From: Burkholderiales bacterium
GTDB taxonomy: Bacteria > Pseudomonadota > Gammaproteobacteria > Burkholderiales > Burkholderiaceae_C
Assembly (NCBI GenBank): GCA_016000265.1
Contig: JAECRL010000002.1
Span: 248,001 to 312,000, forward strand
Direction: 5' to 3'
DNA: 64,000 nt
Under the pieces are notes generated by a model, which had not been told where the DNA came from, did no database searches, and saw only the letters and a list, made by a program, of their open reading frames with translations. A program made the position numbers and the translations under genes. Of this stretch, positions 1 through 64,000 are shown one piece after another (position 1 is the stretch's first letter; each line of letters opens with the position of its first letter).

Positions 1-1518
1 CTGGCGCGCTTGCTGACGCAGGCTCTCCGCGGCGGCCGACGTCTGCTCGACCAGCGCGGCATTTTGTTGCGTGGTCTGGTCCAGCTGCGAGACGGCCACG
101 TTGATCTGGCCCACGCCCTGGCTTTGCTCGGTGCTCGACGAGCTGATTTCGGCGATCAGGTCGTTGACCTTGCGAACCTGCAGCACCACGTCCTGGATGG
201 TCCGCCCCGCGCCGTTGACCTGGGCCGTGCCTTGTTCGACCTTCTCCACGCTGTCCGTGATCAGGCCCTTGATTTCGCGGGCGGCGTTGGCGCTGCGTTG
301 CGCCAGGGAGCGCACCTCGCTGGCCACCACCGCGAAGCCACGGCCTTGCTCGCCCGCCCGTGCGGCTTCCACCGCGGCGTTCAGTGCCAGGATGTTGGTC
401 TGGAAGGCGATGCCGTCGATCACGCTGATGATGTCGGCGATGCGTCGGCTGGACTCCTGGATGCCCGTCATGGTTTGCACCACCGCGTCGACGTCGCTGC
501 CGCCTTGTGAGGCCACGCTGGTGGCCTGCATCGCCAGCTGGTTGGCCTGGCGGGCGTTGTCGGAATTGGTGCGAACGGTGTCGTTCATCTGCTGCATGGA
601 GGCGGCGGTCTCCTGCAGGCTGGCCGCCTGGTGTTCGGTGCGGCCCGACAGGTCGGAGTTGCCCTGGGCGATTTCCGAGGACGCTGTCACGATGGATTCG
701 GTGCTCTGGCGGATGCCCCGCACCACGTCGGACAGGCTGGCTGTCATGCGGTTGAGCGAGGTCACCAGCTGGCCCAGTTCGTCCTGGCTGTCGACCCGGG
801 CCTGGCGGGTCAGGTCACCGGCGGCCACGGCCTCGCTCTGGTCGAGGGCCTGCGTCAGCGGGCGGGTGATCGACTGGCGGATGCGAACGGACAGCACACC
901 CGCGATGGCGGCGGCCACACCGAAGGCGCCGATGAGCTGCCACAAGGCGCTGCGGTAGGCGTCGCGCGAGGCCTGGATGGCGGCTTGCATGCCCTCGACG
1001 TTCACGGCGATGGACTTGTCCAGCGCGGCCATCAAGGCCACGAACTGCTCACCCGACTCGCCCGTCGCCAGCTTGCGGGCTTCGGCGAACTGCGCTTCGC
1101 CGGCGTTGGAGGCTTCGATGAGGCGGGCGTCGGTTTGCTTCCACGCCGTGATGTGTGATTTGACCGTTTCGAACAGCTGGCGCTCGGCGTCGCTGCTGAT
1201 CAAAGACTCGTACTTGGCGATCAGGGCCGGCAAGGTCTCCTTTTCGATCTTCATCATGATTTCGGCCTGGGCGCGCTTGCCAGCTTCATCGGGCTCCAGC
1301 ACGTGGCGCAGCGCGACTCGCCGTTCGTGGTTGAGCGAGCCGCGCAATTGATCCAGTGCCTCGATGCTGGGCAGCCAGTTGTCGGCGATGTCTTCGGAGT
1401 TGGCATTCATGCGCTGGGTTTGCAGCACCCCCACGCCCGCCACGAAAAGCATGAGCACGACCATGAAACCAAAACCGGCGCCCAGGCGGGTTCCGATGCG
1501 CATCTGACTCAGCCACAT
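1..1518 (-). CDS. Methyl-accepting chemotaxis protein (3' end outside window)
   Basis: Membrane chemoreceptor that would signal to CheA/CheW. The 506 codons visible run from ATG at 1518 to the window edge without a stop. In order: a short cytoplasmic N-terminus, TM1 near residues 12-33, a periplasmic four-helix-bundle-like sensor, a second TM, a HAMP segment, then the coiled-coil signalling domain. The hairpin tip carries the invariant [19 protein letters not shown]. The sensor resembles 4HB_MCP, so no ligand can be named. No che genes are visible nearby. It lies downstream of cca on the same strand, separated by 84 bases. Identity as an MCP is certain; only the last residues are missing. Confidence 0.96.
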
Positions 1519-1602
1519 GATCGATCCTGTTCGCTGGATTGTTATCAACTCTAGCGATATCGGCCACCTGGGCCCGGGCTGGAGGCCTGGGCTGTGGAAA
1601 AT

Positions 1603-2853
1603 TCACGCGCCTTCGGTCGGTGGGTTGTGCACAAGCGATGACAAACCCAGTTCACGCTCCCGCGCCCGGCCGATGGCCTGACCGATGGCCGGCCCTTTGA
1701 GGCCCGCAGCGAGCGCCTCGGCGGACACCTGGGCGGTGTCCACCGCCAGCACGCAGGCCAACGCGGCGCCCAGGCGGGGCCGCGGGGGGTAGGGGCGGTC
1801 TTCGAACCCCAGGCGGCCGCGGGCGTCGCACTCGCAGGCCAGCAGCACCTCGGCGAAGCGATCGGGTTTGCGCAAGGCGTCGCAGCGCTCCAGCAGGCGC
1901 AGCAGCGCCGCGGCCCCGAGCTCGCCGCTGCGGTGGATGTTGCCGTGCTCGCGCGCGACCACCTCGGCCAGCTCCCGGCAGTCGTTGGGCACCCGCAGTC
2001 GATCGCCCATCGCCTGGAGCAGCTTGACGCTGCGGCCCTCGTGCCCCAGGTGGCGCGGCAGCACCTCGGGGTGGGTCGTGCCTTTGCCCAGGTCGTGACC
2101 CAGGCAGGCGTAGCGCACGGGCAGGGAGCCGCCCAGGCGCGCCGACATGTCCATCACCATCATGAGGTGCACGCCGGTGTCGACCTCCGGGTGGTGCTCG
2201 GCGCGTTGGGGCACGCCCCACAGGCGCTCGACCTCGGGCAGCAGGCGCGCCAGGGCGCCGCACGCGCGCAGCACCTCGAACATGCGGGAGGGGCGTGGCT
2301 CCATCAGGCCGCGGGCGAGTTCTTGCCAGACGCGCTCGGGCACCAGGTGATCCACCTCGCCTCGGGCGACCATGCGCGCCATCAGCGCCTGGGTTTCGTC
2401 GGCGATGGAGAAGTCGTGGAAGCGCGCGGCGAAACGCGCCACCCGCAGGATGCGCACCGGGTCTTCCTCGAAGGCGGGGGAGACGTGCCGCATCACCCGG
2501 GCAGCGAGGTCGCGCTGGCCGCCCCAGGGGTCGATGAGGGCGCCGCTGTCATCCTGGGCGATGGCGTTGATGGTCAGGTCGCGCCGCTGCAGGTCTTCTT
2601 CCAGCGTGACCTCGGGCGAGGCGTGGACCTCGAAGCCGCGGTAGCCGTGGCCGCTCTTGCGTTCGGTTCGCGCCAGCGCGTGCTCTTCACCGGTGTCGGG
2701 GTGCAGGAACACGGGGAAGTCTTTGCCCACGGGCCGAAAGCCCGCCTCCAGCATGGCGGGCACGGTGGCGCCCACCACGACCCAGTCGCGGTCTCCTTCG
2801 GGGCGGCCCAGGAGGCGGTCGCGCACGGCGCCGCCGACGAGGTAGGTCTTCAT
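1603..2853 (-). CDS. cca: Multifunctional CCA-adding tRNA nucleotidyltransferase
   Basis: Adds or repairs the 3'-CCA end of tRNAs using CTP and ATP; the long proteobacterial form also carries phosphohydrolase activity. The 416-residue length matches the bacterial multifunctional type (E. coli about 412). The N-terminus has the nucleotidyltransferase signature [10 protein letters not shown] followed by DRDWVVVG. The body has the RRDLTINA motif, and the C-terminal half has an HD domain with HDLGKG. ATG at 2853 is the natural start because GGAVRD begins at residue 7. It is a single gene, with the chemoreceptor downstream and a divergent PEP-CTERM gene upstream. Confidence 0.97.
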
Positions 2854-2976
2854 GGTGGGGGCAGTTTAGCGAAGCGAGGAGGAGGGGGCGCACCGTGTCG
2901 GCACAGCGTGGCTCGATGTGGGGCGGCTTCGGGGTCAGTTTGGTGCCGGTTTGGCCCTGAGGCGCCCTTTTCGACC

Positions 2977-2992
2977 TGGCACGGCTCATGCA
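2977..2992 (+). promoter_or_regulatory. Predicted sigma-54 (-24/-12) promoter
   Basis: TGGCACGGCTCATGCA matches the RpoN consensus TGGCACG-N4-TTGCA at all but one informative position. GG (2978-2979) and GC (2990-2991) are separated by exactly 10 nt. It lies 41 bp before the ATG of the PEP-CTERM gene at 3032. RpoN control through PrsK/PrsR is known for PEP-CTERM genes in related floc-forming bacteria. Confidence 0.75.
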
Positions 2993-3031
2993 AACGGATC
3001 ATGCCAACCACCCACCTTCGGGAGTTCTGCC

Positions 3032-3505
3032 ATGAAGCGCCTCGTCCTTGCCCTTGCCCTCGCGGGCCCCGCCAGCCTGCTGTGGTCCACCAGCGCGCGC
3101 GCCGCGCCCGAGGCGGGCAGCTTCGCGGGCTCCGGGGGCGCCCAGTTCTTTGGTTTCGAAATCGACCACGCGGGCACGTTGACCGGCTCCGTCCTGTCGT
3201 CGTTTTCCGGCTCGTCGGGCTACGACATCACCTCGGTGAGCGTCGACGGCGTGGCCCTGGTCGACCTGCTGCCCGCGGTCGGCGACGATTACTTCGCCTT
3301 CAACCTGTCCTTGCTGCCGGGCGTGCACACCATCTCGGTGAAGGGCACGTCGTACGGGGGCTCTTTCGTGGGCAGCTACGCCATCACCCCCGTGCCCGAG
3401 CCGGCCGCACTGGCGCTGGTGGGCGCGGGCCTGGGCCTCCTGGCCGCCGCCCGCTTCATCCATGCCCGCCGCGCCAGGGCGGGAGCGCAACGCCCTCGGG
3501 GGTGA
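3032..3505 (+). CDS. PEP-CTERM sorting-domain protein
   Basis: Exported protein of 157 residues, predicted to be processed at its C-terminus by an exosortase encoded elsewhere. The start at 3032 gives a clean signal peptide (MKRLVLALALAGPASLLW, Ala-X-Ala cleavage near residue 28); earlier in-frame starts do not. The middle is a Gly/Ser-rich beta-type domain of about 100 residues with aromatic pairs such as YFAFNLS. It may belong to the FxDxF class of PEP-CTERM proteins. The C-terminus has the motif VPEPAA, a hydrophobic segment and an Arg-rich end. The function of the body is unknown. It stands alone, convergent with rsmA with stops adjacent, and a sigma-54 promoter match precedes it. Confidence 0.85.
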   Translation: MKRLVLALALAGPASLLWSTSARAAPEAGSFAGSGGAQFFGFEIDHAGTLTGSVLSSFSGSSGYDITSVSVDGVALVDLLPAVGDDYFAFNLSLLPGVHTISVKGTSYGGSFVGSYAITPVPEPAALALVGAGLGLLAAARFIHARRARAGAQRPRG

Positions 3506-4339
3506 TCAGGTCTGTTTGAGTCGGGCCAGGGCCAGGTAGTCGGCCACCGGCACTTCCTCGGCCCGACGCTGCAGATCGAAGTCCGCCTCGATGTTGTTCT
3601 GAGCCATCCACGCGCCCAGCGTGTTGCGCAGCATCTTGCGACGCTGTGAAAACGCGACGGCCACCATCTCTTCGAGCACCGCGGGGTCGACGTCGGGCAC
3701 CTCGGCCAAGGGGGTCATGCGCACCACGGCGGAGTCCACCTTGGGCGGTGGGTCGAACGAGCCGGGCGGCACCGCCACCACGCTCTCCATGTCGTAGCGC
3801 CACTGCAGCATCACGCTCAGGCGACCGTAGGCTTTCGTGCCGGGCCGCGCGACCATGCGGTCAACCACCTCCTTTTGCAGCATGAAGTGCTGGTCGATCA
3901 CCTGATCGGCCACGGGCAGCAGGTGAAAGAGGATGGGGCTGGAGATGTTGTAGGGCAGGTTGCCGATGATGCGCAGCTTCTGGCCGCTGTCGCGCGCCAG
4001 CTGAGCGAAGTCGACCTTCAGCACGTCCGACTCGATCACCTGAAGCTCTTCGCGCTTGCGCAGGCGAGCGGCCAGGTCGCGGTCAAGCTCGACCACGGTG
4101 AGCTGCTTGCTGCGGGCGACGACCGGGTTCGTCAGTGCACCCAGGCCGGGGCCGATCTCGACGAGCGCCTCGCCCGGCTGGGGCTGGATGGCGCGAACGA
4201 TGTCTTCGATGACGCCTTGGTCAACTAGGAAGTTCTGGCCGAAGCGCTTGCGGGCCACGTGGCCGCCGCTGCCGGCGACCGCGCGTTTGCCACCGGGCTT
4301 GCCCGGGCGGCTGGTGGGGTGGGGGCGCTCAGGGCGCAT
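3506..4339 (-). CDS. rsmA: 16S rRNA dimethyladenosine transferase RsmA (KsgA)
   Basis: Uses SAM to dimethylate two adjacent adenines in the 3'-terminal helix of 16S rRNA, a late step in 30S maturation. 277 residues, close to E. coli KsgA (273). Motifs: GQNFLVD (34-40), the SAM-binding [10 protein letters not shown] (61-70), acidic VVELD, and the catalytic NLPYN (127-131). A longer reading from 4414 exists, but the ATG at 4339 is preferred. It overlaps the 3' end of surA by 11 bp, implying translational coupling, and gives the family length. The order lptD-surA-rsmA is the common proteobacterial envelope-biogenesis operon. Confidence 0.97.
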
Positions 4340-5723
4340 CGCGCATTTCCACGTAAGCGGCGGCGCGCAGCTCGCGGGCCCAGTCCTCGTAGGTGGACTC
4401 GAAGCGGCGTTCACGCAGCACGCTGCGGGCGGCTTCGCGTTTCTGCGCTTCGCTCAGTTGCACCTCGCGGCGCTCCAGCAGCTGGATCAGGTGCACGCCA
4501 AAGCGGCTGACCACGGGCTCGGAGATCTGGCCGGGCTGCAGGGTCAGCAGGGCCTTTTCGAACTCGGGGACGAACTGGCCGGGAGACGTCCAGCCCAGCT
4601 CGCCGCCCTTGGCGCCGCTGCCGTCTTCGGAGTGCTGGCGCGCCAGCTGGGCGAAGCTGGCTTGCCCGCCGGTGATCTGCTTGCGGATGTCGTTGAGGCG
4701 GTCGACCAACTCGCGCGTGCCGGCCTGGGGCGTCGAGCGCAGCAGGATGTGGCGCGCGCGCTGCTGCGTGTAGGTGGCCTGCGCGGTGTTCTCGCGCTCG
4801 ACCAGCTTGATGACGTGGAAGCCTGCACGCGAGCGCACCACCGGGGCCACCTCGCCCACCTTCAGGGACTGCACGGCCTTGACGAACAGCTCCGGCAGGC
4901 GGCTGACTTCACGCAGGCCGAAGGCCCCCCCGCTGTCGTGGGTGCTGGTGTCGTCGCTGTTGCGCTTGACCAGGTCGGAGAAGCCCACGCCAGCGGCGGC
5001 GCGGCGCTGGATGTCTTCGGCCTTGGCCTGCAGGCGCTTGACCTCCGCGTCGGAGGCCTTGTCCGGCACGGCGATCAGGATGTGGGCCACGTTGAGCGAG
5101 GACTCGGCCTGTGCGGCGGGGTCGTCCTTCATGAAGGCCGTGACCTCGTCGTCGGTGACCTGGATGCGGGCGTTGACCTCGCGCTCGCGCACGCGCTGGA
5201 TCATGATCTGCTCGCGCAGGCTGCTGCGGTAGCGATCGAAGTCCAGGCCGTCGGCCTGCATGCGCTCGCGCAATTCACGCAGGGTCATCTGGTTTTGCGC
5301 GGCGATGTTCTCGATGGCCGTCTCCAGCTCGGCGTCGGCCAGGCCCATGCCGATGGCGCGGGCGTAAGACAGCTGCACCTTCTCGTCGATGAGGGCCTCC
5401 AGAACCTGGCGGCGCAGCTCGTCGGTGGGGGGCAGTCGCGTGCCCGCCGGGGCCGACTCCTGGATGCGAGCCACGCGGCGGTCGACCTCGGTGTGGGTGA
5501 CGGGCTCCTGGTTGACCACGGCGACGATGTAGTCCGAGGTCGTGGGCACGCCGGAGAGCTTGAGCTCGGTGCTCAAGGCGCGCTCACCGGGGATGCGGGG
5601 GCTCACCGACGGGGTGTCGTTGCGGCGCAGCTGGGCCCAGGTCGGGGCCACCGTGGTGGCCAGCAGGCTCAGGCACAGCACCGGCAACAGCCGGCGCGCG
5701 CGCGGAAAGGAACGCTCATTCAT
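4329..5723 (-). CDS. surA: Periplasmic chaperone / peptidyl-prolyl isomerase SurA
   Basis: Chaperone that escorts unfolded outer-membrane proteins to the BAM complex, LptD being a classic client. 464 residues, slightly longer than E. coli SurA (428). A signal peptide ends in Ala-Gln-type cleavage near residue 31. A SurA N-domain is followed by two parvulin-type PPIase domains. One runs around residues 205-310 ([22 protein letters not shown]). The other runs around 325-430 ([21 protein letters not shown]). The gene overlaps lptD by 8 bp upstream and rsmA by 11 bp downstream, so the three are probably translated as a coupled unit. Confidence 0.97.
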
Positions 5724-8325
5724 GGTTCAGGCTCGTCGAGTTGCCGGGCGTGTTCAGGGGCTGGCCCTCTTCACGCAGGAGGCGGTATCCAGGGACATTC
5801 TGCTGCAGCACGCGCAGCGGGTTGGCGCCCAGCGCCAGCTGGGACAGGCCCAGCAGCTCCAGCTGGAACATCAGGCGGGTGTTGGCTTTGCTCTGGCCCA
5901 GCGCCACGCGCTCGGCGACCACGCGGCCGATCCAGCAGCCGGCGTCGTACTCCAGGCCGACCAGCGAGTTGATGACGCGGCTGTCGCGCATGCTGTGCGT
6001 GACGCGGCCCACGGTGTACCACGTGCCGCCGCAGGCGCCAGCGCCCGCGTTGGGGCGGCGCGGGTTCATGTTCATCAGGTCGGGCGAGCTGGCCTGGCGC
6101 ATCATCTGGTCGATGGGCGGTGTGCGCCCGGCCAGCGGCCACTGCCAGGCGAGCTCCACCTGCTCGCTGGCTTCGCGGGTGTAGCGGTAGGTGGCGCTGA
6201 CGGTGCGCCAGGCGCCCGGCGAGTAGCGCACGCCCACGGTGCCTTGTTCGGTCGAGCGGTTCTGCGCGCTGTACTGCAAGGTGCTGTCGAGGTTCCAGCC
6301 CGGGATCACCGAGGTGGAGCCCAGCAGCAGCAGGTCCGACAGCTTTTGTGTGATGGGTTTGTCGTCCAGCGGGTTGATGCGCTGGTCGGCCAGCAGCACC
6401 TTCTGCGCGATGCCCAGGCGCAGCGCCTCCCCGCCGGTGGCCGAGTCCAGCAGGCGGGAGGTCACGCCCACGGTCAGCTGGTTGGCGTCGGTGATGCGGT
6501 CGCCGCCGGTGTAGCCGTTGTCGTTGTAGACGGCGTACTGGTTGAAGTCGCGCGGGGCGCTGTCGAACAAGGGCAGCGCACCCTGGTTGCGATATGGCGT
6601 GTAGACGTAGAGCACGCGGGGCTCCAGCGTCTGAACCAGGTCGCGCCCGAAGAGCCGCAAGTCGCGCTCCATCGAAAAGCCGCTGTCGAGGCTGAAGGTG
6701 GGCGTGGCCACCGTCGAGGTGGAGCGGTTGCCGCTGTTGATCAGGGCGGCGTTGCGGTCCATGTTGTAGCTGATGCCGCGCACCGAGACGCTGGGCAGGA
6801 TCGACAGCCCGACCAGGTCGAAGCGGCGCTCCAGCCGAGCGGACAGGTTCACGCGGTTGCCGCTGACCTTGTTGCGGTCGGGGTTGGTGAAGCGGTTGAA
6901 CTCGCCTTGCAGGCCGAAGACGGTGCCGTTGTCGCTGCTGCTGCGGCTGCGAAAGCCCAGTTGGGGCTCGCGCCGGTAGGGGGTGTCGATGCGGCTGAGT
7001 TCGGGGTTGGACGGTGGGTCGAGGTCGCGCAGGGTCTGCCAGGACTGCACGCCGCCGTAGAAGGTGTTCTGGCTGCTGCCCAGGCCCCAGTCGCGGTCGT
7101 TGAGCGTGCTCTCGATCTTGAGGTGACTGTCGAGCAGCCGCGGCGTGGTCGAGGGCAGGTTCTGGTTGAAGTCTTTCCAGTAGTCGTCGTCCGAGGCGCG
7201 CATCAGCTTGAGGTCGTAGCGATTCTGGTTGAGCGTGCTGCTCGTGCGGAAGCGACCGCTGTGCGTGAAGTCGAACAGGCCGCGCGAGCTGCCCGTCAGG
7301 TTGTCGTTGGGCAGCCCGAAGAGGTGCAGCTTGCCTTTGTCGGTCTCGGCCAGGTAGCGGTACTCCAGGTCCATGCCCACGCCGCGGCGGGCCGAGACCG
7401 TGGGGGCGATGGTGGCGTCGCGATCGGGCGCGATGTTCCAGTAGTACGGCGTCGAGAGCTCGAAGCCGCTGGCGCTGTCGAAGTAGAAGGTGGGCGGCAG
7501 CAGGCCCGACTTGCGCTGGTTATTCAGCGGGAAGGTCAGGGTGGGCGCGGCCAGGATGGGCGCCCCCATGAAGCGCACCACGGCGTCTTCGGCCCGGCCT
7601 TCACCCGCGTCGAAGTCCAGGTAGACCTTGCTGGTGTTGAGCACCCAGTCGGGCTTGCCGGGGGTGCCGTCGGGCAGGTCTTCGGGGCGGCAGCTGGAGT
7701 AGCTGGTCTGGTGGGCCAGCAGGCGGTTCTCGCCCAGGAACTCCACGAGCTGGGCGTCGCCGCCAGCCTGGGTGCGCGCGAACCAGAACTCGGGGCGCAC
7801 GAAGTTGCCCTCCAGGGTGTCCAGGCGCAGCGTCAGCTCGGGGCCGGTGAAGAGGTTGCCGTTGCTGACGATGCGCACGTTGCCTTGGGCTCGCGCGGTG
7901 TTGTCGGCCAGGGTGTGGGTGAGGTCGTCGGCGCGGACGTGGAGCTCACCTTGGCGCAGCCGCACGGAGCCGCTGGCGCGGGTTTGCACGCCGCTTTCTC
8001 CGCCCAGCGTGTCGGCCTCGAAGAACAGGGGCAGCTTGCCGTCGCGACGCGGCAGGCGCGGCGGGGCGGGCAGCGAGAACGTCATGCGCGAGGCCGCGGC
8101 GGGCGACGAGGACAGGCTGCCGGCCTCCCCGATCGAGGCGGCCGATGCGGCGGCGGCCGGACTGGACGTGATCGCGGGGGAGACCGCAGGCGTCTGCCCG
8201 TGCACCGGCGCGACCAGGCAGGCCGCGGCCAGGGCCACGGGGCGCCAGATGGGGGAGGGGGACGCAGCGGGGGCGCGGCGTGTCAGGCGGGAGGGGCGTT
8301 GATTCAAGGAGGAACTCACGGTCAC
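5716..8325 (-). CDS. lptD: LPS-assembly outer-membrane translocon LptD
   Basis: Outer-membrane beta-barrel that, with LptE, inserts lipopolysaccharide into the outer leaflet. 869 residues. The signal peptide ends near residue 43 (VHGQ). A low-complexity Ala/Ser stretch follows, then the periplasmic OstA/LptA-like jellyroll (about 100-175), then the C-terminal barrel. Cysteines available for disulfides are C212 (SCRPED) and two near the C-terminus about 32 residues apart (GACGGT and DAGCWIG). They resemble the N-to-C pairing needed in E. coli LptD. It is first gene of lptD-surA-rsmA and divergent from amgK across 123 bp. Confidence 0.96.
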   Translation of the reverse strand: MTVSSSLNQRPSRLTRRAPAASPSPIWRPVALAAACLVAPVHGQTPAVSPAITSSPAAAASAASIGEAGSLSSSPAAASRMTFSLPAPPRLPRRDGKLPLFFEADTLGGESGVQTRASGSVRLRQGELHVRADDLTHTLADNTARAQGNVRIVSNGNLFTGPELTLRLDTLEGNFVRPEFWFARTQAGGDAQLVEFLGENRLLAHQTSYSSCRPEDLPDGTPGKPDWVLNTSKVYLDFDAGEGRAEDAVVRFMGAPILAAPTLTFPLNNQRKSGLLPPTFYFDSASGFELSTPYYWNIAPDRDATIAPTVSARRGVGMDLEYRYLAETDKGKLHLFGLPNDNLTGSSRGLFDFTHSGRFRTSSTLNQNRYDLKLMRASDDDYWKDFNQNLPSTTPRLLDSHLKIESTLNDRDWGLGSSQNTFYGGVQSWQTLRDLDPPSNPELSRIDTPYRREPQLGFRSRSSSDNGTVFGLQGEFNRFTNPDRNKVSGNRVNLSARLERRFDLVGLSILPSVSVRGISYNMDRNAALINSGNRSTSTVATPTFSLDSGFSMERDLRLFGRDLVQTLEPRVLYVYTPYRNQGALPLFDSAPRDFNQYAVYNDNGYTGGDRITDANQLTVGVTSRLLDSATGGEALRLGIAQKVLLADQRINPLDDKPITQKLSDLLLLGSTSVIPGWNLDSTLQYSAQNRSTEQGTVGVRYSPGAWRTVSATYRYTREASEQVELAWQWPLAGRTPPIDQMMRQASSPDLMNMNPRRPNAGAGACGGTWYTVGRVTHSMRDSRVINSLVGLEYDAGCWIGRVVAERVALGQSKANTRLMFQLELLGLSQLALGANPLRVLQQNVPGYRLLREEGQPLNTPGNSTSLNHE

Positions 8326-8448
8326 GGTGGGCGCGTCGCAGTGGGGCTGCGGCAGGGGCTTCCGTCAGGGTGAGCCGGCCTTGCCTAGAATCGCCGCATT
8401 ATTTCATGAGCGGCCCGCCTTGAGTGGCGGGCGGCCGAACCCCCCGTC

Positions 8449-9576
8449 ATGAGTCAAGACCCAGCCGCCTCGCCCGTCCCCCTTTCTGCCGACCCCGCCG
8501 CCATCGCCTGGGCCGACCCGGCACGCGAGCAGGCCTTCGCCGCCTGGTTGAGCGCCTTGCCGCCCGAGCACGGCCTGAAGGCCCGCACCCTGCGCGCGGC
8601 CAGCGCCGACGCGAGCTTTCGCCGCTACTTCCGCATCGACACCGAGGTCGGCGGCCAAAGCGGCACCCTCATCGTCATGGACGCGCCGCCCAGTCACGAG
8701 GACTGCCGCCCCTTCGTGGCCGTCGACCGTTTGCTGGCCGAGGGCGGCGTGGGCGTGCCCCGCATCCTGGCCTGGGACGAGGCCCAGGGTTTCATGCTGC
8801 TGTCCGACCTGGGGGCGCACACCTTCCTGGCCACGCTGGAGGCCACCGACTACGACCACGGCCCGGCGTCCGCCAACCGCGCCCGCTACCTGAGCGCCAT
8901 CGGCGAGTTGCTGCGCATCCAGGCGGTGCCCGCCGACGGCCTGCCCCCTTATGACGACGCCTTGCTGCAGCGCGAGCTGGACCTCTTCCCCGAGTGGTAC
9001 CTGACGCAGCTGCGCGGCCAGCCCCTGGACGAGCCGACCCGACAGACGCTTTCCCAGGCGTTCACGCTCATCAAGGCGCAGGTGCTGGCTCAAGGCACCG
9101 TGCTGGTCCACCGGGACTTCCACAGCCGCAACCTGATGGCCGATGCGGCGGACCCGAAAGCCCGCCTGGGCGTCATCGACTTCCAGGACGCCGTGCGCGG
9201 CCCGGTCACCTACGACCTGGTCTCCTTGCTGCGCGACGCCTACGTCATCTGGGACGAAGACATCCAGCTGGACTACGCCGTGCGCTTCTGGGAGCAGGCC
9301 CGTCAGGCCGGCTTGCCCGTGCCGCCGGATTTCGGTGACTTCTGGCGCGACTTCGAGTGGATGGGCCTGCAGCGCCACCTCAAGGTGCTGGGCATCTTCG
9401 CGCGCCTGGCCCTGCGCGACGGCAAGCGCCAGTACCTCGACGACATCCCCCGCGTGTGGACCTACGCCCACCGAGTGGCCTCGCGCTACCAGGGACTGGG
9501 CCCCCTGGCGCGCCTGCTGGAGCAAGCCGAAGCGGCCCATGGCGGCATTCAGACCCAGGTCGGTTTCACCTTCTGA
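8449..9576 (+). CDS. amgK: Anomeric N-acetylmuramate/N-acetylglucosamine kinase (AmgK-like phosphotransferase)
   Basis: Predicted sugar kinase of peptidoglycan recycling that phosphorylates the anomeric carbon of MurNAc/GlcNAc. The 375 residues have an aminoglycoside-phosphotransferase fold. The catalytic loop is HRDFHSRN (221-228, base D223) and the metal-binding segment is IDFQD (243-247). In pseudomonads amgK-murU lies divergent from lptD-surA, and this gene sits in exactly that place, which favours AmgK over a generic APH kinase. murU does not follow; an RNA helicase gene does. The start at 8449 has no competing upstream ATG in frame. Confidence 0.85.
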   Translation: MSQDPAASPVPLSADPAAIAWADPAREQAFAAWLSALPPEHGLKARTLRAASADASFRRYFRIDTEVGGQSGTLIVMDAPPSHEDCRPFVAVDRLLAEGGVGVPRILAWDEAQGFMLLSDLGAHTFLATLEATDYDHGPASANRARYLSAIGELLRIQAVPADGLPPYDDALLQRELDLFPEWYLTQLRGQPLDEPTRQTLSQAFTLIKAQVLAQGTVLVHRDFHSRNLMADAADPKARLGVIDFQDAVRGPVTYDLVSLLRDAYVIWDEDIQLDYAVRFWEQARQAGLPVPPDFGDFWRDFEWMGLQRHLKVLGIFARLALRDGKRQYLDDIPRVWTYAHRVASRYQGLGPLARLLEQAEAAHGGIQTQVGFTF

Positions 9577-9623
9577 GCGAAATCTGCGCAAAAAAGCAGC
9601 AATGCAGGGATAATCCGCCCCTG

Positions 9624-11177
9624 ATGACTGATCACACCCTCGAGAACCTCGACCCCGCCGCCCCCGTCGCCCCTGCCACCCCCGCAGAGGCACCGGCCCG
9701 CTTCGACACCCTGCCCCTGGACCCCAAGATCCTCGCCGCCATCGCCTACCCGACGATGACGCCGATCCAGGCCAAGGCCATTCCCCTGGTGCTCGCGGGC
9801 CGCGACGTCATGGGCGCCGCGCAAACCGGCACCGGCAAGACCGCTGCCTTCTCCATCCCGCTGCTTCAGAAGATGATGAAGCACGAGAACGCCAGCATGT
9901 CGCCCGCCCGCCACCCGGTGCGCGCCATCGTGCTGGCGCCCACGCGCGAGCTGGCCATCCAGGTGGCCGACAACGTCAAGACCTACGCCAGCAAGTGCAA
10001 CCTGCGCTCGGCCGTGGTGTTTGGCGGCATGAACATGAAGGAACAGACGGTCGAGCTGAAAGCCGGTGTCGAGGTGCTGATCGCCACCCCGGGCCGCCTG
10101 ATCGACCACATCGAGGCCAAGAACTGCAACCTGTCGCAGGTGGAGTACGTGGTGCTCGACGAGGCCGACCGCATGCTGGACATCGGCTTCCTGCCCGACC
10201 TGCAGCGCATCCTGAGCTACCTGCCCAAGACCCGTCAGACCCTGCTGTTCTCGGCCACCTTCTCGCCCGAGATCAAGAAGCTGGCGCAGAGCTACCTGCA
10301 GGACCCGGTGCTGGTTGAAGTGGCCCGCCCGAACCAGACGGCCACCAACGTCGAGCAGCGCTTCTACAAGGTCGACGACGACAGCAAGCGCCACGTGATC
10401 CGCCAGATCCTGCGCGACCGCGACATCAAGCAGTCCATCGTTTTCGTCAACTCCAAGCTGGGTTGCGCCCGCCTGGCGCGCACCTTCGAGCGCGACGGCC
10501 TGCGCACCTCGGCCCTGCACGGCGACAAGTCGCAGGACGAGCGCATCAAGTCGCTCGACGCCTTCAAGCGCGGCGAGGTGGACCTGCTCGTGGCCACCGA
10601 CGTGGCCGCGCGCGGCATCGACATCGCGGCCCTGCCGGCGGTGTTCAACTTCGACATCCCCTTCAACGCCGAAGACTACGTGCACCGCATCGGCCGCACG
10701 GGTCGCGCGGGTGCGTCGGGCCTGGCCGTCTCGCTGGTCACCAGCAGCGACGCCCGCCTGATGGGGGACATCGAAAAGCTGATCAAGAAGAAGATCGACG
10801 TCGAGGCCTTCGAGCTCGAGGGGGGGCGTGGTGATCGCGGCGATCGCGGTGACCGAAGCGATCGCCCCACCTACCGCCGCCGTGAGGGCTTCGACGCCCG
10901 CCCGGACGCCGACGTGGGCGTGGCCCCCGTGCGCGAGTCACGTGATTCGCGCGAGCCTCGGGATTTGCGCCCCAGCCGCCCGGCACCGCGCCGCGCCCCG
11001 GCCGACCCCTTCTTCGACAAGCCTTATGAAGAGCCCAGCGCCGCGGCCGAGCCCGCATCCTGGGAAAGCAAGGACACGCCACTGAGCCAGGCTTCCGGCT
11101 CTGGCCTGTCGCGCTTCATCAAGCCCAAGCGCAAGGTCGCGACCTTGTTAGGCGGCTCGGGCACGGTCCGCCGCTGA
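9624..11177 (+). CDS. rhlE: DEAD-box ATP-dependent RNA helicase (RhlE type)
   Basis: ATP-driven RNA unwinding, probably in ribosome assembly or RNA turnover. 517 residues with a complete helicase core. Motif I is AQTGTGKT (about 66-73), Ia PTRELA, Ib TPGR, II DEAD (about 179-182), III SAT and VI HRIGRTGRAG. The C-terminal tail of about 130 residues is basic and repetitive (RGDRGDRGDRSD), typical of RNA-binding extensions. The start at 9624 is chosen because the longer frame upstream lies inside amgK and is not helicase-like. The 3' end overlaps the convergent AraC regulator gene by 30 bp. RhlE assignment within the DEAD-box family is probable, not certain. Confidence 0.93.
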   Translation: MTDHTLENLDPAAPVAPATPAEAPARFDTLPLDPKILAAIAYPTMTPIQAKAIPLVLAGRDVMGAAQTGTGKTAAFSIPLLQKMMKHENASMSPARHPVRAIVLAPTRELAIQVADNVKTYASKCNLRSAVVFGGMNMKEQTVELKAGVEVLIATPGRLIDHIEAKNCNLSQVEYVVLDEADRMLDIGFLPDLQRILSYLPKTRQTLLFSATFSPEIKKLAQSYLQDPVLVEVARPNQTATNVEQRFYKVDDDSKRHVIRQILRDRDIKQSIVFVNSKLGCARLARTFERDGLRTSALHGDKSQDERIKSLDAFKRGEVDLLVATDVAARGIDIAALPAVFNFDIPFNAEDYVHRIGRTGRAGASGLAVSLVTSSDARLMGDIEKLIKKKIDVEAFELEGGRGDRGDRGDRSDRPTYRRREGFDARPDADVGVAPVRESRDSREPRDLRPSRPAPRRAPADPFFDKPYEEPSAAAEPASWESKDTPLSQASGSGLSRFIKPKRKVATLLGGSGTVRR

Positions 11178-12140
11178 ACTGTCGCCAGCCGGGGTGTTGG
11201 CTTCGGCCAGCGCCGCATCGGCCTGGCGCTGCTGACGCCACACCGAGGGCGACAGCCCGTGCTCTCGCTTGAACGCCTGGCTGAACGCCGCCTCCGAGGC
11301 GTAGCCCACCAGGTCGGCGATCTTGCCCACCGACAAAGCCGAGTTGCCCAGCTGCCGCGCCGCCAGCCGCATGCGGTGTCGCGTGAGGTAGGTCAGCGGG
11401 GGCTCGCCCAAGGTCTGCGTGAACCGGTCCGCGAAGGCCGAGCGCGACAGGCAGGCCTCGCGCGCCAGGTCGGGCACCGTCCAGTTGTGTTGCGGGTCGC
11501 GGTGGATGCAGGCCAGGGCGGTCGACAGCGCCCGGTCCTTGAGCGCCGCCAGCCAGTTGCCCGAGCCCTCGGTCACCGTCTCCACGTGGTCGCGGATGCA
11601 CTGCATGAAGAGGATGTCGCCCATGCGGTTGAGGATGGCCTGCTGGGCCGGGCGCCGTTGCGAGACCTCCAGCGCGAGGAACTGCAGGCCGATGGCCAGC
11701 CAGGGTGGGGGCGCCTCGCCCAGCCCGCGCACGTGCAGCACCGGGGGCAGGGCACGAACCAGGGGCGCGGCCATGTCCACGTCGAAGCGCGCGTGCGTGC
11801 TGATGAGGTGGCAGGACTGCGGCGTGTCGCAGCCTTCCAGGCGCGCGCCGGCCAGGTCCTGTGACATCAGGGGCAGCAGGTCGCGGGGCGTCGCCGAGGT
11901 CTGGGGCTTGTCCTGGATGAGGTGAGGCAGCCCACCGGGCAGCACGATCAGGTCGCCCGTCTCCAGCAGCAGCGGGTCGGCGCCTTCGCGGACCAGCCAG
12001 GCTTGCCCTCGGGTGATGACGTGTGCGCAGGCCAGGCCGGGCAGCGTCAGGCGCCACGACCAGGGCGGTGCGTTGATGGACGAGGCAAACACCACCCCGT
12101 CGAAGTGCATGTCGTCCAGAATCAGGCTGAGGGTGTCCAT
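11148..12140 (-). CDS. AraC-family transcriptional regulator with N-terminal cupin
   Basis: DNA-binding regulator of 330 residues. The N-terminal half is a cupin-like effector domain (residues about 1-190) with the turn LLLETGDLIVLPGGLPH. The C-terminal 100 residues hold two helix-turn-helix units, with the AraC features CLSRSAFADRF and IADLVGYASEAAFSQAFKR. The start at 12140 is used because the cupin begins directly there; the longer frame runs into the promoter region. It is divergent from alkB across 208 bp, so the obvious inference is control of alkane oxidation. Cupin_6 AraC regulators also serve other pathways, so the ligand is not fixed. Confidence 0.9.
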   Translation of the reverse strand: MDTLSLILDDMHFDGVVFASSINAPPWSWRLTLPGLACAHVITRGQAWLVREGADPLLLETGDLIVLPGGLPHLIQDKPQTSATPRDLLPLMSQDLAGARLEGCDTPQSCHLISTHARFDVDMAAPLVRALPPVLHVRGLGEAPPPWLAIGLQFLALEVSQRRPAQQAILNRMGDILFMQCIRDHVETVTEGSGNWLAALKDRALSTALACIHRDPQHNWTVPDLAREACLSRSAFADRFTQTLGEPPLTYLTRHRMRLAARQLGNSALSVGKIADLVGYASEAAFSQAFKREHGLSPSVWRQQRQADAALAEANTPAGDSSAADRARAA

Positions 12141-12348
12141 GTTGCCGCAGCTTGCCACGGAAGCCAGCCCTGCGCACCGGGCAAAAAACCGGATCACCGT
12201 TCTGAAGCGCCGCCGTTGCACGCGGCTTGTTCTGCATCGGGTAGACCCTGAGTGGCGGGCGGCGGATCGCAACAGCGGGCCGGTCGCTGGCGGCTTCCGG
12301 TGCCCGGCCGGTTTGCGCACACTGGCGCCATTCCAACGGAGCACCGTC

Positions 12349-13554
12349 ATGTCCCAAGCCACCCTCACCCCCGCGCCGGCCACGCACTGGTCGGACCCCA
12401 AGCGCTACCTCTGGCTGCTGGGCCCCGCCATCCCCGTCATCGGCGCGGCCATGCTCATCCTCTACTGGCAGACCCAGGCCCCCTGGACGCTGTGGTTCGC
12501 CGTCGCGCTGGTGCACCTCATCCTGCCCGTGCTGGACTTCGTCTTCGGTGAAGACGCCGCCAACCCACCCGACAGCGCCTTGCAGGCCCTCGACAGCGAC
12601 CGCTATTACAGCTGGGTGCTGTACGCCTTCGTGCCGCTGCAGATCGGCGTGACCATCCTGGGCGCCTGGATGGCCGCCACCCTGGACATGCCCTGGTACC
12701 ACATGCTGGGGCTGGCCATCAGCGTGGGCATCGTCAACGGCGTGGCCATCAACACGGCGCACGAGCTCGGTCACAAGAAGGACAAGCTCGACCGCTGGCT
12801 GGCCCGCATCTCGCTGGCGCCCACCTTCTACGGGCACTTCTACGTCGAGCACAACCGCGGCCACCACAAGAACGTGGCCACGCCCGAAGACCCGGCCAGC
12901 TCGCGCTTCGGCGAGACCTTCTGGGCCTTCTGGCCCCGCACCGTGGCGGGCAGCCTGCGTTCGGCCTGGCACCTCGAAGCCGAGCGCCTGCAGCGCTTCA
13001 ACAAGGGCGTCTGGAGCACCGACAACGAGAACCTGCAGTCCTGGGCGATGTCCGTCGTGTTGTTCGGCGGCTTGCTGGCCGTGCTGGGCTGGGCCGCGTT
13101 GCCCTTCCTGATCATCCAGGCCATCTACGGCTTCTCGCTGCTGGAAGTGGTGAACTACCTGGAGCACTACGGCCTGCTGCGCCGCAAGAACGCCGACGGC
13201 CGCCACGAGCGTTGCCAGCCCGAGCATTCCTGGAACAGCAACCACACCGTGACCAACCTGTTCCTGTACCACCTGCAGCGCCACAGCGACCACCACGCCA
13301 ACCCCACCCGCCGCTACCAGACGCTGCGCCACTTCGACGACAGCCCGCAGCTGCCTTCTGGCTACGCCGGCATGATCACGCTGGCTTACTTCCCGCCGCT
13401 GTGGTTTGCCCTGATGAACAAGCGCGTGGTGCGCCATTACAAGGGTGACCTGAGCCGCATCAGCTTCCAGCCGGGCAAGCGCGAGGCGCTGATGGCGAAG
13501 TACGCTGATTACGCCGCAGAGTGCGCCGCCGAGGCTCGCGCCCAGCAGCGCTGA
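12349..13554 (+). CDS. alkB: Membrane-bound alkane 1-monooxygenase AlkB
   Basis: Di-iron integral-membrane hydroxylase converting medium-chain n-alkanes to 1-alkanols, with electrons from rubredoxin. 401 residues, the usual size. Several N-terminal membrane helices are present and all diagnostic histidine clusters are intact: HELGHK (138-143), EHNRGHH (167-173), RHSDHH (311-316), and the AlkB-specific NYLEHYG (269-275). The HYG element separates true AlkB from related fatty-acid desaturases and xylene monooxygenases. The start at 12349 is preferred over an upstream in-frame extension lying in the divergent promoter region. Rubredoxin follows after 57 bp; no rubredoxin reductase is in the window. 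Confidence 0.97.
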   Translation: MSQATLTPAPATHWSDPKRYLWLLGPAIPVIGAAMLILYWQTQAPWTLWFAVALVHLILPVLDFVFGEDAANPPDSALQALDSDRYYSWVLYAFVPLQIGVTILGAWMAATLDMPWYHMLGLAISVGIVNGVAINTAHELGHKKDKLDRWLARISLAPTFYGHFYVEHNRGHHKNVATPEDPASSRFGETFWAFWPRTVAGSLRSAWHLEAERLQRFNKGVWSTDNENLQSWAMSVVLFGGLLAVLGWAALPFLIIQAIYGFSLLEVVNYLEHYGLLRRKNADGRHERCQPEHSWNSNHTVTNLFLYHLQRHSDHHANPTRRYQTLRHFDDSPQLPSGYAGMITLAYFPPLWFALMNKRVVRHYKGDLSRISFQPGKREALMAKYADYAAECAAEARAQQR

Positions 13555-13611
13555 ACCGCGCTGAACCGCACGGAGCGCCGCCAGCCACCGGCAGACAACG
13601 AGGAGACCCCC

Positions 13612-13782
13612 ATGAAATACCGCTGCCCCAATTGCGACCACGTCTACGACGAAGCCCAGGGTGAGCCCCACGAGGGCTTCCCGCCCGGCACCCCGTGGTC
13701 GCAGGTGCCCGACGACTGGTCCTGCCCCGGCTGCGCGGTGCGCGACAAGGTCGACTTCGAGCGGGTGAGCGACGCCAGCTGA
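13612..13782 (+). CDS. rubA: Rubredoxin (AlkG-type electron carrier)
   Basis: A 56-residue iron-sulfur protein that passes electrons from rubredoxin reductase to AlkB. Both iron-binding knuckles are present: CPNC near the N-terminus and CPGC near the C-terminus, with the conserved DDWSCPGC context. The second knuckle is followed by AVRDKVDFE. In AlkG-type (AlkB-active) rubredoxins this position resembles that pattern more than anaerobe-type rubredoxins. A Shine-Dalgarno-like GAGGAG lies about 7 bp upstream. It follows alkB by 57 bp on the same strand and is surely co-transcribed. Confidence 0.96.
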   Translation: MKYRCPNCDHVYDEAQGEPHEGFPPGTPWSQVPDDWSCPGCAVRDKVDFERVSDAS

Positions 13783-13815
13783 ATCGGGCCACGAGCGCGG
13801 TAGAGTGTGCTCACG

Positions 13816-14445
13816 ATGAGCACCGCTTCCGACGACTCCCTGGCAACACAAAGCCGCAACGATGGCCTGCACGACGCAGGCTTCATCGCGGGCCTGCGCC
13901 AGCAGATGGTGAAGTTCGCCCGGCTGCACCTGCAGGACGCGCACCTCGCTGAAGACGCTGTCCAGGAGGCCCTGGTGGGGGCCTGGCAAGGCAGCGAGCG
14001 CTTCTCGGGCCGCTCGGCCTTCAAGACCTGGGTCTTCGCCATCCTCAAGCACAAGGTGGCCGACGTGCTGCGTCACAAGCAGCGCGTGGTGGACGCCGGC
14101 TCCCTGCTCAAGACCGCCGAAGACCAATCCCTGGACGACTTCTTCGACGAGCGCGGCCACTGGCTGGCCGACGGTCGCCCCGAAGGCTGGCAGGCCCCCG
14201 AGACGAGCCTGGGCCAGCAGCAGTTCTGGGCCGTGCTGGAGGTCTGCCTCGACGGCATGCCGGCGGCCCAGGCGCGCGTTTTCATGATGCGCGAGTTCAT
14301 GGGCTTCGAGACCGACGAGATCTGCCAGACCGTGGGCGTCAGCAGCGCCAACTTCTTCGTCCTCATGCACCGCGCCCGGCTGCGCCTGCGCGAGTGCCTG
14401 AACCTGCGCTGGTTTGCCGCCGGCGCGCCGCGCCAGGGAGCTTGA
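13816..14445 (+). CDS. Sigma-70 family RNA polymerase sigma factor (ECF-like)
   Basis: Alternative sigma factor of 209 residues. Region 2 (LAEDAVQEALVGAW, FKTWVFAILKHKVADVL) lies in the N-terminal half. Region 4 lies at the C-terminus (FMGFETDEICQTVGVSS, HRARLRLRECL). This looks like the Burkholderiales sigma-70 subfamily that is followed by a tiny zinc-binding partner, exactly as here (next ATG 2 bp after the stop). An upstream GTG at 13807 would add three residues; the ATG at 13816 is preferred. The regulon is unknown, and the position 33 bp after rubredoxin need not mean a functional link to alkane use. Confidence 0.9.
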   Translation: MSTASDDSLATQSRNDGLHDAGFIAGLRQQMVKFARLHLQDAHLAEDAVQEALVGAWQGSERFSGRSAFKTWVFAILKHKVADVLRHKQRVVDAGSLLKTAEDQSLDDFFDERGHWLADGRPEGWQAPETSLGQQQFWAVLEVCLDGMPAAQARVFMMREFMGFETDEICQTVGVSSANFFVLMHRARLRLRECLNLRWFAAGAPRQGA

Positions 14446-14447
14446 CC

Positions 14448-14705
14448 ATGGCCTTGCCCAAAGTGATGCTCAATTGCGCGGAGGCCACGAGGCTGCTGTC
14501 TGAAGGGCAGGACCGCGAGCTGCCGCGCGGAGAGCGCACCGTGCTGCGCATGCACACCTGGATGTGCTCGGGCTGCCGCAACTTCGGCGAGCAGCTGGGT
14601 TTCCTGAGGCAGGCGACGCGGGCTTACGCGCGCGGCGAGGGAGATCAGGGCCGTCACGGCGATGGCGGCGATGGCGTCAGCCCGGGCGGTGACCCCAAGG
14701 CCTGA
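14448..14705 (+). CDS. Zinc-finger anti-sigma factor (zf-HC2-like)
   Basis: Soluble 85-residue protein, probably the inhibitor of the sigma factor encoded directly upstream (2 bp gap). The ZAS signature is present: an early cysteine (LNCAEA), then HTWMCSGC, matching HxxxCxxC for zinc. There is no transmembrane segment, so it would act in the cytoplasm, perhaps sensing redox or metal state. The last 25 residues are Gly/Asp-rich and probably disordered. Pairing is inferred from adjacency and family habit. Confidence 0.85.
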   Translation: MALPKVMLNCAEATRLLSEGQDRELPRGERTVLRMHTWMCSGCRNFGEQLGFLRQATRAYARGEGDQGRHGDGGDGVSPGGDPKA

Positions 14706-14717
14706 GGCCCGCCCCCG

Positions 14718-15515
14718 TCAGGGCAGTTCGACGCCACCCATGCGCGCGGCGATGGTGCCCGAGCGGCCCGTCACGTAGCCCGAGCGCGGTGCCTTCTCGA
14801 AGCGCTTGGGCGCGGGCAGCATCACCGCCAGGCGGGCGGCCTGCTGGGCACCCAGCTGGCTGGCGTCGACGCGGAAGTAGTGTCGCGATGCGGCTTGCGC
14901 CCCGAACACCCCTTCTCCCCACTCGACGTTGTTGAGGTAGATGTCGAGGATGCGTTGCTTGCTCAACAGGCCCTCCAGCATGAAGGTGATGGCGAACTCC
15001 TGACCCTTGCGCAGGAAGTTGCGCTCGCTGCTGAGGAAGAGGTTCTTGGCCAGCTGCTGGGTGATGGTCGAGCCGCCGATGACCTTGGGCGTGATGCTGG
15101 CGGCATCGGGCGGGGGCGGCGCGGGGCGGCCGCGCTTGAGGGCGCGGGCCACCGCGCGTTCGTGGCGCGCCAGGGCGTCTTGCCGGATGCGCTCGGCGCG
15201 GGCCTGCGCGGCGTTGTTCTTCTTCCAGGCGTTCTGCAGCGCGTCCCACTCGACGCCGTTGTGGTCGGCGAAGTTGGCGTCTTCCGAGGCGATCACGGCG
15301 CGGCGCAGGTTGTCGGAGATGCGGCTGCCGTCCACCCACTCCTGGCTCCAGGCGACGCGACCGTCCTGGCGCAGCAGGCGGGTGAACTCGCTGCGCTGGA
15401 AGGTGGTGGAGGTCGGCGCCAGCACGTTCATCAGCGCGATGCGTGCGGCAAAGAACAGCTGCAGGCTCAGGCCGCTGAGCACGAGCAACACGGTGATTCG
15501 CCAGACAGCGCGCAT
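14718..15515 (-). CDS. mtgA: Monofunctional peptidoglycan glycosyltransferase MtgA
   Basis: Polymerises lipid II into glycan strands at the inner-membrane surface. 265 residues: one N-terminal TM, then a GT51 domain with the catalytic motif EDANFADHNG and the second motif GGSTITQQLAKN. Between these the family normally has a short linker. Here there is an Ala/Arg-rich, proline-containing insert of roughly 38 extra residues (codons around 15091-15230), rich in charged helix-forming residues. All catalytic motifs are intact, so the enzyme should be active. It lies 33 bp downstream of aroE on the same strand. Confidence 0.95.
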   Translation of the reverse strand: MRAVWRITVLLVLSGLSLQLFFAARIALMNVLAPTSTTFQRSEFTRLLRQDGRVAWSQEWVDGSRISDNLRRAVIASEDANFADHNGVEWDALQNAWKKNNAAQARAERIRQDALARHERAVARALKRGRPAPPPPDAASITPKVIGGSTITQQLAKNLFLSSERNFLRKGQEFAITFMLEGLLSKQRILDIYLNNVEWGEGVFGAQAASRHYFRVDASQLGAQQAARLAVMLPAPKRFEKAPRSGYVTGRSGTIAARMGGVELP

Positions 15516-15548
15516 CGCGGGGGCTCCGTTCGGGTCAGGTCGATGGGC

Positions 15549-16418
15549 TCAGGCCGATGGGGTGGGGGCGTCCACCATGGCGCGCAGCTCGCACAGCACG
15601 GGGCGGGTGTCGGGGCGCACGCCGCGCCAGACGAAGAAGCTCTCTGCGGCTTGCTCGACCAGCATGCCCAGGCCGTCGCGGGGCACCGCGCCGTGCTGGC
15701 GCGCCCAGTCCAGGAAGGCCTGGGCCGCCGGGCCGTACATCATGTCCAGGGCGAGCGCGCCCGGGCGCAGCACCTGGGGGCCCACGGGCACGCCGCTGCC
15801 CGACAGGCTGGCGGCGGTGCCGTTGACGAAGACGTCGTAGCCCACGCCCGGGTCCTGCAAGGTGCGCGCGCTCAGGCGCACGCCGTGGTCCCGCGCGAAG
15901 GCGGCGTGACGCTGCACCAGCGCCTCGGCCTTGTCCACGCTGCGGTTGGCCACCACGACCTCGGCGGGGCCGGCTTCGATGAGGGGGCCCAGCACGCCGG
16001 CGCTGGCGCCGCCTGCACCCAGCAGCAGCACGCGTCGCCCCGCCAGGGCCACGCCGGCGTTGACGGTGAGGTCACGCACCAGGCCGACGCCGTCGGTGTT
16101 GTCGGCCAGCCAGCCGCCTTCGGCGTCGAAGCGCAGGGTGTTGGCGGCCTGGGCCAGCTCGGCGCGGGCGCTGCGTTGCGGGGCCAGCTCGAAGGCCTCG
16201 AACTTGAAGGGCACGGTGACGTTGCAGCCCTTGGCGCCCGAGGCCGCGAAGGCCTGCACCTCGGGTGCGAAGCCGTCAAGCGGGCACAGCAGGCGGCCGT
16301 AGTCGACGGCCTGGCCGGTCTGGTGGGCGAACAGGCTGTGGATGTGCGGCGAGCGGCTGTGGGCCACGGGGTTGCCGGCCACGGCGTAGCGGTCGGGGGC
16401 GCGGTCGGGGGCGTTCAT
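15549..16418 (-). CDS. aroE: Shikimate dehydrogenase
   Basis: NADPH-dependent reduction of 3-dehydroshikimate to shikimate, step four of the pathway to chorismate. 289 residues. Substrate-binding motifs are NPVAHSRSP near the N-terminus, NVTVPFK, and DNTDGVG. The Rossmann glycine motif is LLGAGGAS. The ATG at 16418 is 7 bp after the tonB stop, so tonB-aroE-mtgA form one transcript with rnb upstream, a conserved order in Burkholderiales. Confidence 0.97.
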
Positions 16419-16425
16419 GCGGACG

Positions 16426-17334
16426 TCAAGGTGGAGCGAGGGTCGGCGTGGTGTTCGGGTTCGCGGCCTGGGTGGTGGCTTCGAAACCCGCTTCGCGCGT
16501 GAAGCGAAAGCGCGAGGTGATGAGGATGAGGTCGTGGCCGGCGCTGACTTCGGGCGGCACCGGCTCCAGGCGACCGATCTGCTGCACGATGGCGGCGGCT
16601 CGGCGGTCCAGCAGCGGCTTGCCGGAGCTTTGCACCACGATGGCTTGGTGGATGCTGCCGTCCCGCTTGATGTGCACCTCCATGATCAGCTCACCGTACA
16701 GCTTCTGGCCGTTGTGAGTCGGGAACTGCGTGGTGCCGGCGCGCTCCACCCGGGTGCGAAAGGCGCTGTAGTACAGGGCGTCGGCGGACTTCAGGGTGGC
16801 GGGGCTGAGGTAGCGCTTCTTGGGGCGGGCGTTTTCGTCCTGGATGCGCTTTTCCAGCTCGGCCAGCAGCTTGGTGAGCTGGCGGCGCTTTTCTTCTTCG
16901 GCGCGGGCGTGGTGGGCCTCGGTGGGGCTGCGCGGCTGCGGCGGGGGCAGGGCGGCGAGTTCGTCGCGCATCTGGGCCAGCAGCTGTTGCTGCTCGGCTT
17001 GCATCTGCTCGATCATGCGGGCCGTTTGCTCCAGCGAGTCGCCCACCTCGTTGCTGGGGGAGGGCGGCAGCGGGGATTGAGCGCGGCGGTTGTCCGTGGC
17101 CTCGCCGCCACCGGCGAGGTTCTGCTGCGCCAGGGCCTGGGGTTTGTCGGGCGGCGTTTCGCCGCCGGCGTTGACCAGGATGACCTCCAGCGGGGTGTCC
17201 TGGAAGGTGCGGTTGAAGCCTTCGGGGTCAACGAAGCGAAAGCCGAACAGGCCCGCGTGCAGCAGCACCGACGCGCCCAGGCAGAGCTGCAGCAGGCTCA
17301 GGGACTTCCAGAGGGCGGTCAGGCGGGCGGGCAT
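16426..17334 (-). CDS. TonB-like energy transducer
   Basis: Inner-membrane-anchored periplasm-spanning protein of 302 residues. One N-terminal TM (about 17-35) is followed by a short Pro segment. A long Gln/Glu/Arg-rich coiled coil (about 100-180) comes next, then a C-terminal TonB domain of about 85 residues with [15 protein letters not shown]. It overlaps the 3' end of the upstream ribonuclease gene by 16 bp. No exbB or exbD accompanies it, so it may borrow another ExbBD or act as a structural link. It differs in sequence and layout from the TonB-like protein at 52030. Confidence 0.85.
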
Positions 17335-19391
17335 GAAGGCGTGGACGAATCGGGAGGGGTCGCATCGGCGTCGCCGACGTCGATGGCCAGCGTCAGCGGC
17401 CCTGCATTGTCCAGCACCTCGGCGTCGTCTTCCTCTTCCGATTCACCCTCGGTCGGCGCCGTTTCATCCAGGCGGGCGACGACGCTGGCGTGCACGTCCA
17501 GGGTCAGCAGGTCCACCCCGGTGACGCGCACGCGCACCTTGGCGTGGCGCGGCAGGTTGTCGGCACCGATGGCCTTGAAGACCAGGGGCAGGGTGTCGGC
17601 GCGCACCAGGCCGTTGACCATGACGGCGCAGTCCAGCTCGCAGAGGCCTTCCTGGCCCAGGTGCTTGAGCGTCCAGTAGCGCTCCATGCTCGACTGGAAG
17701 CCGTTGTAGGCGCTGTAGGCCCCGTCGAAGTTGGAGATGACGGCGAAGAGCTCGGCGTCTTTGGGCTTGAAGGGCGCGACCAGCGCGGCGGTGCGGCCGT
17801 TCTTGGCGCAGGCGATGATCTGCCACTGGTTGACCAGGTCGACGTAGCGGCGCAGCGGCGAGGTGGCCCAGGTGTACTGCGCCACGCCCATGCCGGCGTG
17901 CGGCGCGGGCTTGGTGCCCATGCGCACCTTGATGCCGGGCTGCAGGCTGGCCTGGCTGCGGTAGATGCCGGGCACGCCGAGTTCGGCCAGCCAGCCGCCC
18001 CAGGTGCTGTTGGCCAGGATCATGGCTTCGGCCACGATGAGGTCGAGCGCCGAGCCGCGCTGGCGCGTGCCGATGAGCACCTGCTCGTTGCCTTGGGGCT
18101 CGATGCCGTCGCTCATGGTGTTGACGCCGTGGGCGTCGATGAGCTTGAAGCTGTAATCGGGGCGGTTGAAGGTCTCGGGCTTGCCGCGCACCTCTTCGCG
18201 CTTGAGCTTGAGGTGCTGGGCGAGGCGGAAGGCGAAGGCCAGCTCGGGCGCGAAGGCGTAGTCGGCCGGGGCCTCGCCCGTCAGCGTGGCGTTGGTGATG
18301 ACGCCGTCGAGCTGGTCGTGGCGCAGGTTGGCTGCGATCGGCACGCGCTCCAGCTTGGTTTCGCTGCCCTTGCGCTCCAGCGTGGCTTCGTCGAAGGTGA
18401 CGTAGAGCGAGACCGCCGGGCAGTCGCGGCCTTCGATCAGCGTGTAGGCCTGCACCACCTCGTCGGGCAGCATGGTGATCTTGTGGCCGGGCATGTAGAC
18501 GGTCGACATGCGCGCGCGGCCGAGCTGGTCCACCGGCGTGCCCGGGGCGATGGCCAGGCCCGGTGCGGCGATGTGGATGCCGTAGGTGACGGTGCCGGTG
18601 CCCAGGCCCTGCACGGACAGGGCGTCGTCGATCTCCGTGGTCATGGAGTCGTCGATGGAGAAGGCCCGCACCGATGCCAGCGGCAGCTCGTCCTTGACGG
18701 GCGGTGCGTCCAGGGCCGGGAAGCCTGTGCCCTTGGGGAAGTGCTCGAACAGGAAGCGCTTGTAGTGGAACTGGTAAGGGCTGTCGATGGCGCCGGCGTC
18801 TTTGAGCAGGTCCAGCGGGGCGCGCTGCGTGGCCTTGGCGGCCTCGACCACGGCCTTGTAGGCCGGGCCGTTCTTGTCGGGCTTGAAGAGGATCTTGTAG
18901 AGCTCTTCCTTGATGGCGGGCGGGCAGGTGCCGGCGCCCAGCTCCTGGGCCCATTGCTCGATCTGCAGGGCCTGTTGCTTCTTGCGCTCGATGGCCACCA
19001 GGGCCTGCTTGAGGATGTCTTCGGGCGCCTTTTTGAAGCGGCCCTTGCCGCGGCGGTGGAAGTAGTGCGGGGTCTCGAACAGGCGCATGAGCATGGCGGC
19101 CTGCTGCACGGCGTCGGCGCTGGCGCTGAAGTACTCGCGGGCCAGGTCGTCAAAGCCGAACTCGTCTTCGGGGGCGACTTCCCAGATCAGGTCGACGTCG
19201 ATGTCGTTGACCTGTGCGGCGGCCTGCGCCAGCAAGTCGGTGGGGGCCGGCTTGGCGAACTTGATGAGCACGTTGGCGGCTTTCACCTTCACGCGCTTGC
19301 CGGAGTCGAGCTCGATCTGCATCGAGGCGTCGGCTTCGGTCATCACACGGCCGGCCAGGAATTTCCCGGCGTCGTCAAACAGGGCAAACAT
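17319..19391 (-). CDS. RNase II/RNB-domain exoribonuclease
   Basis: 3'-5' processive exoribonuclease of the RNB family, 690 residues. The catalytic signature is in the centre: SIDDSMTTEIDDALSV, with the aspartates that hold magnesium. Further conserved segments are HIAAPGLAI, STVYMPGHKITMLP and TSPLRRYVDLVNQ. The N-terminal 200 residues replace the usual cold-shock domains of E. coli RNase II with a divergent helical region. The last 45 residues are strongly acidic (EGESEEEDDAEVLD). This is the Burkholderiales type found upstream of tonB-aroE. The RNB assignment is certain, the exact subfamily name less so. Confidence 0.93.
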   Translation of the reverse strand: MFALFDDAGKFLAGRVMTEADASMQIELDSGKRVKVKAANVLIKFAKPAPTDLLAQAAAQVNDIDVDLIWEVAPEDEFGFDDLAREYFSASADAVQQAAMLMRLFETPHYFHRRGKGRFKKAPEDILKQALVAIERKKQQALQIEQWAQELGAGTCPPAIKEELYKILFKPDKNGPAYKAVVEAAKATQRAPLDLLKDAGAIDSPYQFHYKRFLFEHFPKGTGFPALDAPPVKDELPLASVRAFSIDDSMTTEIDDALSVQGLGTGTVTYGIHIAAPGLAIAPGTPVDQLGRARMSTVYMPGHKITMLPDEVVQAYTLIEGRDCPAVSLYVTFDEATLERKGSETKLERVPIAANLRHDQLDGVITNATLTGEAPADYAFAPELAFAFRLAQHLKLKREEVRGKPETFNRPDYSFKLIDAHGVNTMSDGIEPQGNEQVLIGTRQRGSALDLIVAEAMILANSTWGGWLAELGVPGIYRSQASLQPGIKVRMGTKPAPHAGMGVAQYTWATSPLRRYVDLVNQWQIIACAKNGRTAALVAPFKPKDAELFAVISNFDGAYSAYNGFQSSMERYWTLKHLGQEGLCELDCAVMVNGLVRADTLPLVFKAIGADNLPRHAKVRVRVTGVDLLTLDVHASVVARLDETAPTEGESEEEDDAEVLDNAGPLTLAIDVGDADATPPDSSTPSCPPA

Positions 19392-19542
19392 GGATCAGGG
19401 GGCTGGGGTGTCTGGACCGCGATTGTCCCACTTCGTTGCGCCGGGGGTGGGGCCGTCCGGCGGCCTCGTGGAAAGCGTGACGGATGTGGGCCATTCGGCA
19501 GGTTTGAGCATGACACGCTCACTCAAGGGGCTGTGAGCCGGC

Positions 19543-19558
19543 TGGCGCGTCGATAGCA
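19543..19558 (+). promoter_or_regulatory. Predicted sigma-54 (-24/-12) promoter
   Basis: TGGCGCGTCGATAGCA fits TGGCACG-N4-TTGCA with two substitutions. The essential GG (19544-19545) and GC (19556-19557) are exactly 10 nt apart. It lies 43 bp before the ATG of the PEP-CTERM gene at 19601, almost the same spacing as the site at 2977. Confidence 0.68.
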
Positions 19559-19600
19559 TCGGCTTCAGCTCACCTCACGTTCGTTTTCAGGAGTTCCACC

Positions 19601-19870
19601 ATGCATCGCCGCCTGCACACCGCGTCTTTCCTGGCCTTGCTGCTGGCTTCGGCTTCGGCGCTGGCCGCCCCGCCCGAGGGCAAGGGCAAGCCCGCTGAGC
19701 CGCCCGCCCATGGCAGCTTCAACGCCGCGATCCAGGGCGTGCAGAACTCCGACGACCAATCGGTGCTGCACCAGTCTGTGTCCGAGATCCCCGAGCCGGG
19801 TGGCGTGGCCCTGGTGGCCGCGGGCGCGGTGGTGGTCGGCCTGGCGGTGCGCCGCCGTCGCAAGGGCTGA
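19601..19870 (+). CDS. Small PEP-CTERM sorting-domain protein
   Basis: An 89-residue exported protein. Signal peptide: residues 1-23 (cleavage after ALAA). A short polar middle of only about 40 residues (Lys/Pro-rich, then NSDDQSVLHQSVS) follows. The sorting tail is IPEPGG plus a hydrophobic segment and RRRRKG. It is close to the minimum size for a PEP-CTERM substrate, so after processing little more than a 35-residue peptide would remain. A ribosome site (CAGGAG) sits 8 bp before the ATG and a sigma-54 promoter match 43 bp before it. No exosortase is nearby. Confidence 0.88.
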   Translation: MHRRLHTASFLALLLASASALAAPPEGKGKPAEPPAHGSFNAAIQGVQNSDDQSVLHQSVSEIPEPGGVALVAAGAVVVGLAVRRRRKG

Positions 19871-19893
19871 GCGGCCCTGTTTCATCCGGGGCG

Positions 19894-20505
19894 TCACCCT
19901 GATGAGGGGGCGTCCCAGCCCAGCCAGCGCATCAAGCCCGGCAGGTGCGCGTCGAAGTCGCTGACGGCGTGGTCGCTGCCCTCCAGCAGGGTGACCTGCG
20001 CGCCCTGGTGGTGGCTGAGCATCTCGCGCCAGTCCAGCACCTCGTCACCCTGGGCGATCAGGGCCCATTGGCGCTGCGGGTGGGCGATGGGGTAAGGATT
20101 GAGGGCCTCGAGTTCGGCGATGAACTCGGGGCGGAAGAAAAACCGCTCGCCCGGGTCGTGGAAAGCGGTTTGCTCGCCGATGTGGCGCGCCAGGTCCCGC
20201 GCGGGCTGCACCGCGGGGTTGATGACCGCCGAGCGCCAGCCTTTTTCCTGCGCCAGCACCGTGGCGTAGAAGCCCCCCAGAGACGAGCCGATGACCACGC
20301 TGGTGTGCGCTGGCCAGTGCGCCGTGAGGGCGCGCAGCTCGGCCAGGGCCTGGGCCGGGGAGGGCGGCAGCTGAGGGCTGCACCACACGATGTTTTCGCC
20401 CTGCTCCTGCAGGCGCCGCACGGCCGCCTCGAGCATCTGAGCCTTGGTCGAGCGCGGCGAGGAGCGAAAGCCGTGGAGGTAGAGCAGGTGGGTGGGGGCG
20501 GGCAT
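19894..20505 (-). CDS. YqiA/YcfP-type alpha/beta-hydrolase (esterase)
   Basis: A 203-residue serine hydrolase of the UPF0227/YqiA type, active on short acyl esters in E. coli. Evidence: YLHGF near the N-terminus (oxyanion region), the nucleophile elbow GSSLGG, and a late acidic residue and histidine (GDEVLDW, GSDHAVSDF) completing the triad. No signal peptide, so cytoplasmic. Convergent with the PEP-CTERM gene, 23 bp between stops. The physiological substrate is unknown. Confidence 0.88.
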   Translation of the reverse strand: MPAPTHLLYLHGFRSSPRSTKAQMLEAAVRRLQEQGENIVWCSPQLPPSPAQALAELRALTAHWPAHTSVVIGSSLGGFYATVLAQEKGWRSAVINPAVQPARDLARHIGEQTAFHDPGERFFFRPEFIAELEALNPYPIAHPQRQWALIAQGDEVLDWREMLSHHQGAQVTLLEGSDHAVSDFDAHLPGLMRWLGWDAPSSG

Positions 20506-20542
20506 GCCCCGATTGGACCCGGGGCCTGGGCCCCGGTCAAGC

Positions 20543-21688
20543 TCACTCGCCGGCCACGAAGGCGTCGCGCGCCTGCTTGGCCAGGAAGGGTTGGTCGCTG
20601 AAGAAGCCGTCCATGCCCAGCTTCAGGAAGGCCTTGATCTGGCCGGCCATGTCGCCCAGGTCGGCGGGGTTGGCGCTGCTGTCGAACTCGTTGGGCAAGA
20701 AGGCGTTTTCGGCGCGGAAGGTCCAGCCGTGCACGATCAGGCCGGCGGCGTGGGCGTCTTGCACCAGCGTGGTCGGGGTGCCCAGGCGGCCACCCACCAG
20801 CGGGATCATCAGGTTGGTGTTGGCGCCGATGCCGTCGGCGTAGGTGGCGATTTCGCGCAGGCCTTCGGGCTTGGCCAGGTCGGCGTAGGTGCGGGCGTCG
20901 CCCTTGACGACGAAGTCATAGGGCTTGCCAGCGCCGCTCAGCAGCTGGGCCAGCGGCACGCGGGTCATCTTGGCCAGGTCCTTGAGGTTGCTGACCTCGA
21001 AGGACTGGATGATCACCGGCGAGGTCTTGTGCTTGTAGCCGAAGCGGTGCAGCGTGCGCACCAGCGGCTCTTCCAGCGACAGGCCGATGCCGTCGAAGAA
21101 GGTGGGGTGCTTGGTCTCGGGGTACACGCCGATGGGCTTGAGCTTCAGCACGGCCTTCCAGCCACCGCTGGCCAGGGCCTGCTGGCGACGGCGTTCGTTG
21201 GCCTGGTCCACGAGCTTGAGGACCTCTTCCAGCGTGGGCACCTCGAACATGCCGTCGAAGCGGGTGTTGTTCGTGCGCAGGGCGGGCAGGCGCTCTTTGG
21301 CGCGCAGGGTCTTGAGCTCGGCGAGGGTGAAGTCTTCGGTGAACCAGCCGGTGATGCTGACGCCGTCGATGAGCTTGGTGGTCTTGCGGCTGGCGAACTC
21401 GGGGCGGTCCATCACGTCGGTGGTGGCTTCGCGCACGCTGCCGTCGGCGTTGACGATGGCGATGGCGTTTTCGTGGCGGGCCACGAGCACGCCGTCTTGC
21501 GTGATGACGAGGTCGGGCTCGACGTAGTCGGCGCCTTGTTCGATGGCCAGCCAGTAGGCGGCCAGGGTGTGCTCGGGCACGTAGCCGGAGGCGCCGCGGT
21601 GGGCGATGACCAGGGGCTGGGCGGGGGCGGCGTGGCTGGTGAGGGCCGCGGCGGCCAGGGCGAGGGCGGTCAGGGTGCGCAGGGACAT
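20543..21688 (-). CDS. glpQ: Periplasmic glycerophosphodiester phosphodiesterase
   Basis: Hydrolyses glycerophosphodiesters (deacylated phospholipids) to glycerol-3-phosphate and an alcohol in the periplasm. 381 residues. The start at 21688 gives a signal peptide (MSLRTLTALALAAAALTSHA); an upstream ATG would add a cysteine-containing stretch with no export logic. The GDPD TIM-barrel motifs are clear: IAHRGASGYVPEHT, ADYVEPDLV, TQDGVLVARHE. Length and long internal insertions match the GlpQ class rather than the shorter cytoplasmic UgpQ. Divergent from gspG, 172 bp apart. Confidence 0.93.
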   Translation of the reverse strand: MSLRTLTALALAAAALTSHAAPAQPLVIAHRGASGYVPEHTLAAYWLAIEQGADYVEPDLVITQDGVLVARHENAIAIVNADGSVREATTDVMDRPEFASRKTTKLIDGVSITGWFTEDFTLAELKTLRAKERLPALRTNNTRFDGMFEVPTLEEVLKLVDQANERRRQQALASGGWKAVLKLKPIGVYPETKHPTFFDGIGLSLEEPLVRTLHRFGYKHKTSPVIIQSFEVSNLKDLAKMTRVPLAQLLSGAGKPYDFVVKGDARTYADLAKPEGLREIATYADGIGANTNLMIPLVGGRLGTPTTLVQDAHAAGLIVHGWTFRAENAFLPNEFDSSANPADLGDMAGQIKAFLKLGMDGFFSDQPFLAKQARDAFVAGE

Positions 21689-21860
21689 GCGGGGAGCTCC
21701 GGGGTGCGGTTGGGAACAACGCATGCAGCGTAGGCCGGGGATGTGTCTCGTCCGTGAACGGGGGGTGGTCTCGATGCCTGTCACAAAGCTGTCAGCAATG
21801 GGCCAATAGGATCATGGTTGTTGCGGCTTCAGGCTTGAAGCGGCTGGAAGGATTCCCCCG

Positions 21861-22370
21861 ATGAACACGCGTCAAGCGCCCCGCTGTGGGGTGCAGGCTG
21901 AACTCGTCCCTGTTGTTTCGGTTGCCGAACGGTCGGTGACGGGGTCTGCCCGTGGTTTCGCCCGCGGTCCCTCCCGTGGCTTCACCCTGCTGGAGTTGCT
22001 GGTGGTGCTGGTCATCATCGGTTTGCTGGCGGGCTACGTGGGCCCGCAGTTCTTCAAGCAGATCGGCAAGTCGGAGAGCAAGACGGCCGCGGCCCAGCTC
22101 GACGCACTCGGCAAGGCGCTCGACCAGTATCGGCTGGACACGGGGCGCTACCCCAGCAGCGAGCAGGGCTTGGGGGCGCTGTGGGTCAAGCCCGCCGACG
22201 AGTCGCGCTGGTGGGGCCCCTACCTGCGCAAGGCCCCACCGAAGGACCCGTGGGGCCGCGAGTACCAGTACAAGGCCCCCGGCCAGCACGGTGACTACGA
22301 CCTGTTCTCGCTGGGCAAGGACGGCCGCGAGGGCGGCGCCGGCGAAGACCAGGACGTCACCAACTGGTGA
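21861..22370 (+). CDS. Major pseudopilin GspG-like (first gene of secretion locus)
   Basis: Forms the pseudopilus of a type II secretion-like machine. 169 residues. The prepilin peptidase site is SRG|FTLLELLVV with Glu at +5, followed by a hydrophobic helix. The C-terminal domain has the GspG features GRYPSSEQGLGAL, DPWGREYQY and DYDLFSLGKDG. The leader before the cleavage site is unusually long, about 40 residues. ATG 21861 is nevertheless supported by GGAAGGA ending 8 bp upstream. It opens a co-directional run of genes that overlap or abut from here to 31393. Confidence 0.9.
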   Translation: MNTRQAPRCGVQAELVPVVSVAERSVTGSARGFARGPSRGFTLLELLVVLVIIGLLAGYVGPQFFKQIGKSESKTAAAQLDALGKALDQYRLDTGRYPSSEQGLGALWVKPADESRWWGPYLRKAPPKDPWGREYQYKAPGQHGDYDLFSLGKDGREGGAGEDQDVTNW

Positions 22371-22381
22371 GGGCGCGCGAC

Positions 22382-23470
22382 ATGAACCGACCGGTTGCTC
22401 AGGGTGGTGCGAACTGGCTGAGCCGGCCCCTCACGCGGCGCGGTGCCGAGTTCCCTCGGCGCCTGTTCTGCCAGGAGCTGGCGGTGCTGCTGGACGCGGG
22501 CATCCCGCTGTACGAGGCGCTGACCACGCTGCGCGAGAAGGAGGAGTCCGCCGACGTGGCGCGGGTGTTGTCGACCTTGACGGCGGCTTTGGCCGAAGGG
22601 CGCACGCTGTCGCAGGCGATGCGCGCGCAGCCTCAGGCCTTCAGCTCGCTGTTGATCGCGTCCATCGAGGCCAGCCAGCGCACGGGGCAGACGCCGCAGG
22701 CTTTGCGCCAGCACGCCGCTTACCTGGCGTGGTTGACGGGCCTGCGCGACAAGCTGGTGAGCGCGGCCATCTACCCGGCCATCCTGATCGGCGCGAGCCT
22801 GTTGGTGATGACCTTCCTGACCATCTTCGTGGTGCCGCGCTTCGCCGAGATCTACGAGGGCATGGGCGGGGAGCTGCCGTTCCTGTCGGGCCTGCTGCTG
22901 CGCATGGGCAGCGCCGTGGGCGAGCACCCCTGGCTGGCGCTGGGCACCGTGGTGTCCCTGTGCGCGGGCGTGGTCGTGGCCTGGCGGGCGCCTGCGGTGC
23001 GCGCCGCGGCCTCGGCCCGTTTGTGGAAGATGCCGGTCATCGGGCCGCGCTTGCGCCTCATCGAGCTGGCCTCGCTGTACCGCACGCTGGGCCTGTTGCT
23101 GCAGGCCGGCGTGGCCGTGGTGCCGGCGCTGGAGGCGTCGGTGGAGCTGGTGGGGCCGTCGCTGCGGCCGTCCTTGTTGCAGGCCATGAAGCGGGTGCGT
23201 GAAGGCGCGCGCTTGTCGGACGCGATGCACCGCCACCAGCTGAGCACGCCGGTGTCGCTGCGCATGATGCGCGTGGGCGAGCAGACCGGCGAGCTGGGCC
23301 CGATGCTGGAGCGCGCGGCGACCTTCTACGACGAGGAGCTGGCCCGCTTCACCGAGTGGGTCGGCAAGGTGGTGAGCCCGGCGCTGATGTTGATCATGGG
23401 CGTGCTGATCGGCGGCATCGTGGTCCTGATGTACCTGCCCATCTTCCAGGTGGCGGAGCAGATCCAGTGA
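22382..23470 (+). CDS. GspF/PilC-family inner-membrane platform protein
   Basis: Polytopic platform that couples the assembly ATPase to pseudopilin assembly. 362 residues with the duplicated T2SSF domain: each half has the LxxLLxAGxPLxxAL-like segment (LAVLLDAGIPLYEAL; LGLLLQAGVAVVPAL). TM helices occur near the middle and at the C-terminus (MLIMGVLIGGIVVLMYLP). ATG 22382 is chosen; a GTG at 22367 overlapping the gspG stop is possible. Its stop overlaps the GTG/ATG start area of the ATPase gene. Confidence 0.93.
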   Translation: MNRPVAQGGANWLSRPLTRRGAEFPRRLFCQELAVLLDAGIPLYEALTTLREKEESADVARVLSTLTAALAEGRTLSQAMRAQPQAFSSLLIASIEASQRTGQTPQALRQHAAYLAWLTGLRDKLVSAAIYPAILIGASLLVMTFLTIFVVPRFAEIYEGMGGELPFLSGLLLRMGSAVGEHPWLALGTVVSLCAGVVVAWRAPAVRAAASARLWKMPVIGPRLRLIELASLYRTLGLLLQAGVAVVPALEASVELVGPSLRPSLLQAMKRVREGARLSDAMHRHQLSTPVSLRMMRVGEQTGELGPMLERAATFYDEELARFTEWVGKVVSPALMLIMGVLIGGIVVLMYLPIFQVAEQIQ

Positions 23471-23475
23471 GCGCG

Positions 23476-25074
23476 ATGGACGTGGTCGATGGCCAGCTGA
23501 ACGGCAAATCGGCATTCATGCCGGACCTCATGCCGGACCTCATGCCGGACTTCATGCTGGAGTGCACGCCCGACTGGCGCGTGTGGCCGCTGGCGCGGGC
23601 CTTGCGCCTGCGCGTGGTGGTGGCGCGCGACGAACGCGGCCAGCTCTGGGCCTTGGGCACGCAGGTCGATGACGTGCTGCTGCGCGAGGCCGTTGCCCGC
23701 AGCGTGCCCCAGCCTTTGCGATGGCGCCAAGTGCACGAAGACACGCTGGCGCTGTGGCTGGCGCAGGGCGAGCAGGCCTTCGAGGCCCGTGGTGCCTTGC
23801 TGGGCTCGACGACCACCGAAGGCTCGGGCGAAGGCGGTGCCCACGTGCACGCCTTGTCGGTGGACACCATCACGCGCGAGACCAGCCAGGTCGTGCGCCT
23901 GCTCGACGCCACCTTGTTCGACGCGCTCAAGGCCCAGGCCAGCGACCTGCACCTGGAGTCCACCGCCACGGGCATGGTCATCCGACACCGGCTTGATGGC
24001 GTCATGGTGCCGGTGGGCGACGTGGGCTCGCGCGAGGTGGCCGAGCAACTCGTCTCGCGCCTGAAGGTGATGGCCGAGCTCGACATCGGCGAGCGCCGCC
24101 TGCCACAGGACGGGCGCTTCAAGTTGCGCGTGCAGCAGTCGGCCGACAGCGGCGTGCGGGAGGTGGACTTCCGCGTCTCCATCATGCCCAGCAGCTTCGG
24201 CGAAGACGCGGTGCTGCGCATCCTGGACCGCTCGCGCCTGTCCGAGGAGGCCCAGGCCTTGAGCCTGGAAGGCCTGGGCTTCGACGCCGACGACGCGGCC
24301 GTGGTGCGCCGCCTGGCGCGCAAGCCCTACGGCCTGCTGCTGGTGACCGGCCCCACGGGCAGCGGCAAGACGACCACGCTGTATGCGGTGGTGCAAGAGA
24401 TCAACGACGGCGCCGACAAGATCATCACCATCGAAGACCCGGTGGAGTACCAACTCGGCGGCGTGGTGCAGATCCCCGTCAACGAGAAGAAGGGGCTGAC
24501 GTTCGCGCGCGGCCTGCGCAGCATCCTGCGCCACGACCCCGACCGCGTGATGGTCGGCGAGATCCGCGACGCCGAGACCGCGCAGATCGCCTCGCAGGCC
24601 GCCTTGACGGGCCACCTGGTGCTGTCGACCATCCACGCCAACAACGTCTTCGACGTGGTGGGGCGTTTCATGCACATGGGCGTGGACCTCTACAACATGG
24701 TCTCGGCCCTCAATGGCGTGGTGGCCCAGCGCCTGATGCGCAAGCTGTGCGTGCACTGCGCCCAACCGTGGCAGCCCACGGGCTCCGACCTGCGCGCTGC
24801 GCAACTGCCGCTGGACTCGCAAGGCCGCTTCATGCGCGCGGTCGGCTGCCCCCACTGTCGTGGCACGGGCTACCGCGGCCGCAAGGCCATCTCCGAGATC
24901 CTGCTGATGGACGACACCTTGCGCGACCTCATCGTCACGCGCGCCTCGCTCATCCAGGTCAAGGCCCACGCGCGCGCCAGCGGCACCCGGCTGCTGCGCG
25001 AGGCGGCGCTGGCCACCGTGCTGCGGGGCGAATCCAGCATCGACGAACTCAACCGCGTGACCCTGGCCGAATGA
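23476..25074 (+). CDS. GspE/PilB-family assembly ATPase
   Basis: Hexameric cytoplasmic ATPase driving pseudopilus assembly. 532 residues. Walker A is GPTGSGKT (292-299), the Asp box is TIEDPVEYQL, Walker B is VMVGEIRD (about 358-365) and the His box is TGHLVLSTIHANN. Two zinc cysteine pairs are present, C425/C428 and C458/C461, as in GspE. The N-terminus carries three 12-bp repeats (MPDLMPDLMPDF). ATG 23476 is used; a GTG at 23467 overlapping the upstream stop is also possible, as are later ATGs within the repeats. The stop overlaps the next ATG. Confidence 0.93.
   Translation: MDVVDGQLNGKSAFMPDLMPDLMPDFMLECTPDWRVWPLARALRLRVVVARDERGQLWALGTQVDDVLLREAVARSVPQPLRWRQVHEDTLALWLAQGEQAFEARGALLGSTTTEGSGEGGAHVHALSVDTITRETSQVVRLLDATLFDALKAQASDLHLESTATGMVIRHRLDGVMVPVGDVGSREVAEQLVSRLKVMAELDIGERRLPQDGRFKLRVQQSADSGVREVDFRVSIMPSSFGEDAVLRILDRSRLSEEAQALSLEGLGFDADDAAVVRRLARKPYGLLLVTGPTGSGKTTTLYAVVQEINDGADKIITIEDPVEYQLGGVVQIPVNEKKGLTFARGLRSILRHDPDRVMVGEIRDAETAQIASQAALTGHLVLSTIHANNVFDVVGRFMHMGVDLYNMVSALNGVVAQRLMRKLCVHCAQPWQPTGSDLRAAQLPLDSQGRFMRAVGCPHCRGTGYRGRKAISEILLMDDTLRDLIVTRASLIQVKAHARASGTRLLREAALATVLRGESSIDELNRVTLAE
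23518..23553 (+). repeat. Three tandem 12-bp repeats in the ATPase gene
   Basis: ATGCCGGACCTC occurs twice and a third copy differs by one base (TTC for CTC). In frame they give MPDL-MPDL-MPDF and offer several in-frame ATG codons. Unit length divisible by three means copy-number change would alter length but not frame. Confidence 0.9.
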
Positions 25075-25862
25075 CCCCCGACGTGGACACCCCTTCCCGC
25101 CAGCCCGCCTGGTTGCAGCGCCTGCGAGTTCGGTGGCAGGTGCGCAGCGCCGTGCTGATGGCGCCGGCTCACGCCCCGGGCGACGCCGAGGCCATCGACG
25201 CGGGCGTGCAGGCCCTGAGCCAATGGGCGCAAGCCCACCCGGGGGCCTCGCTGGACCTTGGTTTGTCATCGCGCTGGTTGCTGTGCGCGGCCACACCAGA
25301 CGCCACCACCGCCGAGCAGGCCCTGCAGCTGGCGGGGCAGCAGTGGGTGCATTACCTTGGGCTGGATGAGGCGAGCCTGCAGGCCGATTGGGTGCTGCAG
25401 CCGGTGGTGAGCCCGCGCGTGCGCCTGGTGTGTGCCGTGCCACGCGCGTTGCTCGAGGGCCTCCACGAAGCCGCCGCCGAGCATGGCGTGCGCTTGCGGG
25501 CGGTCTTGCCTTGGTGGGCGTTTGGTTTGCAGGCGGCCTTGGACGAAGCCGCGCAGGTCGGCGACGCAGCGCCCGTGGGCCCGCTGAGCTGGTGCTGGGA
25601 CGAACCCGGCTGGCGCACGTGCGTGCAAGCCGTGAACACCGCGCGGACCGCAGGTGTGCCGGATTCGTCGTCGGTTGCCGCGTCGGGTTGGGTGGTCGAT
25701 CGCGTCTGGATGAGCGCACCCGATGGGGCCGCGGGCCCGATGGGCTCGGCGATGCCGGTGGCCAGCTTGCCCGCGGCGCCCGAGCACGCAGGTGGCCTGA
25801 CGCCGTCGTGGCTTTGCGAGGGCGATGCGGTCGCCGGGCTGTTGAATCGGAGGTCGGCATGA
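25071..25862 (+). CDS. PilM/GspL-like assembly protein (tentative)
   Basis: A 263-residue protein with no recognisable enzyme motif and no TM. Its place between the ATPase gene and a TM/coiled-coil protein matches that of PilM or MshI in type IV pilus loci, and of the cytoplasmic part of GspL in T2SS. The sequence is Ala/Trp-rich, with alternating strands and helices compatible with the actin-like PilM fold. The nucleotide-binding signatures are not obvious. ATG overlaps the ATPase stop (ATGA), and its own stop overlaps the next ATG, so translation is coupled. The assignment rests mostly on order. Confidence 0.5.
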   Translation: MTPDVDTPSRQPAWLQRLRVRWQVRSAVLMAPAHAPGDAEAIDAGVQALSQWAQAHPGASLDLGLSSRWLLCAATPDATTAEQALQLAGQQWVHYLGLDEASLQADWVLQPVVSPRVRLVCAVPRALLEGLHEAAAEHGVRLRAVLPWWAFGLQAALDEAAQVGDAAPVGPLSWCWDEPGWRTCVQAVNTARTAGVPDSSSVAASGWVVDRVWMSAPDGAAGPMGSAMPVASLPAAPEHAGGLTPSWLCEGDAVAGLLNRRSA

Positions 25863-26500
25863 GGTCGTGGCGTCCGATGTGGCTGGCCTCGCCCGACTGG
25901 GCCGAGGGCCTGAACTTCGCGGGCCCGCGCGTGCGCACCTCGTTTTGGGGCTGGGCTTTGCTGGCGTTCGGGCTGATGGGCGCCTGGCACGCCGCCGACC
26001 TGGCCCGGCAGGCTCATGCCGAGCGCGACGAGGCCCAGGCCACCCTGGCCCGCCTGGAGCGCGGCCAGCAGCAACAGGGCGCGCAGGTGCAGGCCGCGGC
26101 GCAGGCGCGGGAGGCCCGACAAGGTGCGGTGCCCGTGCTCAGGGAAGACGGCCTGCGGCAGGCGGCCCAGCTGGCCTTGTGGTTGGGCCACCCCTGGGGC
26201 CCGGTGCTCGATGAGGTCGACGAGACCGCGCGGCGCAGCGGCGTGGTGCTGATGCAGTTCAGCCTGGACCTCAGCAGCCTGGGGTCCAGCCTGGGGGCCA
26301 GCGGTGAAGGCGCGGGGCCCCAGCCCGAGCTGCGCCTGCAAGCCACCGCCCCCGACGACGTGGCCGCGCTGAGGTGGCTGCAGGCCCTGGGGCCGCGCGC
26401 GGCCATGCGCAGCCGCGAGCCCCTCAGCGAGCCCTACTCGGCCCCCAGCGGCCAGCACACCTTGCGCGTGGACGTGACGCGCACCGGAGGCACCCCATGA
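25859..26500 (+). CDS. PilN/GspL-like bitopic membrane protein (tentative)
   Basis: A 213-residue protein: a short cytoplasmic N-terminus, one TM (about residues 32-50), a Gln/Ala-rich coiled coil (about 52-90), then a small periplasmic domain of ferredoxin-like size. This layout is that of PilN and the C-terminal half of GspL, which dimerise with PilO/GspM. ATGA overlaps exist on both sides. A Gly/Ser run (SLGSSLGASGEGAG) is a flexible loop. The call is from topology and gene order. Confidence 0.6.
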   Translation: MRSWRPMWLASPDWAEGLNFAGPRVRTSFWGWALLAFGLMGAWHAADLARQAHAERDEAQATLARLERGQQQQGAQVQAAAQAREARQGAVPVLREDGLRQAAQLALWLGHPWGPVLDEVDETARRSGVVLMQFSLDLSSLGSSLGASGEGAGPQPELRLQATAPDDVAALRWLQALGPRAAMRSREPLSEPYSAPSGQHTLRVDVTRTGGTP

Positions 26501-27117
26501 AGGCCCCGATCTGGTTGCGCCAACTGGGCGTGCCCGGTGTGTTGGGCGCGGCGCTCTTGCTGGCCTCGGCCTGGGTGATCCTGTCGTGGCTGCCGCGTCA
26601 GCACGCGGCCGTGCAGCAGACCGAGTCGGACACGCGCCGTTTGCGCCACGAGCTGCTGCAGCGCGCCGAGCGGGCGCAAGCGGAGGCCCGCGCGGCCCAG
26701 GCGGTGGACGCACAAGCCCATGCGGTGGCCGATGCCTCGGCCCCATCGCACGCCCTGTGGGCCAGCCTGTGGCGTGACCTGCCCGATGCCTCCCGGCGCG
26801 TGGACCTGCAGCGTGCCGTGCTCGTCTCGGCGCGCGACGCGGGCATCCCGCTGGCGTCGGTGCAGTGGCGCGGCGAGCCCGTCGCCTGGGTGGATGCGGC
26901 GCAATCTGGGGCCCCCCCTCAAGGCCTGTGGCGCCAGCGCCTGGTCCTGCCCGTGCAGGCCAGCTACCCGGCCGTGCGGACCTGGGTGTCGGCCCTGCTG
27001 CGCGAGCCCGCGCTCAGCCTCGACTCGCTCGACATCCAGCGCAGCGACCCGCTGTCCGACCAGGTCAAGGCCCAGGTCAGCGTCTCGCTGTGGTGGCGTC
27101 AGGACAGGAGGCCTTGA
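26497..27117 (+). CDS. PilO/GspM-like bitopic membrane protein (tentative)
   Basis: A 206-residue protein with one N-terminal TM (about 14-32), a coiled coil rich in Arg/Glu/Gln (about 38-75), and a C-terminal domain ending in alternating beta strands (YPAVRTWVSALLREPAL, DSLDIQR). That is the PilO/GspM plan; it would pair with the upstream PilN-like protein. ATG overlaps the previous stop, and its stop overlaps the next ATG as TGATG. Confidence 0.6.
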   Translation: MKAPIWLRQLGVPGVLGAALLLASAWVILSWLPRQHAAVQQTESDTRRLRHELLQRAERAQAEARAAQAVDAQAHAVADASAPSHALWASLWRDLPDASRRVDLQRAVLVSARDAGIPLASVQWRGEPVAWVDAAQSGAPPQGLWRQRLVLPVQASYPAVRTWVSALLREPALSLDSLDIQRSDPLSDQVKAQVSVSLWWRQDRRP

Positions 27118-27728
27118 TGCGCACGCCTTTGATGATCGGCTTGGCTGGGGTGCTCGGCGCCACGCTGTGGCTGTCGTCCCTGGACGAGGGCGAAGGAGGG
27201 GCGGATGCCGTGGAGGTGGTCACCAGCCGGCGGCCTGCCGACGCGGCCCCGGCATCGCCCGGGACCAGGGCACCCGACGCCACGTCACTCAAAGCGACTT
27301 CAACCGCTGCCCCGGCCTCGACCCCCGCTGCCTCGGTGCAAGCCGCGCTGCAGTCCGGCCTCGGCGGCTGGCTGGCGCGCCGCACCGAAGCCGCCACCTT
27401 GCCCCCGGCGCGCCCCATGACCGCGGCCACGCCCTCGGCCTGGGCGGCGCAGCTGCCGCCACCGCCCCCTGCACCGCGCCGCGTGGTGCAGGAGGCCCCA
27501 CCCCCGCCCATGGCACCGCGTTTCCCGCACGCCTGGGTGGGCCGCTTCAACGACGAGTCCGCGTCACGGCCCTTGCAGCGCGCCGTGGTCTCGGGGCCGG
27601 TGTCCACCTGGGTGGTCTCCGCAGGCGACGTGATCGACGGCCAGTGGCGCGTCGACCGCATCCAGGGCCACACCATGAGCCTGACCTACTTGCCCTTGCA
27701 GCAAAGCCAGATCGTGTCGATGAAATGA
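27117..27728 (+). CDS. PilP/GspC-like protein linking platform to secretin
   Basis: A 203-residue protein: an N-terminal TM or uncleaved signal anchor (about 5-20), a long Ala/Pro-rich linker with two polyproline runs, and a compact C-terminal beta domain of about 65 residues. The domain reads WVGRFNDE, WVVSAGDVIDGQWRVDRI, and LTYLPLQQSQ. It has the size and strand pattern of the PilP/GspC HR domain that docks onto secretin N-domains. It directly precedes the secretin gene (ATGA overlap), which supports that role. Confidence 0.65.
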   Translation: MRTPLMIGLAGVLGATLWLSSLDEGEGGADAVEVVTSRRPADAAPASPGTRAPDATSLKATSTAAPASTPAASVQAALQSGLGGWLARRTEAATLPPARPMTAATPSAWAAQLPPPPPAPRRVVQEAPPPPMAPRFPHAWVGRFNDESASRPLQRAVVSGPVSTWVVSAGDVIDGQWRVDRIQGHTMSLTYLPLQQSQIVSMK

Positions 27729-29986
27729 CCATGAGCTTCCACCCACTTTTCCGCCGCCTGAGCCTGAGCCTGCGCTTGCTTGCCGTGTGCGCTGCGCTGG
27801 CCGCTTGCGCCGGCCCGGCTGCTTTGCAGGAAGCCGAGCTGCTGGCCCGCGGCGGCGAGCACGAAGCCGCCGTGCAGCGCCTGCAGCAGGCCGTGGCGCA
27901 AGACCCGGACGATCGCCGCCTGCGCCTGAGCCTCATCCAGGCCCGCGAGCGCGCGGTCACGCAGTTGATCGCCCAGTCGAGCGCGCAAGGGTCGGCGAAC
28001 CGGGACACCACGGGCCCCGCCGCGACGCAGGCGCTGCAGGCCCTGGCCTCGCGCCTGGAGGCTGTTGCGCCACAGCACCCGCGCACGCTGGCGCTGAAGG
28101 CCGAGGTGGCGCGCCGCCAGCGTCACGCTCAGCTGATGCGGGACGCCCAGGCCGCCTTCGACGCGCGCCGCTACGAGCGCGCCGAGTCGATGCTGCGCGA
28201 GCTGATGGCCGAAGACCCCGCGCACCGCACCGCGCGCGACCTGCTCAACCAGGTCGAGACGCTGCGCGCCGAGCAGACCCGCACGCAGACCACGCTCACG
28301 CTCGGCACCGGCCTCAAGCCCGTGACGCTGGAGTTCCGAGAGACCCCGCTCAAGACCGTCTTCGAGGCCCTGGCCCGCGCGGCCAACCTCAATTTCGTCT
28401 TCGACAAGGACGTGCGCGGCGACGCCAAGACGACGATCTTCCTGCGCAACATCTCGGTGGAAGAAGCGCTGCGCGTCATCCTGAGCACGCAGCAGCTCGG
28501 CCACCGCCTGCTCAACGAGAACACCGTGCAGGTCTTCCCCGCCACGCAGCAAAAGCAGCGCGACGTGCTGGAGACCGTCACCAAGACCTTCTACCTCGTC
28601 AACACCGACCCCAAGCAGGCGCAGTCGCTGGTGCGCACGGTGGCCAAGTCGCGCGACGTCTTCATCGACGAGCGCCTCAACATGATGGTGGTGCGCGACA
28701 CGCCCGAGGTGGTGCGCCTCATCGAGCGCCTGATCCAGAGCCTGGACGTGGCCGAGCCCGAGGTGGTGCTGGAGCTCGAGGTCATGGAGGTCTCCAGCAA
28801 GCGGCTCGACGAGATCGGCATCGACCTCGCGGCCTCGGCGTCCTACGGCCTGCCCGGCGCGGCCACCACGGTGTCGTCGGCCAGTGGCTTGAGCTGGCTG
28901 GTGCCCAACCCCGTGGCCGTGGCCAACCTGCGCAGCACACGTGGCGCCAGCAACCTGCTGGCCAACCCGACCATCCGCGCGCGCAACCGCGAAAAAGCCA
29001 AGGTGCTGCTGGGCGAGAAGCGCCCCGTCTTCACCACCACCTCCACGGCCAACGTGGGCGTGTCGGCCTCCGTCACCTACCTGGACGTGGGCCTCAAGCT
29101 GGAGGTCGAACCGCAGGTTCAGCTCGACAACGACGTCACCATCAAGGTGGCCCTGGAAGTCAGCAGCGTGACCAGCGAAGTCAAGGGCCCGCAAGGCTCC
29201 ATCGCCTACCAGATCGGCACGCGCCAGGCCTCGACCACGCTGCGCATCCGCGACGGCGAAACCCAGATCCTGGCCGGCCTCATCAACGACAACGAAAGCC
29301 GCTCCACCTCGGGCCTGCCGGGCCTCAGCGAGCTGCCGATCGCCGGGCGCCTCTTCGGCACCACGACGGACACGCGCGACAAGACCGAGGTCATCTTGCT
29401 GATCACCCCGCGCATCGTGCGCAACGTGGTGCAGCCCGCGGTGGCCGCCGGCTTCCTGCCCTCGGGCACCGAGGCCCAGCCCGGCGCCGTGCCCTTGAGC
29501 CTGCGACCGGGCGTGAGCGCCGTGCGGCCCGTCACCGGCGGGGCCTTGCCTGGCATCGGCGCCAGCCCGCGTGCGCCTTCGCCGGAGGGCCGCCCCGGGG
29601 CCTCGGGTGCCCCGCAGCCTGGCGTCACCGGCCCCGAAGAGGTGATGTCCGGTGCGGCCTTCCAGGTGCTGGTGCACAACCCCTCGGCCCAAGCCCTGAG
29701 CACCACGCTGCAGGTCGACACCAGCGTGCTGAGCATCGAGGCGCCGGGCGGCGACAGCGGCCGCATCAGCCTCACGGTGCCCCCGCGTGGCTCGGCTGCG
29801 GTCATGCTCAAGGCGCGCGCCGACACCCGCTTCGCCGACACCGTGGTCTCGGTGGACACGGGTGGCGAGTCTTTGCGTCTGCGGGTGCGCGACCCGGCTC
29901 AGCCGGATCCGGCCGACCCCGCCGCCGACCCCAACTCACCCCAGCCAGGAGAGGGCGATGCGCCCGGTGTCAGCCCCGAGCGTTGA
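27725..29986 (+). CDS. Lipoprotein secretin with TPR-like N-terminus and cohesin-like C-terminus
   Basis: Outer-membrane secretin, 753 residues. The signal ends in a lipobox (LAAC), so it may self-pilot to the outer membrane. Next come TPR-like helices (about 40-190) and a TonB-N/secretin-N0-like segment (FRETPLKTVFEALARAANLNFVF). N1-type repeats and the secretin core follow (VEPQVQLDNDVTIKVALEVSS, LAGLINDNESRSTSGLPGL, LITPRIV). After the core, a Pro/Gly linker leads to a cohesin-like beta domain of about 100 residues (AAFQVLVHNPSAQALSTTLQV). ATG 27725 overlaps the previous stop; ATG 27731 is an alternative. The next gene starts inside its 3' end. Confidence 0.9.
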   Translation: MTMSFHPLFRRLSLSLRLLAVCAALAACAGPAALQEAELLARGGEHEAAVQRLQQAVAQDPDDRRLRLSLIQARERAVTQLIAQSSAQGSANRDTTGPAATQALQALASRLEAVAPQHPRTLALKAEVARRQRHAQLMRDAQAAFDARRYERAESMLRELMAEDPAHRTARDLLNQVETLRAEQTRTQTTLTLGTGLKPVTLEFRETPLKTVFEALARAANLNFVFDKDVRGDAKTTIFLRNISVEEALRVILSTQQLGHRLLNENTVQVFPATQQKQRDVLETVTKTFYLVNTDPKQAQSLVRTVAKSRDVFIDERLNMMVVRDTPEVVRLIERLIQSLDVAEPEVVLELEVMEVSSKRLDEIGIDLAASASYGLPGAATTVSSASGLSWLVPNPVAVANLRSTRGASNLLANPTIRARNREKAKVLLGEKRPVFTTTSTANVGVSASVTYLDVGLKLEVEPQVQLDNDVTIKVALEVSSVTSEVKGPQGSIAYQIGTRQASTTLRIRDGETQILAGLINDNESRSTSGLPGLSELPIAGRLFGTTTDTRDKTEVILLITPRIVRNVVQPAVAAGFLPSGTEAQPGAVPLSLRPGVSAVRPVTGGALPGIGASPRAPSPEGRPGASGAPQPGVTGPEEVMSGAAFQVLVHNPSAQALSTTLQVDTSVLSIEAPGGDSGRISLTVPPRGSAAVMLKARADTRFADTVVSVDTGGESLRLRVRDPAQPDPADPAADPNSPQPGEGDAPGVSPER

Positions 29987-30452
29987 GCGCAGCCGCGGCT
30001 TCACCCTCATCGAGATGGTGGTGGTGGTGATGATCGTGGGCATCCTCGCCAGCGCGGCGATGCCCCTGGCCGCGCTGCACAAACGCCGCAGCCAGGAGGC
30101 CGAGTTGCGCCAGGCCCTGCGCACCCTGCGCGTGGCGCTCGACGACCACAAACGCGCCTGGGACGCCGGTCGCATCCCGAAAAAACCCGAAGACAGCGGC
30201 TACCCCGCCAACCTCGACGTGCTGGTGCAAGGCGTGCCCGATGCCGGCAGCGCCAAAGGCCAGCGCATCTACTTCTTGCGCCGCCTGCCGCGCGACCCCT
30301 TCGCCGACCCCGCCACCCCCGCCGCGCAGACCTGGTCCACCCGCAGCTACGCCAGCCCGCCCGACTCGCCCGCCCCCGGTGCCGACGTGTTCGACGTGGC
30401 CTCGCGCACCGAGGGCATCGGCCTCGACGGCGTCCCCTACCGGCAATGGTGA
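29958..30452 (+). CDS. Type II secretion-like pseudopilin
   Basis: A 164-residue prepilin-like protein: short basic leader, cleavage at SRG|FTLIEMVVVV with Glu at +5, hydrophobic helix to about residue 38, then a soluble domain with GYPANLDVLVQGV and a proline-rich loop. It overlaps the secretin gene by 29 bp. It is longer after the helix than GspG and lacks the GspG calcium-site pattern, so it may be a second structural pseudopilin of this machine. Confidence 0.85.
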   Translation: MRPVSAPSVERSRGFTLIEMVVVVMIVGILASAAMPLAALHKRRSQEAELRQALRTLRVALDDHKRAWDAGRIPKKPEDSGYPANLDVLVQGVPDAGSAKGQRIYFLRRLPRDPFADPATPAAQTWSTRSYASPPDSPAPGADVFDVASRTEGIGLDGVPYRQW

Positions 30453-30459
30453 GCCACCC

Positions 30460-30885
30460 ATGACACGACCCTCCCTGGCTCGCCGACCCCTGGCCCGCCG
30501 CGCCCTGATCCACCGCCTGGGCTTCACCCTCATCGAGCTCATCGTCGTGCTGGCCATCATCGGCCTGCTGGCCAGCCTGGTCGCGCCCCGCTACGTGCGC
30601 TCGGTCGACAACGCCCGCGAGGCCTCGCTGCGCACCTCGCTCAACGTCATGCGCGACGCCCTCGACAAGCACGTCGCCGACCGAGGCCGCTACCCCGAGT
30701 CGCTCGACGAACTCGTGCTCAAAGGCTACCTGCGGCAGGTGCCCGAGGACCCGCTCACCGGCCGCAAAGACAGCTGGCAGATGCTGCCGCCCAAGCCCGA
30801 CTCCGGGGTTCAGGGCCGCGTGGCCGACGTGCGCAGCGGCGCGTCCGGGCGCGGCCAGAACGGCCAGCCTTACAGCAGCTGGTGA
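30460..30885 (+). CDS. Type II secretion-like pseudopilin (GspG-like, short)
   Basis: A 141-residue prepilin-like protein: Arg-rich leader of about 21 residues, cleavage at RLG|FTLIELIVVLAIIGLL with Glu +5, then a short domain with RGRYPESLDELVLKGYLRQ and DPLTGRKDSW. Only 7 bp separates it from the preceding pseudopilin gene and 4 bp from the next, so the three are one transcriptional block. Confidence 0.88.
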   Translation: MTRPSLARRPLARRALIHRLGFTLIELIVVLAIIGLLASLVAPRYVRSVDNAREASLRTSLNVMRDALDKHVADRGRYPESLDELVLKGYLRQVPEDPLTGRKDSWQMLPPKPDSGVQGRVADVRSGASGRGQNGQPYSSW

Positions 30886-30889
30886 GGCC

Positions 30890-31393
30890 ATGCGACAGCG
30901 CCGTCCGCAAAGCGGGTTCACCTACCTGATGCTGCTGTGGTGGGTCGCCCTCTCCGGCGTCATGCTGATGGCCCTGTCACACAGCTGGAGCAACGCCTCG
31001 CGGCGTGAGCGCGAGGCCGAGCTCGTCTGGCGGGGCGAAGAGATCCGCCGCGGCATCGAGTCCTACGCCAGCGTGCCCGTCAGCGACGGCGTCAGCAAGC
31101 TGCCCCAGCGCCTCGAAGACCTGCTCGAAGACCGCCGCAGCGGCACCTTGCAGCGCCACGTGCGCCGGCTGTGGCGCGACCCCATCACCGGCCAGGCCCG
31201 CTGGGGGCTGGTGCGCGAGGCTGGCACCGGCACCGGCACCGGCACCGGCACGGGCCTGACCCCTGGTGGCATCACCGGTGTCCACAGTCTTTCCCAGCAA
31301 GCCCCCCTGCGCGCACCCGACGGCATCCAGCGCTACGACCAGTGGCGCTTCGTGATGGGCTCCGAGGCCCCGCCCGCCGCCTCCGGGCGATGA
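30890..31393 (+). CDS. Atypical prepilin-like protein without Glu5
   Basis: A 167-residue protein with a short leader, a likely cleavage point SG|FTYLMLLWW, and a hydrophobic helix. Position +5 of the mature form is Met, not Glu. Among T2SS pseudopilins, lack of Glu5 marks GspK, which caps the pseudopilus tip. That makes this protein a candidate tip subunit, although it is much shorter than GspK. The body is Arg/Glu-rich, with GEEIRRGIESY and LWRDPITGQARWGL. A Gly-Thr repeat lies near residue 113. It ends the machine operon, 67 bp before epsA. Confidence 0.75.
   Translation: MRQRRPQSGFTYLMLLWWVALSGVMLMALSHSWSNASRREREAELVWRGEEIRRGIESYASVPVSDGVSKLPQRLEDLLEDRRSGTLQRHVRRLWRDPITGQARWGLVREAGTGTGTGTGTGLTPGGITGVHSLSQQAPLRAPDGIQRYDQWRFVMGSEAPPAASGR
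31223..31252 (+). repeat. Hexanucleotide repeat (GGCACC)4 GGCACG
   Basis: Five 6-bp units, four identical, encode (Gly-Thr)5 inside the atypical pseudopilin. Unit length is divisible by three, so slippage changes linker length and not the frame. Confidence 0.95.
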
Positions 31394-31460
31394 AGTGTGA
31401 ACTCCGTCAACAAACCGTCATGCCAGCTGCCTAGACTCGATCCGTTCAACTGACATCAAC

Positions 31461-32297
31461 ATGACGACACACCCCTTTGCCCCGGACCAATCCGAAGTGC
31501 TGCTGCGCGTCGTCGAGGCCGCCCCTCAGGTTTGCCGCCGACACCAGTTCTTCGTCTGGACCCAGGGCGACTTCCAGCGCTGGCTGCCGCACAAACTCAG
31601 CGTGTGCGGCACCTACGACCGCGACCAGCGCGACGTGGTGTTCGACCTCTTCAACAGCCTGCCCGTGCCCGAGTCCATCCTCCAGGGCCTGCGTCAGGCG
31701 CGCTCCAGCGTCATGGACGCGGCCCTGTCGGCCTGGCGCAAGTCGCGCGGGCAGTCCGTCGTCGTGCGCCTCTCCAGCGACGGCTCGGTGGACACCTCCG
31801 GCGACCCGCTGATCGCCGCCCTGATCGAACAAGGCTACGACCAGTTCGTGGTGCACGGCCTGACCCGGCCGGCGCGCCCCGACGAGCTGGAGAGCTTCTT
31901 CCTGTTCGCCCAACCCGGCGGCCAGTACCGCGAAACCGACACGCAGGCCCTCGACATGCTGCTGCCATGCGTGCACATGGCCTACCAGCGCGTGTGCGTG
32001 ACCGAGCGCCAGATGGCCAGCGGCCGCACCCTGGGCGCCACAGCCGGCCTGCCCGGCCAGGCGCGCGCCACGCCCATCACCGAGCGCGAGCGCGAGATCC
32101 TGCTGTGGGTCCGCGACGGCCTGAGCAACCAACAGATCAGCGAGAAGCTCGGCATCAGCGCCCTGACCGTCAAGAACCACGTGCAAAAAATCCTGCGCAA
32201 GCTGGGCGCAGCCAACCGCGCCCAGGCCGTGGCCAAGGCCATGACCATGAACGCGCTGGGTGCGGCGCACATGCAGTTTGGCGAATCGCATCACTGA
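31461..32297 (+). CDS. epsA: LuxR-type regulator, EpsA-like (PEP-CTERM-associated)
   Basis: A 278-residue transcription factor. The N-terminal 190 residues form an autoinducer-binding-like sensor domain with the EpsA-like opening (LLRVVEAAPQVCRRHQFFVW) and PHKLSVCGTYD. A GerE/LuxR helix-turn-helix lies at about 205-262 (ITEREREILLWVRDGLS, LTVKNHVQKILRKL). EpsA proteins are recurrent regulators of exopolysaccharide/exosortase loci. No exopolysaccharide genes are present here, so it more likely governs the neighbouring secretion machine and the PEP-CTERM gene downstream. Family assignment is from memory of the EpsA pattern. Confidence 0.78.
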   Translation: MTTHPFAPDQSEVLLRVVEAAPQVCRRHQFFVWTQGDFQRWLPHKLSVCGTYDRDQRDVVFDLFNSLPVPESILQGLRQARSSVMDAALSAWRKSRGQSVVVRLSSDGSVDTSGDPLIAALIEQGYDQFVVHGLTRPARPDELESFFLFAQPGGQYRETDTQALDMLLPCVHMAYQRVCVTERQMASGRTLGATAGLPGQARATPITEREREILLWVRDGLSNQQISEKLGISALTVKNHVQKILRKLGAANRAQAVAKAMTMNALGAAHMQFGESHH

Positions 32298-32306
32298 AAG
32301 ACCCCC

Positions 32307-33206
32307 ATGCTTTCTCACCAACGCAAGGGGCTTCGGCCCCTCTCCGTTTTTCTGATGGGCGTGTGCCTGAGTCAGGTGGCTGTGGCGCAGGTGGCGCCCC
32401 CGTGGCGACAGGACTCGGTGGCCATGCGTGATGCGGGCGACTGGTCGGAGTTCACCAAACCCGCCGCCGCAACCGCCTCCGACCGCGCGGTGGACGACGC
32501 CGAGTTCGCGGCCATCTCCAGGGGCGGCCCCTGGACGGCGGCCGAGTGGCAACCCCTGCGTGGCGCCTTGCCCGCCCTGATGTCTCAGGCGCGAGCTGGG
32601 CGCTGGGATGCGGTCCTGGCCACCTTGAAAGCCGACTCCCCCGAGGTGGACCCGCGCGACCGCGATGGCGCCACCTTGTTGACCCTGGCGGCTCGCCAAG
32701 GCCACCACGAAGCGGTGCGTGAGCTGTTGCGTCGCGGCGCCGACGCCGACCGCCGCGGCCTGCACGGCCTGACCCCGCTGTGCGCGGCGGCCCTCGGCGG
32801 CCACGACCTGGTGGTGCAGGAGTTGATCCGCCAGGGCGCCGAGCCCGAGCGCTGGAGTGCGCAGGGCCAATCGCCTCTGCACCTGGCGGCCCGCGAGGGC
32901 CAGGTGCGCGTGATGCGCACCCTGATGGCCGCGGGGGCCCAGCCCCTGGCGTGGAACCGCGCCGGCCGCCACGCCCTGGCCGAGGCGGCCTTGACCGGGC
33001 ATGTCGGCTCCATGGCTGCGCTGGTCGACGCAGGTGTGCCCGCGGCCAGCCCCGATCAGCACGGCCTCAACGCCCTGCACGCCGCGGCCATCAACCGCCA
33101 CGCCGACGCCGTGAACTGGCTGCGACAGCGCGGTGTGCCCGCGCCACACCCGGTCACCCAGGTCCTGCTTGACGCCATGGCCGAAGGCATTCAGCCGGCC
33201 CCTTGA
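32307..33206 (+). CDS. Exported ankyrin-repeat protein
   Basis: A 299-residue protein with a signal peptide (cleavage near VAVAQ, residue 28), a region of about 90 residues without known motif, and about five ankyrin repeats (residues about 110-285). The repeats are recognisable from DRDGATLLTLAARQGHHEAV, GLTPLCAAALGGHDLVV and QSPLHLAAREGQVRVM. It starts 9 bp after epsA and so belongs to the same transcript. Ankyrin repeats mediate protein contacts; a periplasmic scaffold for the secretion machine is an inference. Confidence 0.85.
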   Translation: MLSHQRKGLRPLSVFLMGVCLSQVAVAQVAPPWRQDSVAMRDAGDWSEFTKPAAATASDRAVDDAEFAAISRGGPWTAAEWQPLRGALPALMSQARAGRWDAVLATLKADSPEVDPRDRDGATLLTLAARQGHHEAVRELLRRGADADRRGLHGLTPLCAAALGGHDLVVQELIRQGAEPERWSAQGQSPLHLAAREGQVRVMRTLMAAGAQPLAWNRAGRHALAEAALTGHVGSMAALVDAGVPAASPDQHGLNALHAAAINRHADAVNWLRQRGVPAPHPVTQVLLDAMAEGIQPAP

Positions 33207-33276
33207 GCGCCCCCCCGGATGCAGGGGTCCTGCCATCCGGTGACACATCCCCTCCCCAGCAAACGCCTCTGCATTT

Positions 33277-33290
33277 GATCCGAACGGATC
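33277..33290. promoter_or_regulatory. Palindrome GATCCGAACGGATC, candidate operator
   Basis: Six-base arms flank AA. The 14-mer TGATCCGAAYGGAT recurs at 49410-49423 before the exbB-fusion gene. Confidence 0.45.
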
Positions 33291-33321
33291 ACGGTGCGGC
33301 CCGTCCCTGCACGGCTTGCTG

Positions 33322-33336
33322 GTCACACGCCGTGGC
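33322..33336. promoter_or_regulatory. GTCACACGCCGTGGC, candidate operator copy 1
   Basis: The core CACGCCGTG is a dyad. The same 15-mer with one central base changed lies 95 bp downstream. Confidence 0.4.
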
Positions 33337-33416
33337 TATCTTGGCGGCAGATGCGAGGGGCTGATCGATCAGACCCGAACGGACTAGGGCAGACCCGAGG
33401 TCACGCCCCCACGCCT

Positions 33417-33431
33417 GTCACACGGCGTGGC
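33417..33431. promoter_or_regulatory. GTCACACGGCGTGGC, candidate operator copy 2
   Basis: It differs from copy 1 only at the central base, so its core CACGGCGTG is the reverse complement of copy 1's core. It lies 84 bp before the PEP-CTERM gene. Confidence 0.4.
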
Positions 33432-33514
33432 GAGACTGCGGATCGCACCCGGGCCCATCGCTGGCCTGACGTGACTCAACAAAATTTCCTTCCTTCTTCA
33501 AATCGGAGATTCAA

Positions 33515-34387
33515 ATGAAACTGCAACACATCGCCGCAGCCGTGGCCCTCGCCGCCGTCGGTTCCGCCAACGCCGCCATCGCCACCGGTGGCAACGGTTC
33601 CATGGTCCTGATCGCCTATGACAAGCTGGGCGGCACGACCACCGCTGGCGTGTTCGACCTGGGCCTGACCCTGGACGACTTCGTGGGCTCCACCGGCAAC
33701 GGCACCGCCCTGTCGTCCACCGCCCTGCACACCAAGAACATCTCTTGGGACCTGGTCAACAACACCATCACGGTCGGTGGCTCCGTCACCAGCTTCGGTG
33801 GTTCCAACAACTGGACCGCAGCCTGGAACACCCTGCTGGCCAACTCGGATGCAGCTGACCTGTCGTTCGTTGTCACCGCTTTTGACACCACGGGTATCGC
33901 CGCGAACCAGCGCAGCTTGGTGACGGGCTCGCCCACCTCCACCGCCACGTTCCTGTCTGGTCAAGCCAGCGGCCTGCAGGCAATTGCCGGCGGCAAGCCC
34001 CAGGACATTTTCCAGCCGCTCACCAGCAAGGGCACCATCGCCTCTGCTGCCAACGGCGCTTACACCTTCACCGCCGCTGACGGCGCCGCCACCCGCGCCA
34101 ACGGCTACGCCATGGCCGGCGACGCTTTCGGCAACGAATGGCGCAGCAACAACGTGTTGGGCGGCGAAACCCTGGCTTCCAAGTCGACCGCCCTGTACTT
34201 GGTTGACGGCGCTACCAAAAAGGCCATCGCTGGTGGTGCCGCCACCCCTGGCGTGTTGCGTCTGGACGCCTCCACTGGCGTGCTGTCCTACACCGTGAGC
34301 GCTGTTCCTGAACCTTCGACCTACGCCATGCTCGTCGCTGGCCTGGTCGTGGCTGGCGCCGCTGCCCGCCGCCGTCGCGCCGCCTGA
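33515..34387 (+). CDS. PEP-CTERM sorting-domain protein, probably abundant
   Basis: A 290-residue exported protein: signal peptide (residues 1-20, SANA|A), a body of about 240 residues rich in Thr, Ser, Gly, Asn and Ala, and a textbook tail VPEPSTYAMLVAGLVV then AARRRRAA. Codon choice (AAC, AAG, ACC, CTG, GGC) is strongly biased and the SD (CGGAG) is good, suggesting high expression. The body resembles surface beta-proteins but I do not recognise a domain. It sits between the secretion-machine block and the two-partner system, making it a candidate substrate or partner of one of them. Confidence 0.9.
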   Translation: MKLQHIAAAVALAAVGSANAAIATGGNGSMVLIAYDKLGGTTTAGVFDLGLTLDDFVGSTGNGTALSSTALHTKNISWDLVNNTITVGGSVTSFGGSNNWTAAWNTLLANSDAADLSFVVTAFDTTGIAANQRSLVTGSPTSTATFLSGQASGLQAIAGGKPQDIFQPLTSKGTIASAANGAYTFTAADGAATRANGYAMAGDAFGNEWRSNNVLGGETLASKSTALYLVDGATKKAIAGGAATPGVLRLDASTGVLSYTVSAVPEPSTYAMLVAGLVVAGAAARRRRAA

Positions 34388-34403
34388 TTGTTGTCAACGC
34401 CGA

Positions 34404-34434
34404 GTTGCTGGCGGGCTGCAGGCCCGCTGGCAAC
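34404..34434 (+). terminator. Strong 13-bp hairpin without T-tract
   Basis: Arms GTTGCTGGCGGGC and GCCCGCTGGCAAC pair over 13 positions (two are G-U) around TGCAG. No run of T follows, so it looks more like an attenuator or an mRNA-stabilising hairpin between the PEP-CTERM gene and the next gene than a full terminator. Confidence 0.6.
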
Positions 34435-34476
34435 CGGCTCCGCTCTGCTCAGCACCTCATCCATTTGGAGCTTTCC

Positions 34477-35706
34477 ATGAAATTCACCAAGATCGCCCTG
34501 GCCGCCGCCGTCACCCTGGTCGCCGCCCAAGCCCAAGCCGCCACCGTCTACCTGGCTGGCGCCTCCGCCACCCAGGCCAACTACCGCTCGGCCCTGGTCT
34601 CGCTGTGCTCCGGCACCGCCACCACCATCATCAGCACCGCTGACACCAACAAGTCGGCCGTCAAGTGCTCGGTGGACTTCACCGGCCTGCCCGGCGTCAA
34701 CGCCGTGGCCATCAGCGTCAACGGCGGCTCGTTCACCGCCGTCACCACCTCGGTCGGCAACGCCTCCGAAACCTTCGTGAACGTGGCCGACAACAGCGGC
34801 AACACCCTGACGGCCCCCCGTCAGTCCGAAGGCGGTTTCCTGGACATCGACGCCGCAGCCTTCCCCGCTTCCGAGTACGCCACTTTCGGCATCACCTCGG
34901 CCCCCGCCACCCAGCCGGCCGCTTTCAGCCAGGTCTTCGGCGTGGCCGTCAGCCCCGAGCTGTACACCGCCCTGCAGACCGCCCAAGGCCTGCCCGCCAG
35001 CTGCGGCATCGACAGCCTGACCGCCGCTTGCCAGCCCAGCATCACCAAGGCCCAGTACACCGCCATCGTGTCTGACGCTTTCAACACCGCCAAGCAAGAC
35101 GTCAACGCCATCCTGGGCGTGGGCGCCGCTGGCGACAAGCTGACGGTCTGCCGTCGCGTGTCCACCTCGGGCACCCAGGCTTCGTCCAACCAGTACTTCC
35201 TGAACGCCTTCATCGGTGGCGACGGTGCCGCTGCTGGCGCGCTGATTCCCGCTGACGCTGCCAACTACGCTTCGGCCAACTCGGGCCTGACCAGCTACGA
35301 CGTGCAAGAAGGCTCCGGCACGGGCAACACCCGCGCTTGCCTGAGCACGGTTGGCACCGCCACCGAACCGTTCTACGCCCTGGGCGTGCTGTCGCTGGAG
35401 AACTACCCCGACCTGACCACCCGCACCCCCGTGCGCGCTGACCGCAAGTTCCGCTACGTCAAGATCAACGGCGTGGCCGCCTACGACGGCAACGAAGCCA
35501 CCCCGGGCAAGAGCACCGCTTCGGCCAAGGCTGGCAAGTACGACTTCTGGTTCACCTCGCAGAAGTTCGCTTCCACCGCCAACGGCCAGGCCGTGGTGGA
35601 CGCCATCGACGCCAAGCTGGGCACCGTGGACCTCAACGGTCTGTTCGGCAACGGCCTGAGCGCCGCCAAGCGCAACTCCAACACCTCGCCTGTCACCTTC
35701 GAGTAA
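34477..35706 (+). CDS. Abundant secreted protein of unknown function
   Basis: A 409-residue protein with a signal peptide (MKFTKIALAAAVTLVAAQAQA|A). I do not recognise the family with certainty. An opening strand VYLAGASAT, a later EGSGTGNTRAC and an overall two-lobe size recall PstS-like periplasmic binding proteins, but this is weak. Six or more cysteines (for example SLCSG, VKCSVD, SCGIDSLTAACQP) suggest disulfides outside the cytoplasm. There is no PEP-CTERM tail, membrane anchor or lipobox, so it may be truly secreted. Codon bias is extreme, like the preceding gene. A strong double-hairpin terminator follows. Confidence 0.75.
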   Translation: MKFTKIALAAAVTLVAAQAQAATVYLAGASATQANYRSALVSLCSGTATTIISTADTNKSAVKCSVDFTGLPGVNAVAISVNGGSFTAVTTSVGNASETFVNVADNSGNTLTAPRQSEGGFLDIDAAAFPASEYATFGITSAPATQPAAFSQVFGVAVSPELYTALQTAQGLPASCGIDSLTAACQPSITKAQYTAIVSDAFNTAKQDVNAILGVGAAGDKLTVCRRVSTSGTQASSNQYFLNAFIGGDGAAAGALIPADAANYASANSGLTSYDVQEGSGTGNTRACLSTVGTATEPFYALGVLSLENYPDLTTRTPVRADRKFRYVKINGVAAYDGNEATPGKSTASAKAGKYDFWFTSQKFASTANGQAVVDAIDAKLGTVDLNGLFGNGLSAAKRNSNTSPVTFE

Positions 35707-35720
35707 TCGATCGACCGCGA

Positions 35721-35747
35721 CGCCTCGCCCCATCCCGGGGCGAGGCG
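35721..35747 (+). terminator. Perfect 11-bp hairpin
   Basis: Arms CGCCTCGCCCC and GGGGCGAGGCG around ATCCC, 15 bp after the stop of the abundant secreted protein. It forms the first part of a tandem terminator. Confidence 0.85.
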
Positions 35748-35759
35748 GGTGTGAACACA

Positions 35760-35788
35760 ACAGTCCCCTCCTCGGGGACTGTTCTTTT
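35760..35788 (+). terminator. Rho-independent terminator
   Basis: Arms ACAGTCCCC and GGGGACTGT (9 bp) around TCCTC, followed by TCTTTT. It ends only about 20 bp before the tpsB start codon. Confidence 0.9.
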
Positions 35789-35802
35789 GTGACCGTTCGA
35801 AT

Positions 35803-37443
35803 ATGAAAAAAACACTCGCCACCGTGGCCGCGTTCCTGGTCTGCCTCAGCCCGGACGCGATGTCGCAAGCCGCCGCCTCGGGCGAGCCGGTGTTCGACGT
35901 GTACGAGTACGTCATCGAGGGCAACACCCTCCTGTCCAACGCCCTGGTCGAGCGCACCGTGGCGCCCCACATGGGCCCGGGCCGCAGCTTCAACGACGTC
36001 GAGCAGGCGCGCAGCGCGCTCGAAAAAGCCTACCAGGACGCCGGCTACCTGTCGGTGCTCGTGAGCCTGCCCAACCAGCAGATCGACCGCGGCGAGGTGC
36101 GCCTGGAGGTGGTCGAGGCGCCCGTGGAGCAGGTCAAGGTCAAGGGGGCACAGAGCCACCTGCCCAGCCGCATCCGCGAAGCCATCCCCGCCCTCCGGGA
36201 GGGCAGCGTGCCGCACTTCCCCTCGCTGCAGCAGCAACTCGCCGCCGTGCAGACGGCCAAGCTGCAGGTCACGCCGCTGGTCAACGCCAGCGAGAGCGGG
36301 CAGGCCATCGACATCGACCTCCAGGTCGAGGACAAGCCGCCTCAGTTTGGCAGCATCGAGTACACCAACGCGCAGAGCTACAACACCTCGCGTGGGCGCA
36401 TCGCCGCGTCAGCGGGCTTGAACAACCTCTTCCAGCGCGGCCACACCCTGGCCCTGAGCTGGCAATACGCCCCTTACCGTCCTCAAGACAGCAACACCTT
36501 GTCGCTGCTGTACGGCCTGCCCCTGAGCGGGCGCGACGACCTGCTGCTGTCGGCCACCAACAGCCGCAGCGACACCCTCACCCGCGTCAGCGGCAGCGGG
36601 CCGTCGTCCACCCTGACCAAGGGCTTCTTCGCCGGCCTGCGCTGGACGCGCCGCCTCGACGGCCTGAACTGGCCCGTGCGCCACAGCGTGTTCTCGGCCT
36701 TTGACTACAAGGTCAACCGCGACTTCAACACCTTCAAGGACGGCCAGATCGTGCAGCGCCCGCCCACGCGCTACCCGGTCATCAGCACCGGCTACAGCCT
36801 GACGCACAACGGCGCGGGCGACGTCGTCTCCACCTTGAACGCCTCGGCCAAGGGCAGCAGCCACGCGCTGTCGGGCCGCAAGGTCGACTGCGAAGGCGTG
36901 CGCCTGGAGCAGTTCGACTGCAAGCGCGCGGGCTCCAGCGCGGACTTCGCCGCCGTGCAGCTCGCCTGGGGGCACGCCCGCCCGGTGCTGGGTGACTGGC
37001 GCCTGAACCTGAGCGCCGACCTCCAGCTGGCCACGGGCGCCTTGCCCAGTGGCGAGCAGTACAGCCTGGGCGGCAACGGCACCGTGCGGGGCTATTACGA
37101 CTTCGAGCAGTCGGGCGACGACGGCTGGAGCGCCCGCGCCGAGCTGGTCAGCCCGGTGTGGCTCAACGTGGCGGGCTTGCGCGCCACCGCCTTGGTGTTC
37201 GTTGACCGAGGCTTCGTGCACCTCATCAACCCGCAGCTCACGCAGGTCTCGCGCACCCACATGGGCAGCCACGGGCTGGGCTTGCGCTTCTTCAATGACG
37301 ACGGCCTCCAGATGGGCCTGGACCTGGCCCGCGTGACCTACGACACCCTGCGCCCCACCGACAACGGGGCGCGCGCCTTCGCCAGCGGCCCCCGCGCCGA
37401 CCGCCGCTACCGCCTGGACATCAGCGTCCAGCAATCGTTCTGA
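35803..37443 (+). CDS. Two-partner secretion outer-membrane transporter TpsB (ShlB/FhaC family)
   Basis: Omp85-superfamily barrel that exports the large exoprotein encoded next. 546 residues: signal peptide (about 1-23), POTRA_2 domain (about 30-107, with YVIEGNTLLSN), second POTRA (about 108-185), then a 16-strand-type barrel. The L6 loop carries the family signature VRGYYDFE and the last residue is Phe, as expected for BAM targeting. No TonB box is evident. tpsA follows after 33 bp. The start lies right after a terminator with no clear SD, so expression may be kept low or use a promoter inside or upstream of the hairpins. Confidence 0.93.
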   Translation: MKKTLATVAAFLVCLSPDAMSQAAASGEPVFDVYEYVIEGNTLLSNALVERTVAPHMGPGRSFNDVEQARSALEKAYQDAGYLSVLVSLPNQQIDRGEVRLEVVEAPVEQVKVKGAQSHLPSRIREAIPALREGSVPHFPSLQQQLAAVQTAKLQVTPLVNASESGQAIDIDLQVEDKPPQFGSIEYTNAQSYNTSRGRIAASAGLNNLFQRGHTLALSWQYAPYRPQDSNTLSLLYGLPLSGRDDLLLSATNSRSDTLTRVSGSGPSSTLTKGFFAGLRWTRRLDGLNWPVRHSVFSAFDYKVNRDFNTFKDGQIVQRPPTRYPVISTGYSLTHNGAGDVVSTLNASAKGSSHALSGRKVDCEGVRLEQFDCKRAGSSADFAAVQLAWGHARPVLGDWRLNLSADLQLATGALPSGEQYSLGGNGTVRGYYDFEQSGDDGWSARAELVSPVWLNVAGLRATALVFVDRGFVHLINPQLTQVSRTHMGSHGLGLRFFNDDGLQMGLDLARVTYDTLRPTDNGARAFASGPRADRRYRLDISVQQSF

Positions 37444-37476
37444 TCCCCACGCTCTCGCATCCGCAGGAAGACCACC

Positions 37477-40400
37477 ATGAACAAGCACGTCCACCGCCTC
37501 GTCTTCGACCGCCGTCGTGGCATGCGGGTGCCTGCCGCCGAACACGCGCGCAGCAGCGGCAAGGCCGCCGGTGGCCAGACGCGCGCCGTGGCCGTGGCCG
37601 GTGCGGTGTCGCTGCTGATGGGCTCGGCCTCGCTGTCGCAAGCTCAGTTGGTGGCCAACGGGGGCGGGGGCGCGGGGAGCTTGAATGCCACCCGCGTGGC
37701 GCCACGTGCGCTGTCGGCCACCCGCTCGGTCTCGGGCATGGTCTCGCAAACGCTGTCCAGCGGGCGCCCCAACCTGCCGGTGTACTCCAAGGTCCACGAG
37801 GGGCTCAACAAGGGTGAGTTCGACAAGCCGGTCGAGTCGGCCGACGGCCTGCTGATGACCCTGCTGCAAAAGAGCGGCGCCATCGTCGTGCACTGGGACA
37901 GCTTCGACATCGCCAAGGGCTACACGGTTCGCTTCATCCAGCCCGAAGGCGGGCGCGCGCTCAACAAGGTTCACAACGCCGACCCGTCCTGGCTGGACGG
38001 CACCTTGCAGGCCACGGGCGAGGTCATGCTGGAGAACACCGCCGGCATCATCTTCGGCAAGAACGCGCGGGTGGACGCGCGCAGCATGGTGGCCACGGCC
38101 CTGCGCATCGGCCAGTCGGTGTTCGACCAGGCCAAGACCGATTTCAGCAACCCCAACGACCCCCGCCTGCTCAACCTGCGCAGCCTGCAAAAGGGCGAGG
38201 TCGCCCTGGGCGGCAACGAGGCCGACACCGCGGGCTTCGTCTCGGTGGAGGCGGGCGCCGTCATCCGCACCTTGCCGGGTGGCAACGTCATCCTGGTGGC
38301 CCCCCGCGTGGTCAACCAGGGCCTGATCGAGACGCCACAAGGCCAGGCCATCCTCGCGGCCGGCAAGACCGTCTACCTGCACGACCCGACCGACCTGGCC
38401 CAGCGCGGCCTGCTCGTGGCCGTGGACAACTTCACCGACGCCACCCTGGCCAAGATCCAGGCCGACGTGGCCGCGGCCCGCGCCAAAGGCGAGGTCGACC
38501 TCAACGAGGACGCCGCCGTGCTCGGCACCGTGGAGAACACGCGCCAGGGCGGCAGCTACACCAGCGGCCTGATCCGCGCCGACAAGGGCACCATCAACCT
38601 GGTGGGCACCGCCATCCGACAGAAGGGGCAGCTCACGGCCACCACCGCGGTCAAGGGGCAGAACGGCGCCATCTTCCTGACCGCGATGAAGGACACCTTC
38701 ACGCACCCCGACGGTCGCCGCGACGCCAAGACCCTGGGCGGCATCGAGCTGGGGCAGGGCAGCATCACCGAGGTCCTGCCTTCGGTGGAGGGCCTGGTGC
38801 TCAGCGACGCCCAGCGCGTCGAGGCCGTGATCGCCGGGGAGCAGCCCGGCCAGGACGTGGTCGTCAGCAAGATCGGCGTGCGCCCCGACGAGGTGATGCG
38901 CGTGCGCGAAACCCCCGCCGAGCCCCAGAAGCCCTCTGCGCCGGCTGAAGACGCCAGCGCCGAGGCCAAGGCCACCTACCAGGCCAAGCTGGCGCAGTAC
39001 GAGGCCGACAAGAAGGTCTACGACGCCACCGTGGCCCTCATGCAGCGCAGCAGCGACGTGTTCTACCGCTCGCGCATCGACCTCATCGGCAAAGACATCA
39101 CCCTGCGTTCGGGCTCGCGCGTGCAGGCGCCGGCGGGCGAGGTCAACATCCTGGCGGCGGCCGACTGGGAAGGCGCAGCAGCTCGCCTGTCCTCGGCCCC
39201 TTCGCTGGTCAAGGACGGCAGCCGCATCGTGATGGAAGCGGGCTCGGTGGTCGACGTCTCGGGCCTGGACAACCTGCGCATGCCCGCGCAACGCAACCAG
39301 CTCGAAGGGCGCTTGTTCTCGCTGGAGCTGGCGGACTCCCCGGTTCAGCGCGATGGCGTCGCTTACCGCAGCACCTTGCTCGCCGACGCGCGCCGCCGCA
39401 TCGACCTGGGTGACCTCAGCGGCTACTACAGCAACCTGCGCTACACCGCGGCCGAGTACTCGACGGCGGGCGGCCTGACGCGCATCCTGTCGCAAGGCGA
39501 GCTGCTGCTCGACCGCAACGCCCGCGTCGACTTCAGCGGGGGCGCCTTGACCTACGACGGCGGCACCCTCGTGTCGTCGGTGCTGCAGCGCAACGGCCTC
39601 ATCACCCGCGTGGAAGACGCCAAGCGCGACGTTCGCTACAACAACTTCATCTCCAACCCGACCCAGTCGGACACCGATGACCTCACCCGCCTGGGCCTGA
39701 GTCAGCAGGGCCTGACCGCGCCCTCCACGCTGGCGTCTCAGCTGGTGGGCAAGAGCGCCGGTGTGGCCCACATCGCGGCCCCCACGGCCTCGCTGGAAGC
39801 GCAGCTGGACGGCTCTGTGCGCATGAGCGACGCCCAACGCTACGCCACCAACGTGGCCGAGCGAGACCGTGGCCTCGACACCGCGATCAAGCCCTTCCAG
39901 GATTCGGTCTCGCCCGTGTGGGCGGGCCTGGCCGACCTGCGCGCAGCCGATCGCGAGGTCAAGCAGCCGGTGGCCCTCAGCGCCGGCGCGACCGACAACG
40001 CGGCGGATTACCAGCCGCACCTGTTCGCCACCCTGAAGCCCACGGCGGGCCTGTTGATCCTGGGTCGTGAATTCGGCAACGGGGGCAGCAAGGACCAGCC
40101 GGGCGGCAGCGTGCAGCAGGAGGTGGTGATTGGGGCGGCGGCCTCGGGTGCCGCTGGCGCCTCGCTGCGCCTGTCGGCCGGCTTCCTCAGCGGCGCTCAG
40201 CTGGGCGGCCTCACCGTCTTCGCCAACCGATTCAAGCTGGGTGACGCGGCGTCGGGCGATGCGCCCGTGCTGCAACTCGCCTCCGGTGGCAGCTTCACGG
40301 CCAAGGCCTTGGCATCGGACGTCAACCTCAACGGCGCCATCGTGGTCCCCGGCGGCAAGGTCTCCGTCACGGCCCTGGGCGGCAACGTCAACCTGACGTC

Positions 40401-43400
40401 GGGCAGCAAGCTGGACGTGGGCGGCACCCGCCGCGACGACCGCTTCGCCGGTGAGTCGACCTCGGCGGCGGCCCTGCAAGGCGGCAGCGTCTCCCTGCAG
40501 GCCAACCAGAGCGTGAACCTGGCTGCGGGCAGCGAGATCGAGGCCTCCGGCACCGCCTGGCGTCGCCTCGACGGCCAGCTGGTCAAGGGCAAGGCCGGCG
40601 GCGTCACGCTGCAGGCCAACCTGGGTGCCGCCGGCACCTCCAGCACCTTGCCCACCGGCACCATCGACCTCGACGGTTCGATCTCGGGCTTCGACTTCAC
40701 GTCGGGCGGCAGCCTCACGCTCAAGGGCCTGCCTCGCGTGGTGCTGGGTGGCGAACTCGCCGGCCATTTCTCGGTGGGCAGCGAGCTGTTTGCCAACCGC
40801 GGCTTCGGCAAGCTGACGATCGAGTCCCTGGGCGACGTGGTGGTCGCCGAGAACGCCGTCATCCAGCCCAAGCTGGTCAACATGGTGGCGCTGCCCTCGC
40901 GTCGCTCGGTGTTGAACGGCGTGACGCACGAAACCGACGTCCTGGAGGCGGGCTTGCGCAGCGGCCTGAGCCTGAGCCTGTCCGCGTCCACCGCCCCCAA
41001 CGTCACCGTGCAGAACGGCCTGCCGAAGGGCGCCAACCTGACCGTGTCGAAGAACGCGCTGCTGGACATGGGCCTGGGCGGCAACATCGCGCTCACGGCG
41101 GGCGGCAGCATCGAGCACCTGGGCACCCTGCGCGCCTGGGGCGGCAGCGTCTCGCTGGGCCTGCTGGGCAAGCGGGGCGGCACCACCGCCGATGCCCCGA
41201 CCGACGCCGAAGACTTCGGCTACCTCCAAGGCCAGCGCATCCACCTCGCCAAGGGCTCCTTGATCGACGCCTCGGGCGCGGTCAAGAGCCGCAAGGTGGG
41301 CGGGGTGCTGGGTGTGGCCGAGCGTGAGGTGGGTGAGGTGCTCGCCGCGGGCACCGTGACCCTGGGCGGCGTGGACGGCACCCCCGTTCGCGGCCAGCTC
41401 CAGGCGGATGTCGGCTCGACCATCCAGCTCAACGGCGCGACCGCCTTGCTGGACCGCGACGTGGTTGGGGGCAAGACCCGCATCAGCTCGGCGGCGGGCA
41501 CCCTCAACATCATGTCCACCGACGGCTTCAGCCTGCTGGGCACCGTGGAGGCCAAAGCGCCCGACGCCAGCGTGGCGGGCGGCACCATCAACATCGCCCT
41601 CAGCCGCGAAGGCAAGGTCGACAACACCACAGGCGGTGTGGCTTACCCGACGAAGGACACCGAGGCGGGCAAGCGCACCATCCGCGTGGCGGGCACGCAG
41701 ACCGCCGCTGAGAGCCTCAACACCAACGAGCGCCTTTTTGGTGAAGGCGTGCTCTCCGCCGAGCTGCTCAACAACGCCGGCTTCGATCGCGTTCAACTGC
41801 GCGCCGACGAGAGCGTGCAGCTCAACCGTGGCGCCAGCATCCAGGCCGCCGCAGGCCGCAGCCGCCTGCAGTCGGTGGTGATCGACGCCCCGGTGCTGGA
41901 GCTCAAGGGCGAGGCCCCCACGGACCTGAACGTGCCCACCCACGTCATCCAGGCCCACCACGTGTCCATGGGCCCGATCGCGGGCAACGGGGGCACCCCC
42001 GGCACGGCGGCCGCCAGCGCGCGCGTCCTGAGTGGCAAGCAACAACTGGAGGTGCAAGCCGGCCTCATCGAGGTCCATGGCGACACGGCCGTTCAAGGCG
42101 CCCAACGGGTCGACCTCAACGCCACGCTGGGCCGCAGCGGCGCCACCAGCCTCGACCGCCGCAATGGCGAGATCCGCTTCATCGGCGAGCGCGCCCTGAA
42201 GAACCCCTCGCTCACGGATCGCAAGCTCAGCGGTCAGTTCAGCTTCAACGGCGCCCTCAACCTGCGCGCCGGCCAGGTCTACGCCACCACCTTGTCTGAC
42301 TTCAAGGTGCTGGGCCAGATCGGCAGCACCCTGAACATCTTCGCGCCCGCAGCGGGCTCCACCAGCCAGCAGCCCCTGTCGGCCCTGGCGAGCCTGAAGC
42401 TCAAGGCCAGCAAGGTCAAGGTCGACGGCGTGATCCGCCAGCCCGTGGGCACCATCGACATCGATGCCGACACCTTGACCCTCACCGAGCGCGCCGCCTT
42501 GTCGGTGTCCGCCGAGGGCGTCGCCGTGCCCGTGGGGCACCTCGTCAACGGCAACCAGTGGCTGTACTCGCCACAAGGCCAGGGCAGCGGTGACATCCCC
42601 ACCGTGGACAACGCGATTCAGGACCTCACCAAGCTGCCCGTCAAGAAGCAGATCACCCTCAAAGGCACCCAGACCCTGAGCCTCGACCCCCAGAGCGTGG
42701 CCGACGTTCAGGCTGGCGGCGACATCGTCGGCTGGCAGTTCAACAAGGGCGTGGGTGGCAGCACCGACACCTTGCTGCGCCCCAACGTGTTCGCCGTCCT
42801 GCCCAACTACGGCTACGACTTCGCCCCGCACGACGCGGAGATCCGCGCCACCACCCGCCAGCAGGGCTCGGCCTTCCAGGTGGGTGACCAGGTCACCATC
42901 ACCACGGCCAACAACGTCCTGGCCGCTGGCACCTACACCTTGCTGGACGCGCGCTACGGCATCCTGCCTGGCGCCGTCCTGGTCAGCGCCACCCAGCTGG
43001 ACGTGACCCGCGCGCTGCCGGTGGCCGTGCAGAACGACGACGGATCGGTGAAGGTCTCCGGCCACCGCACCGCCACGGGCACGGCCCAGAACGGCGGCAA
43101 CGACCTGCGCCAGGCCCTGCTGCTGGAGCCCGAGTCCACCTTCCGTCGCAAGTCCGACATCAGCGTCATCTCGGGCAACGCCTACCAGGACGCCCGCGCG
43201 GCCCGAGACGGCCAGACCTTCAGCCGCCCCGGTGACGGCGGCCGCCTGTCGCTGTCCTCGGATCAGTCCTTCAACTGGCAGGCCCGCTTCAATTTCAAGG
43301 GCGCCAATGGTTTGAGGGCCGGTGAGTTCGACCTCGCCATGCCCAGCCTGGTGGTGCAACGCGCTCAACCGGCCGCTGGCGTCAAGGGCGTGGTCAGCCT

Positions 43401-46400
43401 GGACCAGCTGAACCTGCTGGGCGCCGAGAGCGTGATGCTGGGTGGCTTGCGCACGGCGTCCGAGGATGGCACCCAGACCGTCATCACCCGCCTGGCCGAC
43501 TCCGTCACCTTCCGCGCGGCGGTGGACGAACAAGGCCAGCCCCTGGGCGGCGACGCCAACACCCTGGTCACCCCCGGTGAGCTGTGGGCGGTGGCAAAAA
43601 GCAGCGTCAGCGTCGACGACGGCATGACCATCGCATCCAAGGGCGTCGACACGGGCGAAGCCCGCACCTTCGAGGTCAAAAACGACGGTGCCTTGCTGCA
43701 AGTCAGCCACCTCGGCAAAACGGACCTGCGCGTCTCGGGCGCCACCGGCAAGCCCGCCACGCTGAAGGTGGGCAGCGGCGCCGCTGGGGCGGCTCCGGTG
43801 ACGCTCAGCGGCAACGCCATCCAGCTCGACAGCACCGGGCGCAACCAGGTGGGCGCCAACGTGTCCTTGAACGCCGCGTCGCTGGGGCTGGGCGCCGAGC
43901 GCCTGGCCGTGGGCGAGGCCCAGGGCGCCGATGCCAACGCACTCAAGCTGCAAGGCGGCTTGCTGGACCAGGCCAACCGGGCCCAGCGCCTGACCCTGCG
44001 CGCCAACTCCAGCATCGACTTCGCGGCCAACACGCAGTTGGGCCGCGCGGGAGACCAGGGCACCCAGCTGATCACGCTGGACGCCCCGCAGCTCAAGGGC
44101 GTGGCGGCGACCGACGCCAGCAACCCCACGGGCTCCACCCTGGCGCAGGTGAGCGCCCGCGAGGTGGTGCTGCGCAACGGCTCCGGCAAGGCGGCCCCGG
44201 TGGACAAAGACGCCAAGGTCGAGAAGGGAGTCGGTCAGCTGGTGATCCAGGCCCAGCCGGTGTTGCGTGACGGTCGCACCGGCGGCATCACGGTCGCGGC
44301 CTCGGGTGCCCAAGGCCAACGCTGGGCGTTCGACAAGGGCACGCTGCAAAGCCAGGGCGACATCGTCTTCAGCGGCGAGGGCAGCATCGCCGCCCAGGGC
44401 GGCGTTGACCTCACCGCTGCGCGCGTCACGGCCACCGGCGACGCACGCCAACAGCTCAAGGCAGCGGGTGACCTCACCGTCGCCCGGGCCACGGGCGGCG
44501 TCACGCTCAACGAGTCCCTGGGGGCGCGTGGGCAGCTCAACCTGGAAGGCCGCGTGCTGACGCAGAAGGGCAACATCGACATCGAGTCGGGTGCCCTCAA
44601 GCTGCTGGCCAACGGAGGCCAGGACGCCAACAAGAAGCCCCTGAGCGAAACCCTCGTCTTCGAAGCGGGCTCCACCACCAGCGTGGCCGGCCGCAAGAAG
44701 CAGGTCTCCGACACCTTCGCCGTCAGCAGCGGGGGCGGGCAGATCAACGCGCAGGCCAAACAAGGCGCCATCCGCCTCGATGGCCTGCTGTCGGCCGCCG
44801 CCCCGGTGATCCCCACCGGCGTCAGCGGTGACAACGCCTTCGCCGGCACCGTGAACCTCCAGGCCACGGGCGAGCAGGGCGCCGTCCTGGTGGGCCGCCA
44901 GGCCCGCATCGACCTGTCGGGCGCGGCCGGCAAGACCGGCAGCCTGGGTGTCGACACCCAGAAGATCGACCTCACGCAGGCCGCGAAGGACGCTTTGGCC
45001 GCCGCGGCCGCCGCGGCCGCCGCGGCCCAAGGTCAGTCGGCTCAGGAGCGCGCCACCTACGCCGCCCTGGCCAAGACCGGGCTGGACAAGCTGATCGCCA
45101 TCAGCAACCACATGCTCACCCCGAAGGTGGGCGGCGAAGCCGCAGCGCCGGTCAGCGACACCGAGCTGGCCCACACCGACGCCAACCGCGTGAGCCTCAA
45201 AGAGGTCAACGTGCGCCTGCGCGACGGCAACCTCGACCTCAACGCCCAAGTCAAAGCCGCCATGGTGGCCCTGACGGCGGACAAGGGCGGCCTCAGCCTG
45301 GGCAAACAAGCCAGCATCGACGCCACCACCGCTGCGGGCGGCGTGGTGCAACTGCAGGCCCGAGACGACCTCGTCCTCAACGACGGCGCCCGCATCCTGG
45401 CGCGCTCCAGTCGCGACGGGGCCAACGGCGGCGACGTGCTCCTGGCGTCCACCCAGGGCACCGTCCAGCTGGGCGACGTCCAGGTGGTGGCCGACAGCGA
45501 GGGCGACACCCAGGACGGCCGCATCGTCATCCGCGCCCAGCAAACCGACGCCCGCGACGGCATGAAGGTGCAGCGCCTGTCGAGCGGGTCCGCGACCCAG
45601 CCCGACTCTCAGCCCGTGTTGCAAGCCGGGCGCGTGGAGCTCGAAGGCGTGCGCATCTACAGCGACGACGCCCGCACCACGCTGGACACCGGCACCAGCA
45701 CGGCCACCGCCTGGGGCCTCGACAGCCTCACCCAGCACGCGAAGGACTTCGCCTCCAGCACCCGCCAGGCGGCCATCCTGGCCCAGGCGGGCCTGAGCAA
45801 CACGGCCAACGCCAGCGTGCGCGCCGGGGCCGAGATCCGCTCCAAGCAAGCCTTCAGCGTGGCCAAGGACCTGCAGTTGGCCGCTGTTCCCGCCCCCGCC
45901 CCCGCCCCCGGCACCCTGGGCAACCAGCCGATGAACCTCACCGTGCGCACCGAGGGCGACCTCAACGTCAACGGCAGCGTCAGCTCGGGCTTCTCCAACG
46001 CCTCGATGGACACGGGCACGGTGCAGGCCGGCCAAGGCGCCAGCCTGCGCTTCGTGGCGGGCGCCGACCTCACCTCGGCCGACGTGAACGCCACGCAGGC
46101 CGATGCGTCCAAGAAGGGGCACTTCACCCTGGCCGGCGGCAAGGTCATCCGCACCACCACCGGCTCCATCGACGTGCACGCCTCCGGTGACGTGCGCCTG
46201 ATGGCCCCCAGCGCCACCACCACGTCGGCCATCTACGTGGCCGGTGGCCGGGCCGCGGCCCTGGCCGCCGACGAGGTCTTCGCCGCCGCCAACACCCCGA
46301 CGGCCAAGTCCGACGCCACGGCGGCCTACAACAGCGCCGTCTTCACCGAACGGGGCGAGCGCCTGAGCGTGTCCGCCGGCGGCGAGGTGGGCAGCTTCTC

Positions 46401-49344
46401 TGCCGTCACCACCGACGACAAGGGCGAGATCAAGCGCACCCAGCAAGCGCTCACGCAGCTGTCGGGCAATTACTTCTATCACGGTGGCAACACCAAACCG
46501 ACCCTGCCGGCGAAGGCGACGCCCGTGGCCTGGTGGAGCGGCATCGGCCAGTTCCGCCAGGGCTTCGGCTCCTTCGGTGGTGGCAACGTCGACATCAGCG
46601 CGGGCGGCAGCGTCAGCAACGTCGCCGTGGTGGCGCCCACCAACGCGCGCAACCTGCTCAAGGTGGACGGAACCGGCAAGGTCTTGTCGTCGGACCTCAA
46701 GGTGCTCAACGGCGGCGACGTGTCCGTCATCGCAGGCGCCGACATCGTGGGCGGCGCGTACTTCCTCGGTCGCGGCGAGGGTCGCCTGAGCGCTGGCGGC
46801 AGCCTGGCCTGGGGCGCTGATTCGCTCGCCGGTGCGCTGCCTTCGGCCACCTCGGTGTTCAAGCCGGGCGCCATGCTGGCCCTGATGGACGGCCACTGGT
46901 CCGTCAGCGCGGTGGGCGACGTCAACGTCTCCCACGTCTACAACCCCACCATCGTGCCCTTCCGCTTCACCGGCTCGGGCCACTTCAACGGCACCACCGG
47001 CGGCACCACCGCTGCATCGGGCCTGAGCAACAACAACGCCTCGGTCTACTACACCTACGGCGCCGACGCCGGCGTCTCGCTGGCCTCTTTGCAAGGTGAC
47101 GTGAGCCTGGCGCCCGTGGCCCAGAACTTCAACCGCCTGCACGCCAACTCGGCCGTGGGCAACCTGGAGCTCAGCCACATCGTGGTGGGCAAGGACGCCT
47201 CGGTGCCGGCTTCGGTGCTGCCCCCGGTGGTCAGCCTGGTCAGCCTGGCAAAGGACGTCGTCATCGACACCGCCGGTCGCGTGACCACCGACACCAGCAA
47301 CGGCAGCAACGGCCAGCGTGGATCGGCCCTGTTCGTCATGCCCAGCTCGGCCTCGCAGGTGAACGTGTTTGCCGCGCAAGACCTCAAGCTGCAGGCCAAC
47401 CTCCAGGTGCTGGACGCCCAGCAGGTGCAACTCGGCTTGCCGACCGCCTCCAGCCAGGCCTTGTTCGCCGCCACGCCGGGCGCCAACGCCGTGTCGAGCA
47501 CGACGGCCCAGAACTTCTCCTTGCTGAGCTACAACCTGGGTGCGTTCGGCGCGGGCGTCATCGACCCCAACACCACCGAAAACAAGGCCACCAGCTACCG
47601 CGTGTCCACCGACCTGTTCACGGCCAGCGGCAACCTGGGGCGCTTGGGCGAGTTCGCGATCTCGGACCTCGGACAAAGCAGGAACGACCTCGTCAACCGC
47701 TTCGTCGCGGGCCGCGACGTCGTGTTCGCCGAGCGCAACGACGCGGGCCGGGAGCTGGTGTCGTTCTTGCGCAGCGCCCGACCGATGGAGATCGTGGCCG
47801 GCCAGGACGTCGTCAACCCCAACGTCCTCGGCCAGAACTTCGACGAGTCCGACGTCACGAAGGTCGCCGCGGGCCGCGACATCGTCGGCTCGTCCTTGAC
47901 CAGCTCCACGCGTGTGATGGCGGTGGGGGGCCCCGGCCTGTTCGCCGTCGAAGCCGGCCGCGACCTCAACCTCAACCAGATGGCCGGTGTGCTGGCCCTG
48001 GGCAACGCGGTCAACCGCGCGCTGCCCGAGGCCTCGGCCAAGGTCTCGGTTGCCGCGGGCGTGGCCTCGGCGGTGAACCTGCCCGAACTGCTCGCCCGCC
48101 ATGGGGGCCAGCCGGCCCTGCGCAGCGCCGTCAACCAGGCCCTGGTCGACAGCGGCCTGCCCGTGCCAGCGGGCTTCAAGACCTGGTCCGACCTGCCGGC
48201 TTCGCAAGCCTTCGCGGCCTTCGCGGAGCTGGGTCAGGTGCGTCAGGCCGGCGCCGTGCAGGGCTTCCTGGATGCTGCTTTCGCGGCGGCCTACCTGCCT
48301 GAAGACGCGGGTCAAAGCGCGGCCCACTACCGCAGCGAGGCCTTCCAGCGCAAGAAGCAAGAGGCCATGTGGGCGCAGATCACGGCCCTGGCCGACCAGG
48401 CCGTGTCCATCGCCGTGTCCACCGACGCGGCCGAAGAGGCCCGACGGGTCGAGCGTCGCCGCGCCCTGTTCCGCCAGGCCGAGGCCGTCGCCGAGCTGGC
48501 CGGCCTGGGCAAGAGCTTCGTGCGCACGGGCGACGTCAACCTCGGCCAGTCGCGGGTTCACAACCTGGGCGCAGGCGGCGGCGACGTCGCTGGTCAGGTC
48601 AACGACAGCCTGGGTGGCATCGACGTGGTGGCCGCAGGCCGGGTGCTCGCCGGCCTGACCACCAGCCCGGCCAACCCCGGCGGCTTCATCAACTACGACG
48701 GCGGCAGCTTCCGCTCCATCTCGGGGGGCGACTTCCTGGCCGGTGACCAGAAGGTCATCGCCATCGGTCGCGGCAACCTGTTGATCTACTCGGTGGACGG
48801 CAGCATCGACTCCGGCAAGGGCTCCAACACCACCGTCTCGGCAGCCCAGCCCGTGCGCGCCTTCAACAAGCTCATCGGCCAGGTCGAGACCCAGAGCCGC
48901 GCGCCCACCAGCGGCAGCGGCTTCCAGCAGGTGACACCGCCCGCCGACGTCGAGCCCAAGCTGGGCCTGTACGCACCCAATGGCGAGATCCGCGCACTCG
49001 ACGCCTTCATCAAGGGCGGCAACCTGCAGATCGTGGCCCCGGCCGTCAAGGGCGGCGACAACATCGGCGGCGCCGCGGGCGTGGCCCCGGCCGCGGCCCC
49101 CACCGTCAACCTCAGCCTGACGCCGAAGGTGGCCGACACCGCCGCCGGCGTGGCCCAGGTGGCCGACGCCAGCGACACCAAGTCCAAGCAAGCCAGCAGC
49201 TCCGTGCTGACGGTGGACCTGCTGGGCTTCGGGGAGTCGACCGCCACGGCGGCTGGCGCCAGCGGGGCGAACGGGGACAAGGCCAATGACAAGGCCAACG
49301 AGAAAGACCAGGCCAAAGAAAAGGAGCCCCGCCAGACGCCGTGA
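37477..49344 (+). CDS. Giant two-partner secretion exoprotein TpsA (filamentous haemagglutinin family, DUF3739)
   Basis: A 3955-residue secreted adhesin-like protein. The N-terminus is an extended signal peptide (ESPR, MNKHVHRLVFDRRRGMR) with hydrophobic core at 36-53. The TPS secretion domain follows (about 100-300, with GEVMLENTAGIIFGKNARVD). The body is thousands of residues of degenerate beta-helix repeats. Low-complexity joints are poly-Ala near 2507 and PAPAPAP near 2803. The C-terminus (about 3680-3890) has the DUF3739 pattern: IAIGRGNLLIYSVDGSIDSG, LYAPNGEIRALDAFI, GGNLQIVAP. It ends in a Lys/Glu tail. DUF3739 proteins include P. aeruginosa PdtA. A clear SD (AGGAAG) precedes the ATG. 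No frameshift was noticed. Confidence 0.93.
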   Translation: MNKHVHRLVFDRRRGMRVPAAEHARSSGKAAGGQTRAVAVAGAVSLLMGSASLSQAQLVANGGGGAGSLNATRVAPRALSATRSVSGMVSQTLSSGRPNLPVYSKVHEGLNKGEFDKPVESADGLLMTLLQKSGAIVVHWDSFDIAKGYTVRFIQPEGGRALNKVHNADPSWLDGTLQATGEVMLENTAGIIFGKNARVDARSMVATALRIGQSVFDQAKTDFSNPNDPRLLNLRSLQKGEVALGGNEADTAGFVSVEAGAVIRTLPGGNVILVAPRVVNQGLIETPQGQAILAAGKTVYLHDPTDLAQRGLLVAVDNFTDATLAKIQADVAAARAKGEVDLNEDAAVLGTVENTRQGGSYTSGLIRADKGTINLVGTAIRQKGQLTATTAVKGQNGAIFLTAMKDTFTHPDGRRDAKTLGGIELGQGSITEVLPSVEGLVLSDAQRVEAVIAGEQPGQDVVVSKIGVRPDEVMRVRETPAEPQKPSAPAEDASAEAKATYQAKLAQYEADKKVYDATVALMQRSSDVFYRSRIDLIGKDITLRSGSRVQAPAGEVNILAAADWEGAAARLSSAPSLVKDGSRIVMEAGSVVDVSGLDNLRMPAQRNQLEGRLFSLELADSPVQRDGVAYRSTLLADARRRIDLGDLSGYYSNLRYTAAEYSTAGGLTRILSQGELLLDRNARVDFSGGALTYDGGTLVSSVLQRNGLITRVEDAKRDVRYNNFISNPTQSDTDDLTRLGLSQQGLTAPSTLASQLVGKSAGVAHIAAPTASLEAQLDGSVRMSDAQRYATNVAERDRGLDTAIKPFQDSVSPVWAGLADLRAADREVKQPVALSAGATDNAADYQPHLFATLKPTAGLLILGREFGNGGSKDQPGGSVQQEVVIGAAASGAAGASLRLSAGFLSGAQLGGLTVFANRFKLGDAASGDAPVLQLASGGSFTAKALASDVNLNGAIVVPGGKVSVTALGGNVNLTSGSKLDVGGTRRDDRFAGESTSAAALQGGSVSLQANQSVNLAAGSEIEASGTAWRRLDGQLVKGKAGGVTLQANLGAAGTSSTLPTGTIDLDGSISGFDFTSGGSLTLKGLPRVVLGGELAGHFSVGSELFANRGFGKLTIESLGDVVVAENAVIQPKLVNMVALPSRRSVLNGVTHETDVLEAGLRSGLSLSLSASTAPNVTVQNGLPKGANLTVSKNALLDMGLGGNIALTAGGSIEHLGTLRAWGGSVSLGLLGKRGGTTADAPTDAEDFGYLQGQRIHLAKGSLIDASGAVKSRKVGGVLGVAEREVGEVLAAGTVTLGGVDGTPVRGQLQADVGSTIQLNGATALLDRDVVGGKTRISSAAGTLNIMSTDGFSLLGTVEAKAPDASVAGGTINIALSREGKVDNTTGGVAYPTKDTEAGKRTIRVAGTQTAAESLNTNERLFGEGVLSAELLNNAGFDRVQLRADESVQLNRGASIQAAAGRSRLQSVVIDAPVLELKGEAPTDLNVPTHVIQAHHVSMGPIAGNGGTPGTAAASARVLSGKQQLEVQAGLIEVHGDTAVQGAQRVDLNATLGRSGATSLDRRNGEIRFIGERALKNPSLTDRKLSGQFSFNGALNLRAGQVYATTLSDFKVLGQIGSTLNIFAPAAGSTSQQPLSALASLKLKASKVKVDGVIRQPVGTIDIDADTLTLTERAALSVSAEGVAVPVGHLVNGNQWLYSPQGQGSGDIPTVDNAIQDLTKLPVKKQITLKGTQTLSLDPQSVADVQAGGDIVGWQFNKGVGGSTDTLLRPNVFAVLPNYGYDFAPHDAEIRATTRQQGSAFQVGDQVTITTANNVLAAGTYTLLDARYGILPGAVLVSATQLDVTRALPVAVQNDDGSVKVSGHRTATGTAQNGGNDLRQALLLEPESTFRRKSDISVISGNAYQDARAARDGQTFSRPGDGGRLSLSSDQSFNWQARFNFKGANGLRAGEFDLAMPSLVVQRAQPAAGVKGVVSLDQLNLLGAESVMLGGLRTASEDGTQTVITRLADSVTFRAAVDEQGQPLGGDANTLVTPGELWAVAKSSVSVDDGMTIASKGVDTGEARTFEVKNDGALLQVSHLGKTDLRVSGATGKPATLKVGSGAAGAAPVTLSGNAIQLDSTGRNQVGANVSLNAASLGLGAERLAVGEAQGADANALKLQGGLLDQANRAQRLTLRANSSIDFAANTQLGRAGDQGTQLITLDAPQLKGVAATDASNPTGSTLAQVSAREVVLRNGSGKAAPVDKDAKVEKGVGQLVIQAQPVLRDGRTGGITVAASGAQGQRWAFDKGTLQSQGDIVFSGEGSIAAQGGVDLTAARVTATGDARQQLKAAGDLTVARATGGVTLNESLGARGQLNLEGRVLTQKGNIDIESGALKLLANGGQDANKKPLSETLVFEAGSTTSVAGRKKQVSDTFAVSSGGGQINAQAKQGAIRLDGLLSAAAPVIPTGVSGDNAFAGTVNLQATGEQGAVLVGRQARIDLSGAAGKTGSLGVDTQKIDLTQAAKDALAAAAAAAAAAQGQSAQERATYAALAKTGLDKLIAISNHMLTPKVGGEAAAPVSDTELAHTDANRVSLKEVNVRLRDGNLDLNAQVKAAMVALTADKGGLSLGKQASIDATTAAGGVVQLQARDDLVLNDGARILARSSRDGANGGDVLLASTQGTVQLGDVQVVADSEGDTQDGRIVIRAQQTDARDGMKVQRLSSGSATQPDSQPVLQAGRVELEGVRIYSDDARTTLDTGTSTATAWGLDSLTQHAKDFASSTRQAAILAQAGLSNTANASVRAGAEIRSKQAFSVAKDLQLAAVPAPAPAPGTLGNQPMNLTVRTEGDLNVNGSVSSGFSNASMDTGTVQAGQGASLRFVAGADLTSADVNATQADASKKGHFTLAGGKVIRTTTGSIDVHASGDVRLMAPSATTTSAIYVAGGRAAALAADEVFAAANTPTAKSDATAAYNSAVFTERGERLSVSAGGEVGSFSAVTTDDKGEIKRTQQALTQLSGNYFYHGGNTKPTLPAKATPVAWWSGIGQFRQGFGSFGGGNVDISAGGSVSNVAVVAPTNARNLLKVDGTGKVLSSDLKVLNGGDVSVIAGADIVGGAYFLGRGEGRLSAGGSLAWGADSLAGALPSATSVFKPGAMLALMDGHWSVSAVGDVNVSHVYNPTIVPFRFTGSGHFNGTTGGTTAASGLSNNNASVYYTYGADAGVSLASLQGDVSLAPVAQNFNRLHANSAVGNLELSHIVVGKDASVPASVLPPVVSLVSLAKDVVIDTAGRVTTDTSNGSNGQRGSALFVMPSSASQVNVFAAQDLKLQANLQVLDAQQVQLGLPTASSQALFAATPGANAVSSTTAQNFSLLSYNLGAFGAGVIDPNTTENKATSYRVSTDLFTASGNLGRLGEFAISDLGQSRNDLVNRFVAGRDVVFAERNDAGRELVSFLRSARPMEIVAGQDVVNPNVLGQNFDESDVTKVAAGRDIVGSSLTSSTRVMAVGGPGLFAVEAGRDLNLNQMAGVLALGNAVNRALPEASAKVSVAAGVASAVNLPELLARHGGQPALRSAVNQALVDSGLPVPAGFKTWSDLPASQAFAAFAELGQVRQAGAVQGFLDAAFAAAYLPEDAGQSAAHYRSEAFQRKKQEAMWAQITALADQAVSIAVSTDAAEEARRVERRRALFRQAEAVAELAGLGKSFVRTGDVNLGQSRVHNLGAGGGDVAGQVNDSLGGIDVVAAGRVLAGLTTSPANPGGFINYDGGSFRSISGGDFLAGDQKVIAIGRGNLLIYSVDGSIDSGKGSNTTVSAAQPVRAFNKLIGQVETQSRAPTSGSGFQQVTPPADVEPKLGLYAPNGEIRALDAFIKGGNLQIVAPAVKGGDNIGGAAGVAPAAAPTVNLSLTPKVADTAAGVAQVADASDTKSKQASSSVLTVDLLGFGESTATAAGASGANGDKANDKANEKDQAKEKEPRQTP
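44998..45024 (+). repeat. Three tandem 9-bp units (GCCGCCGCG) in tpsA
   Basis: Pure GC repeats encode part of a ten-alanine run at about residue 2507. Copy number can change without breaking the frame; it probably marks a flexible joint. Confidence 0.9.
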
Positions 49345-49355
49345 ACAGGGGGGTG

Positions 49356-49370
49356 ACCCCTTCGAGGGGT
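49356..49370 (+). terminator. Weak hairpin after tpsA
   Basis: ACCCCT and AGGGGT around TCG, followed by GATTT, 12 bp past the tpsA stop. The stem is short (6 bp), so read-through into the motor genes is likely. Confidence 0.4.
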
Positions 49371-49409
49371 GATTTGTGACGCTTGCGTGACGCCGCTTGC
49401 GGGGCGTGT

Positions 49410-49423
49410 TGATCCGAATGGAT
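49410..49423. promoter_or_regulatory. TGATCCGAATGGAT, candidate operator
   Basis: It matches 13 of 14 bases of the palindrome at 33276-33289 and lies 69 bp before the exbB-fusion start codon. Confidence 0.45.
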
Positions 49424-49492
49424 GCCATGCCTTCCCCAATGGGGACACATGCGGTTTCGATAATTCCAGCTTCCTCCTACATCGGTCCGGTC

Positions 49493-51199
49493 ATGAAGAT
49501 CTCGAGCTTGTTCACCACCACGCTGCTGGCCGCAGCGATCGGCTTCCCCTCCCTGGCCAACGCCTGGTGGAACCCCGATTTCAAACACCGCACCCAGGTC
49601 GTCCTCAACACCACGGCCCAGGGCGTTGAAACCAAGGAAGCCCTCTCGGGCGTGGTCGTGCCGGTGCGCCTGCACTCGGGCAATTTCGACTTCCTGGGCG
49701 CCCAGCCCAACGGCGCCGACCTGCGCGTCGTGGCCGCCGACGACAAGACCCCGCTGAAGTTCTGGGTCGAGCGCTTCGACGGCGCCAACGAGCTCGCCGT
49801 GGTCTGGGTCCAGCTGCCCAACACCCTGCCGGGCACCGACAAGAACACCATCCACGTCTACGCCGGCAACGAAGCCGCCGCCGCCGAAGCCACCAGCCCC
49901 GCGCTGTTCGACGGCGCCATGGCCGCGGCCATCTCTTTTGCTGGAAAGACCGGAGAGCCTGCAGCAGACGCCTCCGGCCAGATCGCCTCGGCCAGCCCCG
50001 TCACCCGCGAAGCCACCGGCCTGATCGGCGCGGCCGCCAAGCTCGACGGCCAGCCCCTGGTGTGGTCGTCCGACAAGCTCAAGGCCCCTGGCAACGGCCC
50101 CTACAGCGTCAGCCTGTGGTTCAAGCCCGAGGCCGTCAGCGGCACGCTCTTCAAGCAAGGCCCGCTCAGCCTGGTGATTGACGCCGGCAAGCCCGCCGCA
50201 CAACTGGGCGCCACCACCGCAGCCGGGGGCGAGCTGCCCACCTCGGCGTGGGCCCACCTGAGCGTCACCGTTGGCAACGGCAAGCTCACGCTCTACGTCA
50301 ACGGCGCGCAAGCCGCCCAAGCCGATGTGGCCGCGACCGGCGCGCCCATCGAAGGTGCCCTCAACGTGGGCCAGGGCCTCACCGGCCTGGTCGACCAGCT
50401 GGAAGTGGCCACCACCGTGCGCAGCGCCGACTGGGTCAAGTTCGCCCACGCCGCACAAAGCGCCGACGCCAAGCTGGTGCTGGCCAACACACAAACCCCC
50501 GAGACCGCCGAAGCCGGTGAGGGTCACGGCGAGGCCGGCCACTTCGCCATCCTGGTCGACAACCTCACGGTGGACGCCTGGGTCGTCATCATCATCCTGG
50601 CCGTCATGTTCGTCATCGCCGCCTGGGTGATGTACGACAAGGCCGTGCTGGTGGGCCGCGCCGACAAGGACAACCTCAAGTTCCTCGACGGCTTTCGCAA
50701 CGCCAAGGACGTGCTGGCCGTCTCCACGCAGGACATGAAGCACTCGCAGCTGGCGCGCCTCTACAGCGCCGGCCTGCGCGAGCTCAACAAGCGCGACGTC
50801 GGCAAGGCCGGTTCGCCCCCGCTGTCCGGTGCCTCGCTGGACGCCGTCAAGGCCGCCATCGACGCCGACCTCATCCGCGAAAGCCACACCCTCAACAGCA
50901 AGATCGTGCTGCTGACCATCGCCATCTCGGGCGGTCCCTTCCTGGGCCTGCTGGGCACCGTGGTGGGCGTGATGATCACCTTCGCGGCCATCGCGGCCGC
51001 GGGCGACGTCAACGTCAACGCCATCGCCCCCGGCATCGCCGCGGCCCTGCTGGCCACCGTGGCGGGCCTCGCCGTCGCCATCCCGGCGCTGTTCGGCTAC
51101 AACTACCTGGCCGCGCGCATCAAGAACATCTCGTCGGACATGGGCATCTTCGTCGACGAGTTCGTCACCCGCGTGGCCGAAACCCACGGAGCCCGCTGA
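49493..51199 (+). CDS. ExbB/TolQ/MotA-family proton channel with periplasmic DUF2341 and lectin-like domains
   Basis: A 568-residue fusion. Signal peptide (1-24, LANA|WW). DUF2341-like domain (about 25-125, opening WWNPDFKHRTQV). Concanavalin/LamG-like domain (about 135-330: YSVSLWFKPE, GKLTLYVNG, GLVDQLEV). Then a channel module with TM1 (363-381), a cytoplasmic loop, TM2 (470-502, GPFLGLLGTVVGVMITF) and TM3 (512-540), typical of ExbB/TolQ. The start at 49493 gives the signal peptide; upstream frame extension is meaningless. It heads exbB-exbD-exbD-tonB with 1-18 bp gaps. Ordinary ExbB is about 240 residues without the sugar-binding-like ectodomain. Confidence 0.92.
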   Translation: MKISSLFTTTLLAAAIGFPSLANAWWNPDFKHRTQVVLNTTAQGVETKEALSGVVVPVRLHSGNFDFLGAQPNGADLRVVAADDKTPLKFWVERFDGANELAVVWVQLPNTLPGTDKNTIHVYAGNEAAAAEATSPALFDGAMAAAISFAGKTGEPAADASGQIASASPVTREATGLIGAAAKLDGQPLVWSSDKLKAPGNGPYSVSLWFKPEAVSGTLFKQGPLSLVIDAGKPAAQLGATTAAGGELPTSAWAHLSVTVGNGKLTLYVNGAQAAQADVAATGAPIEGALNVGQGLTGLVDQLEVATTVRSADWVKFAHAAQSADAKLVLANTQTPETAEAGEGHGEAGHFAILVDNLTVDAWVVIIILAVMFVIAAWVMYDKAVLVGRADKDNLKFLDGFRNAKDVLAVSTQDMKHSQLARLYSAGLRELNKRDVGKAGSPPLSGASLDAVKAAIDADLIRESHTLNSKIVLLTIAISGGPFLGLLGTVVGVMITFAAIAAAGDVNVNAIAPGIAAALLATVAGLAVAIPALFGYNYLAARIKNISSDMGIFVDEFVTRVAETHGAR

Positions 51200-51200
51200 C

Positions 51201-51608
51201 ATGGCCGGCGACGTCAAAGGCGACCTGCAGGCGTACGACGACATCAACGTCACGCCCATGCTCGACCTCGCCTACGTGCTGCTGGTGGTCTTCATCATCA
51301 TGACGACCGCCTCGGTGCAAGGCGTCAAGGTCAACAGCCCGCTCACGCAGGCCGCCAACAACCTGGCCAAGCCGCAGACCAAGGGCATCACCATCACGGC
51401 CGACGGCCAGGTCTACCTCGACGCCTACCCCGTGAGCATGGAGCAGCTGCAGGCCAACCTGGCCCAGTACAAGGCCGCCAACCCGGCCTTGCCTGTGGTG
51501 CTCAAGGCCGACGCCGCCGCGCAGTACGACAAGGTGATGGAGGTGCTGGAGATCGCCAAGCGCCTGGACATCACCGAAATCGGCCTGGCCACCAAACGAG
51601 CCCAGTGA
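51201..51608 (+). CDS. ExbD/TolR-family protein, first copy
   Basis: A 135-residue partner of the ExbB-type channel. One N-terminal TM (about 22-43) has the proton-relay aspartate in NVTPMLDLAYVLL (Asp22), followed by a periplasmic ExbD fold. It starts 1 bp after the exbB stop. It is about 60% identical by eye to the second copy across the TM segment, and divergent in the periplasmic domain. Confidence 0.94.
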   Translation: MAGDVKGDLQAYDDINVTPMLDLAYVLLVVFIIMTTASVQGVKVNSPLTQAANNLAKPQTKGITITADGQVYLDAYPVSMEQLQANLAQYKAANPALPVVLKADAAAQYDKVMEVLEIAKRLDITEIGLATKRAQ

Positions 51609-51626
51609 GCACCCCCAGGTGAGGCC

Positions 51627-52028
51627 ATGCAAGTCCAAGACGAAACCAAACCCTACGACTCCATCAACGTCACGCCGATGCTCGACCTGGCCTACGTGCT
51701 GCTGGTCGTCTTCATCCTCATGACCACGGCGTCGGTGCAAGGCCTGAGCATCAACATGCCCAAGCCCAGCAACAAACCCAGCACCGAAAAGCACGAACTC
51801 AAGGTCGTGCAGGTCATGCCCGGTGGGGCGCTGCTGCTCAATGGCGTGCCGGTCACGGCCGTGCAGCTGGAGGCTGAACTGGTGCAGGCCAAACAACGCG
51901 ACCCGAAGATGAGCGTGGCCATCAAGGGCGACGCTCGCTCGCAGTACGCGCAAGTCGTCACCGTGATCGACCTGTGCAACAAGCTGGAGGTGTCCATGGG
52001 ACTGGTCACCTCGCGGATCGGGACCTGA
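51627..52028 (+). CDS. ExbD/TolR-family protein, second copy
   Basis: A 133-residue protein with the same TM motif (INVTPMLDLAYVLLVV) as the first copy and a conserved proton-relay aspartate, but a different periplasmic half (HELKVVQVMPGGALLLNG). The two ExbDs may form a heterodimer in the ExbB5-D2 motor, a way to make it asymmetric. It lies 18 bp after the first copy and 1 bp before the TonB-like gene. Confidence 0.94.
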   Translation: MQVQDETKPYDSINVTPMLDLAYVLLVVFILMTTASVQGLSINMPKPSNKPSTEKHELKVVQVMPGGALLLNGVPVTAVQLEAELVQAKQRDPKMSVAIKGDARSQYAQVVTVIDLCNKLEVSMGLVTSRIGT

Positions 52029-52029
52029 G

Positions 52030-52737
52030 ATGGCGAGCACCGAACAGGACCGCAACGCTGACAACGCAGGCGAAGGCGGTGTCAAGCGCTACCTCGTCCC
52101 CGCCGTGCTGGCGCTGCTGCTGGTCGGCCTGGGCGTGTTCATCTACAGCCAGATGGGCTCGGCCAGCAAAGGCCCCAAGCGCCAGACGGTGAAGATCGCC
52201 GTGCTGCCCGACACGCCGCCGCCGCCCCCGCCGCCGCCAAAAGAAGAAAAGCGCCCCGAGCCCAAGCCCGAAGAAAACAAGCCCCAGCCGCAAGAGCAAA
52301 AGCAGGTCGAGGCCCCGCCCGAGCCGCAGCAGCTCAAGATGGAAGGCGCCGCCGGCGACGGCCCCAGCGCCTTCAGCGCCGGCAGCGTCAGCAGCGAGTA
52401 CAAGGGCGGCGCGGTGGGCACCGGCACCGGGGGCGGCACCGTGGGCGACCGCCTGGCCGCGTCCTCGTATGGCAACGCCGCCAAGCGCGAGCTCGGCGCC
52501 TTCCTCAACCGCGAAGACGGCTTGCGCCGAGCCGGCGACTACAAGGTGCCCATCGGCCTGTGGGTGCGCGCCGACGGCTCTCTGGAGCGCTGGGAGTTGC
52601 TGGGTGGCAGCGGCAGCGCCGACACCGACGAGCTGCTGAAAAAAGCCATGAGCCGATTCCCGGGCTTCAAGAACCCGCCCCCGCCGAACATGCCCTGGCC
52701 CATGCGCCTGCAACTGACCAACCGCATGACCGGCTGA
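52030..52737 (+). CDS. TonB-like energy transducer of the TPS-linked motor
   Basis: A 235-residue protein: short cytoplasmic N-terminus, one TM (about 21-40) and a strikingly Pro/Glu/Lys/Gln-rich rod (about 60-105, including eight consecutive prolines). A Gly-rich hinge leads to a C-terminal TonB-like domain of about 75 residues (VPIGLWVRADGSLERW, MPWPMRLQL). It starts 1 bp after exbD2. The dedicated rod suggests it reaches an outer-membrane client encoded beside it: the TpsB, the porin, or another receptor. Confidence 0.88.
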   Translation: MASTEQDRNADNAGEGGVKRYLVPAVLALLLVGLGVFIYSQMGSASKGPKRQTVKIAVLPDTPPPPPPPPKEEKRPEPKPEENKPQPQEQKQVEAPPEPQQLKMEGAAGDGPSAFSAGSVSSEYKGGAVGTGTGGGTVGDRLAASSYGNAAKRELGAFLNREDGLRRAGDYKVPIGLWVRADGSLERWELLGGSGSADTDELLKKAMSRFPGFKNPPPPNMPWPMRLQLTNRMTG

Positions 52738-52764
52738 GCCACGATCGAACGAAGTGCAACGACC

Positions 52765-54474
52765 ATGAACCACCGCCCCCCCCTCTTTCGCCCCGCCTTG
52801 ACGACCCTCGCGCTGGTGCTGTCTTGCGCCCTGCCTGCGCACGCCAACGAGCGCGAGTCGCTGGAGAGCCTGCGCCAGACCACCCGCGCCCTCATCGACG
52901 CCCTCGTCGAGCAAGGCGTGCTCAGCCGCGACAAGGCCGATGCCCTGATCCGCTCGGCGCAGGAAAAAGCCCGGCTCGCCGCCAACGAAGCGGGCGCCAC
53001 CAGCCCGGCGACCTCGGCATCCGGCAAGCCGGTGCTGCGCGTGCCCTACGTGCCCGACAGCGTGCGCGCCCAGCTGCGCGACGAGGTCAAGGACGAGATC
53101 GTGGCCCAGGCCCGCGCCGAGCGCTGGGGCGTGCCGAGCGCGCCGTCCTGGGTCAACAACATCAAGATCGACGGTGACATCCGCCTGCGCCACCAGCAAG
53201 ACAGCGCCAGCAGCGACAACACCTCGGCGCTGACCTACGTGGCCGCCGAGATCCAGAACGCCAACGGCATCACCCGCATGCCCGAGTTCACCAAGTACGC
53301 CGAGAACGCGCTGGGTGTGCAGCCGCTCACCGACACCTCGGAGGACCGCTCTCGCCAGCGCGTTCGCCTGCGCCTGGGGCTCACCGCGAAGGTGACCGAC
53401 GAAGTCGGCGTGGGCCTGCGCCTGGCCACGGGCAGCGCCACCGACCGCGTCTCGACCAACCAGACCCTCGGCCAGAACTTCAACAAGTACCAGCTGTTCG
53501 TGGACCGCGCCTTCGTGCGACTGGACCCGGCCGAGTGGGTGAGCATCCAGGGTGGGCGCATCCCCAACCCCTGGTTCGGCACCGAGATGACCTGGAACGA
53601 AAACCTCAACTTCGAGGGCTTCGCCGCCACCTTCCGCCAACCCGCGGCCGAAGAGGCCTTCGCGCCTTTCCTGACCCTGGGCTACTTCCCCCTGCGTGAA
53701 GCGACGCCGCCAGCGCGCAACTCCCGCTCCCTGTGGGGCGCACAGCTTGGCGCCAACCTCGCACTCGACTCGCGCACCCGCGTCAAGCTGGGCCTGGCGT
53801 ACTACAGCTACAACAACCTCGAGGGCCGCTCGGACCCCAACTACGCCATCGTGGGCAGCAGCGTGCCGGTGGGGGTGAACTACGGGGGCTACGAGTACCC
53901 GTCGGGCCTGCGCCAGCGCGGCAACACCCTGTTCGAGACGAACCCCTTGCTGTCGGGCTCCCTGGACACCGACCCCGTCTGGGGCCTGGCTTACCGCTTC
54001 AAGCCGCTGGTGCTCACGGCGTCCGCCGAGTTCACCCACTTCAGCCCCTTCAACATCCTGGCCACGGCCGAGTACGCCAACAACACGGCCTTCAGCGCGT
54101 CCGACTTCCGCCGCCGCGCCAACCCGGCGTTCTACAACAACGTCGATCCGGGCGGCAGCCGCGAGGGCTACCAGTTCAAGCTCGCCGTGGGCGCCACCGA
54201 GGTGCGCGACTTCCAGGACTGGCAGGTGGCGTTCAGCTACCGCCACGTCGGCTCCGACGCCGTGCTTGACGCCTTCACCGACAGCGACCTGGGCCTGGGC
54301 GGCACCAACGTGCGCGGCTACACCCTGGGCTTCACCTACGGCCTCTATCGCAACACCACCCTGGGCATGAAGTACCTGGCCGCCGAGAACATCAACTCGA
54401 CGATCAACAGCAACTTCCCCGACGCGTCCTACAAGGTCAACTCTCTTCAGGTGGATTTGAATGTTCGCTTCTGA
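52765..54474 (+). CDS. Outer-membrane porin-like beta-barrel
   Basis: A 569-residue protein with a signal peptide (LPAHA|N near residue 28) and a coiled-coil periplasmic N-terminus (about 30-80, RESLESLRQTTRALIDAL). A linker leads to a large barrel of alternating strands that ends in Phe. It fits the 'putative porin' family with an N-terminal trimerising helix. No plug domain and no TonB box were seen, so it is not a classical TonB-dependent receptor although it sits in a TonB/ExbBD operon. It follows the TonB-like gene by 27 bp. Confidence 0.85.
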   Translation: MNHRPPLFRPALTTLALVLSCALPAHANERESLESLRQTTRALIDALVEQGVLSRDKADALIRSAQEKARLAANEAGATSPATSASGKPVLRVPYVPDSVRAQLRDEVKDEIVAQARAERWGVPSAPSWVNNIKIDGDIRLRHQQDSASSDNTSALTYVAAEIQNANGITRMPEFTKYAENALGVQPLTDTSEDRSRQRVRLRLGLTAKVTDEVGVGLRLATGSATDRVSTNQTLGQNFNKYQLFVDRAFVRLDPAEWVSIQGGRIPNPWFGTEMTWNENLNFEGFAATFRQPAAEEAFAPFLTLGYFPLREATPPARNSRSLWGAQLGANLALDSRTRVKLGLAYYSYNNLEGRSDPNYAIVGSSVPVGVNYGGYEYPSGLRQRGNTLFETNPLLSGSLDTDPVWGLAYRFKPLVLTASAEFTHFSPFNILATAEYANNTAFSASDFRRRANPAFYNNVDPGGSREGYQFKLAVGATEVRDFQDWQVAFSYRHVGSDAVLDAFTDSDLGLGGTNVRGYTLGFTYGLYRNTTLGMKYLAAENINSTINSNFPDASYKVNSLQVDLNVRF

Positions 54475-55126
54475 TCAAGCCATGGGCCCCGTGCAGCGCG
54501 GCGTGATCGCGCTGTTGCTGTCGCTCGCTGCGACGCTCGCCACGGCCCAATCCGACAAAGACGCCGAACAAGTCAAGCGCCTGCGCCTGCAGGTGCGCCA
54601 GATGCAGCAACAGCAGCAGGAGGCACAAGACGCCCAGGCCCAGGCCGACCGCGCTCGCCAGCAGTCCGAGCAGGCGCTCAAGTCCCAGGAGGCCGACCTG
54701 CAAAAGCAGCGCGCCACCGCCGCCGGGGCGTCGCGCCGCGTGGCCAGCCTGCAAAAGGAGCTCGACACCTTGAAGACCGAGCACGCCCGCGTCACCGGGG
54801 AGCTGGCCGCCTTGCAGGCGCAGCACGCCGCGCTGTCGGGAACTTCGCGCCTGGCGCAGGAGCAGGCCCAGGCCGCCCAGGCTCGCCTGAGCCAGGAGGG
54901 CGCCCGCCTGCAAACGCAGATCAAGGCCTGCGTCGCCGACAACGCCGAGATGGCCGACCTGGGCCTGGAGCTGCTGCAGCGCTACGAGAACAAGGGCCTG
55001 GGCGAGGTGCTCTCGGCCCACGAGCCCTTCGTGCAGTCCGGGCGCGTCAAACTGGAGAACCTCAAGGCCAGCTACCAGCAGCGACTCGAGGCCGCCCGGG
55101 TCAAGCCCGCCGAGGCTGTCCGCTGA
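54461..55126 (+). CDS. Periplasmic coiled-coil protein
   Basis: A 221-residue protein with a signal peptide (ALLLSLAATLATAQ) followed by about 130 residues of Gln/Ala/Glu heptads (about 30-165), then a helical C-terminal domain of about 55 residues with LGLELLQRYENKGL. It overlaps the porin 3' end by 14 bp; a later ATG at 54482 is possible. It recalls periplasmic accessory coiled coils in other Ton systems (such as TtpC/DUF3450 or CpoB), but no named family is recognised. Confidence 0.75.
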   Translation: MFASDQAMGPVQRGVIALLLSLAATLATAQSDKDAEQVKRLRLQVRQMQQQQQEAQDAQAQADRARQQSEQALKSQEADLQKQRATAAGASRRVASLQKELDTLKTEHARVTGELAALQAQHAALSGTSRLAQEQAQAAQARLSQEGARLQTQIKACVADNAEMADLGLELLQRYENKGLGEVLSAHEPFVQSGRVKLENLKASYQQRLEAARVKPAEAVR

Positions 55127-55168
55127 AGGGGGCTGGGCACGCAGGCGGCCCATGGCTACACTGAGTCC

Positions 55169-55516
55169 ATGCCCATCACCTTCAAATCCCAGGCCACCGG
55201 CAACCTCGTGATGCTGCAGGCCCACGCCGAGGCCTTGCTGCGCTTGCTGGGCAAGACCGCCACCCAACCCGGCGTCATCGAGGTGAGCGACATGCCGCGC
55301 GTGCTCGGCATCCTGCACGGCTTGGCCCACGACGCCCCCTCGGTGCCGCCCGCCTCGCTGGACACCCCGCCGCAGGCCCCGGCTGCGTCCGATGAGGATG
55401 AGGCCCCGCCTCCCTTTCAGGACGAGCCCGTCAGCCTTCGCCAGCGCGCCGCCCCCTTCATCCGCCTCATCGAACAGGCTCAAGCGGGCCAGCAGCCCGT
55501 GGTCTGGGGCGTGTGA
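55169..55516 (+). CDS. DUF1840-family protein
   Basis: A 115-residue cytoplasmic protein of a family nearly confined to betaproteobacteria. The family hallmarks are the start ITFKSQATGNLVMLQ and the end VSLRQRAAPFIRLIEQA then VVWGV. The middle is an acidic Pro-rich linker. Function is unknown. It is not part of the secretion locus by spacing or sequence type. Confidence 0.88.
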   Translation: MPITFKSQATGNLVMLQAHAEALLRLLGKTATQPGVIEVSDMPRVLGILHGLAHDAPSVPPASLDTPPQAPAASDEDEAPPPFQDEPVSLRQRAAPFIRLIEQAQAGQQPVVWGV

Positions 55517-55519
55517 GCA

Positions 55520-55563
55520 AGGTCTGAGCGAGGTCTGAGCGAGGTCTGAGCGAGGTCTGAGCG
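55520..55563 (+). repeat. Four perfect 11-bp tandem repeats (AGGTCTGAGCG)
   Basis: These directly follow the DUF1840 stop (3 bp after it) in a 114-bp gap before the phosphatase gene. Unit length matches one helical turn. Confidence 0.95.
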
Positions 55564-55630
55564 TGGAGGGGGAGCGGAGGCCACGCCTGCGGGTTGTGCG
55601 CTGCAGCAATCCTGATGCATCATCGTGGCC

Positions 55631-56296
55631 ATGCCCGACCTCGTCACCCGCCTGATCGCCGTTCGCCACGGCGAGACCGCCTGGAACCGCGCCTCGCGCA
55701 TCCAGGGCCACATCGACATCCCGCTCAACGACGTCGGCCTGTGGCAAGCCGAGCGCGTGGGCCAGGCCGTGGCGACCGAAGGCGTTCACGCCATCTACAG
55801 CAGCGACCTGCAGCGCGCCCACGACACCGCCCGCGCCATCGCGCGCGCCTCGGGCCTGAGCGTGGGCCTCGACGAGGAGCTGCGCGAGCGCCACTTCGGC
55901 GAGCTCGAAGGCCTGACCCAGGTCGAGATCGCCGCCCGCTGGCCCGATCAGGCCGTGCGCTGGCGCCAGCGTGACCCGGCTTACGGCCCGGTCGGCGGCG
56001 AAACCCTGCAGGCCTTCTACGACCGCTGCACCCAGGCGCTCGTCCGCCTGGCCCGACGGCACCTCGGTCAAACCATCGTCCTGGTGGCCCATGGCGGGGT
56101 GCTCGACTGCTTCTACCGCGCCGCCAACGGGGTGGCGTTGTCGGCGCCGCGCACCTGGACCATCGGCAACGCCACGGTCAACCGCCTGCTCTACACCCCC
56201 GAGGGCCTGACCCTGGTGGGCTGGGCCGACGACCGGCACCTCGACGACGAGGGGGGGCTCGACGAGTCCACCGACGGCGTGGTTTCCCCAGCCTGA
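55631..56296 (+). CDS. Histidine phosphatase (phosphoglycerate-mutase-like)
   Basis: A 221-residue phosphatase. The catalytic RHGETAWN opens near residue 11, and E-containing LRERHFGELEG and the second histidine VAHGGVLD follow. The family includes cofactor-independent phosphatases such as GpmB and alpha-ribazole phosphatase; the substrate here is unknown. A GTG at 55625 would add two residues; the ATG at 55631 is used. The acidic C-terminus (DDEGGLDESTDG) is unusual. Confidence 0.9.
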   Translation: MPDLVTRLIAVRHGETAWNRASRIQGHIDIPLNDVGLWQAERVGQAVATEGVHAIYSSDLQRAHDTARAIARASGLSVGLDEELRERHFGELEGLTQVEIAARWPDQAVRWRQRDPAYGPVGGETLQAFYDRCTQALVRLARRHLGQTIVLVAHGGVLDCFYRAANGVALSAPRTWTIGNATVNRLLYTPEGLTLVGWADDRHLDDEGGLDESTDGVVSPA

Positions 56297-56388
56297 GGCG
56301 GGATTTCCACGCCGCTTCACCAGCCGTTTGCAAAACATCGGTATATTGCGCGCAGAAGATTGACTAGGCAAGTATTCAAGGGGTGAAC

Positions 56389-57654
56389 ATGGTTCCTCGT
56401 TCCATGAAGTGGTTTTCGGCGGCGACTCTTGCGGCGCTTCCTGCGGCGCTCCCCGTGGTGTTGTCCGCGGCTTTGCTGACCGCGTGCGGCCAGGGCGACC
56501 CCAAGGCGGCCGCGTCCGGCGCGCCCGCCATGCCGCCCGCGCAGGTGGGCGTGATCACGGTGCAGCCGCAGGATGTGCCGCTCATCACCGAGCTGCCCGG
56601 TCGCCTGGAGGCCTTGCGTGTGGCCCAGGTTCGTGCCCGCGTGGCCGGCATCCTGCAAAAGCGCCAGTTCACCGAAGGCTCGGACGTGAAAGCCGGCCAG
56701 CCCCTGTTCCAGATCGACGCGGCCACCTACCAGGCCAGCCTGGACAGCGCCCTCGCCGCCCAGGCCCGCGCCGAAGCCAACCTGGCTCAGGCCAGCGCCC
56801 TGGTCCAGCGCTATGAGCCGCTGCAGGCCGCCAAGGCCATCAGCCCGCAGGAGTACCTCAACGCCCAGGTGTCGCAGCGCGCCGCGCAGGCCGATGTGGC
56901 TTCGGCCAAGGCCGCCGTGCAGAACGCCCGCATCAACCTCGGCCACGCCAGCGTGACGGCGCCCATCTCCGGCCGCATCGGCCGCGCCCTGGTCACCGAA
57001 GGCGCCCTGGTGGGGCAGGGCGACGCGACGCAGCTGGCCGTCATCCAGCAGGTGAACCCGCTGTACGTGAACTTCACGCAATCGGCCAACGAGGTGCTCA
57101 AGCTGCGCCAGGCGCTGCAGTCCGGCGCCATCAAGCAAGCCGGTGCCGGTGCCGCCGCCGTGCGCGTTGTGCTCGACGACGGCCGCGAGTACCCGCTGAG
57201 CGGCAAGCTGCTGTTCTCCGACCTCAGCGTGGACCCCACCTCGGGCCAGGTCTCCCTGCGCGCCGAGCTGCCCAACCCCCAAGGCCTGCTGCTGCCTGGC
57301 ATGTACGTGCGCGTGCGCCTGGAGCAGGCTCAGGTGGGCGACGGCATCTTGCTGCCCCAGCAGGCCGTCACCCGCAGCGCCACGGCCGACACGGTCATGG
57401 TCGTGGGCCAGGATGGCCTGGTCACGCCCCGCCCGGTCAAGCTCGGTGGGGCCAAGGGCAACCAGTGGGTCGTGCTCGGTGGGTTGAAGGCCGGCGAGCA
57501 GGTCATGGTCGATGGCTTTCAGAAAATGATGAACCCCAAGGCGCCCGTCAAGGCCGTGCCGTGGCAGCCGCAGCCTGAGGGCAGTGGCCTGGGTGCGCCG
57601 TCCGCCGCGTCTGTGGCAACGGCTGCATCCGCTGCTTCTGCCGCCTCGCGCTGA
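56389..57654 (+). CDS. RND efflux periplasmic adaptor (AcrA/MexA-like lipoprotein)
   Basis: Membrane-fusion protein of a tripartite multidrug-type pump. About 421 residues, lipid-anchored (lipobox LLTAC). Then barrel-sandwich, alpha-hairpin (ARAEANLAQASALVQRYEPLQ; AKAISPQEYLNAQ) and beta-barrel domains, with the classic VTAPISGRIGRALVTEGALV. It is 13 bp before the pump gene and clearly co-transcribed. ATG 56389 or GTG 56383 both fit. No regulator gene is adjacent. Confidence 0.95.
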   Translation: MVPRSMKWFSAATLAALPAALPVVLSAALLTACGQGDPKAAASGAPAMPPAQVGVITVQPQDVPLITELPGRLEALRVAQVRARVAGILQKRQFTEGSDVKAGQPLFQIDAATYQASLDSALAAQARAEANLAQASALVQRYEPLQAAKAISPQEYLNAQVSQRAAQADVASAKAAVQNARINLGHASVTAPISGRIGRALVTEGALVGQGDATQLAVIQQVNPLYVNFTQSANEVLKLRQALQSGAIKQAGAGAAAVRVVLDDGREYPLSGKLLFSDLSVDPTSGQVSLRAELPNPQGLLLPGMYVRVRLEQAQVGDGILLPQQAVTRSATADTVMVVGQDGLVTPRPVKLGGAKGNQWVVLGGLKAGEQVMVDGFQKMMNPKAPVKAVPWQPQPEGSGLGAPSAASVATAASAASAASR

Positions 57655-57667
57655 AAGGGGCCCGTCC

Positions 57668-60600
57668 ATGGCACGCTTCTTCATCGACCGGCCCATCTTC
57701 GCGTGGGTGATCGCGCTGTTCATCCTCGTCTTCGGCGGGGTGGCGATCACGCAGCTGCCGATCGCGCAGTACCCCACGGTGGCGCCGCCATCCATCGTCA
57801 TCAACGCCACCTACCCCGGCGCCTCGGCCAGGACGCTCGACGAGAGCGTGGTCAGCGTCATCGAGCAGGAGCTCAACGGCGCGCCCGGGCTGGCCTACAT
57901 GGAGTCGGTCAGCCAGGCCAACGGCACGGGCTCGATCACCGTCACCTTCGAGACCGGCACCAACGTCGACCTCGCCCAGATCGAGGTGCAGAACCGACTG
58001 GCTCGCGCCACGCCCCGCCTGCCCGCGGCGGTGACACAGCAGGGCGTGCGCGTGGACAAGTCGCGCAGCAACTTCCTGATGTTCGTGATGCTGGCCTCCA
58101 CCAACCCGGAGTACGACCCGGTCGCACTCGGTGACTACGCCTCGCGCAACGTCGTGCCCGAGCTGCAGCGCGTGCCCGGCATCGGCCAGGCCCAGCTGTT
58201 CGGCACCGAGCGCGCCATGCGCATCTGGGTCGACCCCGCCCGCCTGCTGTCCTTCGGGCTGGGCCTGTCCGACGTCAACGCCGCCATCCGCGCCCAGAAC
58301 GCGCTCGTGCCGGCCGGCGGCATCGGCGAGCGCCCCAACATCAGCAGCCAGACCATGGCCGCCACGGTCGTCGTCAGCGGCCAGCTCGCCAGCGTCGAGC
58401 AGTTCGGCAACATCGTGCTGCGCGCCAAGGCCGACGGCTCCAGCGTGCGCCTCAAGGACGTCGCCCGCATCGAGCTGGGCGCCCAGGCCTACGGCACCTA
58501 CGCGCGCCTCAACGGCAAGCCCGCCCTCGGCATCGGCCTGCAGCTCTCGCCCACCGGCAACGCCCTGGCCACCGCCGAGGCCGTGCGCAAGCGCCTCGAC
58601 GAGTTGCGCGCCTACTTCCCCTCGGGCGTGGACTACAGCATCCCCTACGACACCTCCGGCTTCGTCAAGCTGTCCATCAGCCAGGTCGTCGAGACCCTGA
58701 TCGAAGCGGTCGTGCTGGTCTTCCTGGTGATGTTCCTGTTCCTGCAGAACATCCGCTACACGCTGATCCCGACGCTGGTGGTGCCGGTGGCGCTGCTGGG
58801 CACCTTCGGGGTCATGGCCGCGGCGGGCTTTTCCATCAACGTGCTGACCATGTTCGGCATGGTGCTGGCCATCGGCATCCTGGTGGACGACGCCATCGTG
58901 GTGGTGGAGAACGTCGAGCGCCTGATGGTGCAAGAGGGCCTGTCGCCCCTGGCCGCCACGCGCAAGGCCATGGGCCAGATCAGCGGCGCCATCATCGGCA
59001 TCACCGTGGTGCTGGTCTCGGTCTTCATCCCGATGGCCTTTTTCTCGGGCTCGGTGGGCAACATCTACCGGCAGTTCTCGCTGTCCATGGTGGCCTCCAT
59101 GCTGTTCTCGGCCTTCCTGGCCCTGTCGCTGACGCCGGCCTTGTGCGCCACGCTGCTCAAGCCCGCGTCGGCCGATCACCACGAGAAGAAGGGCTTCTTC
59201 GGCTGGTTCAACCGCTTCTTCACGGCCACCACGCACGGCTACGAAAGCTGGGCCGCCAAACTGGTGCGACGCGGCGGGCGCGTGCTCATCATCTACGCCG
59301 TCATCGTGGGCGTGGTGGGCTGGTTGTACGTGCGCATGCCCTCGTCCTTCCTGCCCTCTGAGGACCAGGGCAACCTCATCGTCAACATCCAGCTGCCGCC
59401 CGGCGCCACCAACCACCGCACCGAGCGCGTGGTCGAGCAGGTCGAGGACTGGTTCCTCAAGCAGCCCGAGGTGCAGTCCATCGTCGGCGTGGTCGGCTTC
59501 AGCTTCTCCGGCTCTGGCCAGAACGCCGCACTCGGCTTCGTCACCCTGAAAGACTGGGACGAGCGCCCGGGCGCGGCCAGCTCGGCGCAGGCCCTGGCCG
59601 GTCGGGCCTTCGGGGCGCTCTCGGGCATCCGCGACGCCTTCATCTTCCCGCTCAACCCGCCGGCCATCCGCGAGCTCGGCAACGCCACCGGCTTCTCGGT
59701 GCGCGTGCAGGACCGCGCCGGCCTCGGCCCCGAGGCCCTGCTGGCCGCGCGCAACCAGCTGCTGGGCATGGCCATGCAAAGCAAGCTCGTCACCGGCCTG
59801 CGCCCCGATGGCCTGGAAGACGCGCCGCAGCTGCAGGTTGACATCGACCGCGACAAGGCCGCCGCGCTCGGCGTGGGCTTCGACGCCATCAGCGCCACGC
59901 TGTCGACGGCGCTGGGCTCCACCTACGTCAACGACTTCCCCAACAAGGGACGCCTGCAGCGCGTGGTGGTGCAAGCCGATGCCAAGGACCGCATGCAGGC
60001 CGAGCAGCTGCTGCAGCTCAACGTGGTCAACACCGCGGGACAGAACGTGCCCTTGTCGGCCTTCGCGTCCACCCGCTGGATCAAGGGCCAGATGCAGGCC
60101 GTGCGCTACAACGGCTACCCCGCCATGCGCATCTCGGGTGACGCCGCGGCGGGCTTCAGCACCGGCCAGGCCATGGACGAAATCGAGCGACTGGCCAAGC
60201 AACTCCCGCCCGGCATCGGCATCGAGTGGACGGGGCTGTCGCGCGAAGAAAAGCTCTCGGGCTCCCAGGCCACGCTGCTGCTGGCCTTCTCGCTGCTGGC
60301 GGTGTTCCTGTGCCTGGCGGCCCTGTATGAGAGCTGGACCATCCCGGTGGCCGTGCTGCTGGTCGTGCCCCTGGGCATCTTCGGCGCCTTGCTGGGTGCG
60401 CTGCTGGGCGCCATGCCCAACGACGTCTACTTCAAGGTCGGACTCATCACCGTGATGGGCCTGTCGGCCAAGAACGCCATCCTGATCATCGAGTTCGCCA
60501 AGGAGCTCCAGGAAAAGGGCATGGGCCTGATGGAGGCCACGCTGCAGGCCTGCCACCTGCGCTTTCGCCCCATCATCATGACCTCGCTGGCCTTCATCCT

Positions 60601-60814
60601 GGGCGTGCTGCCCCTGGTGCTGGCGTCCGGGGCGGGCTCGGCTGCGCAACGAGCCATCGGCACCGGCGTGATGAGCGGCATGATTTCCGCCACGGTGCTG
60701 GCCGTGCTCTTCGTGCCGGTATTCTTCGTGGTCATCCGTCGTTTTTTCCCCGCCAAGCCGGTGGCGATCCGCCCTGGTGCTGACACCGCCCCCGTGGAGC
60801 CTGCTCATGAGTGA
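57668..60814 (+). CDS. RND efflux transporter, HAE1 family (AcrB/MexB-like)
   Basis: Proton-antiport inner-membrane pump of 1048 residues. The N-terminal MARFFIDRPIFAWVIAL is the standard start. Proton-relay aspartates lie in GILVDDAIVVVENV and the lysine in SAKNAILIIEFAKE. Twelve TM segments flank two large periplasmic loops. The HAE1 (drug) type rather than HME (metal) is favoured by the overall pattern. Its stop overlaps the outer-membrane-factor gene by 8 bp. Confidence 0.96.
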   Translation: MARFFIDRPIFAWVIALFILVFGGVAITQLPIAQYPTVAPPSIVINATYPGASARTLDESVVSVIEQELNGAPGLAYMESVSQANGTGSITVTFETGTNVDLAQIEVQNRLARATPRLPAAVTQQGVRVDKSRSNFLMFVMLASTNPEYDPVALGDYASRNVVPELQRVPGIGQAQLFGTERAMRIWVDPARLLSFGLGLSDVNAAIRAQNALVPAGGIGERPNISSQTMAATVVVSGQLASVEQFGNIVLRAKADGSSVRLKDVARIELGAQAYGTYARLNGKPALGIGLQLSPTGNALATAEAVRKRLDELRAYFPSGVDYSIPYDTSGFVKLSISQVVETLIEAVVLVFLVMFLFLQNIRYTLIPTLVVPVALLGTFGVMAAAGFSINVLTMFGMVLAIGILVDDAIVVVENVERLMVQEGLSPLAATRKAMGQISGAIIGITVVLVSVFIPMAFFSGSVGNIYRQFSLSMVASMLFSAFLALSLTPALCATLLKPASADHHEKKGFFGWFNRFFTATTHGYESWAAKLVRRGGRVLIIYAVIVGVVGWLYVRMPSSFLPSEDQGNLIVNIQLPPGATNHRTERVVEQVEDWFLKQPEVQSIVGVVGFSFSGSGQNAALGFVTLKDWDERPGAASSAQALAGRAFGALSGIRDAFIFPLNPPAIRELGNATGFSVRVQDRAGLGPEALLAARNQLLGMAMQSKLVTGLRPDGLEDAPQLQVDIDRDKAAALGVGFDAISATLSTALGSTYVNDFPNKGRLQRVVVQADAKDRMQAEQLLQLNVVNTAGQNVPLSAFASTRWIKGQMQAVRYNGYPAMRISGDAAAGFSTGQAMDEIERLAKQLPPGIGIEWTGLSREEKLSGSQATLLLAFSLLAVFLCLAALYESWTIPVAVLLVVPLGIFGALLGALLGAMPNDVYFKVGLITVMGLSAKNAILIIEFAKELQEKGMGLMEATLQACHLRFRPIIMTSLAFILGVLPLVLASGAGSAAQRAIGTGVMSGMISATVLAVLFVPVFFVVIRRFFPAKPVAIRPGADTAPVEPAHE

Positions 60815-62399
60815 TTCCCTGACCCCTGTGCGTCGCCTGGTCAGCCTGGCGGCGGTGCTGATGCTGTCGGCGTGTTCGCTGACGCCCGATTACCAGCGAC
60901 CCGAGCTGGCCGTGCCGCAAAGCCTGCCTGCGCCGATCGCCTCGGCGGCATCCGGCACAGCCACCTCGACCGCCACCGCGCCCACACCCGCTGCGGTCGA
61001 CGTCGCTGCGGTGCCCTGGATCGAGCACTTCCCCGACCCGCGCCTGCGCTCCCTCATCGCCGAGGCACTGAACAACAACCGCGACCTGCGCGTCGCCATC
61101 CTCAACATCCAGGCCGTCCGTGCCGCGTACCAGATCCAGGCCGCCGATCGGCTGCCGTCGGTCAACGCCAGCATCAGCGGCACCCGACAGCCCCAGTCCG
61201 CCCCGCCGTACGCCCTGGGCACCCAGGTCACGGGTGGCCTGGTCGTGCCGTCTTTCGAGCTCGACTTGTTCGGCCGCGTGCAGGCCCTCACCGAGGCGGC
61301 CTCCGCCCAGGTCCTGGCCTCTCAGGAAGCCCGGCGCGCGGCCCACATCAGCCTGGTCGCGTCAGTGGCCAACGCCTACTACACGCTTTGGGCTGACCGA
61401 TGGCAGCTCAAGTTGGCGGAGCAGACGCTGCGCTCCCGCCAGGACGCGCTCAAGCTGCTGCAACTGAAGTACGACAACGGCGTGCTCAACGAGCTGGAGT
61501 TGCGCTCCGGCCAGTCCCAGGTCGAAGCCGCCCGCGTGGCCCGGGCGCAAGCCCAGCGCCAGTTCGCACAGGATCAGCAGTCGCTGGCTTTGCTGGTGGG
61601 CCGCCCGGTGCCACCGGAGTGGCTGCCGCCCGAGCCGCAGGGCCTGGTGTCGGGCACGGCCACGGCCACCCCGTCCACCCCGTCCACCCCGTCCGTGGCC
61701 AGCCGGCCTGTGCGCGGCAACGCCGCCGAGCAGTTTGTGCAAGCCAGCCTGTGGCCCGACCTCAGCGAGCTGCCCGTGGGGCTGTCGTCCGACGTGCTGC
61801 TCAAGCGCCCCGACGTGGCCCAGGCCGAGCAGCAGCTCATCGCCGCCAACGCCAACATCGGTGCGGCCCGTGCGGCGCGTTTCCCGCGCATCAGCCTCAC
61901 CACCAGCGCCGGTGCGGTCAGCAACTCGCTCAGCGGCCTGTTTGACAGCGGGCGCTTCGCCTGGAGCTTCGGGGGCTCGCTGCTGGCGCCCATCTTCGAT
62001 GCCGGTCGCACGGCCGCGGGCGTGGACGCCGCCGTGGCCCGCCGCGACATCGCCATCGCCCAGTACGACAAGGCCATCCAGTCGGCCTTCAAGGAAGTGG
62101 CCGACGCGCTGGTGGCACGCAGCACCTACGCCGAGCAGGCCGAGGCCCAGCTGGCCCAAGCCCAGGCCGAAGCGGCTCGCCTGAGCCTGTCGACCTTGCG
62201 CTACGACACCGGCGTGGCCAGCCAGCTCGACCTGCTCGACGCCCAGCGCGCTCTGTTCGCGGCGCAACAAGCGCACATCCAGGCGCAGCTGGCGCGTCAG
62301 CAGGCCCACATCAGCGTCTACAAGGCGCTGGGGGGCGGCTGGGTGGAGGGCAGCAGTCAGGCCGACTTGCAGCCCGCCAGTCATTCAGTGGTGCGTTGA
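60807..62399 (+). CDS. RND outer-membrane factor (OprM/NodT-like lipoprotein)
   Basis: Trimeric outer-membrane channel of the same pump, 530 residues. Lipobox LMLSAC, then CSLTPDYQRPEL, the typical OprM start, and two OEP repeats (residues about 75-270 and 310-510). A short TPS/SP repeat (about residues 290-300) forms a low-complexity loop. With the preceding genes it makes a complete adaptor-pump-channel operon. Confidence 0.96.
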   Translation: MSDSLTPVRRLVSLAAVLMLSACSLTPDYQRPELAVPQSLPAPIASAASGTATSTATAPTPAAVDVAAVPWIEHFPDPRLRSLIAEALNNNRDLRVAILNIQAVRAAYQIQAADRLPSVNASISGTRQPQSAPPYALGTQVTGGLVVPSFELDLFGRVQALTEAASAQVLASQEARRAAHISLVASVANAYYTLWADRWQLKLAEQTLRSRQDALKLLQLKYDNGVLNELELRSGQSQVEAARVARAQAQRQFAQDQQSLALLVGRPVPPEWLPPEPQGLVSGTATATPSTPSTPSVASRPVRGNAAEQFVQASLWPDLSELPVGLSSDVLLKRPDVAQAEQQLIAANANIGAARAARFPRISLTTSAGAVSNSLSGLFDSGRFAWSFGGSLLAPIFDAGRTAAGVDAAVARRDIAIAQYDKAIQSAFKEVADALVARSTYAEQAEAQLAQAQAEAARLSLSTLRYDTGVASQLDLLDAQRALFAAQQAHIQAQLARQQAHISVYKALGGGWVEGSSQADLQPASHSVVR

Positions 62400-62424
62400 C
62401 AACCACTGCGTCGCCCGGGTTTGC

Positions 62425-63093
62425 TCAGGTTGTTGCGCGGCGGCGTTTGGCAGCCAGACCGAGCAAACCCAACCCACCCAAGACGCCCAAACCGAAGGTG
62501 CCGACTTCCGGCACGGCGGCGGTGACGTTTCGAGAGAAGGTGCAAGCGTCCGGCGCGATGGAGCACGATGTGCTCACCGCGAACAGGGGCGCGGGTGGGA
62601 ACATGGCGTCGTCTTCAGGTGCCGTTGGCCCGTAGAGACTCAGCCCCACTTGCTGATGTTGGTAGAAGCCAGCCGGCACCGTCCCCGACCGAGGCGTCAG
62701 GTTCACGATGTGCAAGTCAACGCTCTCGCCTGGATTCAGGACGAAGGCGGGCCGTTGGGTCAGCTCGAACCAGGAGTTGGCGCCGAAATGAGGGACGGCC
62801 ACGTAGGGTGATGGCGCCGCGGCGGGGGCCGGTCCGTCCAGGGAGCAATCGCTGAAGCCGCCGTCTTCACAATACCAATCGATGTAAGCCGAATCGGTGG
62901 TGGTGCTGAGGCTCACCGCGTCCGAATCGGGCGCCAGCGACAGCCTGACCCACATCGGGATGACGTCGGTGGTCGTCGCTGTGCCGGTGGGCTGGATGAA
63001 GGTCAGCGAAGCCAGCACCTCGGATTGGGCCGACTGCCCAGCCAGTGCCAGCAGGAACGCGATGGCAGGGCGTTGCGCGCGCAACAGGTTCAT
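62425..63093 (-). CDS. PEP-CTERM-like sorting protein with variant motif VPEVGT
   Basis: A 222-residue exported protein, signal peptide cleaved near residue 24. The body is a beta-rich domain with a disulfide-capable pair (WYCEDG, SDCSLDG) and a later pair (STSCSIAPDAC). The tail is VPEVGTFGLGVLGGLGLLGL then AKRRRATT, an otherwise standard sorting helix. Here the usual Pro-Glu-Pro is Pro-Glu-Val. It is convergent with the efflux operon (25 bp) and divergent from ubiA (66 bp). A GAGGGAG SD precedes the ATG. No sigma-54 site was found. Confidence 0.82.
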   Translation of the reverse strand: MNLLRAQRPAIAFLLALAGQSAQSEVLASLTFIQPTGTATTTDVIPMWVRLSLAPDSDAVSLSTTTDSAYIDWYCEDGGFSDCSLDGPAPAAAPSPYVAVPHFGANSWFELTQRPAFVLNPGESVDLHIVNLTPRSGTVPAGFYQHQQVGLSLYGPTAPEDDAMFPPAPLFAVSTSCSIAPDACTFSRNVTAAVPEVGTFGLGVLGGLGLLGLAAKRRRATT

Positions 63094-63159
63094 GGAAACT
63101 CCCTCGTCAATTTTGATGTCAAGACGAAGATGGTAAATCACCGCTGGTGACGCTGGATA

Positions 63160-64000
63160 ATGCTGACCGTGCACGCAAGCAAGCTGACTTGGCGCGACCG
63201 CGGGTCGCTCTACCTCGACCTCATCCGCTGGAACCGCCCCCAAGGCTGGCTCCTGCTGCTGTGGCCCACCTGGATGGCGCTGTGGATGGCCGCGGGCGGC
63301 TTCCCCGGCTGGCACCTGCTGGTCGTCTTCACGCTGGGCACCGTGCTCATGCGCAGCGCGGGTTGCGCCGTCAACGACGTGGCCGACCGCGACTTCGACC
63401 GCCACGTCGAGCGCACCGCCCAGCGCCCCGTCACCAGCGGGCGCATCTCCGTCAAGGAGTCGCTGGCGGTGGGCGCGGCGCTGGCCTTGGTGGCTTTTGC
63501 CCTGGTGCTCACCACCAATTGGCCCACCATCGCCCTGTCCTTCGGCGCGCTGGCGGTGACCATCCTCTACCCCTTCACCAAGCGCTTTTTCTCGATGCCG
63601 CAGGCCGTGCTGGGCGTGGCCTTCAGCTTCGGCATCCCCATGGCCTTCACCGCCGTGCAGGGCAGCGTGCCCGCCGCCGTGTGGTGGATCGTGGTCGGCA
63701 ACCTCGCCTGGGTGCTGGCCTACGACACCGAGTACGCCATGGTCGACCGCAACGACGACCTCAAGATCGGCATGCGCACCTCGGCCATCACCCTCGGCCG
63801 CTTCGACGTGGCCGGCGTGATGGGCTTCTACGCCCTGTGCATCGGGTGCTGGTGGCAAGCCGGCCAGGCCTTCGGGCTGGGCCGTGTCTTCGAGCTGGCC
63901 TTGGTCGCGGCGGCCTTGCAGGCCCTGTGGCACGGCTGGCTCATCAAGGGCCGCGAGCGCCTGGCGTGCTTCCAGGCCTTTCGCCTGAACCACTGGCTGG
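63160..64000 (+). CDS. ubiA: 4-hydroxybenzoate polyprenyltransferase (3' end outside window)
   Basis: Membrane prenyltransferase that attaches a polyprenyl chain to 4-hydroxybenzoate in ubiquinone synthesis. 280 codons are visible of a usual length near 290. Both magnesium-diphosphate motifs are intact: NDVADRDFD (72-80) and [12 protein letters not shown] (189-200). Several TM helices alternate between them. The start lies 66 bp from a divergent gene. Confidence 0.95.

Follow-up and report, generated by a model that had tools for sequence, protein, structure and literature searches.

The closest described counterpart of the locus reported here is the island hxc-lapA-pdtA-phdA-pdtB-exbB2-exbD2-tonB4-PA0696 of Pseudomonas aeruginosa (the PUMA3/VreI regulon), in which a type II secretion system (T2SS) lies beside a large two-partner secretion (TPS) exoprotein, its TpsB transporter, ExbB, ExbD, TonB and a putative porin, with a link to phosphate starvation (PMC2729926, PMC7035377). 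The set hxc-lapA-pdtAB-exbB2D2-tonB4-porin has been described as being under VreI/PhoB, and its Ton system has been termed 'still uncharacterized' (PMC7035377). The PUMA3, TPS, ExbBD and PA0696 genes were noted to co-occur in several further bacteria, and P. aeruginosa insertion mutants in tpsA, tpsB, the tonB homologue and PA0696 retained wild-type virulence in zebrafish, in an assay of virulence and not of secretion (PMC2729926). In P. fluorescens SBW25 the phosphate-binding DING protein Psp, which is induced by phosphate limitation, is secreted mainly via Hxc; the psp gene is flanked by hxc on one side and, on the other, by the gene for a 4083-residue protein with a haemagglutination domain (pflu2428). 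In the same study hxcR was reported not to be induced by phosphate limitation (PMC2225411).

Two further lines of work bear on the combination of a Ton motor with an exported protein. In Myxococcus xanthus, Oar/ExbB/ExbD/TonB take part in the export of PopC, with a TonB-dependent transporter bearing a TonB box as the outer-membrane partner (PMC6434023, as far as its accessible text goes). A 2025 study describes DUF2341 as an N-terminal appendage of unknown function in MotAB/ExbBD-type 'generic ion transporters', and TPS is not mentioned in the part of that text available to us (PMC12505986). As for TPS itself, type V translocation is described in the consulted portion of a review as not being powered by any gradient (PMC5422565).

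Organization of the locus

The window analysed in this study is a stretch of 64,000 nucleotides from the Aquabacterium-like genome of a Burkholderiales bacterium. As the initial annotation had it, the genes between positions 21861 and 55126 are tightly packed on one strand: every named part was found on the + strand, and the intergenic gaps are mostly below 100 bp, with a maximum of 308 bp (33206–33515). The gene content comprises a T2SS-like set of 11 genes, an EpsA-like regulator, a PEP-CTERM protein, a protein with a PstS fold, TpsB and TpsA (DUF3739), a motor, a Porin_5 porin and a coiled-coil protein. The content ascribed to this interval was thus correct, but its lower edge is not a sharp boundary, because a DUF1840 gene on the same strand (55169–55516) begins 42 bp downstream. 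The layout is beyond chance: other genera, and another family of the order (G360), have the same set of genes, largely in the same order.

Behind the T2SS-like genes lie the EpsA-like LuxR-type regulator (31461–32297; GerE domain; 167 bits to EpsA, TIGR03020, against a cut-off of 170 bits), an ankyrin-repeat protein (32307–33206; Ank repeats, signal peptide by eye), the PEP-CTERM protein (33515–34387; 33.5 bits) and the PstS-fold, phosphate-binding-like protein (34477–35706; signal peptide by eye). The TPS pair follows, with the outer-membrane transporter TpsB (35803–37443; POTRA_2 and ShlB, with profile matches to CdiB/FhaC) and TpsA, of 3955 residues (37477–49344; ESPR, an FHA-type N-terminal domain above the NCBIfam cut-off and DUF3739 at 57.3 bits against a cut-off of 27). 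The POTRA/ShlB barrel and the N-terminal TPS-type domain identify the pair as two-partner secretion, and both, together with the ESPR, are shared with the classical systems FhaB/FhaC, HMW1 and CdiA/CdiB.

The motor begins with an ExbB/TolQ-like channel in which DUF2341 and a LamG domain (Laminin_G_3) are N-terminal to MotA_ExbB in Pfam (49493–51199, the start having been picked to match relatives of 568 residues), followed by ExbD 1 (51201–51608; 93 bits) and ExbD 2 (51627–52028; 79 bits). ExbB and both ExbDs lie above the Pfam cut-offs, whereas the ExbB fusion and ExbD 2 lie below all NCBIfam ExbB/TolQ and ExbD/TolR cut-offs; by the NCBIfam profiles the ExbB part is nearer TolQ (132 bits) than ExbB (71 bits). 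The TonB-like protein (52030–52737) has a membrane anchor and a proline-rich linker by eye and a weak TonB-type C-terminal domain, which is sub-threshold in Pfam (TonB_2) and NCBIfam and matches solved TonB/HasB/TolA chains at E 0.04–0.07, behind six low-complexity or unrelated chains. The Porin_5 outer-membrane porin (52765–54474; 502 bits) and a protein with a coiled coil and a signal peptide by eye (54461–55126; kept in relatives, no family above cut-off) complete the locus.

TpsB, ExbB, ExbD, TonB and the porin are adjacent in the window, as in the PdtA/PdtB-ExbB2/ExbD2/TonB4 cassette, and in records titled Pseudomonas the order is TpsB-ExbB-ExbD-TonB-Porin_5, with DUF3739 in five of the stretches examined (among the matches listed). 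PdtA presumably also carries a C-terminal DUF3739. In contrast to the P. aeruginosa island, the machine in the window belongs to another T2SS branch, TpsB precedes TpsA so that TpsA lies between TpsB and ExbB, there are two ExbDs as well as PEP-CTERM and PstS-fold genes, and an EpsA-like regulator is present, whereas no ECF sigma, anti-sigma or VreA/VreI/VreR-like gene was found among the ORFs scanned in 21861–55126. What the hxc-pdtAB-exbB2D2-tonB4 island is to Pseudomonas, this locus is to Burkholderiales and to bacteria outside that order. The initial annotation was right in placing Hxc, PdtA/PdtB and exbB2/exbD2 side by side in P. aeruginosa (PMC7035377, PMC2729926).

The T2SS-like machine and the phosphate context

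The machine genes start with the major pseudopilin GspG (21861–22370; Pfam T2SSG; NCBIfam GspG 173 against a cut-off of 88.85), a GspF-like inner-membrane protein (22382–23470; T2SSF 153 bits; GspF equivalog 251 against 424 bits) and a GspE-like ATPase (23476–25074; T2SSE 414 bits; GspE equivalog 468 against 630 bits); a GspD-like secretin (27725–29986; Pfam Secretin, Secretin_N and STN; GspD equivalog below cut-off) follows further on. All four fall into their Pfam families, and GspG alone reaches its NCBIfam equivalog cut-off. The four genes between GspE and GspD (25071–27728) had no match in Pfam or NCBIfam, and GspC, GspL and GspM were not matched by name; the four occupy their place. They comprise PilM/GspL-like (25071–25862; with relatives elsewhere in the genus as well as in G408, G521 and G609), PilN/GspL-like (25862–26500; also in G627, G547 and G429), PilO/GspM-like (26497–27117; profile match to PilO 3jc8, E 7e-4) and PilP/GspC-like (27117–27728; relatives at other loci; a profile search against solved structures came back empty) genes. 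Their earlier designation as a PilM-P-like block thus holds for the PilO-like gene, the other three being assigned by order and size alone. Pseudopilins A (29958–30452) and B (30460–30885) carry N_methyl, and pseudopilin C (30890–31393), without a family match, has a pilin-like N terminus by eye and is kept in relatives. The machine had been thought much smaller than Hxc, but the count is 11 genes here and, in the gene set given for Hxc, also 11 (PMC2225411).

The association of the machine with the TPS genes is looser than the initial annotation proposed. Besides the window, 21 loci have the regulator, PEP-CTERM or PstS-like gene and were counted as being of the same type; in this set of 22, the machine adjoins the TPS genes in 12, including one that is partial because the stretch ends in gspD (G589) and two with the machine behind the coiled-coil gene (G478 and G609). 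It is absent or reduced to the secretin in nine of the stretches examined, namely two with the secretin alone and seven without a machine (in one of these, G440, the contig ends behind the ExbD gene); G582, with 6 kb upstream, was left unscored. Anywhere in the genome, the machine is found in 25 of the 28 DUF3739-bearing genomes of the family and in 33 of the 222 others, counting pseudopilin matches at E 1e-20 from an alignment in which one row includes an upstream frame before the pseudopilin. A single indivisible 33-kb system was rejected, as the T2SS half is separable and the TPS-linked T2SS copies do not form one clade. A machine private to the locus was likewise rejected, as a second paralogous set lies on another contig of the same genome. 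Membership of the pseudopilus machine in the TPS-motor unit is therefore only partly supported.

The product of 34477–35706 had been listed simply as a secreted protein. Its AlphaFold2 model (pLDDT 75.8) shows a PstS fold and matched 4gd5 in Foldseek (E 2.9e-8; TM 0.69 by target and 0.43 by query). The protein family gave no significant Pfam match, and none of PstS type at E 0.1 in 22 members; phosphate binding is a putative property. The adjacency of a T2SS, a putative phosphate-binding exoprotein and a giant haemagglutinin-like protein resembles the hxc-psp-pflu2428 arrangement of P. fluorescens SBW25, and the PstS-fold protein is a putative cargo of the T2SS-like machine.

Phosphate genes gather around the locus. 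A GlpQ-type glycerophosphodiester phosphodiesterase gene on the − strand (20543–21784; Pfam GDPD 135 bits), pointing to phosphate scavenging, diverges from the locus and adjoins it in G429, G627 and G408 as well. A Pho-box-like site lies 5' of gspG (21778–21795, + strand; two mismatches to CTGTCATNNNNCTGTCAT), as in G627, G547 and G429, and a weak one 5' of the regulator (31404–31421, + strand; three mismatches). Across the window the two matches compare with 2.27 expected, so that there is no excess and their positions alone are notable. In core promoters 13 matches were found, spread over 10 of 36 loci that include sister genomes, and one of 150 permuted patterns gave as many; the pattern is also commoner overall than permuted ones (89 matches against a mean of 54). 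No PhoX gene was found near the locus in the window, but 34 occur in 13 of the 22 genomes searched; seven lie no more than 10 kb from the locus, where 0.14 were expected. This count depends on a 140-bit line set after the list had been inspected, with lower matches dropped and one nearby gene at 144 bits; five of the seven nearby genes were known before the count was planned, and two of the genomes belong to the same genus. In an earlier comparison, phosphate-related neighbours were found at 11 of 36 loci and at none of 19 T2SS-only loci, as raw counts with longer loci in the former group. This phosphate theme (the PstS fold, GlpQ with the Pho-box-like site and the PhoX neighbours) is new in this analysis, and phosphate shortage is the likely trigger of the locus. 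The initial annotation had missed this context, as it had the PstS fold and the conserved tail of TpsA described below.

Co-inheritance of the TPS and motor genes

The TPS genes and the motor genes travel together. Among 250 genomes of the family, DUF2341 is present in 27 of the 28 with DUF3739 and in none of the 222 without it (Fisher p 2e-35, genomes treated as independent; G474, with DUF3739 below cut-off inside an 11675-residue frame, is counted among the 222). The two domains are at most 3 kb apart in 26 of the 27, and 46 kb apart in G496. Loci were inspected for 20 of the 25 further DUF3739 genomes, the others being on short contigs (G413, G405, G506, G624 and G468). In a draw across the phylum, DUF3739 was found in 14 of 398 genomes, 11 of which have the ExbB fusion beside the TPS locus (second contigs of G155 and G200 left aside). 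Loss of the motor with retention of the tail was considered and rejected for the other three, as the fusion sits on another contig in G130 and G268 and a contig-edge piece fits its ExbB part in G284; the sole remaining case without the motor is G413, where DUF3739 lies on a fragment and no such ExbB was found.

The same picture is obtained from the ExbB side. Among named ExbB-fusion loci (the best 80 of at least 300 confirmed), 74 have TpsB or DUF3739, 77 TonB and 75 Porin_5, all of these 75 also with TonB, and ExbD, TonB, porin and TpsB or DUF3739 occur together in 71. This co-inheritance is strong support for a single system made up of the TPS and the ExbB/ExbD/TonB motor. The modules are found together across genera, in a second family (G360) and in the Pseudomonas island; a survey of DUF3739 neighbourhoods upholds the single-system reading for TPS and motor and does so only in part for the T2SS half, which is detached in many relatives.

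Shared regulation might account for the neighbourhood by itself, if modules that respond to low phosphate sit together and work apart. The separability of the T2SS half would fit, as would the phosphatases of unrelated families that join and leave the locus among relatives; however, the TPS-motor-porin set is kept far tighter than these phosphatases, in proteobacterial and (by title of record) Verrucomicrobia-type genomes alike, and two genomes (G494 and G589) have T2SS genes in among those of the TPS, which makes mere clustering quite improbable.

The TpsA tail and possible clients of the motor

According to the AlphaFold2 model, TpsA ends in a disordered tail, in which a conserved strand-like motif, LTVDLLGFG (residues 3911–3919; 49207–49233, + strand), follows a long linker. 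A known fold was sought for the C terminus and rejected, with no match at E 0.001; the model is instead strand-rich and beta-helix-like up to the tail. The motif, which is new in this analysis, was found in 35 of 37 tails and in 14 of 1569 tiles. A matrix trained on 35 motifs (one, from G360, being a wrong regex pick that was retained) was applied to 43 further tails, less five with 60% or more identity to one of the training tails; 27 of these 38 independent tails score over the 99th percentile of the background and 11 score under it, whereas none of 16 control TpsA tails exceeds it (p 1e-6). The controls come from the same bacterial family, lack DUF3739 and have an intact C-terminal end; 20 had been selected from the listed matches by length and place, and four cut by contig or stretch ends were dropped. 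We take the motif to resemble TonB boxes, loosely.

These features suggest, with a probability of roughly 0.4, a surface-secretion locus for phosphate starvation in which the T2SS-like machine exports the PstS-fold protein, TpsB exports TpsA and the motor grips the TpsA tail motif. PhoB would control the locus under phosphate starvation, and the T2SS-like machine would carry the PstS-fold protein as Hxc carries Psp in P. fluorescens. Export of TpsA, with its 3,955 residues, is the predicted task of TpsB; the TpsA tail may remain periplasmic, a location also proposed for that of HMW1 and HxuA, and the TonB-like protein could pair with it there. Once the tail was gripped by the motor, the proton-motive force might pull on, tension or release the exoprotein, with the porin and the coiled-coil protein as putative outer-membrane and periplasmic partners. 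Unlike M. xanthus, with its TonB-dependent transporter, the window has no such receptor, and the exoprotein itself would take that place. The idea that the motor works for a TonB-dependent receptor encoded in the locus was rejected, as none is encoded in the window; nine are encoded elsewhere in the genome, which also holds five further MotA/ExbB-type genes.

Since tonB lies directly 5' of the Porin_5 gene, the porin is an equally plausible client of TonB. The motor might then gate or energize the porin for the uptake of phosphate compounds, the T2SS-like machine and the TPS displaying scavengers and an adhesive scaffold with no force on TpsA. The constant company of TonB in the Porin_5-bearing loci noted above and the phosphate-related neighbours speak for this arrangement, but no plug domain was found in the porin by Pfam, no motif of the TonB-box kind was seen by eye at the mature N terminus of 12 sequences, and neither the conservation of the TpsA tail nor the close linkage to TPS would be explained; we regard it as possible, if doubtful. 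The tail might also be a plain anchor that lodges in TpsB/POTRA and holds TpsA on the cell, the motor doing something else. C-terminal anchors have been described for other TpsA proteins, with the HMW1/HxuA tail proposed to be periplasmic (PMC5422565, in the portion consulted), and a strand-like motif behind a long linker would suit this role; on the other hand, the rarity of such TPS without the motor would have no explanation, and Pseudomonas-like tails bear, by eye, a second copy of the motif, so that a mere anchor appears improbable.

A bolder form of the reading in which the motor grips TpsA, which we consider rather unlikely, is a force-driven TPS: the tail would serve as a periplasmic TonB-box-like handle by which a dedicated TolQ/ExbB-ExbD-TonB motor, fitted with a lectin domain, would pull on TpsA through TpsB, the fibre being tensioned, retracted or released under phosphate starvation. 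In the literature searched (titles and abstract openings, beyond the papers cited), no Ton motor acting on a TpsA was found, nor was the term DUF3739 met.

In conclusion, if this proposal is true, the locus would encode a Ton motor that acts on the secreted protein as its client, and a function would be provided for exbB2-exbD2-tonB4. Type V secretion is held to be energy-free, and a motor tightly co-inherited with one class of TpsA, together with a conserved tail in that class that 16 control TpsA proteins lack, makes an open question testable. Phosphate hunger would also be linked to a giant protein on the surface of many environmental bacteria.

Association of the TPS genes with the motor

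The genes identified at 21861–55126 are all on the + strand and agree with the gene list of the initial annotation, which had tentatively read this whole 33 kb locus as one surface system, with proton-motive force driving or tuning the secretion or folding of a giant exoprotein. That the TPS genes and the motor (the DUF2341–LamG–ExbB fusion, ExbD and a TonB-like protein) form one system is well supported. DUF3739, the TpsA domain, was found in 14 of 398 genomes in a draw from the phylum and above the cut-off in 28 of 250 in a draw from the family; 35 neighbourhoods and the window (36 loci) were compared by scanning with profiles built from the proteins of the window. The window-type loci share the order regulator, PEP-CTERM, PstS-fold, TpsB, TpsA and ExbB, continuing through one or two ExbDs, TonB and Porin_5 to a coiled-coil protein, with local changes; in genomes G494 and G589 TpsB stands in front of the PEP-CTERM and PstS-fold genes. 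DUF2341 occurs in 27 of the 250 family genomes: in 27 of the 28 with DUF3739 and in 0 of the 222 others (Fisher p = 2e-35, genomes treated as independent). The contig of the sole exception, genome G413, carries just a DUF3739 fragment.

Named genomes were also scanned for the ExbB fusion; the best 80 of 300 loci contained ExbD in 80 cases, TonB in 77, Porin_5 in 75, the coiled coil in 71 and TpsB or DUF3739 in 74, the other six lying on stretches of 4.5 to 21.7 kb. As labelled, these best 80 of 300 range from Burkholderiales to Pseudomonas, Sphingobium, Bradyrhizobium, Methylomonas and Chthoniobacterales/Spartobacteria; they include a Myxococcaceae record, with no TPS gene found on its short contig. 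That the PUMA3 genes, TPS, ExbBD and PA0696 travel together in several bacteria was already noted in PMC2729926.

Further observations concern individual loci. On a Myxococcaceae contig of 5.8 kb (L180) a PstS-like gene adjoins the DUF2341–ExbB fusion and ExbD. Three Chthoniobacterales/Spartobacteria loci (L185, L195 and L218) have a TpsB–ExbB–ExbD–TonB–porin cassette, accompanied in L218 by adjacent GspD-E-F-like genes, and an 11675-aa open frame in genome G474 (contig C1, near 1305023–1338364) combines a TPS domain with a sub-threshold DUF3739-like stretch. In the window, the ExbB fusion (49493–51199) and the second ExbD (51627–52028) score higher as TolQ/TolR than as ExbB/ExbD. Among the matches listed, the fusion shares 78–87% identity across >90% of its length with proteins named Aquabacterium; in the scan of named loci, from which records very near the window's own were possibly excluded, A. 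lacunae was the closest (84%). Judged from sequence, the genome carrying the window is Aquabacterium-like. Its contigs C6 and C9 contain three exosortase genes (PF09721), which fit the PEP-CTERM protein and the EpsA-like regulator. Downstream, 56383–60814 encodes an ordinary HlyD-type adaptor and AcrB-type RND pump.

The TpsA tail as a candidate client

Alignment of 28 TpsA C-termini revealed DUF3739, a variable linker and then a short conserved motif, LTVDLLGFG (aa 3911–3919) in the window. A pattern devised after viewing the tails matches 35 of 37 tails, compared with 14 of 1569 tiles cut from these proteins; for this reason independent tails were tested with a matrix trained on 27 distinct motifs, with the 99th percentile of the background as threshold. 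Above it lay 27 of 38 independent tails and 0 of 16 TpsA proteins with intact ends and without DUF3739; by eye, the other 11 tails mostly look like weaker variants. The AlphaFold2 model of the C-terminus has a strand-rich, β-helix-like part followed by a disordered tail with the motif (pLDDT <50). By eye, the motif is followed by a second copy in many Pseudomonas-like tails, with the conserved end SPVQVLGxGxL...LTxEER (for example in loci L204, L209, L211, L214 and L221).

Such a strand-like motif, conserved within an otherwise disordered tail, would suit a partner that binds by strand pairing. The TonB-like protein, which has an anchor, a proline-rich linker and a C-terminal domain, would be the obvious candidate in the periplasm. 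No TonB-dependent receptor is found within the window, and the cassette nearly always occurs with TpsB/TpsA. The C-terminus of other TpsA proteins has been proposed to remain in the periplasm (PMC5422565), and PopC export in Myxococcus requires a Ton system (PMC6434023). It is on these grounds that we take the tail as the putative client. In two other readings, Porin_5, which recurs in the same cassette, may be the client of the motor, or the tail may be a plain anchor. Of these readings, the one with the TpsA tail as client would be the likeliest.

The T2SS-like machine as a looser companion

The T2SS-like half of the proposed single system is more loosely attached: the machine adjoins the TPS genes in just 12 of the 22 window-type loci, the rest having the secretin only (two), no machine within the stretch covered (seven) or an undecided arrangement (one). 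In genomes G478 and G609 it lies behind the coiled-coil gene, and two genomes, G494 and G589, have their pseudopilin and regulator genes intermixed with tpsB. Of the four window genes that separate GspE from GspD, one is PilO-like and the others match no family.

Pseudopilin A occurs in 58 of the 250 family genomes, in 25 of 28 with DUF3739 versus 33 of 222 without (p = 2e-15), a count that mixes paralogues because several genomes, including that of the window, carry a second such machine. Leaving out G379 and G496, whose neighbourhoods are Pseudomonas-like, and G413, on the basis of its DUF3739 score alone, gives 24 of 25. The second set in the window's own genome (L102/L103, C2:142000–172000) reads GspG-F-E-(O-P)-D-pseudopilins, with no TPS genes in this 30 kb. 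In a FastTree phylogeny of E, D and F, TPS-linked copies occur in either branch of the main split, and TPS-bearing genomes contribute detached copies that group among linked ones. Such a pattern would reflect either an ancient association that was later broken up or joining on several occasions; the machine is therefore regarded as a frequent companion outside the core.

Eight loci carry a subtilase (S8) gene that is transcribed divergently from the gene for the regulator or the secretin (G469 L066, G568 L086, G471 L078, G457 L082/L083, G562 L063/L064, G571 L058, G410 L055 and G532 L075). These are both secretin-only loci and six of the seven that lack the machine; all 12 loci with an adjacent machine are without the subtilase, which may act in TpsA processing or replace a neighbour that was lost.

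Phosphate context

The PstS-fold protein, initially annotated as a secreted protein, was modelled with AlphaFold2 from 22 sequences (pLDDT 75.8), and the model best matches phosphate-binding proteins in the PDB (4gd5, E = 2.9e-8; 9l8j, E = 1.6e-5; followed by 1twy, 7xg7 and 2z22, E = 0.001–0.007). Next to gspG and facing away from it lies a glycerophosphodiesterase gene; the two are separated by a Pho-box-like site that three further genomes of this genus also have. The whole window has two Pho-box-like matches versus 2.27 expected by chance, both directly upstream of + strand genes. Across the 36 loci, 13 matches lie at core promoters (in 10 loci), a number equalled by 1 of 150 permuted patterns, with the pattern also more frequent overall than permuted patterns.

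Phosphatases from unrelated families (PhoX, PhoD and GlpQ by Pfam) adjoin the locus among the genomes compared, and a metallophosphoesterase and a glycosyltransferase, named by eye, lie beside it in G408 and G268. Phosphatases are near 11 of 36 TPS loci versus 0 of 19 T2SS-only loci, the latter being shorter stretches. By whole-genome count (13 of 22 genomes have PhoX), seven of 34 PhoX genes lie within 10 kb of the locus versus 0.14 expected, five of the seven having been observed before counting. The present study adds this phosphate context and the conserved TpsA tail.
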